The translations under genes were made by a program, and so were the position numbers. From Rubrivivax sp. (lineage in GTDB: Bacteria; Pseudomonadota; Gammaproteobacteria; Burkholderiales; Burkholderiaceae_C): a stretch of DNA of 52,496 nt. Location of the stretch: assembly GCA_021297985.1 (NCBI GenBank), contig JAJTGU010000059.1, forward strand, positions 1-52,496, given 5' to 3'. Shown piece after piece: positions 1-52,496 of this stretch. The notes under the pieces are model-generated. The model saw nothing but the letters and a program-made list of their open reading frames with translations, was not told where the DNA came from and did no database searches. How positions within the stretch are numbered: position 1 is the first letter of the stretch; each line of letters opens with the position of its first letter.

Positions 1-884
1 AGGTCGCCATGCAGCTCCATCGCCACCAGGCCCTGCGCCTGCAGCACGGCCACGAGGTCATGGCATTGCTGCTTGGTGTTGCAGAAGGCCAGCGTGCTCT
101 CGGGGCGGAAGTGGTTCAGCAGCAGGCCCACGGCGTGCAGCCGTTCGGCCTCGGCCACCTCGTAGCAGCGCTCGTGGATCAGGCCCGGCGCGTGGCGCTC
201 GGCCAGCTTCACCTCCACCGGCTCGCGCAGGTAGCGCGCCGCCAGCTGCGCCACGCCTTCGGGGTAGGTGGCCGAGAACAGCAGCGTCTGGCGCTTGCCC
301 GGCGGCGGGCACTGCTGCGCGATGGCGCCGATCTCGTCGGCAAAGCCCATCTCGAGCATGCGATCGGCCTCGTCGAGCACCAGGGTGTTCAAGGCCTCCA
401 GCAGCAACGACCCGCGATTCAGGTGGTCGAGCACCCGTCCCGGCGTGCCCACGACGACATGCGCGCCGTGGGCCAGGCTGGCCGTCTGGCCCCGCAACGG
501 CACGCCGCCGCACAGCGTGACGAGCTTGATGTTGTCCTCGGCCCGCGCCAGGCGCCGCACCTCCTGCGCCACCTGGTCCGCCAGCTCGCGCGTGGGACAC
601 AGCACCAGCGACTGCACCCCGAAGTGCCGCGGGTTCAGCCGCGCCAGCAGTGCCAGCGCAAAGGCCGCAGTCTTGCCGCTGCCGGTCTTGGCCTGGGCGA
701 TCAGGTCCTTGCCGGCCAGCGCCAGCGGCAGGCTCGCCGCCTGGATCGGCGTCATCGCCTCGTAGCCCAGGCGCTGCAGGTTGGCGAGCACGTGGGGCGC
801 CAGCGGCAGCGTCGAGAACGCCGGGCCGGCCGTTGGAATCAAGGCGGGGGAGGGCGCGTGGGCGTCGGCCGAGGGCAGGGTCAT
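1..884 (-). CDS. dbpA: ATP-dependent RNA helicase DbpA, 3' end beyond the window
   Basis: DEAD-box RNA helicase of the DbpA type, which acts on 23S rRNA during large-subunit assembly. 294 codons are visible; the helicase C-terminal lobe and the DbpA RNA-binding domain lie outside the window. In order I see a Q motif (about residues 23-49, with MTPIQA), Walker A AKTGSGKT at 65-72, PTREL near 97, GTPGR near 146, DEAD at 171-174 and SAT at 204-206. The stretch after SAT (QTLLFSATYPEG) and the later CNTKQQCHDLVAVLQAQG block are the DbpA flavour of the family rather than RhlE or SrmB. The start ATG at 884 overlaps the trhO stop in an ATGA junction, so translation is probably coupled to trhO. The subfamily assignment rests on motif resemblance; the missing C-terminal domain would settle it. 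Confidence 0.88.
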   Translation of the reverse strand, partial: MTLPSADAHAPSPALIPTAGPAFSTLPLAPHVLANLQRLGYEAMTPIQAASLPLALAGKDLIAQAKTGSGKTAAFALALLARLNPRHFGVQSLVLCPTRELADQVAQEVRRLARAEDNIKLVTLCGGVPLRGQTASLAHGAHVVVGTPGRVLDHLNRGSLLLEALNTLVLDEADRMLEMGFADEIGAIAQQCPPPGKRQTLLFSATYPEGVAQLAARYLREPVEVKLAERHAPGLIHERCYEVAEAERLHAVGLLLNHFRPESTLAFCNTKQQCHDLVAVLQAQGLVAMELHGD

Positions 885-1639
885 GCGGCCATTGTCGGTG
901 CCGCCTGTCGGTCGGGGCCGAGGCGCTCTCGCTCGTCGAACACGAAGCAGTCGCCACGCCAGTGAGGCGCATCGCGGGTGGCCTCGAAGTAGCGCAGGAT
1001 GCCGCCTTCGAGTTGCAGCACGTTGTCGATTCCGGCGCGTTGCATCCAGAGCGCTGCCTTCTCGCAGCGGATGCCGCCCGTGCAGTAGCTGACCACGGTC
1101 TTGCCCCGCAGCGACTCGCGGTGCTGTTCGAGCGCGGCCGGGAAGTCGCTGAACTTCGCCAGTCGCCAGTCGAGCGCCCCTTCAAAGGCACCGGCATCGA
1201 CCTCGAAGCCGTTGCGTGTGTCCAGCAGCACCACCTCGCGGCCGGCGTCGTCGCGCCGGCCCTGGGCGAGCCAGCGCTGCAGCGTGGCGGCGTCCACGGC
1301 CGGGGCGCGCGCGGCCTGCGGGCGCACCACGGGCTGGTTCATGCGGATGATCTCGTCCTTCAGCTTCACGCGCAGACGCTGGAAGGGCAGGCGGTCGTGG
1401 GCATGGCGCTTGATGTCCAGGCCCGCCAGCCGCGGATCGGCTTGCAGCGCGGCGAGCCAGTCCTCCAGCGCCGCGGGCGTGCCGGCCAGCGTGAAGTTGA
1501 GGCCCTCCGGAGCCACCAGCAGCGTGCCCTTCAGCCCTGCCGCGCCGGCGCTGGCCAGCCACCGCTCGCGCAGCGCAGCGGCCTCGGGCAGGTCGACAAA
1601 GCGATAGGCGGCGGCAACAGCAAAAGCAAGGGCAGGCAT
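881..1639 (-). CDS. trhO: tRNA uridine(34) hydroxylase TrhO, rhodanese family
   Basis: 252-residue rhodanese-domain protein of the YceA/TrhO family. The family catalyses oxygen-dependent hydroxylation of tRNA U34 to 5-hydroxyuridine, the first step toward cmo5U/mo5U. The N-terminal half (about 1-100) is the TrhO-specific acylphosphatase-like domain, with GTLLVAPEGLNFTLAG. The rhodanese domain follows, with LLDTRN near 138-143 and the active loop CTGGIRCEK starting at Cys186. The ATG at 1639 gives the usual N-terminus; upstream codons in this frame lack family similarity and overlap the desaturase gene on the other strand. It diverges from the desaturase gene with 39 bases between starts and is followed by dbpA with an ATGA overlap. 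Confidence 0.92.
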   Translation of the reverse strand: MPALAFAVAAAYRFVDLPEAAALRERWLASAGAAGLKGTLLVAPEGLNFTLAGTPAALEDWLAALQADPRLAGLDIKRHAHDRLPFQRLRVKLKDEIIRMNQPVVRPQAARAPAVDAATLQRWLAQGRRDDAGREVVLLDTRNGFEVDAGAFEGALDWRLAKFSDFPAALEQHRESLRGKTVVSYCTGGIRCEKAALWMQRAGIDNVLQLEGGILRYFEATRDAPHWRGDCFVFDERERLGPDRQAAPTMAA

Positions 1640-1678
1640 CGTGGCGATTCTAGGAATCCGGCCCGCTAGACTGGCACC

Positions 1679-2803
1679 ATGCTCGACAAGCTCAATCAAC
1701 TCTCCACCTCCCACGGCGAACTGCGGACCGGCAAGGGCCTGGTCTCCGGCGTCGTGGCGCTTTCGCTGGCCATCCTGTGCTTCCTGGGGGTGCTGGCCTT
1801 CCACTTTCCGGAGTACCTGACGACGCCGCAGCTGCGCAAGAGCTACGACGTCGACCTGCTGCGCAAGGTGCTGTACGCGGCACTCGTGGTGGCCGGCGCG
1901 GTGGCGCTGTTCAACATCGTCACCGGGCGTCGGCGCTGGCTGTCCACCGCGGCCTTCGTGCTGGTGGCCTTGAGCGTGGCGCTGGGCGGCCACAAGGTGC
2001 CGGTGAACGACTTTCCCGACGGCACGCCCTACATCGGCCTGGACTGGTTCATCCTCGACCTGCTGGGCAGCACGCTGATCTTCATCTTCATCGAGAAGCT
2101 GTTCCCGCTGCGCAAGGACCAGCCGGTGTTCCGCCCGGCCTGGCAGACGGATTTCCAGCACTTCATCGTCAACCACCTGCTGATCGGCTTCATGCTGCTG
2201 GCGGTGAACCTGCTCGTGCACCGGCTGTTCGGCTGGGCTGTTCACGGTGCGGTGCAGGACTGGGTGCGCGGGCTGAACTTCTGGGTGGCGCTGTTCCTCA
2301 TCATCCTGGTGGCCGACCTGGTGCAGTACGCCACGCACCGTGCCTACCACGAGGTGCCGATGCTGTGGCGGCTGCACGCCGTGCACCACAGTGCCAAGCA
2401 CATGGACTGGATCGCCGGCTCGCGCCAGCACGTGCTGGAGATCATCCTCACGCGCACGCTGGTGCTGGCGCCGATCTTCGTGCTGGGGTTCTCGAAGGAA
2501 GTGATCGACGCCTACATCATCGTCGTCGGCTTCCAGGCCGTGTTCAACCATGCCAACGTGAACGTGCGCCTCGGACCGCTGCGCTACCTGATCGTCACGC
2601 CCAACTTCCACCACTGGCACCACAGCCAGGACACCGAGGCGATCGACCGCAACTACGCGGCGCACTTCGCGTTCATCGACCACCTCTTCGGCACGGCGGT
2701 GCAAAGCCCGCGCGAATGGCCGGCACGCTACGGCGTGCAGGGCGACTACGTGCCCGAGGGCTTCTGGGCGCAGTGCAGGTTCCCGTTCGTCTGGCGGCCT
2801 TGA
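1679..2803 (+). CDS. Sterol desaturase / fatty acid hydroxylase family membrane protein
   Basis: 374-residue integral membrane di-iron hydroxylase of the sterol desaturase superfamily. The hydrophobic segments lie at about 23-45, 60-82, 93-110, 124-143, 160-185 and 200-220. The histidine clusters that hold the two irons follow: HRAYH, HAVHHS with a nearby KHMDW, NHANVN, and NFHHWHHSQ. They are all present, so the enzyme looks intact. Substrate in this family ranges from sterols to fatty acids, carotenoids and ether lipids, and cannot be assigned here. Two decayed fragments of a related gene lie at 6233-6289 and 22587-22673, either side of the catabolic module. The ATG at 1679 starts directly before a hydrophilic N-terminus; the gene faces bphP tail to tail across 78 bases. 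Confidence 0.88.
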   Translation: MLDKLNQLSTSHGELRTGKGLVSGVVALSLAILCFLGVLAFHFPEYLTTPQLRKSYDVDLLRKVLYAALVVAGAVALFNIVTGRRRWLSTAAFVLVALSVALGGHKVPVNDFPDGTPYIGLDWFILDLLGSTLIFIFIEKLFPLRKDQPVFRPAWQTDFQHFIVNHLLIGFMLLAVNLLVHRLFGWAVHGAVQDWVRGLNFWVALFLIILVADLVQYATHRAYHEVPMLWRLHAVHHSAKHMDWIAGSRQHVLEIILTRTLVLAPIFVLGFSKEVIDAYIIVVGFQAVFNHANVNVRLGPLRYLIVTPNFHHWHHSQDTEAIDRNYAAHFAFIDHLFGTAVQSPREWPARYGVQGDYVPEGFWAQCRFPFVWRP

Positions 2804-2881
2804 TCGCGTCCGGCGCTTGAACCGCGCCCTTTGGGAGTCTTTCGGGAGCAGAAAGCCGCCGTCACCGGGTGAACCTCCAAC

Positions 2882-5443
2882 CTAGGAGGCCGGCACCGGC
2901 GCGCCGGCCATCACGCGCGGGATCAGGAGGGCCAGCTCGGTCTTCGTGTAGGGCTTGCACAGCCTGCGTAGCCGTCGCAAGGGTTCAGGCACGCTGTCGG
3001 TGTCGGAATAGCCGGTGGTGACGATGGTCGGGATACCGAGTTCGATCAGGCGTTGCGCCACCGGCTCGCTGCTGTGGTCGCCCAAGTTCACGTCGAGCAG
3101 CACCAGCCCGATCGACTGCTGGCGCAGCTGCCGCAATGCGTCGTCGGCGGTGCCCACGGTGATGACGTGGCTGCAGCCCAGCTGCTGGAGCATGCTCTCC
3201 GCCAGAAGCGCGATCACGAGATCGTCCTCGACCACGAGCGCCGTATCGGGCATCGGTGCTGCATGCAGCTCGGCGGCGGGCGGGTCGATGCGGGGGGCGT
3301 GCGGCCTGCGCGTGGCGGGCTTCCCGGGTTGCGGCACGAAGCCGCGCGGCGTCCACAGGCGCACGTGCACGCCGGAGGGCTCGAAGTCGATGGTCGCGTG
3401 GCCGTGCAACTGGTGCTCCAGCCCCTGCCGGATCACGCGCGTGCCGAAGCCCTTGCGCTCGGGCGCCGTGACCGCCGGGCCCCCGGTCTCGCGCCAGTCG
3501 ACCTGCAGACCGCCGTCTGCCGAAAGGCTCCACGAGATCCAGACGCGCCCTTGCGGCACCGACAGCGCCCCGTACTTGCGAGCGTTGGTTGCCAGCTCGT
3601 GGATGACCATCGCGAACGACAGGTAGGCCTGCGGCTCCAGCAGCACCGGGCTGCCCTCGACGTCGAGTTGCCCCGGTTCGCCGAAGGCGCCGGTTTCCTC
3701 CTGCAGCAGCGCTGACAGCGAGGTCGGCTGCCAGTTGGCCTTCTCGACCTGCGTGTAGGCGCGCGCCAGAGCGTGCACGCGGTCGTGCAGGCGGGCCGTC
3801 AGGTCCTCCACCGACGACGCGTTGCGGGCGGTCTGCTGAACCAGCCCCTTGATCAACCCGAGCATGTTGCGGACGCGGTGGTTCAGCTCGCGGACCAGAA
3901 GCGCCTGCTGACGCGCTGCCTGGCGCGTGCTTTCGATCACCCGTTGCTCGCGGCGGCCCGCCAGCACCTCGATCAGCCGGGTGCGAACCACGTTGGCCAG
4001 CTCCTGCTCGGCCACGGTCCAAGGTTCGCAATGCCCCTTCACTGACGCCAACCAGGTCGCGAAGCTGGACCGGGGCGACAGCCGCCCGTCGGGCCGTCGT
4101 TGCAGTGCCTTCCCCGGCTCACCGGCCCAGCGGACGTGGCGTTCGACCTCGTCGCGCAGCAGCAGCACCCAGTCGCGGCCCTGGCCGCCGAGCGACAGCG
4201 CCAGCAGCCCGGCCACGGCGGGCGTGAGCCGGCCGAGGTCGGCCCGCAGGCCGTCCAGTGACTCCACGGCGGTCACGGGACGAGGGGAGGTTCCTGCCAG
4301 TGCGGTCAGGATCTCTCCGGTTTGCGCTTCCGTGGGCGCTCGCCCCCAGCTTCGGACCTGACCTTCGATCTGCGTCACGACGCCCGTGAGGGCCATCATG
4401 CGGCCGATCGACACGCAGGCCGAGTCGTGGCCAGCCGGGTCGTGCCCGGCGTCGACCAGGGGATCGACGCCGTGCGTCGACAGCAGCAGGCCGTGGATGT
4501 CGCGCTCGAGCGGCTGCCGATCGGCCCGCGACAGCGCCAGGCTGAACAGACGCCCGAGCGACTCGGCCATCGCCCGGCATGCGAGCGAAGGGCGCACTGG
4601 CCGGCGGTGGTGGCAGGCGATCAGCCCCCAGAGGGCGCCATCGACGATCAGCGAGATCGACATCGAAGCCGCGGTGCCCATGTTGCGCAGGTACTCCAGA
4701 TGCACCGGCGAGACGCTGCGCAGCGTGGCCAGCGAGAGGTCCAGAGGGGCGCTGCCGCGCGTCAACACCGGTACGCCGTCGTCGTGGGCATCCGCAATGA
4801 CCCGGATGGGATTGCGCAGGTACAGCGCCCGCGCCTGCGGAGGGATGTCGCTGGCCGGATAGCGCAGCCCGAGATACGAAGGCTGTCCCCGCGCCCTGTG
4901 CTCGGCAATCACGGTGCCGCTGCCGTCCGCCGAGAAGCGGTAGACCATCACCCGGTCGTAGCCCGTCAGGCTGGCGACGGCGGTGGTCGCCGAGCGCGCC
5001 AGTCCGTCGACATCGTGGTGGCCGGCGAGATCGCGCGCGCAGCGCTCGACCGCGAGCGTCGCCCCAGGCGGCGAAGCGCCCGCGGGTTCGGCCTCGACGA
5101 CAACGAGCCCTCCGCTGGCGTGCACGCTCACGTCGGCGCCGCCGGCGCGTCCGGGCCAGGCGACGTGGTGGAGGTTCTGCGCCTGCCCCGTCGCGGCGGC
5201 CACCTTGGCATGCGCGATGGCGGCTGCGACAGCGCTCGCCGGAAGCACCGCATCGGCCCGAGAGTCCAGCAGCGAAAGGGCCTCGCGCCCGCACCAGTGC
5301 CGCGTGGTGTCCGAGGCCGCGACGATTCGCCGCCGGTCGTCGAACGCGATCAGGACGCCGAACGACTGGATACGTCCGAGCAGGTGGATGGGTTCGCTCG
5401 CGCACTCCGCAAGCGCGGCGTCGGTGGGCACGGTCTGCATCAT
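2882..5443 (-). CDS. bphP: Bacteriophytochrome sensor kinase, PAS-GAF-PHY-HWE kinase-receiver
   Basis: Red/far-red photoreceptor kinase of about 853 residues. Cys14, in AECASEPIHLLGRIQ, matches the conserved biliverdin-binding cysteine at the front of the PAS domain. The GAF domain carries DIPPQARALYLRNPIR near 198, the chromophore-pocket signature. The PHY tongue motif LSPRSSF is near 455. The kinase is of the HWE/HisKA_2 type: RELNHRVRN with the phospho-acceptor His near 519, then KYGALSVPQGRVWISW and GFGTRVIRQGLEHQL in the ATPase lobe. A receiver domain closes the protein (about 735-850), with VVEDD, acceptor Asp in LLDVNLGD near 783, and a C-terminal KPY. I chose the ATG at 5443 (or the adjacent one at 5440) because the 45 codons upstream do not resemble phytochrome N-termini. 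It diverges from the heme oxygenase gene. Confidence 0.93.
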   Translation of the reverse strand: MMQTVPTDAALAECASEPIHLLGRIQSFGVLIAFDDRRRIVAASDTTRHWCGREALSLLDSRADAVLPASAVAAAIAHAKVAAATGQAQNLHHVAWPGRAGGADVSVHASGGLVVVEAEPAGASPPGATLAVERCARDLAGHHDVDGLARSATTAVASLTGYDRVMVYRFSADGSGTVIAEHRARGQPSYLGLRYPASDIPPQARALYLRNPIRVIADAHDDGVPVLTRGSAPLDLSLATLRSVSPVHLEYLRNMGTAASMSISLIVDGALWGLIACHHRRPVRPSLACRAMAESLGRLFSLALSRADRQPLERDIHGLLLSTHGVDPLVDAGHDPAGHDSACVSIGRMMALTGVVTQIEGQVRSWGRAPTEAQTGEILTALAGTSPRPVTAVESLDGLRADLGRLTPAVAGLLALSLGGQGRDWVLLLRDEVERHVRWAGEPGKALQRRPDGRLSPRSSFATWLASVKGHCEPWTVAEQELANVVRTRLIEVLAGRREQRVIESTRQAARQQALLVRELNHRVRNMLGLIKGLVQQTARNASSVEDLTARLHDRVHALARAYTQVEKANWQPTSLSALLQEETGAFGEPGQLDVEGSPVLLEPQAYLSFAMVIHELATNARKYGALSVPQGRVWISWSLSADGGLQVDWRETGGPAVTAPERKGFGTRVIRQGLEHQLHGHATIDFEPSGVHVRLWTPRGFVPQPGKPATRRPHAPRIDPPAAELHAAPMPDTALVVEDDLVIALLAESMLQQLGCSHVITVGTADDALRQLRQQSIGLVLLDVNLGDHSSEPVAQRLIELGIPTIVTTGYSDTDSVPEPLRRLRRLCKPYTKTELALLIPRVMAGAPVPAS

Positions 5444-5598
5444 GTCGCAACGATGGCGGCTGTCTCGCCAACGCGGCTTGACAAAAGGCAAGACGGTGCA
5501 CCTTTGCTCCGCTGCCGTCGGCCGAGCGTTGTCAGGCTTCGACACAGCCTTGAAAGTCGACAGGTATCCTAGGCGCAACGCTTCCGAGCTGCCAAGCC

Positions 5599-6204
5599 AT
5601 GACCCCGCTGACGCATCGACTGCGCGAAGCCACGCACGAGTTGCATCGCGAGGCTGAAGCGACCGGCCTCATGCAGGCACTCCTGAAAGGCCGGCTGCCG
5701 CTGGCGGGCCACCGGGCCTTGCTGGCCGAGTTGCTGCCGCTGTGCGACGCGCTGGAGACCGCGCTGCGGTCCCAGGCGAATGCATCGTGGTTGAGCGGCC
5801 TCGACCTTGTGGCGCTCGAGCGTGCTCCGGCGTTGCGCGCGGACCTGCACGGCGGGCCCACTCCGGCGGCTCCGATGCCGGCGACTGCGACCTATGTCGC
5901 ACGCCTGCAGTCGCTTGGGAGTCGTGGCGACCCGGCCCTGCTGGCCCATGTCTACACGCGCTACCTGGGCGACCTGCACGGCGGCCAGATCCTGCGCCGT
6001 GTCGTCGAGCGCTGCTACCCCGGACAAGGGGCCGCGTTCCACGACTTCGGCAGCCCCGAGCGAGTGGTGCAACTGCGCGAGCAGGCGCGCCAGGTCCTGG
6101 CGGACGCACCGCTCGCGCCGGCCGAGCATGATCGAGTCGTCGGCGAAGCGTGCTGGTCGTTCGGGCAGTACCGGCGGCTGTTCCACGAACTGGCGGCCGC
6201 ATGA
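5599..6204 (+). CDS. bphO: Biliverdin-producing heme oxygenase
   Basis: 201-residue heme oxygenase of the HO-1-like family. It opens heme to biliverdin, CO and iron using reductant-supplied electrons. The N-terminal helix LREATHELHREAE contains the proximal heme-ligand histidine, and the distal-helix signature appears as YTRYLGDLHGGQIL. The usual residue in GDLSGGQ is Ser, so the His here is a small departure. Length fits the family. It lies head to head with bphP across 155 bases, the common arrangement in which the oxygenase supplies biliverdin for the photoreceptor. The 155-base gap contains a TTGACA-like -35 at 5478-5483 pointing rightward, but I found no good -10 at the right distance. 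The ATG at 5599 is preceded by a purine-poor region, so the ribosome site is weak. Confidence 0.9.
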   Translation: MTPLTHRLREATHELHREAEATGLMQALLKGRLPLAGHRALLAELLPLCDALETALRSQANASWLSGLDLVALERAPALRADLHGGPTPAAPMPATATYVARLQSLGSRGDPALLAHVYTRYLGDLHGGQILRRVVERCYPGQGAAFHDFGSPERVVQLREQARQVLADAPLAPAEHDRVVGEACWSFGQYRRLFHELAAA

Positions 6205-6232
6205 TCGGCGTCGAGTGGATGCGCTGTGCTGG

Positions 6233-6289
6233 AACCGCGCGGACCACGAGGTGCCCATGCTGAACGTGCGCCTGGGGCCGCTGCGCTAA
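6233..6289 (+). pseudogene. Sterol desaturase gene remnant, left flank of catabolic module
   Basis: A 57-base stretch reading NRADHEVPML directly joined to NVRLGPLR and a stop. Both halves match the intact desaturase gene at 1679-2803, where they read HRAYHEVPML and NVRLGPLR but are about 67 codons apart. The nucleotide match is strong: the bases encoding HEVPML differ by one, and those encoding NVRLGPLR by two. The segment therefore looks like a desaturase gene copy with an internal deletion. Its TAA overlaps the stop of the convergent aldolase gene. It has no start and is too short to be functional. Confidence 0.6.
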
Positions 6290-7083
6290 GGGGTCGCCAG
6301 GCCCGACTCCAGTCGAGGGCTGCGCACGACCGCCAGCCGGCGCGCGATCTCGGCCTTCAACCAGAGAGCGTCGTGCCCGGGTACCACCAGCTGCAGCCCT
6401 TGCGCCAGCATGTCGCGGGCCATTTCGGCGCTGCCGCACCAGATGCCGGCGACCTTTCCCGCCGCCGTGCAGGCGTGTTGGATGCGGGCGATGGCCGCGG
6501 CCAAGGTGGGATGGGTGTAGGCCGCGCCCGGGCCCAGACCCAGTGCGATGCCCAAGTCACTGGGGCCGATGAAGAGACCGTCGATCTGCGGCACGGAAGC
6601 GATGGCCTCGACCGCGTCCAGCCCGGCCTGGGTTTCGATCATCGCCAGCGCCAGCATCTCGGTGTTGGCGTGCTGCGGGTAGTCGGCGCCGCCCACCAGC
6701 AGCCCCCGTGCGGGGCCGAACGAGCGGTCCCCCTCGAAACCGTCCAGCGGGTAGCGGCAGGCCCGGCCAAACGCGACGGCGTCGGCCACCGAGTTCACCA
6801 GCGGACAAATGACGCCATACGCGCCCGCATCCAGTGCGCGGTTGATCTCGCCCAGGCTGTTCTGGCTGACCCGCACCAAAGGCACCGCGGGGGTGTGCGA
6901 CAACGCCTGCAACATGGCCAGCATCTGGGCGTGGCCGGACATGCCGTGCTGGCAGTCGATGACGACAGCGTCAAAACCACTGGCGCCCACCAGCTCGGCC
7001 GCAAAGGCTGAGTCGATGCTCATCCAGCCTGCCACGGCAGATTGGCCGGCACGGAACAGGTCCAGCAGTCGGTTGGACTTCAT
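6286..7083 (-). CDS. HpcH/HpaI family aldolase
   Basis: 265-residue class II aldolase. Family members cleave 4-hydroxy-2-oxo acids to pyruvate (or a related oxo acid) plus an aldehyde. I see VIDCQHGM (the DxxHG active-site region) near 41-48, VRVSQ near 70, the metal-ligand Glu in AMIETQAG near 147 and the metal-ligand Asp in GPSDLG near 172. Length is normal. It is the last gene of the leftward catabolic run, overlaps the hydrolase stop in ATGA, and its stop abuts the desaturase remnant at the module edge. The role inferred is the final carbon-carbon cleavage that feeds central metabolism; the natural substrate is unknown. Confidence 0.9.
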   Translation of the reverse strand: MKSNRLLDLFRAGQSAVAGWMSIDSAFAAELVGASGFDAVVIDCQHGMSGHAQMLAMLQALSHTPAVPLVRVSQNSLGEINRALDAGAYGVICPLVNSVADAVAFGRACRYPLDGFEGDRSFGPARGLLVGGADYPQHANTEMLALAMIETQAGLDAVEAIASVPQIDGLFIGPSDLGIALGLGPGAAYTHPTLAAAIARIQHACTAAGKVAGIWCGSAEMARDMLAQGLQLVVPGHDALWLKAEIARRLAVVRSPRLESGLATP

Positions 7084-7787
7084 GGGCAGTGATCCTTCAA
7101 GCGGTGCAGAAATGCGTTCAGGTGGACAGCGGCCAGGGCGGGCTGCTGCATGGGGAACAAGTGGCCGGCGCCGCCCAGGCAGCGGTGCACCGCGGGGTGG
7201 GGTGGCTCCACCAGCGTCATGATCTGGTCACTTTGCGTGGGTGGACACAAGCGGTCGTGTTCGCCGCTCAGACACAGCACGGGTACGCGCAGCTGCCGTC
7301 GCGGCGCCAGCAGGCCTGGGCGTTGCCGAGCGTAGGTCAACTGGTGCGCAAAGCGCGGCAGGCCGACGGCTTCGGCCTGCGCCACCAAGGACGCCAGCAC
7401 CGTGTCGTTCTCAGCCAAGCCGTAGCCCGGAGCGAGCTTGCTGTGCGCGAGGGCATGCAGGCCTTGCTGGCTGGCCAACGCCCATTGCGCATCACGCCGG
7501 GCCTGGCTGCTGTCGCGCCCGTCACGGGCATTGGCTGCCAGAAGCACCAGCGCGGCCACCTTGGCTGGATGGCGCATCGCCAGGTGCAAGGCCACGATGC
7601 CACCCAGTGAATGGCCCAGCCACACGGCAGATCCAGGTGCGTAGGTGGCCAGTCGGTCCACCTCATCGTCCAGCGAAGCGGCTTCACCCAGGATCAGGGT
7701 GTGTGCATCAACGCCATGCAGCACCGCGGCCAGGCTGCTCCCGTCCAGCAGGGTGCCGGGCAAGGCCAGGAGCGGACGGGCGTTCAA
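7080..7787 (-). CDS. Alpha/beta hydrolase
   Basis: 235-residue cytosolic alpha/beta-hydrolase fold protein. The oxyanion/entry strand reads ALPGTLLDG near the N-terminus. The nucleophile elbow GHSLGG supplies the Ser (near residue 60), an Asp lies in LSGEHDRLCPP, and the His is in GAGHLFPMQQP. The closest types are carboxylesterases and C-C bond hydrolases of ring-cleavage pathways; the sequence alone does not choose. The start is TTG at 7787: the preceding cupin gene ends in a TGA that overlaps it (TTGA), and no ATG or GTG lies in frame nearby. Reinitiation after the cupin gene is therefore likely. The stop overlaps the aldolase start in ATGA. Confidence 0.82.
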   Translation of the reverse strand: MNARPLLALPGTLLDGSSLAAVLHGVDAHTLILGEAASLDDEVDRLATYAPGSAVWLGHSLGGIVALHLAMRHPAKVAALVLLAANARDGRDSSQARRDAQWALASQQGLHALAHSKLAPGYGLAENDTVLASLVAQAEAVGLPRFAHQLTYARQRPGLLAPRRQLRVPVLCLSGEHDRLCPPTQSDQIMTLVEPPHPAVHRCLGGAGHLFPMQQPALAAVHLNAFLHRLKDHCP

Positions 7788-8911
7788 ACGGTCATCGCGG
7801 GCGGCAGCAGGCTCAGCCGCGCGAGCCGGCCGCCAGCGTCCAGGGTTACGTCAGCGCGTGCTGCAGCCGCGTGCACGGCAGCGTCGAAGTGCGGCGTCTT
7901 GTAGGCATCACCCGCCACCACCAGCAAGGCGTGGGCATCTTCATGGCCGGTGTTGACGAACTGACGCCGACTGCCGGCCGGCATCGACAGCGTGTCCCAT
8001 GCGCCCAGCTGCGTCCGAAGGCTCTCGGCGCCGAGGTTGAAGTCCACGGCCAGCGGGCCGTCGGCATGCACGAGCACCGCAGCTTCCTGCAGCGCGAATG
8101 GCGCGCTTCGCTGGCCGGCCGGCACCTTGAGCCACTCCAACGAAAAGCCCTGCGGGTCGGTCACGGCGGGCCGGTGTTCCCGGTGCTGGCTCAGGCCCCA
8201 CCCGATGACGGGTGCGACTTGCCAGGCATGGCCCGGCAGGGCAGTGTCCAGTGTCGCAGCGCGAAAGTCCCGCTGTGCGGGGCGCACGCAACGGGTCATC
8301 AACTCCTTGGCCGACCAGCGACGCAGTGCCGCCACTTCGTCTGCCGGCATCAGGGGCAGCAGCTGTTCCTCATTCGGCGGGGCGTGACCCAAGGTGACGT
8401 CGATCAACTGGTTGTCGCGCCCCAGGTACATGCCGGTGGCGCGGGCGCGGCGCATCACATCGGGGCTCCAGATGATGCCGCCGGTGTCGTTGCCGCCCAG
8501 CACGGTCATCAGGAAGCCGTGTCTGCTGCCGCTGTTGGAGAAGCCGCGGAACATCCACGTCGGCATGCAGATCACGTCGCCTTCTTCCAGCACCGCTTCA
8601 CCCTCGTCACCCGCCGCACCCCAGCGCAGCGTGAAGCGGCCTTCGCAGGCAATGAAGACTTCAGACGTGAAGTGCAGGTGCAGGTTGTTGGTGATGCCCG
8701 GCGCCAGACCGGCCGCGCCGATGTTGAAACCGTGCGGCTCGCGCAGGTTCACGACCTGACTGGCGTTTTGAGTCACGCCCGGGCCGACGATGGAGTAGTT
8801 CTCCTTGGGCGTGCTGCCGGGCAGGCGGACATCGATGAACGCGTCGTCGCAAGAAACGTAGTGCGCGCGACGGATGTGGCGGCGTTGCAGCTCTGCGGGA
8901 GTCAGGATCAT
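7784..8911 (-). CDS. Bicupin protein, homogentisate dioxygenase-like
   Basis: 375-residue protein with two cupin-like halves. The first contains a good cupin motif 1, HLHFTSEVFIACEG (H-x-H-x3-E-x6-G), followed by EGDVICMPTWMFRGFSN as motif 2, in which the usual His is replaced. The second half (about 250-350) includes GAWDTLSMPAGSRRQFVNTG, also a cupin motif 2 shape without His. The overall pattern resembles short relatives of homogentisate 1,2-dioxygenase rather than quercetinases. It may be an iron dioxygenase that opens an aromatic or enol substrate, or a non-catalytic cupin; metal ligands are incomplete by eye. The ATG at 8911 is 17 bases after the permease stop. A longer reading upstream in this frame only overlaps the permease genes and is not real. 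Confidence 0.75.
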   Translation of the reverse strand: MILTPAELQRRHIRRAHYVSCDDAFIDVRLPGSTPKENYSIVGPGVTQNASQVVNLREPHGFNIGAAGLAPGITNNLHLHFTSEVFIACEGRFTLRWGAAGDEGEAVLEEGDVICMPTWMFRGFSNSGSRHGFLMTVLGGNDTGGIIWSPDVMRRARATGMYLGRDNQLIDVTLGHAPPNEEQLLPLMPADEVAALRRWSAKELMTRCVRPAQRDFRAATLDTALPGHAWQVAPVIGWGLSQHREHRPAVTDPQGFSLEWLKVPAGQRSAPFALQEAAVLVHADGPLAVDFNLGAESLRTQLGAWDTLSMPAGSRRQFVNTGHEDAHALLVVAGDAYKTPHFDAAVHAAAARADVTLDAGGRLARLSLLPPAMTV

Positions 8912-8928
8912 GGTGTCGGTTGCAAGGT

Positions 8929-9756
8929 TCAGCCTTTGACCGCACCTTGGGTCAGGCCGGAAACGATCTGCTTCTGGAACAGTGCCACCAGGATGATGAG
9001 CGGAATCGTGATGCTCACCGCCCCGGCCACGCCTTGCATCAGCAAGGCGTCGCTTTCGGCCGTGATGGCGCCGGCGATGGCCGCCGGCATGGTCATCTTG
9101 TCGGCATTGGTCAGTGCCGAACTGAGCATGAAGTCGTTGTAGGCCAGCAGGAAGCTGAACAGGCCCGTGGTCACCACGCCCGGCCACATGACGGGGATGA
9201 TGACGCGTCTGAAGGCCTGCAAGCGCGTGCAGCCGTCCACCATGGCGGCTTCGTCCAACTCTTGCGGAATGTTGACGAAGAAGCTGCGCAGCATCCAGAT
9301 GGTGAAGGGTTGGTTGATGGCCACCAGCACGAAGATCAAGGTGATGGTGGTGTTGCGGATGCCCATCGCGTCGAACAGGGCATGGAAGCTGGGCAGCAAG
9401 GTGGAGTGCGGCAGTGCGCGGAACACCAGCGCGATGATCAGCAGCCAGAAGCCCAGGCTGCCCCGGTACCGCGACAAGGCGTAGCCGGCCAGGCAACCGA
9501 CCGTGAGCGAGATGCACACCGTGCCGAGTGTGACGATGGCCGTGTTGTAGAAGTTTCGATAGAACTCGCGGTCGATCCACAGGCCGCGGTAGTTCTCCAG
9601 CGTGATGGGGGCCAGCCATTTCAGCGGCGCCGAGAAGGCGTCGACATAGGTCCGCAGCGAGATCACCACCGTCCACAACACGGGCAGCGCGGCGAGCACC
9701 AGCCACACCGCCAGGCCGGCGTACAGCAGCGTTTGACCCAGCGGTGACTTGCGCAT
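8929..9756 (-). CDS. ABC transporter permease, MalG/UgpE type
   Basis: 275-residue inner-membrane permease of the carbohydrate-uptake CUT1 family. About six membrane spans are visible, the first at LLYAGLAVWLVLAALPVLW. The cytoplasmic EAA loop that docks on the ATPase reads ELDEAAMVDGCTRLQAFRRV (near 183-202). It begins immediately after the stop of the upstream permease gene with no intervening base, which implies joint translation. It works with the permease at 9757-10773, the binding protein and the ATPase upstream. The transported compound is likely a polar, sugar-like or polyol-like molecule by family, but this is inference. Confidence 0.93.
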   Translation of the reverse strand: MRKSPLGQTLLYAGLAVWLVLAALPVLWTVVISLRTYVDAFSAPLKWLAPITLENYRGLWIDREFYRNFYNTAIVTLGTVCISLTVGCLAGYALSRYRGSLGFWLLIIALVFRALPHSTLLPSFHALFDAMGIRNTTITLIFVLVAINQPFTIWMLRSFFVNIPQELDEAAMVDGCTRLQAFRRVIIPVMWPGVVTTGLFSFLLAYNDFMLSSALTNADKMTMPAAIAGAITAESDALLMQGVAGAVSITIPLIILVALFQKQIVSGLTQGAVKG

Positions 9757-10773
9757 TCAGTGGCCCTGCCTTTGCTCGCGCCAGGTCTTGCGCAGCAGCG
9801 GGATCAAGAGCAGCGCGATGCCGATGATGGTCAGCACCGATGCAGCGCTGGCCTTGTACGGGTTGTCCTCCTGCAGCAGCACGTGGTAGGTCAGGTACTG
9901 CACGCTGGTGGTGAAGGCGCCTTGCGTGAGCACCATCACCGGCTCGAAGACGCGGTAGGCGTCCATCAGGTGCATCATCAGCACGAACACCACGAGTGGC
10001 ATCAGGTGCGGCAGCGTCACGTAACGCAGCTTCTGCCCGTTCGTCGCGCCGTCGATCGTGGCGGCTTCCAGGGCGTCCTGCGGCACGCCTTGCAAGCCGG
10101 CATAGAAGACGATGAAGGCAAAGGGCAGCACGTGCCAGATGCCGTAAAGGATCACCAGCAACTGTGCCGACCAGGCCTGCGCCATCCAGAACACCTCGAT
10201 GCCCATGCCGCCCAGCACATGCGGCACCAGCCCGTTGTCGCGGAACAGCCACTTGATGGCCAGCGCGCCGACCACGGGCGTGATGATGAAGGGCAGCAGC
10301 GAAGCCGCAATGAACACCGCCTTGAGCCTTTGCGTGACGCGGTTCATGGCCAGCGCCAAGGCCAGGCCGCCGCCCAGCACGAATGGCGTGGTGGCCGCGA
10401 CGTAGAGCAGGGTGAAGCGCAACGCCGAGAAGAACTCCGTGGGCTGGCCGGCCGGTGAAGGAACGGCGCCGGCTGCACCAGCACTGCCTCCGGCCCCAGC
10501 GGCAGGCTTCTCCAGGCCCAGCACCTTGCGGTAGTACTCCAGGCCCACCCACTGGCAGGTCTGCACCGCCTGGCCGCTGGCGTCGACCTTGGCGCGTTGG
10601 GTGGTCACCTCGTGCGCGCCGAAGGGGCCTGTTTGCTGCACGGTGACGAGTTCCATCTCCAGCGCGCAGTTGCGCATCGAAAGCACGACCGTCATCAACA
10701 TCGGCAGCGCCAGCAAGGCCAGCATCAGGAAGACCGATGGCCCGACGAAGCCGGCAAAGCTGCGCAGCTTCAT
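9757..10773 (-). CDS. ABC transporter permease, MalF/UgpA type
   Basis: 338-residue inner-membrane permease, partner of the MalG-type protein. The first span is near 12-32. A large periplasmic segment (about 36-115) follows and contains a low-complexity Gly/Ala/Pro stretch around AAGAGGSAGAAGAV, longer than in many homologues. The EAA loop appears as DALEAATIDGATNGQKLRYV near 234. The start ATG at 10773 overlaps the binding-protein stop in ATGA. Confidence 0.92.
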   Translation of the reverse strand: MKLRSFAGFVGPSVFLMLALLALPMLMTVVLSMRNCALEMELVTVQQTGPFGAHEVTTQRAKVDASGQAVQTCQWVGLEYYRKVLGLEKPAAGAGGSAGAAGAVPSPAGQPTEFFSALRFTLLYVAATTPFVLGGGLALALAMNRVTQRLKAVFIAASLLPFIITPVVGALAIKWLFRDNGLVPHVLGGMGIEVFWMAQAWSAQLLVILYGIWHVLPFAFIVFYAGLQGVPQDALEAATIDGATNGQKLRYVTLPHLMPLVVFVLMMHLMDAYRVFEPVMVLTQGAFTTSVQYLTYHVLLQEDNPYKASAASVLTIIGIALLLIPLLRKTWREQRQGH

Positions 10774-12047
10774 GCGGTGGCCCCGCGCCTGATGAAGCCC
10801 TTTTCCGTGGCTGATCGCAGGTAGGCCGCAGCCGCAGCGTCGAGCACGGCCTGGGGCGTACGCTCACCGGCAAGCGCTTCGGGCAACAGCTTGCCCACCT
10901 CGCCATGGGCCAGGCTGAAGAAAGGCTCGCTGGGCCAGACCGGTGCGCCGGCCCTCTGCGACAGCGCCACGCCGGTGCCAAAGCGCCCGGGGCTGTAGAC
11001 GGACCGCACCCAGATGCCCAGGTCGTTGCCGGTCTTCACCGCGGCCTCGCTCAAGCCCTCCATCAGCACATGAAAAGTGGCTTCGCGCTGGCGCGGGTTG
11101 TTGCGGGGCAGGACCACCGCATCCCACCACAGGTGCGCCGCACCGCGCCCACCTGCGCGCGCGGCCGGTGCGGCGGCAAACGCCATCTGGCCGACGACCT
11201 TGGATGCCGTCGCATCGTCCATGCGCGAAGCACGGCTGGCCCACAGCACGCCCATCGCCGCCTTGCCCTGCTGGAACTGGTTGACGACGTCGTCTGAATT
11301 GCTGGCCAGCGCATTGGGCGTCATGTAGGGCATGAGCGACCGCATGACGGCGACGGCCTGCACGCCGTCGGCGCCGTTGAAGGCCGGCAGCGCGCCGCCG
11401 GGCTGGAAGAAGCGCCCGCCGAGCCCGGCCAGGATGTTGGTGAACTCGGTGGCGCAGTCAAAGCCCTTGGCGAACCCTTGCGCGATGGGGAAGGTGATGC
11501 TGGGTTCCTGGCGCTGCAGCACGGCAGCGGCCTGCACCATCTGAGCGTAGTCGGCGGGCACGGCCAGCCGGTGCTTGGCGAACAGGTCGGCGCGGTAGTA
11601 GAGGTTCTGCGTGTTCTGCATGAAGGCGATGGCCATGACCTCGCCGTCCACGCGTACCAGCATCTTCTCTTCCAGCCGGTAGCGCGAGCCGAACGTCTGC
11701 ACCAGGTCAGACAGCGGCTGCAACTGGCGGCGCGCGTAGAGGTTGGAGAACACGCCCATGGACACCACCGCCGCGTCGAAGGGCGAACGGCCCTCGGCTC
11801 CGAAAGCCTGCTCGGTTTCGACTCTGGCCTGGGGGGTGAGCTTGAACACCACCTTGAAGCCCGGGCGTGCGCAGCCTTCGGCGATGGCGGCGATGTGCGC
11901 CACCGCCGGAAAGCTGTTGCCGATCAAGTGCACTTCACCCGTGCCGCCGATGTTCGGGCAGGCCAGGCCAGAAGCCCGTGTACCCAGGTGCGCGCCCGCG
12001 GGTGCGGCGGCGGTGGCCAGCAGCAGGGAGCGGCGGCGCAGGGTCAT
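10770..12047 (-). CDS. ABC transporter extracellular solute-binding protein
   Basis: 425-residue periplasmic binding protein of the family 1 (sugar-type) class. The N-terminus MTLRRRSLLLATAAAPAGAHLG has an RR followed by a hydrophobic stretch, compatible with Sec or Tat export. The body shows the expected features of this class: VVSMGVFSNLY, MQNTQNLYYRADLF, AMGVLWASRAS, and a C-terminal FHVLMEGLSEAA region. It captures the substrate for the two permeases. Gene order ATPase, binding protein, permease, permease is standard. It overlaps both neighbours by four bases (ATGA). Confidence 0.9.
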   Translation of the reverse strand: MTLRRRSLLLATAAAPAGAHLGTRASGLACPNIGGTGEVHLIGNSFPAVAHIAAIAEGCARPGFKVVFKLTPQARVETEQAFGAEGRSPFDAAVVSMGVFSNLYARRQLQPLSDLVQTFGSRYRLEEKMLVRVDGEVMAIAFMQNTQNLYYRADLFAKHRLAVPADYAQMVQAAAVLQRQEPSITFPIAQGFAKGFDCATEFTNILAGLGGRFFQPGGALPAFNGADGVQAVAVMRSLMPYMTPNALASNSDDVVNQFQQGKAAMGVLWASRASRMDDATASKVVGQMAFAAAPAARAGGRGAAHLWWDAVVLPRNNPRQREATFHVLMEGLSEAAVKTGNDLGIWVRSVYSPGRFGTGVALSQRAGAPVWPSEPFFSLAHGEVGKLLPEALAGERTPQAVLDAAAAAYLRSATEKGFIRRGATA

Positions 12048-13132
12048 GCCGGGGCCTGTTGTGCGGTATGTTGCGCGACGCGCAGTTCGCTGCTGGCGTC
12101 AAACAGGTGGCAGCGTGCAGCGTCCACCATGAAGCCAGCCTGCGCACCCATGGCGCTGCGGTAGTCCTTGCCCGCCTTGGCCGTGACCATCAGGTCGCCG
12201 AGCTTGATGGTCACCAGCGTGGCGTCGCCCGTCAGCTCGAATGCAAACACCTCGGCCGCCATCGCGGCGCTGCCCATGTCCTGGCTGGCCAGCACGCTCA
12301 GGTCTTCGGGCCGCACACCCAGCACGACCTTGTCGACATCGGGCGCGGTGAAGCCGGTGATGCGCACGCCGGGAGCCGTGAACACGCCACCGGCCAGTCG
12401 GCCCGGCACCAGATTCATCGGCGGTGACCCGATGAAGCCGGCCACGAACAGGTTGGCCGGGCGTTCGTAGATGTCCTGCGGCGTGCCGATCTGCTGGATG
12501 CGCGCGCGGCTCATCACCACCACGCGGTCGGCCAACGTCATGGCCTCGATCTGGTCATGCGTGACGTAAATGGTGGTCACGCCCAGGCTGTGGTGCAGGT
12601 GCTTGATGTGCGCGCGCATGGTCACACGCAGCTTGGCGTCCAGGTTGCTCAGCGGCTCGTCCATCAGGAACACCGCCGGCTGCCGCACGATGGCGCGTGC
12701 CAGCGCCACCCGCTGCCGCTGTCCGCCCGAGAGTTCCTTGGGTCGGCGCTGAAGGTAGTCCATCAGCTCGACCTGCTGTGCCGCCTTGTGTACCGCAGGC
12801 TCGATCTGCGTCGCCGGCAGACCGCGGATCTTCAGCGGGAAGCCGATGTTCTCGGCCACCGTCATGTTCGGGTACAGGCCATAGCTCTGGAACACCATGG
12901 CCACGTCGCGGTCCTTGGGCTCGAGCTTGTTGACGCAGCGCTCGCCAATCCACACCTCGCCTTCGCTCGGGTCTTCCAGGCCCGCCACCATGCGCATGGT
13001 GGTGGTCTTGCCGCAGCCACTGGGGCCCAGCAGCACCAGGAACTCGCCGTCGGCGATGTCCAGCGACATCGGTTCGACCGCGGTGGACGCACCCCAGCGC
13101 TTGGCGATCTTCTTCAGCTGGATGCGGGCCAT
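12044..13132 (-). CDS. ABC transporter ATP-binding protein, MalK/UgpC type
   Basis: 362-residue ATPase of the CUT1 importer. Walker A is GPSGCGKTT (near 36-44), the Q-loop VFQSYGLYP, the signature LSGGQRQRVALARA (near 134-147), Walker B VFLMDEPLSNLD, and the switch VTHDQIEAMTLADR. The C-terminal third (about 240-362) is the TOBE/OB regulatory extension of MalK-like proteins, with VVLGVRPEDLSV. Everything needed for activity is present. It follows the SnoaL-like gene by 25 bases and overlaps the binding-protein start in ATGA. The encoded importer therefore looks complete: ATPase, binding protein and two permeases. Confidence 0.95.
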   Translation of the reverse strand: MARIQLKKIAKRWGASTAVEPMSLDIADGEFLVLLGPSGCGKTTTMRMVAGLEDPSEGEVWIGERCVNKLEPKDRDVAMVFQSYGLYPNMTVAENIGFPLKIRGLPATQIEPAVHKAAQQVELMDYLQRRPKELSGGQRQRVALARAIVRQPAVFLMDEPLSNLDAKLRVTMRAHIKHLHHSLGVTTIYVTHDQIEAMTLADRVVVMSRARIQQIGTPQDIYERPANLFVAGFIGSPPMNLVPGRLAGGVFTAPGVRITGFTAPDVDKVVLGVRPEDLSVLASQDMGSAAMAAEVFAFELTGDATLVTIKLGDLMVTAKAGKDYRSAMGAQAGFMVDAARCHLFDASSELRVAQHTAQQAPA

Positions 13133-13157
13133 GGCTTGTCGTGGAATCGGGTCGGTT

Positions 13158-14138
13158 TCAAGGACTCAGGATCTGCATCCACAAGGCCACTTCGTCGACC
13201 AGCACCCACTCGCGCAGGATGCGGCCGCGGGCATGGTCGACCTCGGCATGGGTGATGCCCAGGATCTCGATCGGCCGCTGGGTGGCCGTGCCGAAGCGCC
13301 CGCCGCCCGTGTGCCGGCCCGTCAGGCGCCAGCGCATGGCCACGCGCGGCGTGCGGCCCGGATCGATGCGTTCGGCCAGGCTGTCGATGTGCAGCACAGC
13401 ACCGTTGAAGGCGGCCGTGTAGCCGAACCAGAAAGCCTCTGCCGCACCGACACCCAGCGTGGCCTGGCCGTTGGGCAGTTGCAGGGCGATCGCCTCGTCG
13501 GCGTGCTGCCCCAGCGTGGCGAGGTCGCCCGACCACCGCGCGCGGTAGCTGGCGGCCAGCAGCCCGGCGCCTGGGCTGTCGTGCATCGGGTCTTGCCACG
13601 GCAATCCGCCCAGCACCGGTGCCGGCGGCTGCAACAGGGGCAGCGTCGGCCGGCCCTTGCTGTCCAGCCACTGGCGCGCCAGGGCCTGCGGCGTGGTGCC
13701 CAATTGCAAGGCGATGGCGCCCTGGTCCCGGACCAGCCACTCGTGCACGATGCGGTTGTCGATGCACACGCAGTCGGCCACGGTGCGCACCTGCACCGAT
13801 CGGCCCGTGGCGGGCCCGAACGCACCGTCGCCCTGATGCGTCATGGTCGAGGCAATGCGGTGCGACGACAGGAAGCCGTGCCGCGCATCGCCCGCGATGA
13901 CGATGTCCTCGCACAGCAGCCGCCGGTCGGGAAACTGGTGCAGGGTCTCCAGGGTTCCGCGCACGACGGTGTCCACGCCCTGGCTGGTGCCGCCGGGCGT
14001 GATCACGGCACAGTCGGCGCCGTAGTAGCGGTGGATGGCATCCACCTGCCGGCCTTCCCAGATGCGCGCGGTGATGACGCGGATGTAGTCGTCCAGGTCG
14101 GTGAATTCGGCGTCGAAGCCGGTCAGGGCCGTGTTCAC
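13158..14138 (-). CDS. Tandem SnoaL/NTF2-like domain protein (copy 1)
   Basis: 326-residue soluble protein built from two SnoaL-like (NTF2 fold) halves. The first, about residues 12-140, includes VITARIWEGRQVDAIHRYYG; the second, about 190-326, includes YRARWSGDLATLGQHADEAI and ends in REWVLVDEVALWMQIL. SnoaL-type domains include cyclases, isomerases, dehydratases and hydroxylases, and most catabolic members are uncharacterised. The start is GTG at 14138, overlapping the LacI gene stop as GTGA. A second protein of the same two-domain design is encoded at 17421-18530. I infer an enzymatic role in the same pathway but cannot name the reaction. Confidence 0.78.
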   Translation of the reverse strand: MNTALTGFDAEFTDLDDYIRVITARIWEGRQVDAIHRYYGADCAVITPGGTSQGVDTVVRGTLETLHQFPDRRLLCEDIVIAGDARHGFLSSHRIASTMTHQGDGAFGPATGRSVQVRTVADCVCIDNRIVHEWLVRDQGAIALQLGTTPQALARQWLDSKGRPTLPLLQPPAPVLGGLPWQDPMHDSPGAGLLAASYRARWSGDLATLGQHADEAIALQLPNGQATLGVGAAEAFWFGYTAAFNGAVLHIDSLAERIDPGRTPRVAMRWRLTGRHTGGGRFGTATQRPIEILGITHAEVDHARGRILREWVLVDEVALWMQILSP

Positions 14139-15193
14139 TGCGGAAGCCTTGCCGAAGAACGCACCACCAGTTGCACCGGCACCACCACATGGTCGCGCGT
14201 GACGGCATCGTCTTCCAACTGCTGCAGGAGCATCTGCACGGTGGCTTCGATCATGGGCACGGCGCTTTGCTCCACGGTGGTCAAGCGGTAGGCGCCCCAG
14301 TCGGCCTGGGGCACGTTGTCGAAGCCGACGACGGACACGTCCTCGGGCACGCGAAGGCCCAGGGCGCCGCGAAGGGTGTCGATGGCGGCAAAGGCCATGT
14401 GGTCGCTGGCGACGAACAAGGCGTCGGGACGCTCGGCGCTGGACACCAGGCTGCCGAAGAGCTCTTGCGTGGCGACCGCGGCGCGCTCGAATTCATAGTT
14501 TCCGACGGCGCGCGCCACCACGCGCAGGCCGCGCTCGGCCAGGCCTGCGCGCAAGCCTTCTTCGCGGTCGCGGTTGGTGGACGAATCCTGGGCTCCGGCG
14601 ATGTAGGCCACGCGCTGGTGTCCCCCGTCGGCCAGGAAGTGCGCCACCGCCCGTCCACCGCCCTGGTTGTCGGAGCTGACCGTGCTGATCCGTCCTTGTT
14701 GACTGGTGCGGTTGAACATCACCACCGGAATGCGCGCATCGGCAATCTGTTGCGCCAGACCTGAGGACAGGTGGGTCGAGGCCATGACGATGCCGTCGAC
14801 CTGGTAACGCAGAAGCTCCACCAGCAGTTCGTCGGCGTCTTCGGTCTCGGTGACGAACAGCAGCACGTGATAGCCGTCCTTCTGGAGCCGCTGCGACAGG
14901 GTCTCGATGACCACCGGATAGAACTGGTTCTGCAGGTTCGACAGCACCACGGCGATCATGCGGCTGCGCCGCGAGCTGAGCGTGCTGGCGATGGCATTCG
15001 GGCGGTAGCCCAGCTTGCGGGCCGCTTCCATCACGCGGGCGCGGGTGTCGGGCGAGACGCTGGCACCGGGCGTGAAGCTGCGGCTGACGGCCGATTGCGA
15101 CACCTCGGCCAGACGGGCCACGTCGATGGAAGTCACGTTGTGTCTGCTAGCGGGCATGGAGGAACGGCGAGAGCTCGAGCGGGCCAGCATCAT
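14135..15193 (-). CDS. LacI family transcriptional regulator
   Basis: 352-residue LacI/GalR-type regulator. The N-terminal helix-turn-helix reads VTSIDVARLAEVSQSAVSRS followed by the hinge helix region GYRPNAIASTLSSRRS. The rest is a periplasmic-binding-like effector domain with VVLSNLQNQFYPVVIETL, VASDHMAFAAIDTLRG and DVSVVGFDNVPQADW. The helix-turn-helix is not preceded by a membrane segment. The start ATG at 15193 overlaps the SDR stop (ATGA); an internal ATG at 15157 sits closer to the conserved HTH and is an alternative. It is encoded inside the operon it most likely controls; the candidate operators are 17332-17347 and 18636-18651. Confidence 0.93.
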   Translation of the reverse strand: MMLARSSSRRSSMPASRHNVTSIDVARLAEVSQSAVSRSFTPGASVSPDTRARVMEAARKLGYRPNAIASTLSSRRSRMIAVVLSNLQNQFYPVVIETLSQRLQKDGYHVLLFVTETEDADELLVELLRYQVDGIVMASTHLSSGLAQQIADARIPVVMFNRTSQQGRISTVSSDNQGGGRAVAHFLADGGHQRVAYIAGAQDSSTNRDREEGLRAGLAERGLRVVARAVGNYEFERAAVATQELFGSLVSSAERPDALFVASDHMAFAAIDTLRGALGLRVPEDVSVVGFDNVPQADWGAYRLTTVEQSAVPMIEATVQMLLQQLEDDAVTRDHVVVPVQLVVRSSARLPQ

Positions 15194-15966
15194 GACGCCG
15201 TCCAGCCCCCGTCCACCATCAGGGCTGAACCGGTGACGAGCGCGGCGGCGTCGCTGGCGAGGAAGAGCACAGCGCCCATCACGTCCTCGACACGGCCCAC
15301 GCGACCCAGCGGTATCTTGCCCAGCACATGGTCGCGGAACGCGGGTGTCGTCAGCCAGTCATGGGTCAGGGGCGTGTCGATGAAGGTCGGACAAAGCGTA
15401 TTGACGCGGATGCCAAAGGGCGCCAACTCGACGGCCAAGGCCTTGCTCATGCCCTCCAGCGCGTGTTTGCTGGCGCAGTAGACGCTGCGGTTCGCGCCGC
15501 CGACATGACCCATCTGCGACGACATCTGCACGATGCTGCCCGGCAGGCCTGCCGCCTTCAGGCCGCGGGCCACCGCACGGGCGACGAAGAACGCCGCCTT
15601 GGTGTTCAAGCCCAGCAGCGCATCCACATCGTCTTCGGTGACGTCCTCAAAGGGCTTGGGCCGGTTGGTACCCGCGTTGTTCACCAACACCTGGAATGGG
15701 CCGTGTTCGGCGACGGCGTGCTGAACGGCTCCCGCGTCGGTCACGTCCAACACCATGCCGTGAGCGCGGTCGCCGCGTTCGCACAGTGCTGCGGCAGCTG
15801 CCTGCACTTCAGTTGCGCTGCGCGCCGCCAGCCACACCTCGGCACCCGCCTCGGCCAGTGCCGCGGCGCAGGCCAGGCCCAGGCCGCGTCCGGCGCCAGT
15901 GACCAGCGCACGCCGGCCATCCAGCCTGAAGCTGGGCGTGCGGGGCAGGGCCGGCGCTGTGCTCAT
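15190..15966 (-). CDS. SDR family NAD(P)-dependent oxidoreductase
   Basis: 258-residue classical short-chain dehydrogenase/reductase. The cofactor motif is VTGAGRGLGLA (TGxxxGxG), then NNAG near 95, the catalytic Ser in QMSSQMG, YxxxK in YCASK, and the C-terminal VTGSALMVDGGW. No Asp/Glu is obvious at the end of strand 2 (WLAARS carries Arg), so NADP preference is possible. It probably oxidises or reduces a hydroxyl/oxo group of the pathway intermediate. The start at 15966 lies 16 bases after the histidinol-dehydrogenase-like gene; an in-frame extension further upstream overlaps that gene and lacks SDR character. Confidence 0.92.
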   Translation of the reverse strand: MSTAPALPRTPSFRLDGRRALVTGAGRGLGLACAAALAEAGAEVWLAARSATEVQAAAAALCERGDRAHGMVLDVTDAGAVQHAVAEHGPFQVLVNNAGTNRPKPFEDVTEDDVDALLGLNTKAAFFVARAVARGLKAAGLPGSIVQMSSQMGHVGGANRSVYCASKHALEGMSKALAVELAPFGIRVNTLCPTFIDTPLTHDWLTTPAFRDHVLGKIPLGRVGRVEDVMGAVLFLASDAAALVTGSALMVDGGWTAS

Positions 15967-15982
15967 GTCCGGTGGGCGTTGT

Positions 15983-17302
15983 TCAGTCGCCCGCGGCCAC
16001 CGGCTGGTACCAGGGCAAGTCGGGCCGCTGGCCGTAGCGCCGCACGCGCAGGTTGGCCTGCTCGCCATGGCCCGCAAAGTTCTCCATGTGGCACAAACGC
16101 GAGCACACCGCGCCGATGGAGGCGCTGGCTTCGTCGGTCAGCACCCGTTGGTAGGTGCAGGTCTTGATGAACTTGCCCACCCACAGGCCGCCGGTGTAGC
16201 GCGCGTTCTTGTTCGTGGGCAGGGTGTGGTTGGTACCGATGACCTTGTCGCCAAAGCTCACGTTGGTTCGCGAGCCCAGGAACAAGGCGCCGTAGTTCGT
16301 CATGCGCTGCAGGAACCAGTCCGGGTCGCGTGTCATGACCTGCACGTGTTCGCTGGCGATGCGGTCGGCCTCGGCCAGCATCTCTTCGTCGCTGTCGCAG
16401 ACGATGACTTCACCATGCTCGGCCCAGGCTTGCCGCGCAATGCCCGCGGTGGGCAGGATCTTCAGTTGGCGCTCCACCTCGGCGAGGGTGTCGTGTGCCA
16501 GCCTCTCGCTGGTGGTCAGCAACACGGCCGGCGATGTCGGTCCGTGCTCGGCCTGGCCCAGCAGGTCGACGGCGCACATCTCGCCGTCCACGCTGTCGTC
16601 GGCGATCACCAGGGTCTCGGTCGGACCGGCGAAGAGATCGATGCCGACCCGGCCATAGAGCTGGCGCTTGGCTTCGGCCACGAACATGTTCCCCGGGCCC
16701 ACCAGCATGTCCACCGCCTGGACGCTTTGCGTGCCGATGGCCATGGCGGCCACGGCCTGTACGCCGCCCAGCACCAGGATCTGGTCGGCGCCGGCGAAGT
16801 GCATGGCCGCGACGATGGCCGGGTGCGGCGCGCCCTGGTAGGGCGGGGCGGTGGCGACGATGCGTGGCACGCCAGCCACCTTGGCCGTGAGCACGCTCAT
16901 GTGGGCAGATGCGATCAGCGGGTACTTGCCGCCCGGCACGTAGCAGCCCACGGCATTGACGGGAATGTGCTTGTGGCCCAGCACGACGCCGGGAAGCGTC
17001 TCGACCTCGACATCCTTCATCGAATCGCGCTGGATCTGCGCGAAGCCACGCACCTGTGCCTGTGCGAAGCGGATGTCCTCGACCTCGCGCGGGCTGAGCT
17101 GCTTCACGGCCGCTTCGATGGCAGCCTGCGACAGCGTGAAGTCCGCCGGATCCCATTGGTCGAACTGGCACGAGTACTGCCGCACGGCCTCGTCGCCACG
17201 GGCTTCGATGTCCTTGAGGATGACTTCGACGGTGGCGCGCACCTTGGCGTCGGCGTCGGCATGGGCGGCTGCGGTCTGGCCGCGTTTGAGATGGCGGATC
17301 AT
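15983..17302 (-). CDS. Histidinol dehydrogenase family catabolic dehydrogenase
   Basis: 439-residue member of the HisD fold family. Histidinol dehydrogenases oxidise an alcohol to a carboxylate in two NAD steps with zinc. Family residues seen here: [26 protein letters not shown], the zinc-ligand pair Gln and His in [14 protein letters not shown] at the usual SEHL position, [13 protein letters not shown], and a C-terminal His in [14 protein letters not shown]. It sits in a catabolic operon with no other his gene, and its N-terminus (MIRHLKRG) is unlike biosynthetic HisD. That points to a catabolic homologue such as the HpsN-type enzymes acting on sulfo-sugars or polyols; I cannot tell which substrate. 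The ATG at 17302 starts the eleven-gene leftward run, 30 bases from the operator at 17332. Confidence 0.88.
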
Positions 17303-17331
17303 GATGGATGAGTCGGTCCAATAGCCAGAAG

Positions 17332-17347
17332 CTGCATACGCATGCAA
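17332..17347. promoter_or_regulatory. Candidate LacI-type operator upstream of the HisD-like operon
   Basis: CTGCATACGCATGCAA, a palindrome with arms TGCA and TGCA around a central CG. It sits 30 bases upstream of the ATG at 17302. It shares TGCATACGC-N-TGCAATGC with the site at 18636-18651, in the same orientation. The central CG and 16-base length fit LacI/GalR-family operators, and a LacI regulator is encoded in this operon. Confidence 0.6.
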
Positions 17348-17420
17348 TGCTGACGGCGACCGGCATGCCTGTCAACCAATGTCAACCCTGGCAAGGCCCA
17401 GCGAGGCCCTGTTGGGTCGC

Positions 17421-18530
17421 TCAGTCCGCGCGGAGCCGGTCCATCAGGTCCACACCCATCTGCAGCATCAGGTGCGGCAGGTCGATCAGCACCCAGTTCT
17501 CGGTCAGCTTGCTGCCGTCATTGCGCCACCAGTCCATCACCCGCATGCCGATGGGCTGGCCGGTGGCCGGAACGCCCAGGTAGTCGCCGGTGAAGGTGGC
17601 GCGCACGCTGGGCCAACCTGTGGATCCGACGAACGGTCCTTCGGCCACCCGCGCGCGATGTCCGCGTGGACCCAGCGCGGGGCTGCTGCGGTCGGGGAAG
17701 GCATGCAGGAAAGGGGCTTGGTGGTGGCGCTGGAATCCCTTGACGCCGCGCGACGTGCCGATGCCACAGGGCCCGTACCACATCATGTTCGGATGCCAGA
17801 AGCGCGGCATGTCCATCGAGTCGAGATTCTTGCCATCAAAGGCGGCAAGGCCCGAGAACATGGCCAGCGTGATGCGCATGCTTTCAGCGCCCGCGGCCGG
17901 GTCCGTGTCGCCCAGCAGCAGCCCGTCGTGAGGGGCCGGGCCTGGGACCATCAGTTCCAGGCCGCTGCTGGGTGGCAGGATGCGCCGGCCCGCCTGACGC
18001 GCCAGATCCACGAGGTCCAGCAGCACCCTGGCCTCGGTGATCTTGCACGTGCCGTCGGGCTGCGGCTGCCAGCGGTAGAACTCGCCAAAGCGCAAGGCGG
18101 CGGGCTCGCCCGTGGCCGGGATGCCCAGCCAAGGCTGCTTGAACGTGCCCAGATAGTGGCCATGGGTGGTGACCCAGTACCCTTGCCCCGCAATGTCCCC
18201 TGGAGCGTGGCCGACCGCACCGGCAGGCGGGTTGATCCAGTCCCCACCAAAGAACAGGTCACACCGGCGTTCCAGGTCAGGAAACGCGGCTTGCAGCGGG
18301 CCGTAGAACTGCTGTGCCACCGCTTGTGGGCCGACCAGTTCGTTCAGCGGATGCGACACGTGCCAGGTGGCCTCGCGCGTGAGTTGCTCGCTCAGCGCGC
18401 GGGCCATGTCGGGGCCGGGCAGGCGTTGCAGAAGCCGCCACACATCGGACTTGGCGGCCGCCAGGAGCTCTGCAGGGGTCAATCCTGCAGTGACCGTGTG
18501 GGCAATGGCAGACGGAGGGGGCTGCAACAT
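17421..18530 (-). CDS. Tandem SnoaL/NTF2-like domain protein (copy 2)
   Basis: 369-residue soluble protein with two SnoaL-like halves, separated near residue 210. The first half contains HPLNELVGPQAVAQQFYGPL and HYLGTFKQPWLGIPATGEPA; the second repeats the pattern as YGPCGIGTSRGVKGFQ and DYLGVPATGQPIGMRVMDWW. The recurring YLG...GIPATG/GVPATG element is typical of ester-cyclase-like SnoaL proteins. The start ATG at 18530 is preferred because the alternative at 18584 adds 18 low-quality residues. Transcribed leftward and divergent from the TonB receptor, it shares the operator at 18636-18651. It ends 119 bases before the HisD-like start, and operator 17332-17347 lies in that gap, so it may be its own transcription unit. 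Confidence 0.8.
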   Translation of the reverse strand: MLQPPPSAIAHTVTAGLTPAELLAAAKSDVWRLLQRLPGPDMARALSEQLTREATWHVSHPLNELVGPQAVAQQFYGPLQAAFPDLERRCDLFFGGDWINPPAGAVGHAPGDIAGQGYWVTTHGHYLGTFKQPWLGIPATGEPAALRFGEFYRWQPQPDGTCKITEARVLLDLVDLARQAGRRILPPSSGLELMVPGPAPHDGLLLGDTDPAAGAESMRITLAMFSGLAAFDGKNLDSMDMPRFWHPNMMWYGPCGIGTSRGVKGFQRHHQAPFLHAFPDRSSPALGPRGHRARVAEGPFVGSTGWPSVRATFTGDYLGVPATGQPIGMRVMDWWRNDGSKLTENWVLIDLPHLMLQMGVDLMDRLRAD

Positions 18531-18635
18531 GAATTGGGCAGTGCCAGCAGGCTCGAGACCGGACCGCGATTCTGTGGCCAGCACGCACCAAGGCGGGCGA
18601 CATCAGGGTTTACCTCGGCCTCAGTTGTTGCAAAC

Positions 18636-18651
18636 TTGCATACGCTTGCAA
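18636..18651. promoter_or_regulatory. Candidate LacI-type operator between divergent genes
   Basis: TTGCATACGCTTGCAA: perfect TTGCA/TGCAA arms around TACGCT, with a central CG. It is placed between the SnoaL-like gene (start 18530, leftward) and the TonB receptor gene (start 18705, rightward), so one site can serve both promoters. Its near copy at 17332-17347 precedes the HisD-like operon. A further TTGCAAAC half-site lies just upstream at about 18628. I found no convincing -35/-10 pair by eye in either direction. Confidence 0.65.
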
Positions 18652-18704
18652 TGCCGCAGCCCGTTGCGGCCTGACCTCTTCATCTCTTGATCCGGAGAAA
18701 ACCG

Positions 18705-21389
18705 ATGAATCCCTCAGCCTGTGCCCCGGTCCTCGCAACCACGCGGCTGTCGCGCGCCTTGGCGCTGGCGTTCGGCGCCTGGGGCCTGATGGGTGTGGGC
18801 GTTGCATCGGCCCAGGGCGCGTCGGCCGCGCCGGCGGCAGACCGCGGCGAGCTCACCACCATCACCATCACGGCCAACCGTCGCATCGAGGACCAGCAGA
18901 AGGTCGGCGTGTCCGTCACCGCGCTGTCGTCAGAACGGCTGGCCGAGCGCAACATCGTCGACCTGTCGCAGATCGAAGGCCTGTCGCCTGGCTTCACGTT
19001 CGGCAAGTCGGGCGTGGACGCGCGTCCCGCCATCCGGGGTGTGCGCACGGAGAACGTGGCCGTCAATGCCGACACCACCATCGGCTTCTTTGTTGACGGC
19101 ATCTACAAGTCGCGTGCCCAGCAGGCCATGCTGGGCTTTGTCGATGTGGGCCGGGTGGAGATCCAACGGGGGCCCCAGGGCACACTGTTCGGCCGCAACA
19201 CCTTCGGCGGCAACATCGTCATCTCGACCAACGCGCCCGATCCTGGCGCTTTCGAGGCCAATGGCAACCTGACCTTGGGCAGCTTCGGCAAGAGGCGTGT
19301 TGACGGAGCCGTCAACGTGCCGGTTTCGGGAAGCACGGCGTTCCGGCTGGCCGCAGCGATCGAAAAGTCCGACCCCTGGGTCAAGAACGACTTCAACCCC
19401 GGCGCGGGTCTGTTTGACCAGGACCTGACCTTCGTACGGGGCAGCGTGGGCTTCAAGCCCATGAAGGGCCTGGATGTGGTGCTGCGAGCCGACAGCACGC
19501 GGCAGAAGGGCAACGGCGGTTCAGCCTTTGGCTACAAGCTGGTGGGCACCTATGTGCACACCCCTTCATGCCAGCAGCTCTTCAACACCACCTTCACGCC
19601 CATCAACTCGCGCGGCGGCAACCGTGACGCGGTCAACGACTGCACCCGCACGCAAGGCGCCGGTGACGGCACTGGCGGCAATGCCACCGGAACATCGGTG
19701 GACCTGGGTGTCCCGCTGTACAAGCCGGGCCAGATGGACCGCATCAACAATGACTACCAAAGCTTCCTGAAGCTGAAGGACACCAATCTGTCGGCTGACG
19801 TGAGCCTGCGGTTGCCGGCCTTCACGCTGAAGTCCATCACCGGCTACGCCGACTTTGACGCCGAGCGTTCACAGGACACCGACTTCTCGGCCTCCACCAT
19901 CGGGTTGGACTACCAGCGCACGGCCGCAAAGACGCTGTCGCAGGAGTTCCAGATCCTGTCCGAAGGCGCTGGCGCCCTGGGCTACGTGGCCGGCGTCTAC
20001 CTGTTCAAGGACGAACTGACGGGTCTGTTCATCAACCAGCAATTGCCGCGCACGATCCGCTCTGAAGCCTTGGTCGCGCCTTTGTCGTTGGCGCAGAACG
20101 GCGGTGGCTTCTACGACCTGCAGAAGCCGGAAACCGACTCCACGGCGGTGTACGGGCAACTGAGTCTGCGCGCTTCAGATGCTCTGACCGTGACAGCCGG
20201 CGCGCGCTACACCCGGGACAAGAAGTCCTTCCGGTTTGCCAATGCCGACTCCGTGCTGCCACTCAACGCTTCAGGCGCACCCAATGGCCTGCTCATCGGC
20301 TTGGGCACGCCAATGCCGGCTGACTCGGCGTTTGGCAGCGCTGGCGTCACCAATTGCACGGGCAGCAATGCGCAGCCAGGCTTCAACTGTCTGCCGGGCA
20401 CCAACACCCGGGTGGGCGGCACCTACAGCGACGCCACCTTCAGCAAGGCCACCGGCCGCCTGGCGGTGGACTACAAGCTGTCGGCCAGCCAACTGGTGTT
20501 TGCAACGGTCTCCACAGGCTTCCGCTCGGGTGGCTTCAATTCCGGCCAGGCCCTGGAGTCGGTGCGCACCTTCAAGCCTGAAGAGGTGACGGCGTTTGAA
20601 GTCGGCTCGAAGAACCGCTTCCTGGGCAACACGTTGCAGGTCAACGCTGCGGTTTACAGCAACCAGTACACCAACCTGCAGGAGCAGCGCCAGGTCGCCA
20701 TCGGCGCCACCACGGTCTCCGTGATCTTCAACGCCGCCAAGGCCAAGGCCAACGGCTTCGAACTCGACACCGAATGGCGCGCCACGCCGCAGCTCACGCT
20801 GGGCGGTACGCTGACCCTGCTGGACGCCAAGTACACCAGCTTCCCCGACGTGGCCTTGCCCTTTGGCACGTCCATCCTGGTGGCGGATCCTTCGTCGAAC
20901 GCGCCGCAACTGGATGCCAACGGTGTCGTCATCGCGCCGGCCGGCCAGCGCCGCTTGTTTGCGCCGGGCTACCAGTGCGGCGTGGTGCCCGGCACCGGTG
21001 GCGCAGGGCAACCGGCCGCCGCCTTTGGCTGCGATCTCAGCGGCAAGCGCCTGCCTTACAGCCCCGAGCAGCAGGTGTCGGCCTTCGTCAAGTACGACAT
21101 CAACCTGGGCAAGATGGGGGTCATCACCCCGCTGCTGGCCGTGAACTACTCCAGTGGCTTCTTCGGCCAGCCCAGCAATGCCAATGTCGAAAAGCAGGGC
21201 GCCTACACCAAGGCGGACTTCAAGCTGAACTGGAAGGTGAGCGAGACCATGGCCGTGCAGGCGTACGTCGACAACCTGACGGACAAGCAGACCATCAACC
21301 GCTTTGTCTGGGGCGGTGGCGGTGCCTTGCAGGCCAGCGGTGCCATGCCGCGGACCTTCGGCCTGCGCTTGTCGTACGCGCTGTTCTGA
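18705..21389 (+). CDS. TonB-dependent outer-membrane receptor
   Basis: 894-residue TonB-dependent receptor. A signal peptide (about 1-37) ends at GVASAQG. The plug domain has TITITANRRIEDQQKVGVSV and LSSERLAERNI, then FVDGIYKSRAQQAMLGFVDVGRVEIQRGPQGTLF-type plug signatures (broken here into VGRVEIQRGPQGTLFGRNTF). The barrel follows with a C-terminal PRTFGLRLSYALF ending in Phe, as outer-membrane proteins do. The ATG at 18705 is preceded by GGAGAAAA with correct spacing, so it is preferred over the TTG at 18687. This subclass is common for plant-derived aromatics, oligosaccharides and other large or scarce nutrients. It presumably imports the substrate of the module, and is followed 28 bases later by the MetE-like gene. 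Confidence 0.93.
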   Translation: MNPSACAPVLATTRLSRALALAFGAWGLMGVGVASAQGASAAPAADRGELTTITITANRRIEDQQKVGVSVTALSSERLAERNIVDLSQIEGLSPGFTFGKSGVDARPAIRGVRTENVAVNADTTIGFFVDGIYKSRAQQAMLGFVDVGRVEIQRGPQGTLFGRNTFGGNIVISTNAPDPGAFEANGNLTLGSFGKRRVDGAVNVPVSGSTAFRLAAAIEKSDPWVKNDFNPGAGLFDQDLTFVRGSVGFKPMKGLDVVLRADSTRQKGNGGSAFGYKLVGTYVHTPSCQQLFNTTFTPINSRGGNRDAVNDCTRTQGAGDGTGGNATGTSVDLGVPLYKPGQMDRINNDYQSFLKLKDTNLSADVSLRLPAFTLKSITGYADFDAERSQDTDFSASTIGLDYQRTAAKTLSQEFQILSEGAGALGYVAGVYLFKDELTGLFINQQLPRTIRSEALVAPLSLAQNGGGFYDLQKPETDSTAVYGQLSLRASDALTVTAGARYTRDKKSFRFANADSVLPLNASGAPNGLLIGLGTPMPADSAFGSAGVTNCTGSNAQPGFNCLPGTNTRVGGTYSDATFSKATGRLAVDYKLSASQLVFATVSTGFRSGGFNSGQALESVRTFKPEEVTAFEVGSKNRFLGNTLQVNAAVYSNQYTNLQEQRQVAIGATTVSVIFNAAKAKANGFELDTEWRATPQLTLGGTLTLLDAKYTSFPDVALPFGTSILVADPSSNAPQLDANGVVIAPAGQRRLFAPGYQCGVVPGTGGAGQPAAAFGCDLSGKRLPYSPEQQVSAFVKYDINLGKMGVITPLLAVNYSSGFFGQPSNANVEKQGAYTKADFKLNWKVSETMAVQAYVDNLTDKQTINRFVWGGGGALQASGAMPRTFGLRLSYALF

Positions 21390-21417
21390 CCCCGCCTTGA
21401 CCGACCGACCTGTGGCC

Positions 21418-22542
21418 ATGCCGCGCTTGCAAACCACCCACGTCGGCAGTCTGCCGCGTAGCCAGGGCGTCGTTGATCAGATCTTTGCCCGGGAGAAGGG
21501 CGAGCCGGTGGATGAGGCCACCTTCGACGCCATCATGGCCGCGGCCATCGACGCTTGCGTCGCGCGCCAGGTGGCGGCGGGCGTCGACATCGTCAGCGAT
21601 GGCGAGATGAGCAAGATCAGCTACGCGACCTACATCAAGGACCGCTACACCGGCTTCGACGGCGACAGTCCCCGGCGCACACCGGCTGATCTGCAGGACT
21701 ATCCGGGCTTTCTGGAGCGCTTGCGCACGAGCGGTGGCACGCCGACCTATCGCCGCCCGTGCTGTGTGGGGCCCATCGCGGTCAAGACCCTGGAGCCGCT
21801 GTACAAGGACATTGCACACCTGAAGGCCGCAGCGGCAAGGCATGGCGCGCGACAGATGTTCATGAATGCCGCATCGCCGGGTGTCGTGGCGCTGTTTCAA
21901 CCCAACCAGCACTACGCCGACGACGACGCCTATCTTGAAGCGCTGGCCCATGCGCTGCGCCACGAGTACCACGCCATTGTCGATGCCGGCCTGATCCTGC
22001 AGATCGACTCGCCGGACCTGGGCCTGGGTCGGCACATGATGTTCAAGGAACTGGACGAAGCGGCCTATCTGGCCCGGATCGAAAAGCACGTCGAGGCCTT
22101 GAACTTTGCGCTGGTGGCGCTGCCCGCCGATCGGGTGCGCATGCACGTGTGCTGGGGCAACTACGAAGGTCCGCACCACAAGGACGTGCCGCTGGCCACC
22201 ATCCTGCCCACCGTCTTGAAGGCCAAGCCGCAGGGTTTGCTGTTCGAAACCGCCAACCCGCGGCATGGACACGAATGGGCCACGATCCGCGACATGAGGG
22301 CGTCGATCCCGCAGGACAAAGTGCTGGTTCCTGGCGTGCTGGATACGACCACCAACTTCATCGAACACCCGCAGCTCATCGCCCAGCGGCTGCAGCGTTT
22401 TGTCGACGTTGTCGGAGCCGAACGGGTGATTGCCGGCAGCGATTGCGGCTTTGGCACCTTTGCCGGGTTCGGCGCGGTGGATGAAGACATCGTCTACGCC
22501 AAGCTGGCCGCCATGGCCGAGGGCGTCTCGCGGGTGGCTTGA
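21418..22542 (+). CDS. Stand-alone MetE-like (cobalamin-independent methionine synthase C-terminal) zinc enzyme
   Basis: 374-residue single-barrel protein of the UROD/MetE-like superfamily. The N-terminus TTHVGSLPRSQ is the family start. The four zinc ligands known from MetE are all recognisable: His243 and Cys245 in MHVCWGN, Glu277 in LFETAN, and Cys343 in GSDCGFG. It is half the length of MetE (which has two barrels), and there is no methionine gene nearby. The related single-barrel enzymes include methyltransferases and epoxyalkane:coenzyme M transferase, which use zinc to activate a thiol. In this context it may demethylate, or attach or remove a thiol on, the catabolic substrate. It is transcribed with the TonB receptor and ends at the right edge of the module. 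Confidence 0.88.
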   Translation: MPRLQTTHVGSLPRSQGVVDQIFAREKGEPVDEATFDAIMAAAIDACVARQVAAGVDIVSDGEMSKISYATYIKDRYTGFDGDSPRRTPADLQDYPGFLERLRTSGGTPTYRRPCCVGPIAVKTLEPLYKDIAHLKAAAARHGARQMFMNAASPGVVALFQPNQHYADDDAYLEALAHALRHEYHAIVDAGLILQIDSPDLGLGRHMMFKELDEAAYLARIEKHVEALNFALVALPADRVRMHVCWGNYEGPHHKDVPLATILPTVLKAKPQGLLFETANPRHGHEWATIRDMRASIPQDKVLVPGVLDTTTNFIEHPQLIAQRLQRFVDVVGAERVIAGSDCGFGTFAGFGAVDEDIVYAKLAAMAEGVSRVA

Positions 22543-22586
22543 GGCGGTTTCGAGGCGAAGCGGCTGAACGCGGGGTTCTTTCCGTC

Positions 22587-22673
22587 GTGCCGGGACCCGC
22601 CAAGGAAGTGATCAACGCCGGCAACATCGTCGCCCGCTTCCGACGGGCGTGCGGTCACGCCAACGTCACCCGC
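22587..22673 (+). pseudogene. Sterol desaturase gene remnant, right flank of catabolic module
   Basis: The frame reads VPGPAKEVINAGNIV...CGHANVTR, and matches VLGFSKEVIDAYIIV...FNHANVNV of the intact desaturase gene (about 2490-2570): 12 of 22 residues over KEV to HANV are identical without gaps. At the nucleotide level AAGGAAGTGATC and GCCAACGT are shared exactly. There is no start codon context, and the reading frame runs into allA on the opposite strand. The last 19 bases overlap the 3' end of allA. Confidence 0.55.
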
Positions 22674-23149
22674 ACCCCCGCATCGAGCCCGACCTCATCG
22701 CAGTCCTCGACCGGAGCCCGGCGCTCGAGCACCGCCCATGGCCCGTCGTCCAGCGCCAGCAGGCCGTGGTGCCAGGTGCCCGCTGCAATGCGAATGCCTT
22801 GCTGGCCATCGCTGACGAAGGCCAGGCAGTCTTCGGCGCATGGCGTGGCGACGGTTGCCGGCGCGACGAGCAGCACGCAGCGGCGAGGGCCGCCCAGCGG
22901 CAGGAAGACCTGGTCCGACAGGCGGTGGCGTTCCAGCACCTGGGCGTCGAACGGAAAGCGGCGCGCCCGCGCCTCGTAGACCGCCAGCACGGCCCGGCCC
23001 GTGTCGCGATGCAGGTCCAGCGCCGGCACGGCCTCGTGGCGGCGCGAGCTGCCGGCATTGACGGCCTCGCCGCCTGCGGCAGCCGCAACCACCGAGCCGA
23101 AGGGCGCAAAGTCCGCGGCGACCAGTGGCCGCGCGAGCAGCCGGATCAC
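22655..23149 (-). CDS. allA: Ureidoglycolate lyase
   Basis: 164-residue AllA family enzyme. It splits ureidoglycolate to glyoxylate and urea at the end of purine (allantoin) breakdown. Family features: LVAADFAPFGSVV at the N-terminus, VNAGSSRRHEA, LERHRLSDQVFLPLGG, the GQQGIRIAAGTWHHGLLAL block with its paired histidines. The start is GTG at 23149 (GTGATCCGGCTG). No other allantoin gene is in the window, so it is isolated here. It is downstream of the seven-gene secretion operon on the same strand with a gap of 63 bases and may be read from it. Its 3' end overlaps the desaturase remnant. Confidence 0.88.
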   Translation of the reverse strand: MIRLLARPLVAADFAPFGSVVAAAAGGEAVNAGSSRRHEAVPALDLHRDTGRAVLAVYEARARRFPFDAQVLERHRLSDQVFLPLGGPRRCVLLVAPATVATPCAEDCLAFVSDGQQGIRIAAGTWHHGLLALDDGPWAVLERRAPVEDCDEVGLDAGVRVTLA

Positions 23150-23212
23150 GCGGCTGCGTGGCCCGCGACGGCCGCAACAGCAGTGGGGCTCATCTCGGGC
23201 GGCCTGCCGGCC

Positions 23213-24544
23213 TCAGCGTCCGAACACCTGGGTGCCACCGACGAAGCTGGAGCCCGTGTTCAGGAAGGTCGAAAACAGGATCCCCGCGGCGTCCTTGCCG
23301 GCGAAGGTGCCGGCAAAGTTGCTGCCCGCCGGCAGGAAGGCCAGGCAACCGGCGCAACTGCCGCCGGTGTAGTTGCCCCGGAAGCTGCCGGCCGCTGAAT
23401 TGGCCGCCCATTCGGCCTGGCCGCTGAGGTTGCTGAAGTTCAGGTCGCCGATCCGGAACCCCAGGGTCTGGAGCAGGATCGCGCGGTTGGCGAAGTCGAC
23501 CCGGATGCTGCCGCTCACGTCCTGCAGGCTGCCGCCGCGCGGCGTGAAGCTTGCGGTGCCGCTGCCGGGCATGCGCGGGGTGGCTTCGGCAAACATCGTG
23601 TCCACCGTGCCGAGCACCGGAGCGACGACGTTGACGCCGTTGATGCGCACGCTGGCCGATGCACCCGGCGCCGAGTTCCACTGGCCCCACTGCACCCGGG
23701 TGCCGTCGGCGAGGCTGGTCTCGCCCGACGCCACCGCCTGCGCACCGCCGCGCAGCGCCTGGAATTCGCCGGCCTCGCCCACCGCCTCGAGCACGTTGTT
23801 CGCCACCCGGAAGCGTTCGTTGCGCCACTCCTGGTTGTTGTCCAGCGTGACCGGCACACCCCCGTCGGCGGTGTAGCGGTAGGCCAGAGCCACGGCCAGG
23901 TTGGGGACGAACTGGCCGGTCGCGCCGGCTGGGTTGCTGGTGTAGGCACTGTCGTTGGCGCGCGCGGTCTCGGTGGGCGGAACGACGACGACGTTCTGGC
24001 CCGCCTGCATCGCCGCGACGGCGCGGCTGGCGTCGATCGCGTAGGTCTGCTTGCCGCGATCCACTGCGGCGCCCGCGGCGGCGGCAACAGCGGCCCGCAG
24101 CTGAACGCTGCCCCCGATGTTCACATCCGGCATGGCCTGCTGTTGTTCAACAGCCAGCGCGAAGTTCGGGTCCAACTGGGCGGCCCGCCGGAACGACTCG
24201 CGGGCCTGGGCGTATCGGCCCTGGTCCTTCAGCGACAGGCCTTCGGAAAACGCGCGGAAGGCCTCGAGGTTGGTGGTCTGGAAGCGCTCGATGCGCTGGC
24301 GGATGTCGGGTGGCAAGGACTCCAGCGGAATGCCGGCGGCCCGCAGCACGCCGAAGGTGACGGCCTTCTGGGCCCGGAACAGCGCGGCGATCTCGCCACG
24401 CTCGCTGGTGACGCCCAGGTTGCGGCCGGTGGCACTGTCGAGCACGGCGCTTTCAAGCGCAAAGCTCTGTGCCGATGCGGGGCCGGCAAGGACGGCTCCC
24501 AGGGCGGCCACCAGCGAAACGACCCAGGTCTGCAGGGTGTTCAT
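23213..24544 (-). CDS. Secreted TPR protein with C-terminal TbpB-like barrel, possible Slam cargo
   Basis: 443 residues. A Sec signal peptide (about 1-26, ending in GPASAQ) has no lipobox cysteine. A TPR-like pair covers about 90-135 (SLKDQGRYAQARESFRRAAQ). A middle Ala-rich segment (about 140-190) is followed by a domain of unknown type. The last 140 residues look like the small beta-barrel of transferrin-binding-protein-like solute-binding proteins: SGSIRVDFANRAILL, SFRGNYTGG, then GTFAGKDAAGILFSTFL and a C-terminal VFGR. That barrel is the export signal of known Slam (type XI) cargo, and a Slam-like gene is two genes upstream. I am moderately sure of the barrel and less sure of its role. 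It is one base after the FecR gene stop. It could instead be an anchor or accessory protein for the adhesin. Confidence 0.7.
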   Translation of the reverse strand: MNTLQTWVVSLVAALGAVLAGPASAQSFALESAVLDSATGRNLGVTSERGEIAALFRAQKAVTFGVLRAAGIPLESLPPDIRQRIERFQTTNLEAFRAFSEGLSLKDQGRYAQARESFRRAAQLDPNFALAVEQQQAMPDVNIGGSVQLRAAVAAAAGAAVDRGKQTYAIDASRAVAAMQAGQNVVVVPPTETARANDSAYTSNPAGATGQFVPNLAVALAYRYTADGGVPVTLDNNQEWRNERFRVANNVLEAVGEAGEFQALRGGAQAVASGETSLADGTRVQWGQWNSAPGASASVRINGVNVVAPVLGTVDTMFAEATPRMPGSGTASFTPRGGSLQDVSGSIRVDFANRAILLQTLGFRIGDLNFSNLSGQAEWAANSAAGSFRGNYTGGSCAGCLAFLPAGSNFAGTFAGKDAAGILFSTFLNTGSSFVGGTQVFGR

Positions 24545-24545
24545 G

Positions 24546-25841
24546 TCATTGCACCTCGAAGTTGCCGACGATGACCTTTTCGGCTCGCAGAAGCTGGCCG
24601 GTACGCACCGCACTGCGCGGATCGGCGATGCCGCTGGACCCGAGCCTGGCTTCGTCGACCAGCAGCTGGACCTTCTCGCGCTCCAGGACCTTCAGACCCG
24701 GCACCTTGGACAGGTCGGCGATGATCATCGCGGCCAAGCCCTTCGCCATCGCCGCATACGCGTCGCGGCTGGCCTCTGCGCTTGGGGTGCCGCCGGCGCG
24801 CGACACGAAGGCCTGCACGGCGATGCTGCCCGGCTCCGGAGGCGTGCTGGCGATCTCGCGTTCGCGCGCCACGGCGGCGCTCACTTCCTGTTGGAGCTGG
24901 TTGCTCGACAGCAGGGTCAGCGTCTTGGGCAACTCGCGTTCGGCGGCGCCGGCCGGGTCGTCGCGCGAGTACTGCTGCAGCAGGGCCAGCGCGTTGGCGG
25001 TGTCTTCGCGCCGCAGGGCAATCAGGCCGAGGTAGTAGCTGAGGATCGCCTCGCCCGGCGCCGCGGCCTGGGCCTTGCGCAGCAGGGATTCGGCGGCGTC
25101 GTAGCGGTTGTCCTTGAAGGCGTCCAGCCCCTGCTTGATCTGCTCGGCTGCCGCGGCGCGGGCGGCTTGCGCTGCGGCCTGCAGTCCCAGGTCTTCGAGC
25201 AGCGCCGGCGTGCGCGCCAGGACTTCCGGCCGTTGCGACGCGTCGGCCCAGCGGAAGCTGCGGTTGCGCAGCACGCTGCGCCCGCCGGAGAACTCGGCCA
25301 CCGCCTCGCCCAGGGCGCTGCGGCCGTACAGGCCCGCCGGCGCGGCGCAGCCCAGCGCGGCACGGCAGTCCTGCAAGCGCAGGTAGCCCGCGGCGCGCAG
25401 CAGCGGGGCACGGCTGTTGCCCGCCGCCGGCCCCTGCAATTGCCACGCACCCGCTGCACCGCTGGACAACAGCAGCCCGCCTTGGCGCAGCTGCAGGCTG
25501 CGCTCGCCCAGGGTTGTGCCTTCGGCAGGCCAGCGCAGCTCGGTGTTGGGTGGCAGCTGCAAGAGGCTGCCGTCGTTGCCCTGGAGCTGGATCTGGCCTC
25601 CGGCGCCGGTGCGCAAGACGCTGCCGCTGGCCAGCGCAGACCCGGCGTCGAGCGGCCGAGCGGCGCCGCCCGCCTGCACGCTGGCCTCGCCGCGGCTGTA
25701 GGTCACGGTCCAGGCAAACGGGGCCGCGGCGGTCTGGGCCATTGCGGTGCCGGTGGCCCAGGCCAGCAGCAGGGACGCGGCGACAGTGGCGCCGTTGGAG
25801 CGACGGGCCAGCTTGGGGGGCGGACGGAGGGTGCGGGACAT
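24546..25841 (-). CDS. FecR-domain protein with TPRs and CsgG-like C-terminus
   Basis: 431 residues with a signal peptide (about 1-36, TGTAMAQTAAA). The FecR-type domain (about 45-105) reads YSRGEASVQAGGAARPLDAG, and continues with GSVLRTGAGGQIQLQGNDGS. A helical TPR stretch (about 225-285) includes GLDAFKDNRYDAAESLLRKA. The C-terminal 100 residues resemble the CsgG/FlgO-like fold: LKVLEREKVQLLVDEARLG, then SSGIADPRSAVRTGQLLRAE and VIVGNFEV. The same pattern (LGSS.(L/I)AD......G.LL.A) occurs in the proteins at 40369-41085 and 41082-43340. FecR domains with this architecture are usually periplasmic and often sit beside large surface proteins. The function is not established. It lies 37 bases after the Slam-like gene. 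Confidence 0.82.
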   Translation of the reverse strand: MSRTLRPPPKLARRSNGATVAASLLLAWATGTAMAQTAAAPFAWTVTYSRGEASVQAGGAARPLDAGSALASGSVLRTGAGGQIQLQGNDGSLLQLPPNTELRWPAEGTTLGERSLQLRQGGLLLSSGAAGAWQLQGPAAGNSRAPLLRAAGYLRLQDCRAALGCAAPAGLYGRSALGEAVAEFSGGRSVLRNRSFRWADASQRPEVLARTPALLEDLGLQAAAQAARAAAAEQIKQGLDAFKDNRYDAAESLLRKAQAAAPGEAILSYYLGLIALRREDTANALALLQQYSRDDPAGAAERELPKTLTLLSSNQLQQEVSAAVAREREIASTPPEPGSIAVQAFVSRAGGTPSAEASRDAYAAMAKGLAAMIIADLSKVPGLKVLEREKVQLLVDEARLGSSGIADPRSAVRTGQLLRAEKVIVGNFEVQ

Positions 25842-25878
25842 GGACTTGGAGACTCCGGGTGCAGTCAGGGCCAGGGCT

Positions 25879-27249
25879 TCAAGGCTGGTAACGCGCCTTC
25901 AGCGCAAAGCTCTGGCGGCGGCTGTCGTACAGATCCTGGTTCGAGCGGTTGATGCTGGCCTGCCACTCGGCACGCAAGGTCCAATGGCGCGACGCGGCCC
26001 AGCTCGCGACAAGGTCGAGGTTGGCCGACGTGTCCTGACGAACGCTGTTGAAGACGACATCGACCGCGCGGTAGCGCGACTGCGCCAACGCGACGCCGCC
26101 GTTCAGCCGCCAGTTGGGCGCCGGGCTCAGGCCGACGCTCAAGCGCAGCTGAGGGCTCTGGCGGCTCAGGTCGCGGCGCAGACGCACGTTGTCCTCCTGC
26201 GTGTAGCCCGCACGCAGCCCCAGGCTCCAAGCCAACGCACCCCCGAGGCTGCGGTTGGCCGACATGGCCAGCGTCGAGCTGCGCGAGTCACGCACTTCGT
26301 CGGCGCGGTTGTTGCGCAGCTCGCCGTACTGGCCCAGCAGCCCGAGCTGCCAGCCGTTGGCCAGGGCACGCTGCCACTCGGCACCGACGGCGAAGTTGTC
26401 GCGGTTGTGGCTGCCGCCGACGGCCAACGCGTTCCAGCCCAACGTGGTGCGCCAGAGGCCTTGTTCGACGAGCTGCGTGAAGCCCATCTGCACGGTGGCG
26501 CTGGTGAGGTCGAACTCGCGCTCGTCGACGTTGGCCTTGTGGTCCAGGTCGGCGCTGGCAAACACCGAAAAGCGCGATGTCGCGACCCACTGCCGTTGCG
26601 CCCCGAGCGCAAACTGGGCAAAGCTGTCGGCCCGGCCTTGCGACGAGCTGCCGCGGATGTCGACGGTGCCGAAGACCAGCGGCAACTGGTCGCGAAAGGT
26701 GCCGCTGTTGACGTTGCTGTCGTGGCCGATGCCGGCCTCGGCGTAGAAGCGCCCGCTGGCCCGGCCCTCGGTGCTGTCGCGCAGCTGCATCGCGTTCAGG
26801 AAACCTTCGATGTTGGCGCGCACCGCCGGTGGCGGGTTGTAGCGGAGCACGAATTCGAACTCGACACGAGCCCGCGCAAACTCGCCGAGCAGGAAGTAGC
26901 CCCGCGCGAGTTCGAGCCGGGCGCGGTCGTTGGCCGGCACAACGGCCAGGTGGCGTTCCAGCGCCAGCAGGCCTTCGGGCACCCGGCCCGTGTTGACGGC
27001 CGCGATGCCGTACAGGAAATCGAAGTGCGGGTCTCCGGCGCGCCGCGGGCTGCCCTTGGCCAGCGTGTAGGCGGCGTCAAACTGACTGGCCTCGACCAGC
27101 CGGCGCAGTTCAGACAACGGGTCGCCCTGGGCGAGTGCAGTCCCGACGCTGGCGGCACTGGTGGCCCCGGCCAGCAGCCAGGCGGCAGCCCGCAGGCGCC
27201 AGCGCCTGCGGTGCGGCGTTTCGGATCGGATCGAGGTGAAGGGGCTCAT
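25879..27249 (-). CDS. Slam-like / DUF560 outer-membrane protein (TPR plus barrel)
   Basis: 456 residues. A signal peptide (about 1-41, ending GTALAQG) is followed by a periplasmic TPR-like region (about 45-155) with DAAYTLAKGSPRRAGD and RARLELARGYFLLGEFARA, continuing FEFVLRYNPPPAVRANIEGFL. The P-P-x-V-x-x-N-I linker is the hallmark of the Slam/DUF560 family. The rest (about 165-456) has the alternating strand pattern of a 14-strand barrel, ending with QSFALKARYQP. Slams move specific cargo proteins (usually lipoproteins with a TbpB-like barrel) across the outer membrane, and such a protein is encoded two genes downstream. The C-terminal residue is Pro rather than the typical Phe. The start ATG overlaps the adhesin stop (ATGA). 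Confidence 0.8.
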   Translation of the reverse strand: MSPFTSIRSETPHRRRWRLRAAAWLLAGATSAASVGTALAQGDPLSELRRLVEASQFDAAYTLAKGSPRRAGDPHFDFLYGIAAVNTGRVPEGLLALERHLAVVPANDRARLELARGYFLLGEFARARVEFEFVLRYNPPPAVRANIEGFLNAMQLRDSTEGRASGRFYAEAGIGHDSNVNSGTFRDQLPLVFGTVDIRGSSSQGRADSFAQFALGAQRQWVATSRFSVFASADLDHKANVDEREFDLTSATVQMGFTQLVEQGLWRTTLGWNALAVGGSHNRDNFAVGAEWQRALANGWQLGLLGQYGELRNNRADEVRDSRSSTLAMSANRSLGGALAWSLGLRAGYTQEDNVRLRRDLSRQSPQLRLSVGLSPAPNWRLNGGVALAQSRYRAVDVVFNSVRQDTSANLDLVASWAASRHWTLRAEWQASINRSNQDLYDSRRQSFALKARYQP

Positions 27250-30200
27250 CGAGGAGAAGTGTTGCCGAACATCAGGCGGCGCAGTTCCGGGTCGTAGGAC
27301 AAGAGCGGCAGACGCAGCAGATCGGCCAGGCGGATGCGCGTGCTGCCGTCGCTGCTCTGGACCATCAGGCCCGCCGCGTCGCCCAGCCGTGATGACAAGT
27401 CCGACGAAGGCGAGGGGGCGTTGGCCGGGCCCACCGGGTCGTTGGCCGCGCCCTGGCGCAGCAGTTCGCCCAGGGCACGTTCGATCTCACGGGCGTCGAT
27501 GTTCAGAGCGAGCTGTCCATCGCCTCCTCCACCCGCGCTGCCGGCTCCGTCGTCGGTCCGTGGGGCCTTGGGCAGCACGACCAGCAGGCCGTTGACGTAG
27601 CGGATCGAATAGTTGCTGGCGGTGCCCGCCGAGAACTCGGCGTTGCTCGGGACCAGGGCGATCACGGTTCCTCCCGGCGCGCCGGTGCTGTCGCGGGCTT
27701 CGACGACCGTGCCGCCAGCGACGGTGTCGCCGTTGACCAGGTCGCTTGCCGCGGCCTCGACCAACAAGGGCGACGGGTTCGGCGAGCCGGTTTCGCGGAC
27801 CACGCTTTGAGCCGTCACCGTCAGAGGCCGTGGTGTGACGGCCAGCGAGCCGTCGAGCAGCGTGATGCGGTAGTTCGCGGGGTCGAAACTGCCGCCCGAG
27901 ACACCGCTCGCGACGATGCGGTAGGGCAGGGCCGACACGCCAGCCCGGGCGGCGGCACCTTCGCTCGACAGGCTGGCCTGGCCGATGGTCTCGCCGACCA
28001 CCAGACCCGAAGTCGTGAACTCGGTCCCGGTGAAGCTGAAGCCATCGCCATAGACCTTGGCCAGGTTGTTGGCCCGGACGACCAGATCCGCCGGTGTGAT
28101 GCTGGCGCGCAGTTCGATGCGGTCCTGGCCCAGGCGGTAGTTGCCGGCGTCGCTGCCGGTCAGCGAGAAGCCGGACACCGTCACGAGCTTGCCGATGCCT
28201 GCGTTCTTGTCGGCAAAACTGCGGTCCGTGGCAGCGACCTCCAGGGTGTCGCCGGACAGACGGTTGTCGGCCAATCCGACGCTGGCCAGGCGTGTGCCGT
28301 CATAGACCTTGTCGAGCACGCTGGCGGTCAGGCTCAGGTCGCGCGGCGCGATGTTCACCCGCAGGCTGTCGGCGCCCTGCACGCTGTAGTTGCGGGCGTC
28401 GGCCCCCGCGAAGCCCAGGCCTTCGATCGTGACGGGCTTGTCCTGGCCCACGTTCTTGTTGGCCATGCGCGCGGTGAGGGCACCGCCGCCCAAGGCGAAG
28501 TCGTCGCCCGCCAGTACGCCCGAGAGGCTGGGGTTCAGTGCGTCCAGCTGCACGAGGGTCGTCGCGTCGTACACGCGGTCGCGCGCCGTCACGCCGCTGA
28601 GCTGAACCGAGCGCCGGGCGATGTTCACGCTCAGGCCGGCGGTGCCGATGATGGTGTAGTTCGCCGCATCGGCACCGGCGAGCGTCAGGCCGTCGACGGC
28701 CACGGTCTTGGCCTGACCGGCGTGCTTGTCGACCATGGTGCCCGTCGTGGTGCCGGCGGCGCCGCCGGTGACCGTGACCACGTCGCCCGCGATCAGGTCG
28801 CGCGGATCGGGGGCGATGCTGCCGGCCGCGCCGACATTGACGACCACCGTCCGGGTGCCGTCGTAGACCCGGTCCACCGCACTAAGGCCTCCGAGCCCGG
28901 TGACGGTGATCCCGCGCGGGGTGATGCTGGCTGTGGTCGCGGCGCTGTCGGACCGCAGGCTGTAGTTCAGGCTGTCGGCGCCGGTCAGGGCGATGCCGCT
29001 GACGGCCACCGGCTTGTTGTCCCCGGCCATCCTGGCCGATGCGCCGGTGAAGACCGCGGTCTGCGCCAGATTCAGGACATCGCCCGCCACGAGGCCGTCG
29101 ACAACACCGCTGACCGGGGCCACGGTCGTGCCGTCGTAGACCCGTGTGCCACCGGTGTAGACCGCGCCGACCTCACGCCGCGAGATCGTCGCGCTGGCGC
29201 TGCCGCTCGGGTTGGCCAGCGTGTAGTTGCGGGCGTCGAGCCCGGAGAGCTGGCCGGCGCTGACCGATATGAGCTTGCCGACTCCGGCGTTTTTCGCGCC
29301 GTCGCCGGTGAACACACCGCTTCCGGCGATGGTCAGCAGGTCGCCGGCGAGCAGATCGAGTCCGGCCCCGATGACGCTGGCCGCGGTGCTGCCGTCATAG
29401 ACCTTGTCGACGCCGGTCCAGCTGGCGGTCAGCGGCCGTGTCGCGATGTTCACCGTGACGTTGGCCGTGCCCTGCAGGCTGTAGTTGGCGGCGTCTGCAC
29501 CGGTGAGGACGAGACCGCTCACCAGCACCGGCTTGGCGCTGCCGGCGTGCTTGTCGGCCATCGTGCCGCTGGTCGTGCCGGCGCCCGGCAGGCTGACGCC
29601 GACCACGTCGCCCGGCACCAGGTCGGTCGGGTTCGGCGTGACGGCTCCCTGGGCGCCGACGTTGACGGTGACGGCGGTCGTGCCGTCGTAGACCCGGTCG
29701 ACCGCGGAGATGCCGCTCAGGCCCAGCAGGCCCAGTGGACGCGGAACGATGCTGGCCTGGCCGACCACCGTGGTCGCCGCAAGCTGGTAGTTGCCGGCAT
29801 CCTGGCCATTGAGCGTGATGCCGGTCACCTCGACCGGCTTGTCCTGGCCGACGTTCTTGGCGCCTGCCCCCGTGAAGCGCGCGGTCTGCGACAGACCGGC
29901 CACATCTCCTGCGACAAGGCCGTCCAGGGTGCCGGCGACCACCGCGTCGACACTGCCGTCGTAGACCTTGCTGCCGGTGGTGTAGCGGGCATCGACCGTC
30001 TTGCGCAGGATGTTCGCGCTCGCGGTGCCCGTGTTGCTGTCGAGTTGGTAGTTCCCGGCGTCGGCACCGGCGAGCTGCACCCCGGTCACATCGATCGGCT
30101 TGTTGCCGCCGGCGTTGCGTGCCCCGACACCCGTGAACACGCCGCTGCCGGATATGGCGAGCACGTCCCCCGCGATCAGCCCGCCACTGCTGCCGGTGAC

Positions 30201-33200
30201 GCTGGCCGCGACGGTGCCGTCGTAGACCTTGTCGACGCCCGTGAAGCTGGCGGCGATGGTGCGCCGGGAGATGTCGACCGTCACGCCGGCCGCTGCGGCA
30301 ATGCGGTAGTTCCCGGCGTCGGTACCCGAAAGCGACAGGCCGTCGACCGTGACGGCCTTGTTCAGGCCGGCGTTCTTGTTGGCGATGGTGCCGGTGCCGG
30401 CGCCGGCCTGTGGCACGTTGACGACGATGCTGTCGCCCTGGATCAGATCGGCCGGATCTGCGACGACCTGACCCGACGCCGCGATGTTGACGACGACCTG
30501 GGTCGTCCCGTCGTAGGGCCGGTCGACCGCCGTCACGCCGGTCAGGCCGAGGATGCCCACCGGCCGCTGCTCGATGGTGCCGGCCGTCGACGCGGTGGTC
30601 TGCGACAGCCGGTAGTTGAAGGCATCTCCACCCGCCAGCCCGATGCTGGTGACGTTGATCGCCTTGTCGTTGCCGGCGTTCTTGTTCGCGAAGCGGGCGG
30701 TCTGGGTCAGGCGGACGTCGTCGCCGGCGATGAAGCCCGAGCCGCGGTCGCTGACGGTGGCCGTGGTGGTGCCGTCGTAGACCTTGCTTCCGCCCAGGTA
30801 GGACGGCGTGATCGCGCGGGGCGAGATGCTGCCGGTGGCGGTGCCCGCAGGGTTGAGCAGAAGGTAGTTGCCACCATCCACACCGCCCAGGCTCGCGGTC
30901 AGGACGTCGATGGCCTTGTTGTTGCCGACGTTCTTGGCGCCAACGCCGGTGAACACACCCTGGCCGCTGAACGACACCACATCGCCCGGCAGCACGCCAG
31001 CGCTGGACCCGCCGATCGAGACTTGCACGGTGCCGTCGTAGGCCCGGCCCTGGCCGCTGTAGACCGCCGAGATCGGACGCGGCGAGATCGTCGCAACGAT
31101 GCCGCTGGTGCCCAGGATCGAGTAGTTGACGGCATCGACCCCGCTCAGCAGCAGGCCGTCGACGCGCACCGGGCGGTTGACGCCGGCGTTCTTGTTCTGC
31201 AGCGTGCCACTGACGACCCCGTTGCCGGGGACCGCGACGGTCACGTCGTCGCCCGCGATGATGTCGTCGCTGCGCGGAGTCAGCGGCACTCCGGCCGGCA
31301 CATTGACGGTCACGACATTGGTGCCGTCGTAGACCCGGCCTTGCGCGACGACCTGTTCCAGACCCGCGACGGTGATCGGCTTGGGCGTGATGCTGGCCGT
31401 GGTGGTGGCGGTATTGGTGTCCAGGCGGTAGTTCGCGGCGTCGTCGCCGGCCAGTGCGATGTTGCTCACCGACACGGGCTTGTTGTTGCCGACCCGGCGC
31501 GCCGTGGCGGCGTCACCAGTGAAGACCGCGCTCTGGGTCAGCGTCAGGTTGTCACCCGCCACCCGGTTGCCGGCCGTGCCGGTGACGAACGCGGCCGCAG
31601 TGCCGTCGTAGACCTTGCCCTGGCCGACAAACGAGACGGTGGCCAGTCTTTGCAGGATGCTGGCCGTGGTGCTGCCGGTGCTGTTGGACAGCAGGTAGTT
31701 GTCGCGCTCCAGCCCGGTGAGGAAGCCGCCGCTCACCGAGACGGCCTTGTCGGCCCCTGCATTGCGCGCCCCGGCGCCGGTGAACGCGCCGCTGGCCTGC
31801 ACGCCCAGCCGCGCGAGGTCGGCCGCGAGCACGCCGTCGAGCGTGCCGGAGACGGCCGCATCGGTGCTGCCGTCGTAGACGCGGTCGACGGCGCTGTAGG
31901 TCGCCGACACCGGCTTGGGCGTGATGTTCACCGTGGCCGTCGTGCCGGCGAGCATGTAGTTCGCGGCCTGCGCGCCGGTGAGGCCGAGGCCGTCCACCGC
32001 CACCGGCTTGTTGGTGCCGGCATTGCGATCGGGCCGGCCGTCCAGCACCGCGGTGCCCGTGGTCAGCGGTTGGCCGGGCAGCACGACATCGACCTGATCG
32101 TTGCCTACGCGGGCGTTCGGATCGACGACCACGTTGCCCAGCGTCACCTGGACCGTCGCCGTGCCGTCGTAGACCCGGTTCTGCGCCGTGATCCCGCTGA
32201 CCGCGACCGGCCGGCGGGTGACGCTGGCGGTGGTCGTGGCGGTGGTGGACTGCAAGCTGTAGTTCGCGGCATTGGCGCCCGTGAGCGCGATGTTGCTGAC
32301 GTTCACCGGCTTGTCGTTGCCGGCCGAGCCGTCGCCGGCAAACACCGCGGTCTGGCTGAAGCCGACGATGTCGCCGGCCACGAGCTGTGGCGAGGTGCCC
32401 TGCACGGGCGCCGTGAGATCGCCCAGGCCGTTGTAGACGCGGCTGCTGCCCAGGTAGGCCACCGTGATGCCTCGGGCCGTGATGTCGGCGAAGGTCTGTG
32501 CGGTGGTGTTGGCGAGCAGGTAGTTGGCAGCGCCGGCGCCTCCTAGCGCGATGTTGCTGACGGCGATCGCCTTGTCCTGGCCGACGTTGCGCGCTCCGTC
32601 GCCGACGAACACCGCGCTCTGCGAGATCGTGACCACGTCGCCGGCGATCAGGTCGGCCGTGCTGGACGTGACCTGCGCCGTGACGCCGCCGTTGTAGACC
32701 CGGTCGATGCCGGTGTAGGCCACGGTGACCGGCCGGCGTGCGATGTCCACCGTGATGCCACTGCCGGAGGCGTCGATCAGGTAGTTGCCCGCCTGCTGAC
32801 CGGCGAGGCTGAGGCCGGTCACCGTCACCGGCTTCGCAAGGCCGACGTTCTTGTCGGGGATGCTGCCGGTCGTGAAGCCGCCGGCGGGCGGTTCGACACG
32901 CACGTCGTCGCCGGCGATGAATCCGCTGGAGCCGACGTTGTTGCCTTGCACCTGCACGAGCGTGGTGCCGTCGTACACGCGGTTGCTGGCCGCGATGCCG
33001 GACAGCGTCACCGCCTTGGCGGTCACGCTGGCGGTGGCGACTGCGGTCGTCGCGACCAGCGTGTAGTTGCTGGCCCCGGCACCACCGAGCGCGATGTCGG
33101 AGACCGCCACGGCCTTGTTCTGGCCGACGTTGGCACCGCCACCGGCCACCGTGAACACCGCGGTCTGGGTCGTCGTCACGACATCGTTGCCGACGATGCC

Positions 33201-36200
33201 GCTGCCCCCGCGGTTCAGGCTCACCGGCGCCTCGGTCGACCGGTCGTAGACCTTGGTGCCACCCGTGAACGCCACCGTGATCGGCTTGGGCGTCACGTTG
33301 GCGGTGGTCGTGCCAGGATTCGAGAAGTTGCCGTTCAGCAGCACGTAGTTGCTGACGTCGGCACCGGTCCAGAGCATGTCCCCAGTGACGGAGGCCGCCT
33401 TGCCCTGGCCCACGTCCTTTGCATTGGCCCCGCTGAAGGTGCCGATGCCGCAGTTCCCGAGGTTGGCGCCGCAGGCGTTGGAATACAGCGTGACCTGGTC
33501 GCCCGGGAGGACGTCGCTGGTCGTCGAGGTGACGTTGACCCAGGTCGAGCCGTTGTAGATCCGATCCACGCCGGTGTAGACCGAGGTGATGCCCTTGGGC
33601 GCGATGTCCACACGCACGCCGGCGCCACCGCCCAGCGTGTAGTTGCCGGCATCGGTGCCGGTCAGCGACAGGTTCGGGACGGTCACCAGCTTCTGGGTGC
33701 CGGCCCGCTTGTCGGCCATGGTGCCGACCACGGCGCCGTTGGCTGGCACGCTGACGTTGACGACATCGGCGCCGATCACGCCGGCGCGGTCCACGTTCGC
33801 ATCCTGGACCAGGACGTCGACGTTGACGTTGCCGTTGTAGACCCGGTTGACGGCGCTGACGCCGGTCAGCGTCAGCGGCTTCGGGCTGATGCGGCCGGTG
33901 GTGGTGGCGCTGGTGCTGCCGAGCACGTAGTTCGCCAAGTTGGTGGCGTCGCCGCTGAGCGCGAAGTTGCCCGCCGTGATCGTCTTGAACGCCGGGTTGC
34001 CCTGGTTGTCGTACAGGACGTTGCGGTTGTCGTACTGCGCGGCGTCCGATGTGAAGGCGATGTTGTCGACGGGATAGACGAAGCTCACGCTGGGCGAGAC
34101 GCTGGCGCTGGTGGTGCCGTCGTAGATGCGGTCGGTGCTGCCGGTGCGCGACAGGAACGGCGTGACCGTCCGCCGGGCGATGTCCACGTTGACGGCGCCC
34201 GAGGTGACGCTGTAGTTTGCGGCTTCGCTGCCGCGCAGGTTGAAGCCGCTCACCGTGACCGGCTTGTCGTTGCCGGCATGCCGATCGGCCATCTGGCCGG
34301 TGAGAAACTGCCGTTGCAGCACCACCAGGTCGCCGGCCACGACACCGCTGAGGGTGGCCGTGTTGGTGTTGACGCTGACCGAGGTATCGGCGTTGTAGAT
34401 GCGGTCGCTGGCGACGATGCCGTTGGCGACGATGGCCTTGGGCGCGATGTCCACACGCAGCGTGTCCAGGCCCGCGATCGAGTAGTTGAGGGCATCGGCG
34501 CCCGTGAGCTGCGCGCCGCTGACCAGGACCGGCTTGGCCGTGCCGGCGTTGCGGTCTAGCATGACACCGACATCGGCGCCTGCCAGCGACACCCCGACCT
34601 GGTCGCCGGCGATCACGCCTTCGATGGTGTTGCCCGGCGTGACCGTCACCTGCACCGTCTGGGTCCCGTCGTAGGTCCGTGGCACGGCCTGGAAGCTGCC
34701 GACCGTCACCGACTTGGGCAGGATGGCGCTGAAGGTGAGGCTCGACGCCGGAATGCTGTAGTTCGAGGCCTTGCCCCGCGCGCCATCGGCGATGGCGTAG
34801 CCGGTGACGGTGACCTCCTTCTCGCCCCCGACGCGCTTGTCGGCAAACGTCGCGACCACGTTTGCGAGGTTGACGCCGAGGTCTTCGCCCGGCACCAGGC
34901 CTTGCGGCTGGCCGCCGGCGAGCAGCGTCGCCGTGGTGTTGCCGTCGTAGACCTTGGGGGCGACCACACCGTCCAGGGTCAGTGGCCGGGGCACGATGGT
35001 CAAGGTGGCGCTGCCGGCGGCAGCGATGTCGTAGCCGTCCTGTGTCGACCACAGGTTGGCCGCGGTCACGTTGCGTGCACCGACGTCCACGCTGCCGAAG
35101 TCGGCCAGGATCCGCTCGGGGTTCTGGACCGGGCCATTGGCACCGACCACCACCGCATCGCCAAAGGAGTTGCTGCCGTCGTAGGTCTTGCTGGCGTTGG
35201 CCAGGTTCAGCGACAGCGGCGTCAGGAAGCCGCGAAGCAGCGGCGTCGTTCGGCCTTCATAGAGGCGCCAGATGGCGCTCGATCCCGCGGCGCTGGCCAG
35301 GTCCCAGCCGGTGAAGGTCGCGGCCTGTTGCAGCTGGGACCCGGTGCGGGCGCTGCCCTGTGCGCTGATGTTGATGTTGCTGGTCGAGGTGTTCCAGAAA
35401 CTCCCGACCGCGGTGGGCGCAGCGCCGCTGCCGATGGTGCGCGTGACCAGGCCGCCAAGGGTGACGCGGTTGCCGGCCGCCGCCTGGATCGTGTTGCTGG
35501 CGTAGCTGTTCGAGATGCTGACGCCCGAATCCGAGATCAGGCCGGCCGCCGACACGTTGCCGTCGAGGACCGTCGGTACCAGGGTCACACTGGCGGAGGA
35601 GTAGCTGTCGCGCACGCTCAGTCGCGTCCGGAGGTTGCTGGAGTCGGCGTAGCCGATCAATCCCCCGGCACGGAGGTTTTCGCCGCTGACCACGCGGGTG
35701 CTGTCGCCACCCAGGACCACTGCGCCATCCGCGTAGCTGCGCTGCACGCCGCCGGTGTCGTCGGTCGCAAAGTTCTGGAGCTGGCCCACCAGGCCGCCCA
35801 GGTAGACCGTACCGCTGGCGCTGATGCTGCGGCTGACGGTGCCCGAGGCCGAACTGCTGTCGATCGGGTCGTAACCCAGGTACCGACCGACCAGACCGCC
35901 CACTGCAATTCGCCCGGCGACATCGCCGGTCGCGCTGCTGTTGGCGATGCCACCGCCGGCGGCGGCGTTGATGTCGTAGAAGTGGCCCACCAGGCCACCG
36001 GCATAGCTGCGCCCGTTGACGTTGCCGCTGGCCTGGCTGTTGGTGATGCCGGTGTTGCGGGTGTTGATGTCCGGAACAGTGCTGTAGTAGTACCCGACCA
36101 GGCCGCCAAGCTCCACACTGCTGCCGGTGCTGCTGACGTTGCCGCTGGCCCGGCTGTCGTTGATGCCGCTGTCGGCGTAGTAGGACTGGTGGTAGCCGAC

Positions 36201-38669
36201 CAGGCCGCCGCCATAGCCGTTCGTCCCGGTGACCACCACATCGCCGCTGGAGGAGCTGTTGGCGATGCCGCGGTACTGCATGTAGCCGACCAGACCGCCG
36301 GCGTAGCCGGTGGCTGAAACGCGCCCCGTCGACGCGCTGGTGTCGATGCCCGAGTCACCGACGTAGTAGCCCACCAGGCCGCCGCTGTAGAAGCCGCCGC
36401 TGACCGGGCCGTCATTGCGGCTGCCAGAGATTCCAGTCGTCCGGGTCGCGTAGCCGATCAGTCCGCCGGCGTAGCTGTTGTTGACGGCGCTGGATCCGAC
36501 ACGGACGTCGGACTCGGAGACGCTTCCCGACAGCCCCAGCTGGGTGTCGCTGTAGCCGATCAGTCCGCCGGCGAAGATCGAGTTGCCGTCACCCGAGACC
36601 GTCGTGGAGCTGAACAACGTGGCCGTCAGACTGGACTCGGCATAGGCGTAGCCGGCGATGCCGCCGATGAAGATGCTGCTGCTGTCTGGCGACACCGCAG
36701 CCACCCGGCCGCCGGTGACCCGGAGATTCGTGAATCCCAGCGCGCGGTCCATGCGCCCAACGATGCCGCCGACGTAGCCACTGCCTCCGACGATGTCGGG
36801 AAGCACCATCGTCAGGTTGGAGATCGTCGCCAGCGAGGCGTAGCCGAAAAGACCGACGTTGCTCTCGTCGGGGCGGCGAATGCTCAGCCCGAAGATCGAA
36901 TTGCCCAGGCCGTCGAAGCGGCCGCGGAAGACGCCATTGCCATTGCCGATGGGCACGAACCCCAGGCCGCCGTTGGTGTTGGCGGTTGCCGTGGCGTCGA
37001 TATCGGTGACCAGCGCGTAGCGGCCTTGCAGCGTCACGTTGCTGGCGCGGATGGCGTCGAGCCCGGCCAGCGAGTTGACGACCGTGTAGCCCAGTCCACC
37101 GATGCTGAGCGTCGGCGCGCTGCCGAGCAGCCGGACCTTGCCACCCACCCCGAGCCGGTGGCTGCCACCGGCGCCGGGATTCAGCACCAGGCCCGCGTTG
37201 TTGCCCGAAGCCGTGATGACGGAGTCGATGTCGATGTGGCGCAGCGCGGTCAGCGTCAGCGTGGTGCTCGCCGTCCAGGACACCGGCGCCAGGATCTTGA
37301 TGTCGCCGGGTTGCGTCCCGGCGTTGCCCTGGCCGTCGCTGGCCGCGGCAGCCAGCGTGACGTTGCCGAGCTGGAGGTTGCTGGACAGCGTCGAGGCCCC
37401 GATGCCCGAGAGGCCTTGCGCACCGGCGCCGGCCGAGACCGTGAAGTCGAACGGGTCGATGGTCCAGGTGCCGTGGCGGCCGGTGCCGGCGAGTGTGCTG
37501 ACCCGGGTGTCGCCGTCGATGCTCACTTGCGCGGCCGAGGTCTCGACCTGGCCACCCTGGCCGCTGCCAGGCGACTGGGCGTCGATGCGACCGGCCACCT
37601 GAACCGAGCCGCGACCCAGGTCGCCCATCACGACGACCCGTCCCGCATCGCCCGCACCGGCGCCATTGGCCTCGATGCGGCCGGTGGTCGCGGCGTGGTC
37701 GCCGGTGATCCACACCTCGCCGCCGCGCTCGACGATGGCGTTGGCGCGGACCAGGCCGCTGTTGTTGACCAGGGAGCCGGCCAGCGCCTGTGCCGAATGC
37801 GCCTGCATGCGCACCGTGCCGCCGTCGGCCAGCAGGTCGCCGCCGTTGAGCACCTGGCCGGCCACGCTGCCCGGCGTCACCGCGGCCGAAATCAGGCCGT
37901 GGCCGGAGAGGCTGACCGTCGCGGCTTCGCCGGAAGCCAGCAGCACCGTGCCAGCGTCGACACGGATCTCGCCCGTGTTGGCGACATCGCGGCCAAACAG
38001 CGCGACATAGCCGCCACTCGTGGCCCGCAAATCGCCGTCGTTGACCACCGGCGCGGAGGAGCCGCCTGCAAACCGGTAGGTGCCAGCGGCAAAGTCCTGT
38101 TGCGACAGGTCCAGCGTCGACGCGACGAGCCCGCCGACATCGACCTTGGCGCCACGCGCGAACAGCACCCCGTTCGGGTTGACCAGGAACACCTGTCCGT
38201 TGGCCGCCAGCCGACCGTAGATCTGGCTCGCCTCGTGGCCGACGATCCGGTTCAGCGCGATCGAGTTCGCGTCGGGCTGCACGAACTGCACCGACGCGCC
38301 GCTCCCGATGCTGAAGGCCTGCCAGTCCAGCCCCAGCGTCGCCGAGCCTTGCTCGATGCGCATCTGGCCGGCGGCCGGCTCGACGATCCGGCCCTGACCG
38401 CTGCGGACGACACCCCCCACCGGCAGCGTCAGCGCCGGCGGTGGCGGCAGGTTCAGGTTGACGGTGCGTGGTGCTGGCGCAGCCGCCGGGGCCGTCTGTC
38501 CGAAGGCCAGCGGCACCGGAGCCAGCCAGGCGGCAAGCAGCAGTGCAATCAAGGGCCGCAGCCGGGCCACCCGAAGGCGCCGCCGCAGCGACCGCGGGCG
38601 GGGTCGGGGTGAAACCTGCCGGCGCGACCGGCCCGAAGTGGCGAGCATGGACATGGTGGACTCCGTCAC
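27246..38669 (-). CDS. Giant filamentous haemagglutinin-like two-partner secretion exoprotein with YDG repeats
   Basis: 3807 residues, about 380 kDa. An extended, arginine-rich signal peptide (about 1-58) precedes the TPS secretion domain (about 80-330), with NSIALNRIVG near 135 and the NPNG box in FLVNPNGVLF near 161-170. Residues about 640-1130 hold at least ten GLUG-type motifs (GGLVGYYxxx). About 1150-3540 is an array of some 26 YDG/MBG-like modules (vYDGT...V, ending in NYxL...). A final MBG-type module is followed by a Ser/Gly-rich linker and a short C-terminal domain, ending RRLMFGNTSPR. The first codon is GTG at 38669, overlapping the transporter stop as GTGA; ATG at 38654 is an alternative. 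It is exported by the FhaC-type protein encoded next to it. Ligand and surface role are unknown; adhesion or matrix formation is inferred from the family. Confidence 0.92.
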   Translation of the reverse strand: MTESTMSMLATSGRSRRQVSPRPRPRSLRRRLRVARLRPLIALLLAAWLAPVPLAFGQTAPAAAPAPRTVNLNLPPPPALTLPVGGVVRSGQGRIVEPAAGQMRIEQGSATLGLDWQAFSIGSGASVQFVQPDANSIALNRIVGHEASQIYGRLAANGQVFLVNPNGVLFARGAKVDVGGLVASTLDLSQQDFAAGTYRFAGGSSAPVVNDGDLRATSGGYVALFGRDVANTGEIRVDAGTVLLASGEAATVSLSGHGLISAAVTPGSVAGQVLNGGDLLADGGTVRMQAHSAQALAGSLVNNSGLVRANAIVERGGEVWITGDHAATTGRIEANGAGAGDAGRVVVMGDLGRGSVQVAGRIDAQSPGSGQGGQVETSAAQVSIDGDTRVSTLAGTGRHGTWTIDPFDFTVSAGAGAQGLSGIGASTLSSNLQLGNVTLAAAASDGQGNAGTQPGDIKILAPVSWTASTTLTLTALRHIDIDSVITASGNNAGLVLNPGAGGSHRLGVGGKVRLLGSAPTLSIGGLGYTVVNSLAGLDAIRASNVTLQGRYALVTDIDATATANTNGGLGFVPIGNGNGVFRGRFDGLGNSIFGLSIRRPDESNVGLFGYASLATISNLTMVLPDIVGGSGYVGGIVGRMDRALGFTNLRVTGGRVAAVSPDSSSIFIGGIAGYAYAESSLTATLFSSTTVSGDGNSIFAGGLIGYSDTQLGLSGSVSESDVRVGSSAVNNSYAGGLIGYATRTTGISGSRNDGPVSGGFYSGGLVGYYVGDSGIDTSASTGRVSATGYAGGLVGYMQYRGIANSSSSGDVVVTGTNGYGGGLVGYHQSYYADSGINDSRASGNVSSTGSSVELGGLVGYYYSTVPDINTRNTGITNSQASGNVNGRSYAGGLVGHFYDINAAAGGGIANSSATGDVAGRIAVGGLVGRYLGYDPIDSSSASGTVSRSISASGTVYLGGLVGQLQNFATDDTGGVQRSYADGAVVLGGDSTRVVSGENLRAGGLIGYADSSNLRTRLSVRDSYSSASVTLVPTVLDGNVSAAGLISDSGVSISNSYASNTIQAAAGNRVTLGGLVTRTIGSGAAPTAVGSFWNTSTSNINISAQGSARTGSQLQQAATFTGWDLASAAGSSAIWRLYEGRTTPLLRGFLTPLSLNLANASKTYDGSNSFGDAVVVGANGPVQNPERILADFGSVDVGARNVTAANLWSTQDGYDIAAAGSATLTIVPRPLTLDGVVAPKVYDGNTTATLLAGGQPQGLVPGEDLGVNLANVVATFADKRVGGEKEVTVTGYAIADGARGKASNYSIPASSLTFSAILPKSVTVGSFQAVPRTYDGTQTVQVTVTPGNTIEGVIAGDQVGVSLAGADVGVMLDRNAGTAKPVLVSGAQLTGADALNYSIAGLDTLRVDIAPKAIVANGIVASDRIYNADTSVSVNTNTATLSGVVAGDLVVLQRQFLTGQMADRHAGNDKPVTVSGFNLRGSEAANYSVTSGAVNVDIARRTVTPFLSRTGSTDRIYDGTTSASVSPSVSFVYPVDNIAFTSDAAQYDNRNVLYDNQGNPAFKTITAGNFALSGDATNLANYVLGSTSATTTGRISPKPLTLTGVSAVNRVYNGNVNVDVLVQDANVDRAGVIGADVVNVSVPANGAVVGTMADKRAGTQKLVTVPNLSLTGTDAGNYTLGGGAGVRVDIAPKGITSVYTGVDRIYNGSTWVNVTSTTSDVLPGDQVTLYSNACGANLGNCGIGTFSGANAKDVGQGKAASVTGDMLWTGADVSNYVLLNGNFSNPGTTTANVTPKPITVAFTGGTKVYDRSTEAPVSLNRGGSGIVGNDVVTTTQTAVFTVAGGGANVGQNKAVAVSDIALGGAGASNYTLVATTAVATASVTAKAVTLSGIAASNRVYDGTTLVQVQGNNVGSSGFIAGDDVRVEPPAGGFTTGSIPDKNVGLAKPVTVTGLSLAGQQAGNYLIDASGSGITVDIARRPVTVAYTGIDRVYNGGVTAQVTSSTADLIAGDVVTISQSAVFVGDGARNVGQDKAIAVSNIALGGAGAANYLLANTTAQTFADITARGITVAYLGSSRVYNGLGDLTAPVQGTSPQLVAGDIVGFSQTAVFAGDGSAGNDKPVNVSNIALTGANAANYSLQSTTATTTASVTRRPVAVSGITAQNRVYDGTATVQVTLGNVVVDPNARVGNDQVDVVLPGQPLTTGTAVLDGRPDRNAGTNKPVAVDGLGLTGAQAANYMLAGTTATVNITPKPVSATYSAVDRVYDGSTDAAVSGTLDGVLAADLARLGVQASGAFTGAGARNAGADKAVSVSGGFLTGLERDNYLLSNSTGSTTASILQRLATVSFVGQGKVYDGTAAAFVTGTAGNRVAGDNLTLTQSAVFTGDAATARRVGNNKPVSVSNIALAGDDAANYRLDTNTATTTASITPKPITVAGLEQVVAQGRVYDGTNVVTVNVPAGVPLTPRSDDIIAGDDVTVAVPGNGVVSGTLQNKNAGVNRPVRVDGLLLSGVDAVNYSILGTSGIVATISPRPISAVYSGQGRAYDGTVQVSIGGSSAGVLPGDVVSFSGQGVFTGVGAKNVGNNKAIDVLTASLGGVDGGNYLLLNPAGTATGSISPRAITPSYLGGSKVYDGTTTATVSDRGSGFIAGDDVRLTQTARFANKNAGNDKAINVTSIGLAGGDAFNYRLSQTTASTAGTIEQRPVGILGLTGVTAVDRPYDGTTQVVVNIAASGQVVADPADLIQGDSIVVNVPQAGAGTGTIANKNAGLNKAVTVDGLSLSGTDAGNYRIAAAAGVTVDISRRTIAASFTGVDKVYDGTVAASVTGSSGGLIAGDVLAISGSGVFTGVGARNAGGNKPIDVTGVQLAGADAGNYQLDSNTGTASANILRKTVDARYTTGSKVYDGSVDAVVAGTLDGLVAGDVAGLSQTARFTGAGAKNVGQDKPVEVTGITLNGQDAGNYQLAATTVVGQASIVPRPLGLLGLSGISAVDRVYDGTTAVTVNVGAQGAVTPNPTDLVPGDVVGVSLPGAGTTSGTMADKHAGSAKPVLVSGLVLTGADAANYSLQGTANVTVNIATRPLTASWTGVDKVYDGSTAASVIGAGLDLLAGDLLTIAGSGVFTGDGAKNAGVGKLISVSAGQLSGLDARNYTLANPSGSASATISRREVGAVYTGGTRVYDGTTVAPVSGVVDGLVAGDVLNLAQTAVFTGASARMAGDNKPVAVSGIALTGADSLNYSLRSDSAATTASITPRGITVTGLGGLSAVDRVYDGTRTVVVNVGAAGSIAPDPRDLIAGDVVTVTGGAAGTTTGTMVDKHAGQAKTVAVDGLTLAGADAANYTIIGTAGLSVNIARRSVQLSGVTARDRVYDATTLVQLDALNPSLSGVLAGDDFALGGGALTARMANKNVGQDKPVTIEGLGFAGADARNYSVQGADSLRVNIAPRDLSLTASVLDKVYDGTRLASVGLADNRLSGDTLEVAATDRSFADKNAGIGKLVTVSGFSLTGSDAGNYRLGQDRIELRASITPADLVVRANNLAKVYGDGFSFTGTEFTTSGLVVGETIGQASLSSEGAAARAGVSALPYRIVASGVSGGSFDPANYRITLLDGSLAVTPRPLTVTAQSVVRETGSPNPSPLLVEAAASDLVNGDTVAGGTVVEARDSTGAPGGTVIALVPSNAEFSAGTASNYSIRYVNGLLVVLPKAPRTDDGAGSAGGGGDGQLALNIDAREIERALGELLRQGAANDPVGPANAPSPSSDLSSRLGDAAGLMVQSSDGSTRIRLADLLRLPLLSYDPELRRLMFGNTSPR
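28200..35200 (-). repeat. YDG/MBG repeat array with a three-module super-repeat
   Basis: Coding repeats inside the giant exoprotein. About 26 vYDG boxes occur, and on the + strand they appear as gtcgtagac-like strings at roughly 28309, 28567, 28857, 29131, 29393, 29685, 29961, 30222, 30508, 30775, 31037, 31327, 31608, 31878, 32168, 32430, 32694, 32968, 33244, 33552, 33832, 34125, 34390, 34670, 34944 and 35178. The A-type unit (xxRVYDG with a longer leader) recurs at 28857, 29685, 30508, 31327, 32168, 32968 and 33832: about every 0.8 kb (800 to 864). Between them are one B and one C unit each, so the array is a set of A-B-C triplets. One B unit carries a cysteine-containing insertion near 33445-33490. 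Confidence 0.85.
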
Positions 38670-40372
38670 GGCAACAGGCTGACCGTGAAGTACAGGCGAG
38701 GCTTGCTGTCCCCGCCTTCGGCACTGGGCTCGCGCTTGCCGCGCCAGGCCAGGCTGGCGCCGACCGCAAGGTCGCCACGGCTCCAGTTCAGGCTCAGGCC
38801 GGTGCCGGCGAGGTCGGGCTCGTTGGCGGCGCCCGGCGTCGTGCCGGAAATGCTGAAGCGCCCGCTGGCGCGTTCATGGAACAGTCCGGCGCTGAACTGC
38901 CCGCCCTGGAAGGCGTGCGCCCAGCGCAGCTCGACGCTGCCGATCCAGCCTTCGTCGACCACTGCCTCGCCCGGCGCGTAGGAACGCACGGCGTAGGGCC
39001 CGGAAAGCGCGAGCTTTTCCGAGCTGTCGAGCGGCGAACCCGTCAATTGGCCCTGCCCGCGAAGGCCCAGGCTCCAGTCCTTGGCCAGAGACTGCTGGCG
39101 CGCCAGGCTCCATTGCAGCTTGCGCCAGCTTGGCGCCGCGCCGAGCAGGGAAGGGGGTGCATTGCCGAGCTGGCGCAAGGCGCCCAACGATGCCGTGACG
39201 CTGGCGCTTGACCCGGCCGCGTTGCCCCACAAGGCGTCACGCCAGTCGGTCTGCACGCCCAGAGCAAGGCTGCGGTTGCGGCGCAGGCGGTTGGTGCCGA
39301 GTTCGGGGATGTCGGCCACCACGGTCTCGTCGCGCAGGCGCTTGTCCTCAGCTTCGACCGACAGCCGGATGTTGGCATCGAGCGAGCGGACCAGCGGGTA
39401 CAGGCCGCGCAACTGCAGCGCGTCGGCGCTGCCGACGGCACCGACGCGGGCAAAGACGCCGCCCAGCTGGTACTGCAACCGGGACAGCGATGCACCGAGC
39501 TTCCAGCCGTCTCCACCCACCGGCCACAACATCCCGATGCTGCCGCTGACCAGGCCGCCCTGGCGTCCGACCAGGGCACGGGCGGTGAACAGGTCGCCGT
39601 GGCCGAAGACATCGCGGAGTTGCAGCCCGACGCTGCCGCGCAAGCCGCCACTGGACCGGCTGCCGTGGTTGTCGATTTCGAGGCGCGTCTCCAGCGGTTC
39701 CTCTTCGAGCACGGTGACGACCAGTTCGGCACCGCCCAATGTCGCGCCGGGCGCCACGGCGGCACGTGCCGTCACGCCGGGCAGGTCGTTCAGCAACAGC
39801 ATCTGCCGCTCGACCTGCGCCTGCAGGACAGGCTGGCGTTGCGTCAGTGCGTCGGTGTGGGCCTGGACGACTTCTTCTCGCAGGCGGACCTCCGAGCCGG
39901 TCACGGTCTGCACCGCTTCGAGCCGGCCTTCGAGCACGGCGATCTCGACCGTTCCCCCGTCGACACGCTGCGCCGGCAGATAGGCGTAGGTCAGGAAGTG
40001 GCCGGCCGCCTGGTAGTGGCGCGTGATCGCACCGGCGGCCTCGTTCAGGCCGCGCAGGTCAAGCCGCTTGCCGACCCAGGGCTTGACGAGGTCGGCCAGC
40101 AACTCGGGTGGGAACGAAACCGCACCGCTGATGCGGAATGCGCTGGCCAGCACCGTCACGCCTTCGGGCAACTCAACCGTCGGGCGTACCGGCGGCTGGA
40201 TCAGCCGCGGCGGCGGAGCCGTTGTCGGCGCCGGCGCCGCTTGCGGCCGCGTCTGTTCGAGCAGGCGGCCGGCATCGGGGGCGGTCTGGGCCAGCGCGCC
40301 CGCGCCTGCGAAGGCAAAACCCAGCACGAAGAATGACCGGGCAATTTGAAAGCAAAGGTGACTGGGGCTCAC
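38666..40372 (-). CDS. FhaC/ShlB/HecB family outer-membrane transporter (TpsB)
   Basis: 568-residue transporter of two-partner secretion (type Vb). A signal peptide (about 1-30, FVLGFAFAGAGALAQT) is followed by a proline-rich linker (about 40-60, PPPRLIQPPVRPTVELP). A POTRA domain spans about 64-140, with ASAFRISGAVSFPPELLADL, and a second, shorter POTRA follows. A 16-strand barrel (about 210-568) ends in RLYFTVSLLP. The start is GTG at 40372, overlapping the stop of the upstream CsgG-like gene as GTGA. It would export the giant protein encoded directly downstream; a second GTGA overlap joins the two, so the pair is translationally coupled. Confidence 0.92.
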   Translation of the reverse strand: MSPSHLCFQIARSFFVLGFAFAGAGALAQTAPDAGRLLEQTRPQAAPAPTTAPPPRLIQPPVRPTVELPEGVTVLASAFRISGAVSFPPELLADLVKPWVGKRLDLRGLNEAAGAITRHYQAAGHFLTYAYLPAQRVDGGTVEIAVLEGRLEAVQTVTGSEVRLREEVVQAHTDALTQRQPVLQAQVERQMLLLNDLPGVTARAAVAPGATLGGAELVVTVLEEEPLETRLEIDNHGSRSSGGLRGSVGLQLRDVFGHGDLFTARALVGRQGGLVSGSIGMLWPVGGDGWKLGASLSRLQYQLGGVFARVGAVGSADALQLRGLYPLVRSLDANIRLSVEAEDKRLRDETVVADIPELGTNRLRRNRSLALGVQTDWRDALWGNAAGSSASVTASLGALRQLGNAPPSLLGAAPSWRKLQWSLARQQSLAKDWSLGLRGQGQLTGSPLDSSEKLALSGPYAVRSYAPGEAVVDEGWIGSVELRWAHAFQGGQFSAGLFHERASGRFSISGTTPGAANEPDLAGTGLSLNWSRGDLAVGASLAWRGKREPSAEGGDSKPRLYFTVSLLP

Positions 40373-41085
40373 TGTCGGCGCATCCGTTCCAAAACACGCG
40401 GCACCTGACGTTCCGCCGGCACAAAGCCGGGATGCTCCGCGAGCAGGGCCTGCAAGGCGGTCAGCGCTGCGTCGTACTTTTTCTGTTCGGCCAGCGCCAG
40501 GGCCGCATCGAGCTGTCTCCACACAGCCTCAGGATACGCAGCCAGAGCCCCGCCGGCACCCCCCAGAACGCGGATCAGGCGTGGTCCCAAAGCCGCAGAC
40601 GCGGCCATGGTGTCGCCCGATGGCGCCGTGACTTCGTCCGCATGCTCGATGCGGCCGCTGGCGACGTCGACGAGCCGCAGGTTGATCTGGACCTGGTCCC
40701 CCAGGGCAAAGAAGCCCCCGAACACCATGCGCCTGGCGCCCACCAGCCGGCCCAGGCGCAGCCGAGCATCCTGGTCGGCCAACGCGCTGCTGCCCAGTTG
40801 CTGCTCGGCCAGCAACTCGGCCACGCGCATCCGGTCCACCAGCACCAGGCCTGGCAACTGGTCGAGCGCCTGCGCGACCTGCTCGCCCAGCGCGCGACGC
40901 AGCCAGGCGCGTTCGGCCATCGGCAGCAGGGCCATCCCGGGTGGCGTCTGGTCGTCGAAGTCCCACACCACCAAGCCAGTCGGTGCCGCAGCCGAGTTTG
41001 CCGTCGCGGCCCCTGCGCAGGCCCCAACCGCGCCCAGGACGGTCGCGGTGGCAGCGGCAAGCCAGGTGCGGCGGTTCAGGGTCAT
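40369..41085 (-). CDS. Small CsgG-like protein
   Basis: 238-residue exported protein. The signal peptide (about 1-23, MTLNRRTWLAAATATVLGAV) ends in GACAGA: VGAC could be a weak lipobox, so the protein may be a lipoprotein. The body resembles CsgG/FlgO-type domains: VVWDFDDQTPPGMAL, LVLVDRMRVAELLAEQQLG, then SSALADQDARLRLGRLVGA and GRIEHADEV. The C-terminus has a TPR-like helical pair (AEQKKYDAALTALQALL). The last third of the neighbouring caspase protein has the same F.DQTPP...LGSS.LADQD...RLGR pattern. The start overlaps the caspase stop in ATGA. CsgG forms an outer-membrane pore for curli; whether this shortened version does so is unknown. Confidence 0.8.
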   Translation of the reverse strand: MTLNRRTWLAAATATVLGAVGACAGAATANSAAAPTGLVVWDFDDQTPPGMALLPMAERAWLRRALGEQVAQALDQLPGLVLVDRMRVAELLAEQQLGSSALADQDARLRLGRLVGARRMVFGGFFALGDQVQINLRLVDVASGRIEHADEVTAPSGDTMAASAALGPRLIRVLGGAGGALAAYPEAVWRQLDAALALAEQKKYDAALTALQALLAEHPGFVPAERQVPRVLERMRRQ

Positions 41086-43340
41086 TCGTTGCGAGCGATC
41101 ACGCGGAGGTTCTGGGTCAACGGTCCCTTGGCATCCGAGACGCGGGCATAGGCCAGGAGTTCGTCGACTTGCGTCACCGTCACGCGGCCGAGCACGGTGT
41201 CGCGATGGCCGAGAACCCGGCCGTTGTGTTCGATCGCCTCGCCCTGTCCCAACACGTTGAAGGCCTGCCCGGCCTTCAGCCCGTGCTTCTTGCCCAGATT
41301 GATGATGACCTGTCCGGCCTCGGCGCGGACCACACGCCCCTTCAGGGGGTATTGCTCAGCGACGGCGACCTGGACCTCCTGCGCCATCCCGGAGGCGATC
41401 TGCTCCGGGTCGCTGGGCGCAGCCGCACGGCGGTTGCGCAGCAGCGCGACGCGGGTCGTCTCGGTGTCGATCGCACGCACCGAGGCCGACAGCGCGGCGC
41501 CGTCGCCGACCAGCGTTCCAGTCACGAGCAGCCTGGCGGCGAGCACGCGGCCCAGGCGGACCTGCGTGTCCTGGTCGGCCAGTTCGCTGGAGCCGAGCTT
41601 GGCCTCGGCCATGACCTGGTCGAGCAGGCGACGCTCGACGATCGTGAAGCCGCGCGCCTGCAGCTCCCGCATCAGCGCCTGCTGCAGCACGGCGTCCATC
41701 CCGATGCGCCCCGCCAGGCTGGGTGGCGTCTGGTCCTGGAACGGCAGGACCGCGACGGCCAGCACGGGCGAGGTCCAGTCGTCCGCCGCAGCGCCCGTCG
41801 CGGGCGCGCGGTTGCGCAGGCGCTCGGCCAACTCCTTGGCGGTGCTGTCGATGTAGGCCTGGCGGGCCCGGTCGTCGCGGCTGGCGAGCGACTCCCGGAT
41901 CTGACGCGCAAGCGCCGCGGTGGTGGCGTCTCCGGGCGCCAGCGCCTGGGCGCGTTCGATCGCCGCGAGCGCACCCTTGCCGTCGCCGCCGGCGTCGAGC
42001 GCGACGGCGAGGTTGCTGATGGCCTCGAGGCTGCGCGGGTTCTCGCGCGACGCGCCCTGGTAGGCGACGGCCGCGGCCTTGGGATCCGCACGGTGCTGCA
42101 GATTGCCCAGCGCGACCAGGGCATCGGCCTTCTGCCAGGAGAAATCGGCACTCGTGTTGCGCGCCGCCGCCACCTGCACGGCCTGGGCGCTCTCCTGCAT
42201 CTGGCCTCCCATGGCCAGCGCACGGCCCCGAATCAGGTAGGCGGTGCTTCGTGTCGGGGCCAGCGCGATGATCGCGTTGGCTTCGGTCAGCGCGGCCTGG
42301 GCCTGGCCACGACGCAGGAAGACCTCGGCCAGACCTTCCCGTCCCATCAGCACCACCTCGGGATGTGGTTGCCCGGCGAGCTGGCGGAAACCCCGCTCGG
42401 CTTCGTCGAGACGTCCATTGCGCAGCGCCTCGTGGGCGGCCTCGGCGCGGCCGATCTGCTCAATCCCGGGTGGCGGCGGCAGCAGGTTCACGGCCCGCAC
42501 GCCCGGTGCTTCAGGGAAAAACGCGAAGTCGGCCTCCAGCGAGGTGCTCTCCCATGGCACCTGCGCGCCGTTGCTGTCCAGCCGCACGCCCAGGCGCACG
42601 CGCTTGAAGACCTCTTCGATCGGCGTGCCCGGGCGTTCGATGTTCGCCAGCAGATGCTGGGTGTACAGGCCGTTGGCGCCTTTGCCGTCGCTGGCGACGG
42701 TGCCCGGCGAGGTGGCAAACGCGATCAGCGACCCGGTGGGTGCGTCAAGCTGCGAAAGCCCCCCTGCACCCTTGCGGCCGTCGGGCACGAAAGGGTTGTC
42801 ACGGCAGGCGTCGAGGATGACGACGTTGGTACGGTTGCGGGCCGCTGCCAGGCTGTCGAGAACGACCTGCACGTCGACCGTGCGTGCCGCCACGTCTTCT
42901 TCACGGCGTACGTCCACACCGACCGGCATCAGGTAGTTGCGTCCCTTGAGCTGCAAGGCATGACCCGCGTAATAGAAGAGCCCCACCGCGTTGCCGCCCC
43001 CGGCCGAGCCGCGCACGCGCTGGCCCAGGGCCTGCACCGCGTCCTGCATTTCGCGGCGACCGGCGTTCAGCCGAAGGTCGACGGTGAAGCCGGCGCGCTG
43101 GAGGACTTTGGCAACGGCATTGGCGTCGTTGCCGGCGTTGGGAAGGGGCGCCGCCGAATAGCTGCCGTTGCCGATGACCAGGGCGAAACGAGGCTCGGCA
43201 GCGGCGTGGGCCGCATTTCCGATGCCGCCCACAATGGCCACCACAAGGGCGGCGAGCCAGGGCACAAGCGACTCGCGGAACTTGGCCGCGCGCGCAGCAG
43301 CGGGGGGATGGGCAGAGACATGGACCGGACGCGGATTCAT
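41082..43340 (-). CDS. Caspase-like (C14) protease with TPRs and CsgG-like domain
   Basis: 752 residues, first gene of the 20 kb operon. An N-terminal hydrophobic stretch (about 26-48, ESLVPWLAALVVAIVGG) is a signal peptide or anchor, so the protease is likely periplasmic. The caspase-fold domain (about 50-290) reads FALVIGNGSYSAAPLPNAGN, with catalytic His127 in FYYAGHALQ and Cys179 in ILDACRDNPF; both dyad residues are present. TPR repeats occupy about 300-490. The C-terminal CsgG-like domain (about 520-680) carries AVLPFQDQTPPSLAGR and LGSSELADQDTQVRLGRVLA. The final 90 residues hold a small beta domain (LKGRVVRAEAGQVIINLGKK). The ATG at 43340 is preceded by AGGAG, a good ribosome site. 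Substrate unknown; the downstream secreted proteins are the obvious candidates. Confidence 0.88.
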   Translation of the reverse strand: MNPRPVHVSAHPPAAARAAKFRESLVPWLAALVVAIVGGIGNAAHAAAEPRFALVIGNGSYSAAPLPNAGNDANAVAKVLQRAGFTVDLRLNAGRREMQDAVQALGQRVRGSAGGGNAVGLFYYAGHALQLKGRNYLMPVGVDVRREEDVAARTVDVQVVLDSLAAARNRTNVVILDACRDNPFVPDGRKGAGGLSQLDAPTGSLIAFATSPGTVASDGKGANGLYTQHLLANIERPGTPIEEVFKRVRLGVRLDSNGAQVPWESTSLEADFAFFPEAPGVRAVNLLPPPPGIEQIGRAEAAHEALRNGRLDEAERGFRQLAGQPHPEVVLMGREGLAEVFLRRGQAQAALTEANAIIALAPTRSTAYLIRGRALAMGGQMQESAQAVQVAAARNTSADFSWQKADALVALGNLQHRADPKAAAVAYQGASRENPRSLEAISNLAVALDAGGDGKGALAAIERAQALAPGDATTAALARQIRESLASRDDRARQAYIDSTAKELAERLRNRAPATGAAADDWTSPVLAVAVLPFQDQTPPSLAGRIGMDAVLQQALMRELQARGFTIVERRLLDQVMAEAKLGSSELADQDTQVRLGRVLAARLLVTGTLVGDGAALSASVRAIDTETTRVALLRNRRAAAPSDPEQIASGMAQEVQVAVAEQYPLKGRVVRAEAGQVIINLGKKHGLKAGQAFNVLGQGEAIEHNGRVLGHRDTVLGRVTVTQVDELLAYARVSDAKGPLTQNLRVIARNE

Positions 43341-43455
43341 CGGGCACTCCTGGGCAAGACCCTGGGCAAACGTGGCACGCGATGCTGCACCGCCACGAAA
43401 GGTTGCAGGATGCCAGACACCGCGTCCAGCGCGGGAACCCGTAAACAGAGGACAA

Positions 43456-43475
43456 GGTCCCCCGAGGGAGGGACC
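43456..43475 (-). terminator. Possible terminator after smpB
   Basis: Inverted repeat GGTCCC (43456-43461) and GGGACC (43470-43475) with an eight-base loop, immediately after the smpB stop. Downstream on the minus strand comes a pyrimidine-rich stretch but no clean T run, so the assignment is tentative. It also lies in the 136-base promoter region of the caspase operon, which starts at 43340. Confidence 0.35.
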
Positions 43476-43476
43476 C

Positions 43477-43962
43477 TCAGCTGCCGCTGGCGGGCGTCCG
43501 CGTGACCTTGTGCCGCATCAGGCGCTGCTTCTCGCGGTCCCAGTCGCGCTGCCTTTCGGTGTCGCGCTTGTCGTGCTGGGCCTTGCCCTTCGCCAACGCG
43601 ATCTCGGCCTTCACGAGGCCACCCTTGTAGTGCAGGTTCAGCGGCACGAGCGTGAAGCCCTTCTGCTCGACCTTGCCGATCAGTCGCCGGATCTCGTCCT
43701 TCTTCATCAGCAGCTTCTTGGTCCGGTCGGCTTCCGGGGACACGTGGGTGCTGGCACTGCGCAGCGCATTGATGCGGCAGCCGATGAGGTAAAGCTCGCC
43801 GCCCTTGATCAGCACGTAGCCGTCGGTCAACTGGACCTGGCCTGCGCGGATCGCCTTGACCTCCCAGCCGGCAAGCACCATGCCGGCTTCGTACTGCTCC
43901 TCCACGTGGTATTCGTATCGGGCGCGTCGGTTCTCGGCGATGTGGGAGCTTGTCTTGTTCAT
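43477..43962 (-). CDS. smpB: SsrA-binding protein SmpB
   Basis: 161-residue SmpB. With tmRNA it rescues ribosomes stalled on broken messages. The characteristic [39 protein letters not shown] and the C-terminal basic tail ([19 protein letters not shown]) that mimics the tRNA anticodon arm are all visible. Length and sequence are normal. It diverges from ratA with 51 bases between the starts, an arrangement found in many betaproteobacteria. tmRNA itself is not in this window. Confidence 0.97.
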
Positions 43963-43996
43963 GGCGGGCCCGTGGGGGAGGGGGCAGGGCCGCTCC

Positions 43997-44002
43997 TACA
44001 AT
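43997..44002 (+). promoter_or_regulatory. Possible -10 element for ratA-rnfH
   Basis: TACAAT, five of six bases of the sigma-70 -10 consensus, 12 bases before the ratA ATG at 44014. No good -35 is visible at 16-18 bases. If used, the leader would be only a few bases long, making the message almost leaderless. Low confidence. Confidence 0.3.
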
Positions 44003-44013
44003 GACTGGATTCT

Positions 44014-44466
44014 ATGAAGCACGTACGGCGCTCGGTTCTGCTGTGGTACTCGCCGGCAGAGATGTCCGGACTGGTTCGCGACGTGCCGTCCTACCCCGAG
44101 TTCCTGCCCTGGTGCGACAGCGCCAGCGTGCTTGAGCGGCACGAGGACGGCGTGACGGCGCGACTCGGCCTGGCGTACATGGGGGTCAGGCACGCCTTCA
44201 CCACCCGCAATGTCCACGACGGTGACCGTGCCGTCGCGGTCCAACTGGTCGACGGACCGTTTTCGAAGCTCGACGGCACCTGGCTGTTCCACCCCTTGGG
44301 CCGCCCGGGCAGCGAGCAGCAGGCCTGCAAGATCGAGTTCGACCTGCGATACGCCTTCGCCAGCCCGACGCTCGAAGCCCTGGTCAGTCCGGTCTTCGAC
44401 AAGGTGGCGAATACGCTGGTCGATTCCTTCGTCTCGCGCGCCGAGGCGGTTTACGGTGCCCGCTGA
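44014..44466 (+). CDS. ratA: RatA / COQ10-like START-domain protein
   Basis: 150-residue single-domain protein of the polyketide cyclase/COQ10 START superfamily. It begins [20 protein letters not shown] and contains the signature [12 protein letters not shown] near 24-35, then [14 protein letters not shown] and [20 protein letters not shown]. In E. coli the homologue RatA was reported to block ribosome subunit joining; the same fold in COQ10 binds ubiquinone. The betaproteobacterial gene is always next to smpB and rnfH, as here, and a lipid/quinone role is at least as likely as a toxin role. It overlaps rnfH by 11 bases. Confidence 0.88.
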
Positions 44467-44791
44467 AGCCGTCCCGGGCCTGCGTGTCGAGGTGCTGTAC
44501 GGCGCTGGCCCGCATGTGCTGGACAGCACCGCGCTGGTCATGCCGGCCGGCAGCCAGGTCATCGATGCCGTGCGTGCCAGCGGCGTGTTGCAGCGGCATG
44601 GCCTGGCGGTGTCGGCGCTGCTGCTGGGCATCTGGAACCGCGGCGCGACGGCCGAGACCCCAGTGCGGGACGGCGACCGGGTCGAGATCTACCGGCCGCT
44701 GCAGGTCGACCCGAAAGAAGCCCGGCGCCAGCGTCACGCGCGCCAGATGCCACCGCGCCGCTTGCGCAAGGCAGCACCCGAGGCCGGCTGA
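44456..44791 (+). CDS. rnfH: RnfH family ubiquitin-like protein
   Basis: 111-residue RnfH/YfjF family protein with a beta-grasp (ubiquitin-like) fold. Seen: [74 protein letters not shown]. The C-terminus is basic ([14 protein letters not shown]). The start is GTG at 44456, inside the 3' end of ratA in another frame; ATG starts further upstream would bury most of ratA. The overlap indicates coupling with ratA. The biochemical function of RnfH is not established even where it is well studied. Confidence 0.88.
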
Positions 44792-44837
44792 AACCGGTCA
44801 ACGGCCCGGTGTCCGCCGGTGCCGTCCGGTGGGCCGA

Positions 44838-45368
44838 TCAGCGGCAGTCGTTGGCGATCACGTCGCGGGCGCGTGCCACCTCGGCGGCGCGGCCTGCGTC
44901 GTCGACGAACTCCTGCTCGCCGCGCTCATTGGTGCGGACCAGCCGCGTGCCGGACTGCAGCGTCGCCAGGCTGCTGCGCGCGCGGCGGCAGTTTTCGGCT
45001 CGTGCGGCAACCGCCTTTTCGTCTTCCGCTCTGGCCTTGGCGTCGGCGGCAGCCTTCTCGGCCTGCTTGCGGGCTTCGACCTCGCGTTCCAGTGCCGTGG
45101 GGGTCCGGGTCGCCGCTGCGCCGGTCCCGGCCGGGGCGCTGGCCGCCGAAGTGGCTGGCGCCACGGCCACGCCACGCCGGGGGTCGGTCGGTGCCGGACG
45201 CTGCAGGATGTCCTTGGCTGCGATGTCGCGCGGGGGTGGCCGGTCGCTCGCGGTGACGCGGCCCTCGGCGTCACGCCACATCCACTGCGCTTGCGCGGGC
45301 AGGGCAAAGGCCGCCAGCAAGGCGGCCGCCGTGCACAGGCCGAGGACTTGGGAGGACAGGCGCAACAT
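44838..45368 (-). CDS. Secreted DUF4124 domain protein
   Basis: 176-residue exported protein. A signal peptide ([18 protein letters not shown] ... ALPAQAQ) is followed immediately by the DUF4124 core [19 protein letters not shown] (about 28-50). An Ala/Pro-rich linker precedes a long charged coiled-coil-like segment (about 90-135, [20 protein letters not shown]). The C-terminus has a two-cysteine region ([20 protein letters not shown], ending VIANDCR) that could form a disulfide. The start is the ATG at 45368; ATGs at 45380 and 45395 are alternatives. It is convergent with rnfH and divergent from guaB. Such DUF4124 proteins are common in Burkholderiales and have no defined function. Confidence 0.82.
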
Positions 45369-45429
45369 GGGGCTGGGCATGGGGACTGGCGGCATCAGTG
45401 CAGCTGGGTTGCGGCAGGGGAGTGGCGCA

Positions 45430-45457
45430 GCTTGGAGTGTAGGGCGGTCTCTATAAT
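45430..45457 (+). promoter_or_regulatory. Likely guaB promoter
   Basis: A perfect -10 hexamer TATAAT at 45452-45457, within CTATAATTTGG, about 29 bases before the guaB ATG. Upstream at 16-17 bases lies GCTTGG/AGCTTG (about 45430), a weak -35. In this GC-rich genome such an exact -10 in the guaB leader is unlikely to be chance. Confidence 0.6.
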
Positions 45458-45485
45458 TTGGTTTTGCGTCTGGAGCTCCATGGTC

Positions 45486-46955
45486 ATGCGCCTCCTTGGC
45501 AAGGCCCTCACCTTCGACGACGTGTTGCTGGTTCCTGCGTTCTCTCAGGTCCTCCCTCGCGACACCGACCTCGCCACCCGCCTCACGCGCCGGATTGCGC
45601 TGAACCTGCCGCTCGTGTCGGCGGCAATGGACACCGTCACCGAAGCCCGACTGGCGATCGCCATCGCCCAGGAAGGTGGCATCGGCATCGTCCACAAGAA
45701 CCTCACGCCCGCGCAGCAGGCGGCCGAAGTCGCGCGGGTCAAGCGCTACGAGTCCGGCGTGCTTCGCGACCCGATCGTGGTCGGTCCGATGACCACCGTT
45801 CGCGAGGTCATCGCGCTGACCCGGCAGCACGGGTTCTCAGGCTTTCCGGTGGTCGAGGGCGAACAGGTCGTCGGCATCGTCACCAATCGCGACCTGCGCT
45901 TCGAGGAGCGGCTGGACGTTCCGGTCCGCGACGTGATGACGACCCGCGAGCGGCTGGTCTGGGTCCGTGAGGGTGCCAGTCTCGAAGAGGGCAAGGCCTT
46001 GATGCATCGCCACAAGCTCGAGCGCGTGCTGGTGCTCGGCGATCACTTCGAGCTGCGCGGCCTGATGACGGTCAAGGACATCACCAAGCAGACCGACTTC
46101 CCGAATGCGGCGCGAGACTCCCAGGGCAAGCTGCGCGTCGGCGCCGCCGTCGGTGTGGGCGACGGCACTGAAGAGCGCGTCGAGCGTCTGGCCCGTGCCG
46201 GTGTGGATGTCATCGTCGTCGACACCGCACACGGCCACAGCGCCGGGGTGATCGACCGGGTGCGCTGGGTCAAGCGCCACTACCCGCAGATCGATGTCAT
46301 CGGCGGCAACAGCGCCACCGGTGCCGCCGCACTGGCGCTGGCCGAGGCCGGCGCCGACGCGGTGAAGGTCGGCATCGGCCCGGGCTCGATCTGCACCACC
46401 CGGATCGTCACCGGCGTCGGCGTGCCGCAGATCATGGCCATCGACAGCGTGGCCCGTGCGCTGGCCGGCTCCGGCGTGCCCGTGATCGCCGATGGCGGCA
46501 TCCGCTACTCGGGCGACGTCGCCAAGGCCATCGTCGCCGGCGCCGACTGCGTCATGATGGGCTCGGCCTTCGCCGGCACCGAAGAAGCGCCGGGCGAAGT
46601 CATCCTTTACCAGGGCCGGAGCTACAAGAGCTACCGCGGCATGGGCTCGATCGGCGCGATGCAGAAGGGCTCGGCCGACCGCTACTTCCAGGACAACGCG
46701 GCCAACAACCCCAACACCACCAAGCTCGTGCCCGAGGGCATCGAGGGCCAGGTGCCGTACAAGGGCTCGGTGGTGGGCATCGTGTTCCAGATGGCGGGTG
46801 GGTTGCGGGCGTCGATGCACTACTGCGGTTGCACCAGCATCGCGGAGATGCAGACGCGGGCCGAGTTCGTCGAGATCACCTCGGCCGGTGTTCGTGAGAG
46901 CCACGTCCACGACGTGCAGATCACGAAAGAGGCGCCGAACTACCGCATGGAATGA
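45486..46955 (+). CDS. guaB: IMP dehydrogenase
   Basis: 489-residue GuaB, which oxidises IMP to XMP with NAD in guanine nucleotide synthesis. The N-terminus [20 protein letters not shown] is canonical. Two CBS domains (about 93-205, including [13 protein letters not shown] and [13 protein letters not shown]) are inserted in the barrel. The catalytic loop [18 protein letters not shown] places Cys303, and the flap is [20 protein letters not shown] chose the ATG at 45486 because it gives the normal N-terminus; an ATG at 45480 would add only MV. The stop overlaps the start of the MFS gene (ATGA), so that gene is cotranslated. Confidence 0.98.
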
Positions 46956-48214
46956 ACCTGCCCAGCCCCGGGGCCGCCGTGCCGCGCCAAGCGGCCATGC
47001 CGTTCATCCTGATCACGGTGCTGATCGACATGCTGTCGGTCGGCCTGATCGTGCCCGTGCTGCCAGCGCTCGTGGGCAAGTTCAGCGTCGACTCGTCCGA
47101 CCAGGCGCATTGGGTCGGCGTTATCTTCGTCACCTTCAGCCTGGCGAGCTTCGTCTGCGCCCCGATACTGTCGGCCTTGTCCGATCGCTACGGTCGGCGA
47201 CCGCTGCTGCTGATCGGCTTCTGTGGCCTGGCGTTGAACTTCTTTGCGACCGCGCTGGCCACGTCGATCTGGATGTTGATCGCGTCGCGCATCATCGGCG
47301 GTGCGACACAAGCCAACGCCGCCGTGGCCCAGGCCTATGTCGCCGACATCACGCCGCCTGAAGAGCGCACCAAGCGCTTCGGCCTGCTCGGCGCGATGTT
47401 CGGCATCGGCTTCATCCTCGGCCCGGCGATGGGGGGGCTGCTCGGCGCCATCGACCTGCACCTGCCGTTTTATGCCGCCGGCACGCTGGCGCTGCTGAAC
47501 CTGGTCTATGGCTACTTCGTGCTGCCGGAGTCGCTGCCGCCCGAGAAGCGCCGTGCGGTGGCCTGGCGCCAGGCCAATCCGATAGCGTCGCTCAAGCAAC
47601 TGGCAAAGCTCAAGGGCGTCGGGATGCTCGTCGGTGTGCTGGCGTGTGCGGGCCTGGCGCAGTACACGCTCTACACGATCTGGGTGCTCTACAACACCTA
47701 CCGCTTCGGCTGGGGGCCGGCCGAAAACGGGGCTTCGCTCTTTGCGGTCGGCATCGTCTCGGCGCTGGTGCAGGGTGTGTTGCTCGGTCGACTGCTCCAG
47801 CGCTTCACGCGGGAGCGGCTGGTGCTGTGGGGGCTGGTGTCGTCGGGCACGGCCTACCTGCTCTGGGGTCTGGCAACCGCGGGCTGGATGATGTACGCGG
47901 TGATCTTCGCGAACATCCTGGGCGGCGTCGTGGCGGCATCGCTGCAGGGCATCGTCTCCAGTGCTGCCGATGCGCGTACCCAGGGCCAGACCATGGGCGC
48001 GGTCAGCGGACTGAACAGCCTGACGGCCGTGGTGGGCCCGATGCTGGCGGCGCCACTGATGGGCATGGTGTCGCATCTGCCGCGCGACGACTGGCGCGTC
48101 GGAACGCCGTATTTCTTCGGCGCGACATTGCTGGCACTGGCCTGGCTGATGGCCTGGCTGCACTTCCGACGCGCCGCGCCCACCGGCGGCACGGCGTCGG
48201 CACCCTCGGTCTGA
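46952..48214 (+). CDS. MFS transporter, TCR/Tet-like
   Basis: 420-residue major facilitator with 12 predicted spans. It resembles the TetA/Bcr drug-efflux type: [18 protein letters not shown] in span 1, motif A in [12 protein letters not shown] (about 70-81), motif C-like [13 protein letters not shown] in span 5. A second motif A-like site is not obvious. It starts inside the guaB stop (ATGA) and ends 13 bases before guaA, so it sits in a guaB-MFS-guaA operon. This placement is unusual enough to suggest a link to nucleobase/nucleoside or purine-analogue export, but the family gives no direct proof. Confidence 0.88.
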
Positions 48215-48227
48215 TCGACGAGCCTTC

Positions 48228-49814
48228 ATGAACCACGACAAGATCCTGATCCTCGACTTCGGCTCGCAAGTCACGCAACTGATCGCGCGCCGCATCCGCG
48301 AGGCGCATGTTTACTGCGAGATCCACCCCAACGACGTCGGCGACGACTTCGTGAGGGCCTTCGCGCCCAAGGCCATCATCCTGAGCGGCAGCCACGCCAG
48401 CACCTACGAAGAACACGACCTGCGCGCCCCGCAGGCGGTGTGGGACCTGGGCGTGCCGGTGCTGGGCATCTGCTACGGCATGTTCACGATGGCGGTACAG
48501 CAGGGCGGGCAGGTCGAGGCCAGCACGCACCGCGAGTTCGGCTACGCCGAGGTGCGCGCGCATGGGCACACACGCCTGCTGCGCGACATCCAGGACTTCG
48601 CCACACCCGAGGGCCACGGCATGCTCAAGGTCTGGATGAGCCATGGCGACAAGGTCACCGCGCTGCCGCCGGGCTTCAAGCTCATGGCCAGCACACCCAG
48701 TTGCCCGATCGCCGGCATGGCCGACGAGACACGCGGCTATTACGGCGTGCAGTTCCATCCCGAGGTCACGCACACGGTGCAGGGCAAGGCCTTGCTCGAG
48801 CGCTTCGTGCTCGACATCGCTGGCGCGCGGCCCGACTGGGTGATGCGCGACCACGTCGCGGAAGCCGTGCAGCGCATCCGCGACCAGGTCGGCAGCGAAG
48901 AGGTGATCCTGGGGCTCTCCGGCGGCGTCGACTCCAGCGTCGCCGCGGCCTTGATCCACCGCGCCATCGGCGATCAGCTGACCTGTGTCTTCGTCGACCA
49001 CGGCCTGCTGCGCCTGAACGAGGCGCAGATGGTGATGAACATGTTCGTCGGCCGCCTGCAGGCCAAGGTGGTTCACGTCGATGCAAGCGCGCAGTTCCTC
49101 GGTCACCTCAAGGGCGTGACCGACCCCGAGGCCAAGCGCAAGATCATCGGCCGCGAGTTCGTCGAGGTCTTCCAGTCGGAGGCCAAGAAGCTGCAGAACG
49201 CGAAGTGGCTGGCCCAGGGCACGATCTACCCCGACGTCATCGAAAGCGGCGGCGCCAAGACCAAGAAGGCGACCACGATCAAGAGCCACCACAACGTCGG
49301 CGGGCTGCCCGAGACGCTGGGCCTGAAGCTGCTGGAGCCTCTGCGCGACCTGTTCAAGGACGAGGTGCGCGAGCTTGGCGTCGTCCTGGGCCTGCCGCCC
49401 GAGATGGTCTACCGCCATCCCTTCCCGGGCCCGGGCCTGGGTGTGCGCATCCTGGGCGAGGTCAGGCCCGAGTTCGCCGCGCTGCTTCAGCGCGCCGACG
49501 CGATCTTCATCGACGAGCTTCGCGCCTTCAAGGACGAGGCGACGGGCAAGAGCTGGTACGACCTGACGAGCCAGGCCTTTGCCGTGTTCCTGCCCGTCAG
49601 GAGCGTGGGCGTGATGGGCGACGGCAGGACCTACGAACACGTTGTGGCCCTGCGCGCCGTGACCACCAGCGACTTCATGACGGCCGACTGGGCCGAGCTG
49701 CCCTATGCGCTGCTCAAGAAGGTCTCCAGCCGGATCATCAACGAGGTGCGCGGTATCAACCGCGTCACCTATGACGTGAGCAGCAAACCGCCGGCGACGA
49801 TCGAGTGGGAATGA
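48228..49814 (+). CDS. guaA: GMP synthase (glutamine-hydrolysing)
   Basis: 528-residue GuaA, making GMP from XMP with glutamine and ATP. The class I amidotransferase domain (about 1-200) has [12 protein letters not shown], the nucleophile Cys82 in GICYGM, and FHPEVTHT with its His/Glu. The ATP-pyrophosphatase domain carries the P-loop [13 protein letters not shown] (near 225-237), and the dimerisation domain ends in PPATIEWE. In GICYGM the next residue is Phe (FTMAVQQGG) where many GuaA proteins have Gln; I do not know if it matters. Last gene of the guaB-MFS-guaA run. Confidence 0.97.
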
Positions 49815-50170
49815 CGGGCGGAAAAATGCTATATAAATCAATGAGTTGCAAGTATCATTGATGACGTGCGGGAGTCGTCAATGGCGGTAGTGCCGAAGGC
49901 GCCGCCTAGCGCTTTCCCACTTCCAGGTGTCAATTCAGAGGCCCGCTTGTCGGTATCGGTGACGGTAGAGCGGGATGGGGGCAAGGGCATGCGATGGTTT
50001 GGCCGTCATGGCCTGCCGGGTCTCGTGAGTTGTGGTTAGCAGGCGGCCGGCTCAGCGGCTGGCACTGGTGCAGAGAACAGGGCGGTCGCTTGCTCGCTCG
50101 TGCCATGGGTGATGATGAGCGGCGGCCGTCGTTTCCGGCGCAGTCCGGGCGATGGACAGGCCGATTCCAG

Positions 50171-50184
50171 TTGACCCAAATCAA
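50171..50184. promoter_or_regulatory. FNR/Anr-type binding site
   Basis: TTGACCCAAATCAA matches the FNR/Anr consensus TTGAT-N4-ATCAA with a single mismatch (C for T at position 5). It lies 153 bases before the narK start. If it acts as a class II site (centre at -41.5) the transcript would start near 50219. Anaerobic induction of narK by FNR-type regulators is known in many nitrate-respiring bacteria. Confidence 0.65.
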
Positions 50185-50208
50185 GGTCTGAACCAAAGGC
50201 CCGCAGCG

Positions 50209-50224
50209 TAGTTCTTCAGAACTA
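50209..50224. promoter_or_regulatory. NarL/NarP-like 7-2-7 palindrome
   Basis: TAGTTCTTCAGAACTA: two seven-base arms (TAGTTCT and AGAACTA) separated by two bases. The NarL/NarP consensus is two heptamers TACYYMT arranged 7-2-7; each arm here matches at six of seven positions. It is 32 bases downstream of the FNR-type box (centre to centre about 39) and 113 bases before the narK start. A nitrate-responsive site upstream of a nitrate transporter is expected. No narL gene is in the window. Confidence 0.5.
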
Positions 50225-50337
50225 TGTGCCCGCCACAGCCCATCGTTCTTCTGCCGCGCCCTGCATAGCCACCGTGCGGATGTTCGCGGGGGCGCTCCGA
50301 GCGGACAGTCTCGTCACACCCAAGACGAGTCCGCTCC

Positions 50338-51621
50338 ATGACCACCCAAGCAATCCCCATCCCACGCCAGGCGTGGTCCGTGCTCATCGTCAGCACCATC
50401 GCCTTCACCGTGTGCTTCATGGTGTGGATGATGTTCGGCGTCATCGGCATTCCGCTGAAGAAGACTCTGGGACTGAACGCCACGGAGTTCGGTCTGTTGA
50501 CCGCCACACCGGTACTGACTGGCTCGCTCATCCGCGTGCCACTGGGCATCTGGACCGACCGCTACGGCGGCCGCATCGTGATGACGCTGCTGATGGCCGC
50601 CACCGTGCCGGCCATCTGGCTGATGAGCTACGCCACCGCCTATTGGCACTTCCTGGTCATCGGCCTGTTCGTGGGCCTGGCCGGCGGTTCGTTCTCGGTC
50701 GGCACCCCCTACGTGGCGCGCTGGTTCCCCAAGAGCCGACAAGGCATGGCGATGGGTGTGTATGGCGCCGGCAACTCCGGCTCGGCGGTCAACAAGTTCG
50801 CAGCGCCCGTGCTGCTGGCCATCGGCGGCTGGACGCTGGTGCCGCAGGTGTATGCCGCGGTGATGCTGGGCACAGTCATCCTGTTCTGGTTCGGCAGCAG
50901 CAGTGACCCGAAGCACCTGGTGCCGTCGAACGTGAAGTTCAGCGACCAACTGAAGATGCTCAAGGATCCGAAGGTGCTGAAGTACTGCCAGTACTACAGC
51001 ATCGTCTTCGGCGGCTACGTGGCGCTTGCGCTGTGGATGGTGCAGTACTACGTGGGTGAGTTCGGCCTGTCGATCCAGACTGCCGCGTTGCTGGCCGCGT
51101 GCTTCTCGCTGCCGGGTGGCGTGCTGCGCGCCTTCGGCGGCATCTTGTCCGACAAGTATGGCGCTCACCAGGTCACCTGGTGGGTGCTGTGGGTCAGCTG
51201 GGTGTGCCTGTTCCTGCTGAGCTACCCGCAGACCGACTTCACGGTGGTGACCGTCAACGGCCCCCGCACGTTTCACATCGGCCTGAACGTCTACCTCTTC
51301 ACCGCGCTGATGTTCATCCTGGGCATCGCCTGGGCCTTCGGCAAGGCCAGCGTCTTCAAGTACATCGGCAACGACTACCCCGAAAACATCGGCACCGTCA
51401 GCGGCATCGTCGGCCTTGCAGGCGGCCTCGGGGGCTTCGTGCTGCCGATCCTGTTCGGGGCGTTGATGGACCTGACCGGCATCCGTTCAAGCGCCTTCAT
51501 GTTGATGTACGGCGTGGTCTGGGTCTCTCTGATCTGGATGTACTGGACCGAAGTGCGCAAGACCGAAATGATGGGCACGAACGCACCGGCGTCGCCCTTG
51601 TCGCGCAGCTTCGCGCGCTGA
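50338..51621 (+). CDS. narK: Nitrate/nitrite transporter, NarK family (first copy)
   Basis: 427-residue MFS protein of the nitrate/nitrite porter family with 12 spans. Nitrate-signature stretches: GLAGGSFSVGTPYVARWFP near 117-135 and GLAGGLGGFVLPILFGALM near 361-380; the Arg in RVPLGIWTDRYGGR is also typical. It imports nitrate (H+ symport, NarK1-like) or exchanges nitrate for nitrite (NarK2-like); the two cannot be separated safely by eye. The ATG at 50338 is 20 bases before a second narK gene's partner arrangement downstream: the stop is followed by a 20-base gap to the next gene. It likely lies under the FNR and NarL-type sites upstream. Confidence 0.93.
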   Translation: MTTQAIPIPRQAWSVLIVSTIAFTVCFMVWMMFGVIGIPLKKTLGLNATEFGLLTATPVLTGSLIRVPLGIWTDRYGGRIVMTLLMAATVPAIWLMSYATAYWHFLVIGLFVGLAGGSFSVGTPYVARWFPKSRQGMAMGVYGAGNSGSAVNKFAAPVLLAIGGWTLVPQVYAAVMLGTVILFWFGSSSDPKHLVPSNVKFSDQLKMLKDPKVLKYCQYYSIVFGGYVALALWMVQYYVGEFGLSIQTAALLAACFSLPGGVLRAFGGILSDKYGAHQVTWWVLWVSWVCLFLLSYPQTDFTVVTVNGPRTFHIGLNVYLFTALMFILGIAWAFGKASVFKYIGNDYPENIGTVSGIVGLAGGLGGFVLPILFGALMDLTGIRSSAFMLMYGVVWVSLIWMYWTEVRKTEMMGTNAPASPLSRSFAR

Positions 51622-51641
51622 AAGTTCAAGGAGAAGATGCC

Positions 51642-52496
51642 ATGAGTGTCACCACAACGGCGGGTGCCAAGTCCGCGCCCAACCAGGCTCCCGGCCCCGA
51701 CATCGCCGACTGGCGTCCGGAAGACGACACGTTCTGGAATGCCACGGGCAGGAAAGTCGCTTACCGCAACCTCTGGATCTCGGTGCCCGCGCTGCTGTGC
51801 GGTTTCGCGGTCTGGGGCATGTGGGGAATCATCACCGTGCAGATGCTCAACCTGGGGTTTCCTTTCACCCAGGCCGAGTTGTTCACGCTGACGGCCATTG
51901 CCGGCATCTCGGGCGCCACCATGCGCATCCCGGCCAGCTTCCTCATCCGCCTGGCCGGCGGGCGCAACACGATCTTCCTGACCACCGCCATGTTGCTGGC
52001 CCCGGCCATCGGCACCGGCATCGTGCTGCAGCACAAGGACTGGCCGCTGTGGGCCTTCCAGCTGATGGCGCTGTGGTCGGGCGTGGGCGGCGGCAACTTC
52101 GCCAGTTCGATGTCCAACATCAGCACCTTCTTCCCGAAGCGGCTGCAGGGCACCGCACTCGGGCTGAACGCCGGCCTGGGCAACTTCGGCGTGACGACGA
52201 TGCAGGTCGTCATCCCGCTGGTGATGACGGTGGGCCTGTTCGGCGTCTTCGGTGGCGAGCCGATGGTGCTGGTGAAGGACAGCGGCTGGATCTTCGGCAA
52301 GATCGCCGCCGGCACGCCCACCTGGGTGCAGAACGCCGGCTTCGCCTGGGTGCTGTCGCTGGTGCCGCTGTCGGTGCTGTGCTGGTGGGGCATGAACAAC
52401 CTGAAGACGGTGTCGCCCGCGATTGGCACATCCGCGGGCTCGCCGCTGGTGGCCTTCGCCAAGATCACCTACCTGTACACGCTGGCCTTCGTTCCC
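51642..52496 (+). CDS. Nitrate/nitrite transporter, NarK family (second copy, partial)
   Basis: 285 codons are visible, running to the window end without a stop. A hydrophilic N-terminus (about 1-43, DIADWRPEDDTFWNATGRK) precedes the first span, as in NarK2-type antiporters. The NNP signature appears as WSGVGGGNFASSMSNISTFF, followed by PKRLQGTALGLNAGLGNFGV. The ATG at 51642 has AAGGAGA 10 bases before it. It belongs to one operon with the upstream narK. In many betaproteobacteria such a pair is followed by narGHJI, which would lie just beyond the window. Confidence 0.93.
   Translation, partial: MSVTTTAGAKSAPNQAPGPDIADWRPEDDTFWNATGRKVAYRNLWISVPALLCGFAVWGMWGIITVQMLNLGFPFTQAELFTLTAIAGISGATMRIPASFLIRLAGGRNTIFLTTAMLLAPAIGTGIVLQHKDWPLWAFQLMALWSGVGGGNFASSMSNISTFFPKRLQGTALGLNAGLGNFGVTTMQVVIPLVMTVGLFGVFGGEPMVLVKDSGWIFGKIAAGTPTWVQNAGFAWVLSLVPLSVLCWWGMNNLKTVSPAIGTSAGSPLVAFAKITYLYTLAFVP

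Follow-up and report, generated by a model that had tools for sequence, protein, structure and literature searches.

The window analysed here, a stretch of 52,496 nt from Rubrivivax sp. (GCA_021297985.1, contig JAJTGU010000059.1, positions 1 to 52,496 of the forward strand), contains seven adjoining genes that, on the evidence of sequence comparison, are a real conserved module, separable into parts. The last two, genes 6 and 7, look like two halves of one CsgG-like domain, divided at a single cut point and each placed behind its own leader. We see an even chance that this is a surface locus combining two-partner secretion (TPS) with a Slam-type system, in which the FecR and beta-domain parts would re-join via the split CsgG fold.

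Organization and conservation of the locus

ORF and Pfam analyses confirmed seven genes on the same (minus) strand, between positions 23213 and 43340; the features located below are likewise on this strand. The genes are tightly packed, as the earlier note had stated, although it counted five four-base overlaps where we found four (CASP/CsgG2, CsgG2/FhaC, FhaC/FHA and FHA/Slam, for genes 1 to 5 in order). The second of these holds if FhaC starts with the GTG at 40372, which overlaps the stop codon of CsgG2 by four bases, the ORF of gene 3 being open back to 40522. The remaining two junctions are gaps of 37 bases and 1 base, the latter separating the stop of gene 6 from the start of gene 7, which is most likely the ATG at 24544 rather than 24613. 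A search of positions 22500-42499 revealed no sigma-70-like promoter, a result that says little because the chance expectation for this stretch is just 0.4.

Conservation of gene order in relatives had been proposed as a check, and eight relatives carry all seven genes in the order of the window on one contig; in six more the set is interrupted by contig ends. In other betaproteobacteria the order is permuted, and there are five further arrangements in which all or most of the set stays linked. FHA-Slam-FecR-gene 7 form a four-gene block in 18 of the 19 loci L030-L048 (L043 ends at a contig edge), which supports the claim that two-partner secretion genes and a Slam-like barrel gene belong to one conserved module. 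The cultured R. rivuli and R. albus are among the carriers of the block. In nearly all loci the caspase gene adjoins it, whether in the order of the window or permuted (genome G163, in which no FhaC match was found, is not decidable in this respect). G462 and G167, which have a 60,013-base contig in common, were counted as one genome.

It could be argued that these are loosely linked neighbours, i.e. that the TPS, Slam-like/FecR and caspase/CsgG genes serve separate surface functions and owe their proximity to shared regulation and common descent at one site. The smpB gene lies just upstream of the locus in the window and in seven relatives, and part of the conserved order is therefore simple inheritance of one site. 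The units also occur apart: FhaC and FHA are absent from the 20 kb read in G490, and in the stretches read from G589 and G592 CASP-CsgG2 stands without the other module genes. However, the set holds together in permuted orders, also in G151 and G157, where smpB is not a neighbour. Moreover, the gene 1 scaffold occurs in 3 of 399 genomes of the order, the same three that gave the strongest gene 7 matches; scaffold and split pair co-occur in 3/3 of these, and in a draw from the Rubrivivax group they co-occur in 13 of the 15 genomes (CASP-CsgG2 without gene 6 in 2/15). We regard mere neighbourhood as unlikely. A tblastn search with gene 6 against 72,556 plasmid records gave no match.

The split CsgG-like domain

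Gene 6 (24546..25841) encodes a protein with a leader peptide, in which Pfam recognizes FecR, TPR and CsgG regions; gene 7 (23213..24544) encodes its own leader, followed by a CsgG-like segment, TPR and a beta-domain. The first half of the split domain (gene 6 residues 331-431; 24549..24851) ends at the stop codon, and the second (gene 7 residues 24-95; 24260..24475) directly follows the leader. When aligned with CsgG2, gene 6 covers residues 29-127 with E 6e-11; gene 7 takes over at residue 128 and runs to 229 (E 1.4e-8), the two abutting exactly. Gene 7 residues 24-95 taken alone, however, reach no better than E 9e-4 with CsgG2 and give no match to gene 1. Against the unsplit paralogue pair, gene 6 aligns with positions 167-231 (E 2e-16) and gene 7 residues 24-95, with the TPR removed, with positions 248-309 (E 6e-7), while six reversed controls for the half-domain alignment gave E 0.016 or worse. 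In all eight unsplit paralogues tested (L164, L165, L186-L191) both halves are found in one frame, 13-17 residues apart, the second scoring weakly in L165 (iE 0.02). Segments matching CsgG2 and gene 7 also follow each other in this order in further ORFs outside this test (L166 and L168-L171). Among solved structures, an unsplit paralogue found mostly TPR chains. A search of the window's own genome with the gene 6 profile at E 1e-5 revealed no unsplit paralogue; besides the CsgG regions of the first two genes, it matched a 529-aa frame, over a short FecR region. Members with over-extended ORF starts were left out of the alignments (e.g. L032, L033, L037, L040 and L042 for A1), of which A1 has 15 rows and A3 has 16.

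As the gene 6 stop and the gene 7 start lie within four bases of each other, they might be taken for a single gene, broken by a sequencing error or read by programmed frameshift. The junctions of 14 loci argue against this: the offset between stop and start is -4 in ten, -1 in one and +1 in three, and there are thus two different frame relations. Furthermore, the split is present in every locus with both genes on the contig, including the divergent G490, and at the N-terminus the 15 aligned orthologues of gene 7 all have their own hydrophobic leader, which varies among them (judged by eye). On this comparison across loci we reject a sequencing or assembly error or a frameshift between the two genes, and the one-gene explanation is extremely improbable.

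A different possibility is that the halves are not complementary, each binding instead, by domain swapping, to an undivided CsgG-like domain of gene 1 or gene 2, or having turned into a small domain that stands by itself. The locus encodes three CsgG-type folds, which is consistent with such exchange, but the halves are complementary and adjacent, with stop and start within four bases at the 14 junctions read, and are found together wherever both genes lie on the contig. We consider this alternative quite unlikely.

Gene 2 (CsgG2; 40369..41085) encodes a small protein that combines a complete CsgG-like domain with TPR, behind a leader peptide; no conserved lipobox Cys, the mark of a lipoprotein anchor, was seen by eye in 15 aligned leaders. 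The CsgG2 profile matches E. coli CsgG with E 8e-7, and among solved structures gene 2 reached CsgG chains of the E. coli type with no better than E 0.65. Of the remaining queries against E. coli CsgG alone, the gene 6 half reached E 0.0013 across 37 columns and the unsplit paralogues E 0.009, with no match for the gene 7 half; only the CsgG2 profile aligned well. CsgG2 is without about 23 CsgG residues (two gaps, of 16 and 7) around what we take to be the position of the TM1 pore hairpin. The long TM1-type hairpin of the CsgG channel is thus absent from CsgG2, and from genes 6 and 7, whose chain is cut at this very place, and hence no curli-type pore is expected from the split pair. The absence of a TM1-type insertion also rules out CsgG2 as a third pore of the curli type.

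Two-partner and Slam-like components

The gene 3 product (38666..40372) matches POTRA_2 (56.2 bits) and ShlB (65.6 bits), both above the cut-off, and has the POTRA domain and Omp85-type barrel of an FhaC-type TpsB transporter. The adjoining gene 4 (27246..38669) encodes a 3,807-aa exoprotein with the N-terminal TPS domain of a TpsA (PF05860, 117.1 bits; about 37698-38393), together with adhes_NPXG (79.9 bits), GLUG and 25 YDG stretches. Its C-terminal tail (about 27249-27758) is common to the permuted loci compared.

Gene 5 (25879..27249) encodes a divergent Slam-like/DUF560 outer-membrane barrel, which passes SlipAM (37.0 bits, cut-off 22), although this family is matched by only 4 of the 21 members of its alignment (E 0.01). 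Its N-terminal TPR region gave a TPR_19 match of 20.3 bits, below the cut-off of 25, and TPR_Slam is found in 1 of the 21 members. In gene 7, where Pfam detects TPR only, the C-terminal domain (23216..23992) is beta-rich as judged from sequence, and its WGxW motif and Cys397/Cys400 are invariant in 15 orthologues. This domain matches the beta-domain of FecR proteins whose genes adjoin distant Slam-like ones, with E 1.5e-8 in L049 and E 2.5e-4 in L052, with no match in L051, L055 or L056 and weak or no match to the barrels of G490 (best E 0.0098). The G490 counterpart of gene 7, which also lies beside a Slam-like gene, passes TbpB_B_D (PF01298; 28.3 against a cut-off of 26). Among solved structures, the profiles of genes 5, 6 and 7 found just TPR chains and chance-level matches. 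The composition given in the earlier note otherwise stands; its label "TbpB-like" for gene 7 found no support: of 15 aligned orthologues, none has a match to a TbpB family at E 1.

A replaceable caspase domain

Gene 1 (CASP; 41082..43340) encodes, in order, a leader peptide, a paracaspase-like domain (Peptidase_C14, 127.7 bits; about 42525-43190), TPR, a complete CsgG-like domain and FlgT_C (about 41127-41312); FlgO is matched as well, in an overlapping position (24.9 bits against a cut-off of 22.6). Pfam found no further flagellar families in any of the seven genes. The His127/Cys179 dyad, previously described as intact, is so in the window and in 15/15 aligned orthologues with a caspase domain; two of the 17 aligned are without this domain, one being G167 and the other a contig-end fragment (G164), and the count excludes G150, G153, G156 and G162, whose near whole-protein matches have no alignment rows. 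Paracaspase MALT1 is the best non-TPR relative among solved structures, and two conserved Asp residues of gene 1, D72 and D177, were matched by eye to what are presumably the S1 pocket positions of MALT1.

In G167, G490 and G660 a thioredoxin/TlpA-like domain takes the place of the caspase on the same TPR-CsgG-FlgT_C scaffold. The caspase is, on this comparative evidence, a replaceable accessory. All three genomes belong to one genus, and the switch may represent a single exchange.

These observations bear on the view that the caspase is dedicated to maturing the TPS exoprotein (or the Slam cargo), in the manner of DegP/CtpA/SphB1 for FhaB, and that the seven genes form one machine. The conserved dyad, the leader peptide, the relationship to MALT1 and the conserved exoprotein tail are in keeping with it, and passages of PMC8263021 describe the processing of TPS exoproteins by dedicated proteases. 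On the other hand, G167 has exchanged its caspase for a thioredoxin-like domain and kept FhaC and the exoprotein with the same C-terminal tail. The versions in G490 and G660 point in the same direction, and G589 and G592 have CASP-CsgG2 by itself in the stretches read. Finally, inspection of the tail by eye revealed no cleavage motif confined to genomes with the caspase. The single machine with a protease maturing the exoprotein, as originally proposed, is therefore unsupported, since the caspase is replaced in three genomes and the parts are separable; in our estimation this view has a low probability.

Proposed mechanism and significance

We propose that FhaC would thread the exoprotein to the surface, while gene 7's beta-domain would leave through the Slam-like barrel. 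The N-half, carried on FecR-TPR, may pair in the periplasm with the C-half, carried on TPR-beta-domain, rebuilding the CsgG fold. With such pairing, the split domain would be a non-covalent joint, which might tie the surface part to the periplasmic FecR/TPR part and to the CsgG-fold products of genes 1 and 2. The caspase or thioredoxin may act on an exported client at the site of the joint, in maturation or quality control, the predicted caspase cleavage being probably after Arg/Lys.

A fuller reading, put forward tentatively and with less than even expectation, is that a surface machine uses the split domain, shared out between two separately exported proteins, as a trans-complementing joint. 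According to it, a FecR-barrel cargo with a single chain in distant relatives has come to consist of two, joined by CsgG halves cut at the place of the pore hairpin; a swappable caspase/thioredoxin head on a FlgT-like scaffold would operate at the joint as well, with the TPS and Slam-type gates working on a single assembly.

If the halves do re-associate, they constitute a naturally occurring joint by fragment complementation, which links two exported proteins and is built from the CsgG fold; in principle it resembles the donor-strand complementation of pili. This reading, if true, predicts both the partner and the contact surface. The exchange of caspase for thioredoxin offers a clue to the role of bacterial caspases with leader peptides, which may act on a client at the export site. 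Neighbouring CHAT and TPS genes in cyanobacteria are a possible precedent. Among the matches listed in a literature search of titles and abstract openings, we found neither a description of the seven-gene composition nor a caspase, CsgG or FecR linked with Slam.

Comparison with known systems

The locus resembles several known systems and differs from each of them. CsgG2 aligns by profile with the curli secretion channel CsgG but lacks its pore-hairpin residues, and in genes 6 and 7 the chain is interrupted at that place. Gene 1 shares its C14 domain, His-Cys dyad and two conserved Asp with prokaryotic caspase homologues (orthocaspases) and MALT1, and is distinguished by its leader peptide and the fusion to CsgG/FlgT_C; the main text of the 2012 survey of prokaryotic caspase architectures (PMC3501461) mentions neither CsgG nor FlgT. 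The CsgG-like domain followed by FlgT_C, plus the FlgO match, recalls the flagellar proteins FlgT/FlgO, whereas the gene 1 scaffold is fused to TPR and a caspase or thioredoxin.

The main texts of PMC12282271 and PMC8406197 leave FecR, CsgG, caspase, hemagglutinin and two-partner all unmentioned. PMC12282271 describes cargo of Type 11 secretion (Slam/DUF560) as having a C-terminal beta-barrel behind a differing N-terminal region, and the likeness here lies in the SlipAM match of gene 5 and in the beta-rich-looking C-terminal domain of gene 7, placed behind a different N-terminal region. Gene 5 is, however, divergent, its locus is linked to TPS and FecR, and the N-terminal region of gene 7 is a CsgG half with TPR. 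Two-partner secretion (type Vb; FhaC/FhaB) is recognizable in the POTRA_2 and ShlB transporter beside a TPS-domain exoprotein, yet here the pair is accompanied by five additional linked genes, and the YDG-repeat exoprotein has a conserved tail of its own.

Conservation and distribution of the seven-gene module

The seven genes, whose domains were assigned by Pfam, occupy positions 43340 to 23213 of the minus strand. Two genes of the same strand bound the set, smpB immediately upstream (43477-43962) and one for ureidoglycolate lyase immediately downstream (22655-23149). Four-base overlaps join the gene for the caspase-TPR-CsgG-FlgT_C protein (CASP, gene 1) to CsgG2, CsgG2 to FhaC (presupposing a GTG start at 40372 for the latter), FhaC to the exoprotein gene (FHA), and FHA to the gene of the Slam-like barrel. 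A gap of 37 bases separates the Slam-like gene from that of the FecR protein (gene 6), whose stop lies one base from the ATG of gene 7 (24544). The gene set of the earlier note thus stands, but its count of five overlaps is reduced to four, the start of gene 7 is placed at this ATG and the label TbpB-like is dropped.

With the Slam-like protein as query, 28 loci were detected among 84,980 species genomes; their hosts are Rubrivivax, further betaproteobacteria and MAGs of proteobacteria. Of the 19 loci L030-L048, 18 contain the block exoprotein-Slam-FecR-gene 7, and the remaining one (L043) stops just past FecR. In L049-L057 clear relatedness is limited to the Slam-like gene. The gene straight after it encodes a FecR-domain protein in seven of these nine loci, a candidate new class of T11SS cargo.

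We also sought genes 1 and 3 in the genomes behind all 28 loci. Gene 1 was found at E <= 1.2e-257 in 14 genomes (G150-G162, G168), in 13 of them on stretches overlapping those with FhaC; in G150 each lies near an end of a different contig. Co-occurrence of all seven genes in the order of the window, which the earlier note had proposed to look for, was observed on one contig in eight relatives (G151, G152, G154, G155, G157-G160). The remaining six have the two parts on separate contigs, as judged from coordinates in G150, G153, G156 and G162, and by direct view in G161 and G168, whose two contigs each carry part of the repeat-rich exoprotein gene. Since the window and seven relatives all have smpB immediately upstream, the conserved order is partly mere inheritance. 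No other stretch that was compared has the window's downstream neighbours. G151 and G157, without smpB as neighbour, share flanks of their own. No description of the seven-gene composition was found among the listed matches in open-licence literature, or by term searches of the main text of PMC12282271, PMC8406197 and PMC3501461.

The distribution of the system is patchy. A gene 7 profile matched nine of 399 genomes of the order, a draw that, like the 79-genome one below, contains or centres on genomes already in hand and is not an independent sample. The best three matches are the window's genome (E 8e-201), G462, identical to G167 (1.5e-185), and G490 (3.7e-36, positions 18-157 only); the other six are weak and partial (E 3e-10 to 3e-7). 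The gene 1 scaffold, searched with its caspase part excluded, was matched in the same three of the 399. Among 79 Rubrivivax-group genomes the gene 6 profile gave 13 full and three partial matches, and the scaffold profile 15, namely these 13 genomes plus G589 and G592. In the stretches read of the latter two, CASP and CsgG2 are the only genes of the set, so this pair is a separable sub-unit. Beyond weak partial matches, gene 6 was found in 150 family genomes only in the window's own and G067; the family draw includes one other genome of the window's genus, and it had no match at E 1e-5.

A permuted ARRANGEMENTS was found in G165, G067, G164, G166, G167 and G490. The order is FhaC-FHA-Slam-FecR-gene7-CASP-CsgG2 in G165, on a single strand throughout, and CsgG2-FhaC-FHA-Slam-FecR-gene7-CASP in G067. 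CASP is convergent at the end of the core block in G164 and G166, with FhaC on another contig. The CASP-type gene and CsgG2 are divergent in G167 (about 6 kb upstream of FhaC) and in G490, where the core reads FecR-gene7-Slam, FhaC and FHA are absent from the 20 kb read, and FhaC matches elsewhere in the genome are only 31-33% identical. In G163, a genome with no FhaC match, CsgG2-CASP is on a short contig of its own, compatible with linkage or its absence.

An exchangeable enzyme

The His127/Cys179 dyad claimed to be intact is indeed present and, with D72 and D177, kept in all 15 orthologues bearing the caspase domain (17 aligned). The best non-TPR solved relative is the paracaspase MALT1 (E 4e-5). 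Judging by the S1 pocket of MALT1, the caspase would cleave after Arg or Lys. Cleavage after Arg or Lys is described for orthocaspases (PMC6426788).

In three genomes (G167, G490, G660) gene 1 lacks its caspase part. There the same TPR-CsgG-FlgT_C scaffold bears an AhpC-TSA/thioredoxin-like domain (assigned by eye in G660), whose motif is CPPC, CAVC or CPVC. These are the three genomes of 61 in the family that have the scaffold; because all belong to one genus, the swap may represent one exchange. The last 170 residues of the exoprotein are homologous between 11 canonical and five permuted loci, including G167 (E 6e-22). The enzyme is thus exchangeable although the other parts are retained. 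This favours a broad function in maturation or quality control where export takes place over a single obligatory cut.

The thioredoxin version in G490 has as neighbours (L163, 10077-14146) genes for a Trypsin_2-TPR protease, a PEGA-domain Ser/Thr kinase and a PP2C phosphatase. In G167 (C5), the translation upstream of the thioredoxin-TPR-CsgG gene shows, by eye, a protease and a kinase resembling these. The thioredoxin variant may be controlled by a phosphorylation pathway. Invariant cysteine pairs occur in gene 6 (24546-25841; Cys159/Cys165, 16/16 aligned) and gene 7 (23213-24544; Cys397/Cys400, 15/15), and we offer them, as a suggestion only, as possible thioredoxin targets. The window's genome has nine caspase-domain matches (L001-L009), one of them in the seven-gene locus.

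A CsgG-like domain split between two genes

In profile-profile alignments, residues 331-430 of gene 6 correspond to residues 29-127 of CsgG2 (E 6e-11), and residues 24-136 of gene 7 to residues 128-229 (E 1.4e-8). Gene 7 trimmed to residues 24-95, which excludes TPR as the source of alignment, matched positions 248-309 of an unsplit paralogue pair (G462/G490) at E 6e-7, right after the gene 6 half (167-231, E 2e-16); it was weaker against CsgG2 alone (E 9e-4) and gave nothing against gene 1 (E 0.28). Six reversed controls scored E 0.016 or worse. All eight unsplit TPR-CsgG-TPR paralogues tested (L164, L165, L186-L191) have the first half followed in the same frame, after 13-17 residues, by the second (iE of the latter 3e-7 to 0.02). 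Two of these proteins (L164, 6813-7922; L165, 8135-9172) have a lipobox-like leader (LSGC/LTGC).

Across 14 loci the gene 6 stop and the gene 7 start are offset by -4 (ten loci), -1 (one) or +1 (three); these two different frame relations rule out a shared frameshift. Each half is preceded by its own leader peptide, as judged by eye, and the most divergent case, G490, has the same split.

Relation to known export systems

At the place matching the gene 6/7 cut, E. coli CsgG has about 23 extra residues, which we take to be the TM1 pore hairpin. The break in the chain would thus fall at the position of the channel's membrane hairpin, and a curli-type pore is not expected from these sequences.

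Gene 5 scores above the SlipAM cut-off, and the majority of its relatives do not match that model. In L024 (G109:C185:72024-72209) a 24,372-aa open frame, perhaps a giant surface protein, weakly matches gene 6 in its N-terminal region (E 2.8e-6).

The beta-domain of gene 7 is homologous to that of FecR proteins adjoining distant Slam-like genes (L049, E 1.5e-8; L052, E 2.5e-4), with no significant match to L051, L055 or L056. The G490 counterpart exceeds the Pfam TbpB_B_D cut-off, and the G490 barrels match that of gene 7 weakly (best E 0.0098). Because one-chain FecR-beta-domain proteins exist, we propose that genes 6 and 7 go back to a single cargo chain, opened and then joined via a CsgG domain. 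Given these homologies, the G490 match and the described pattern of T11SS cargo, with a variable N-terminus and a C-terminal beta-barrel (PMC12282271), we think that gene 7 is probably the cargo of the Slam-like barrel.
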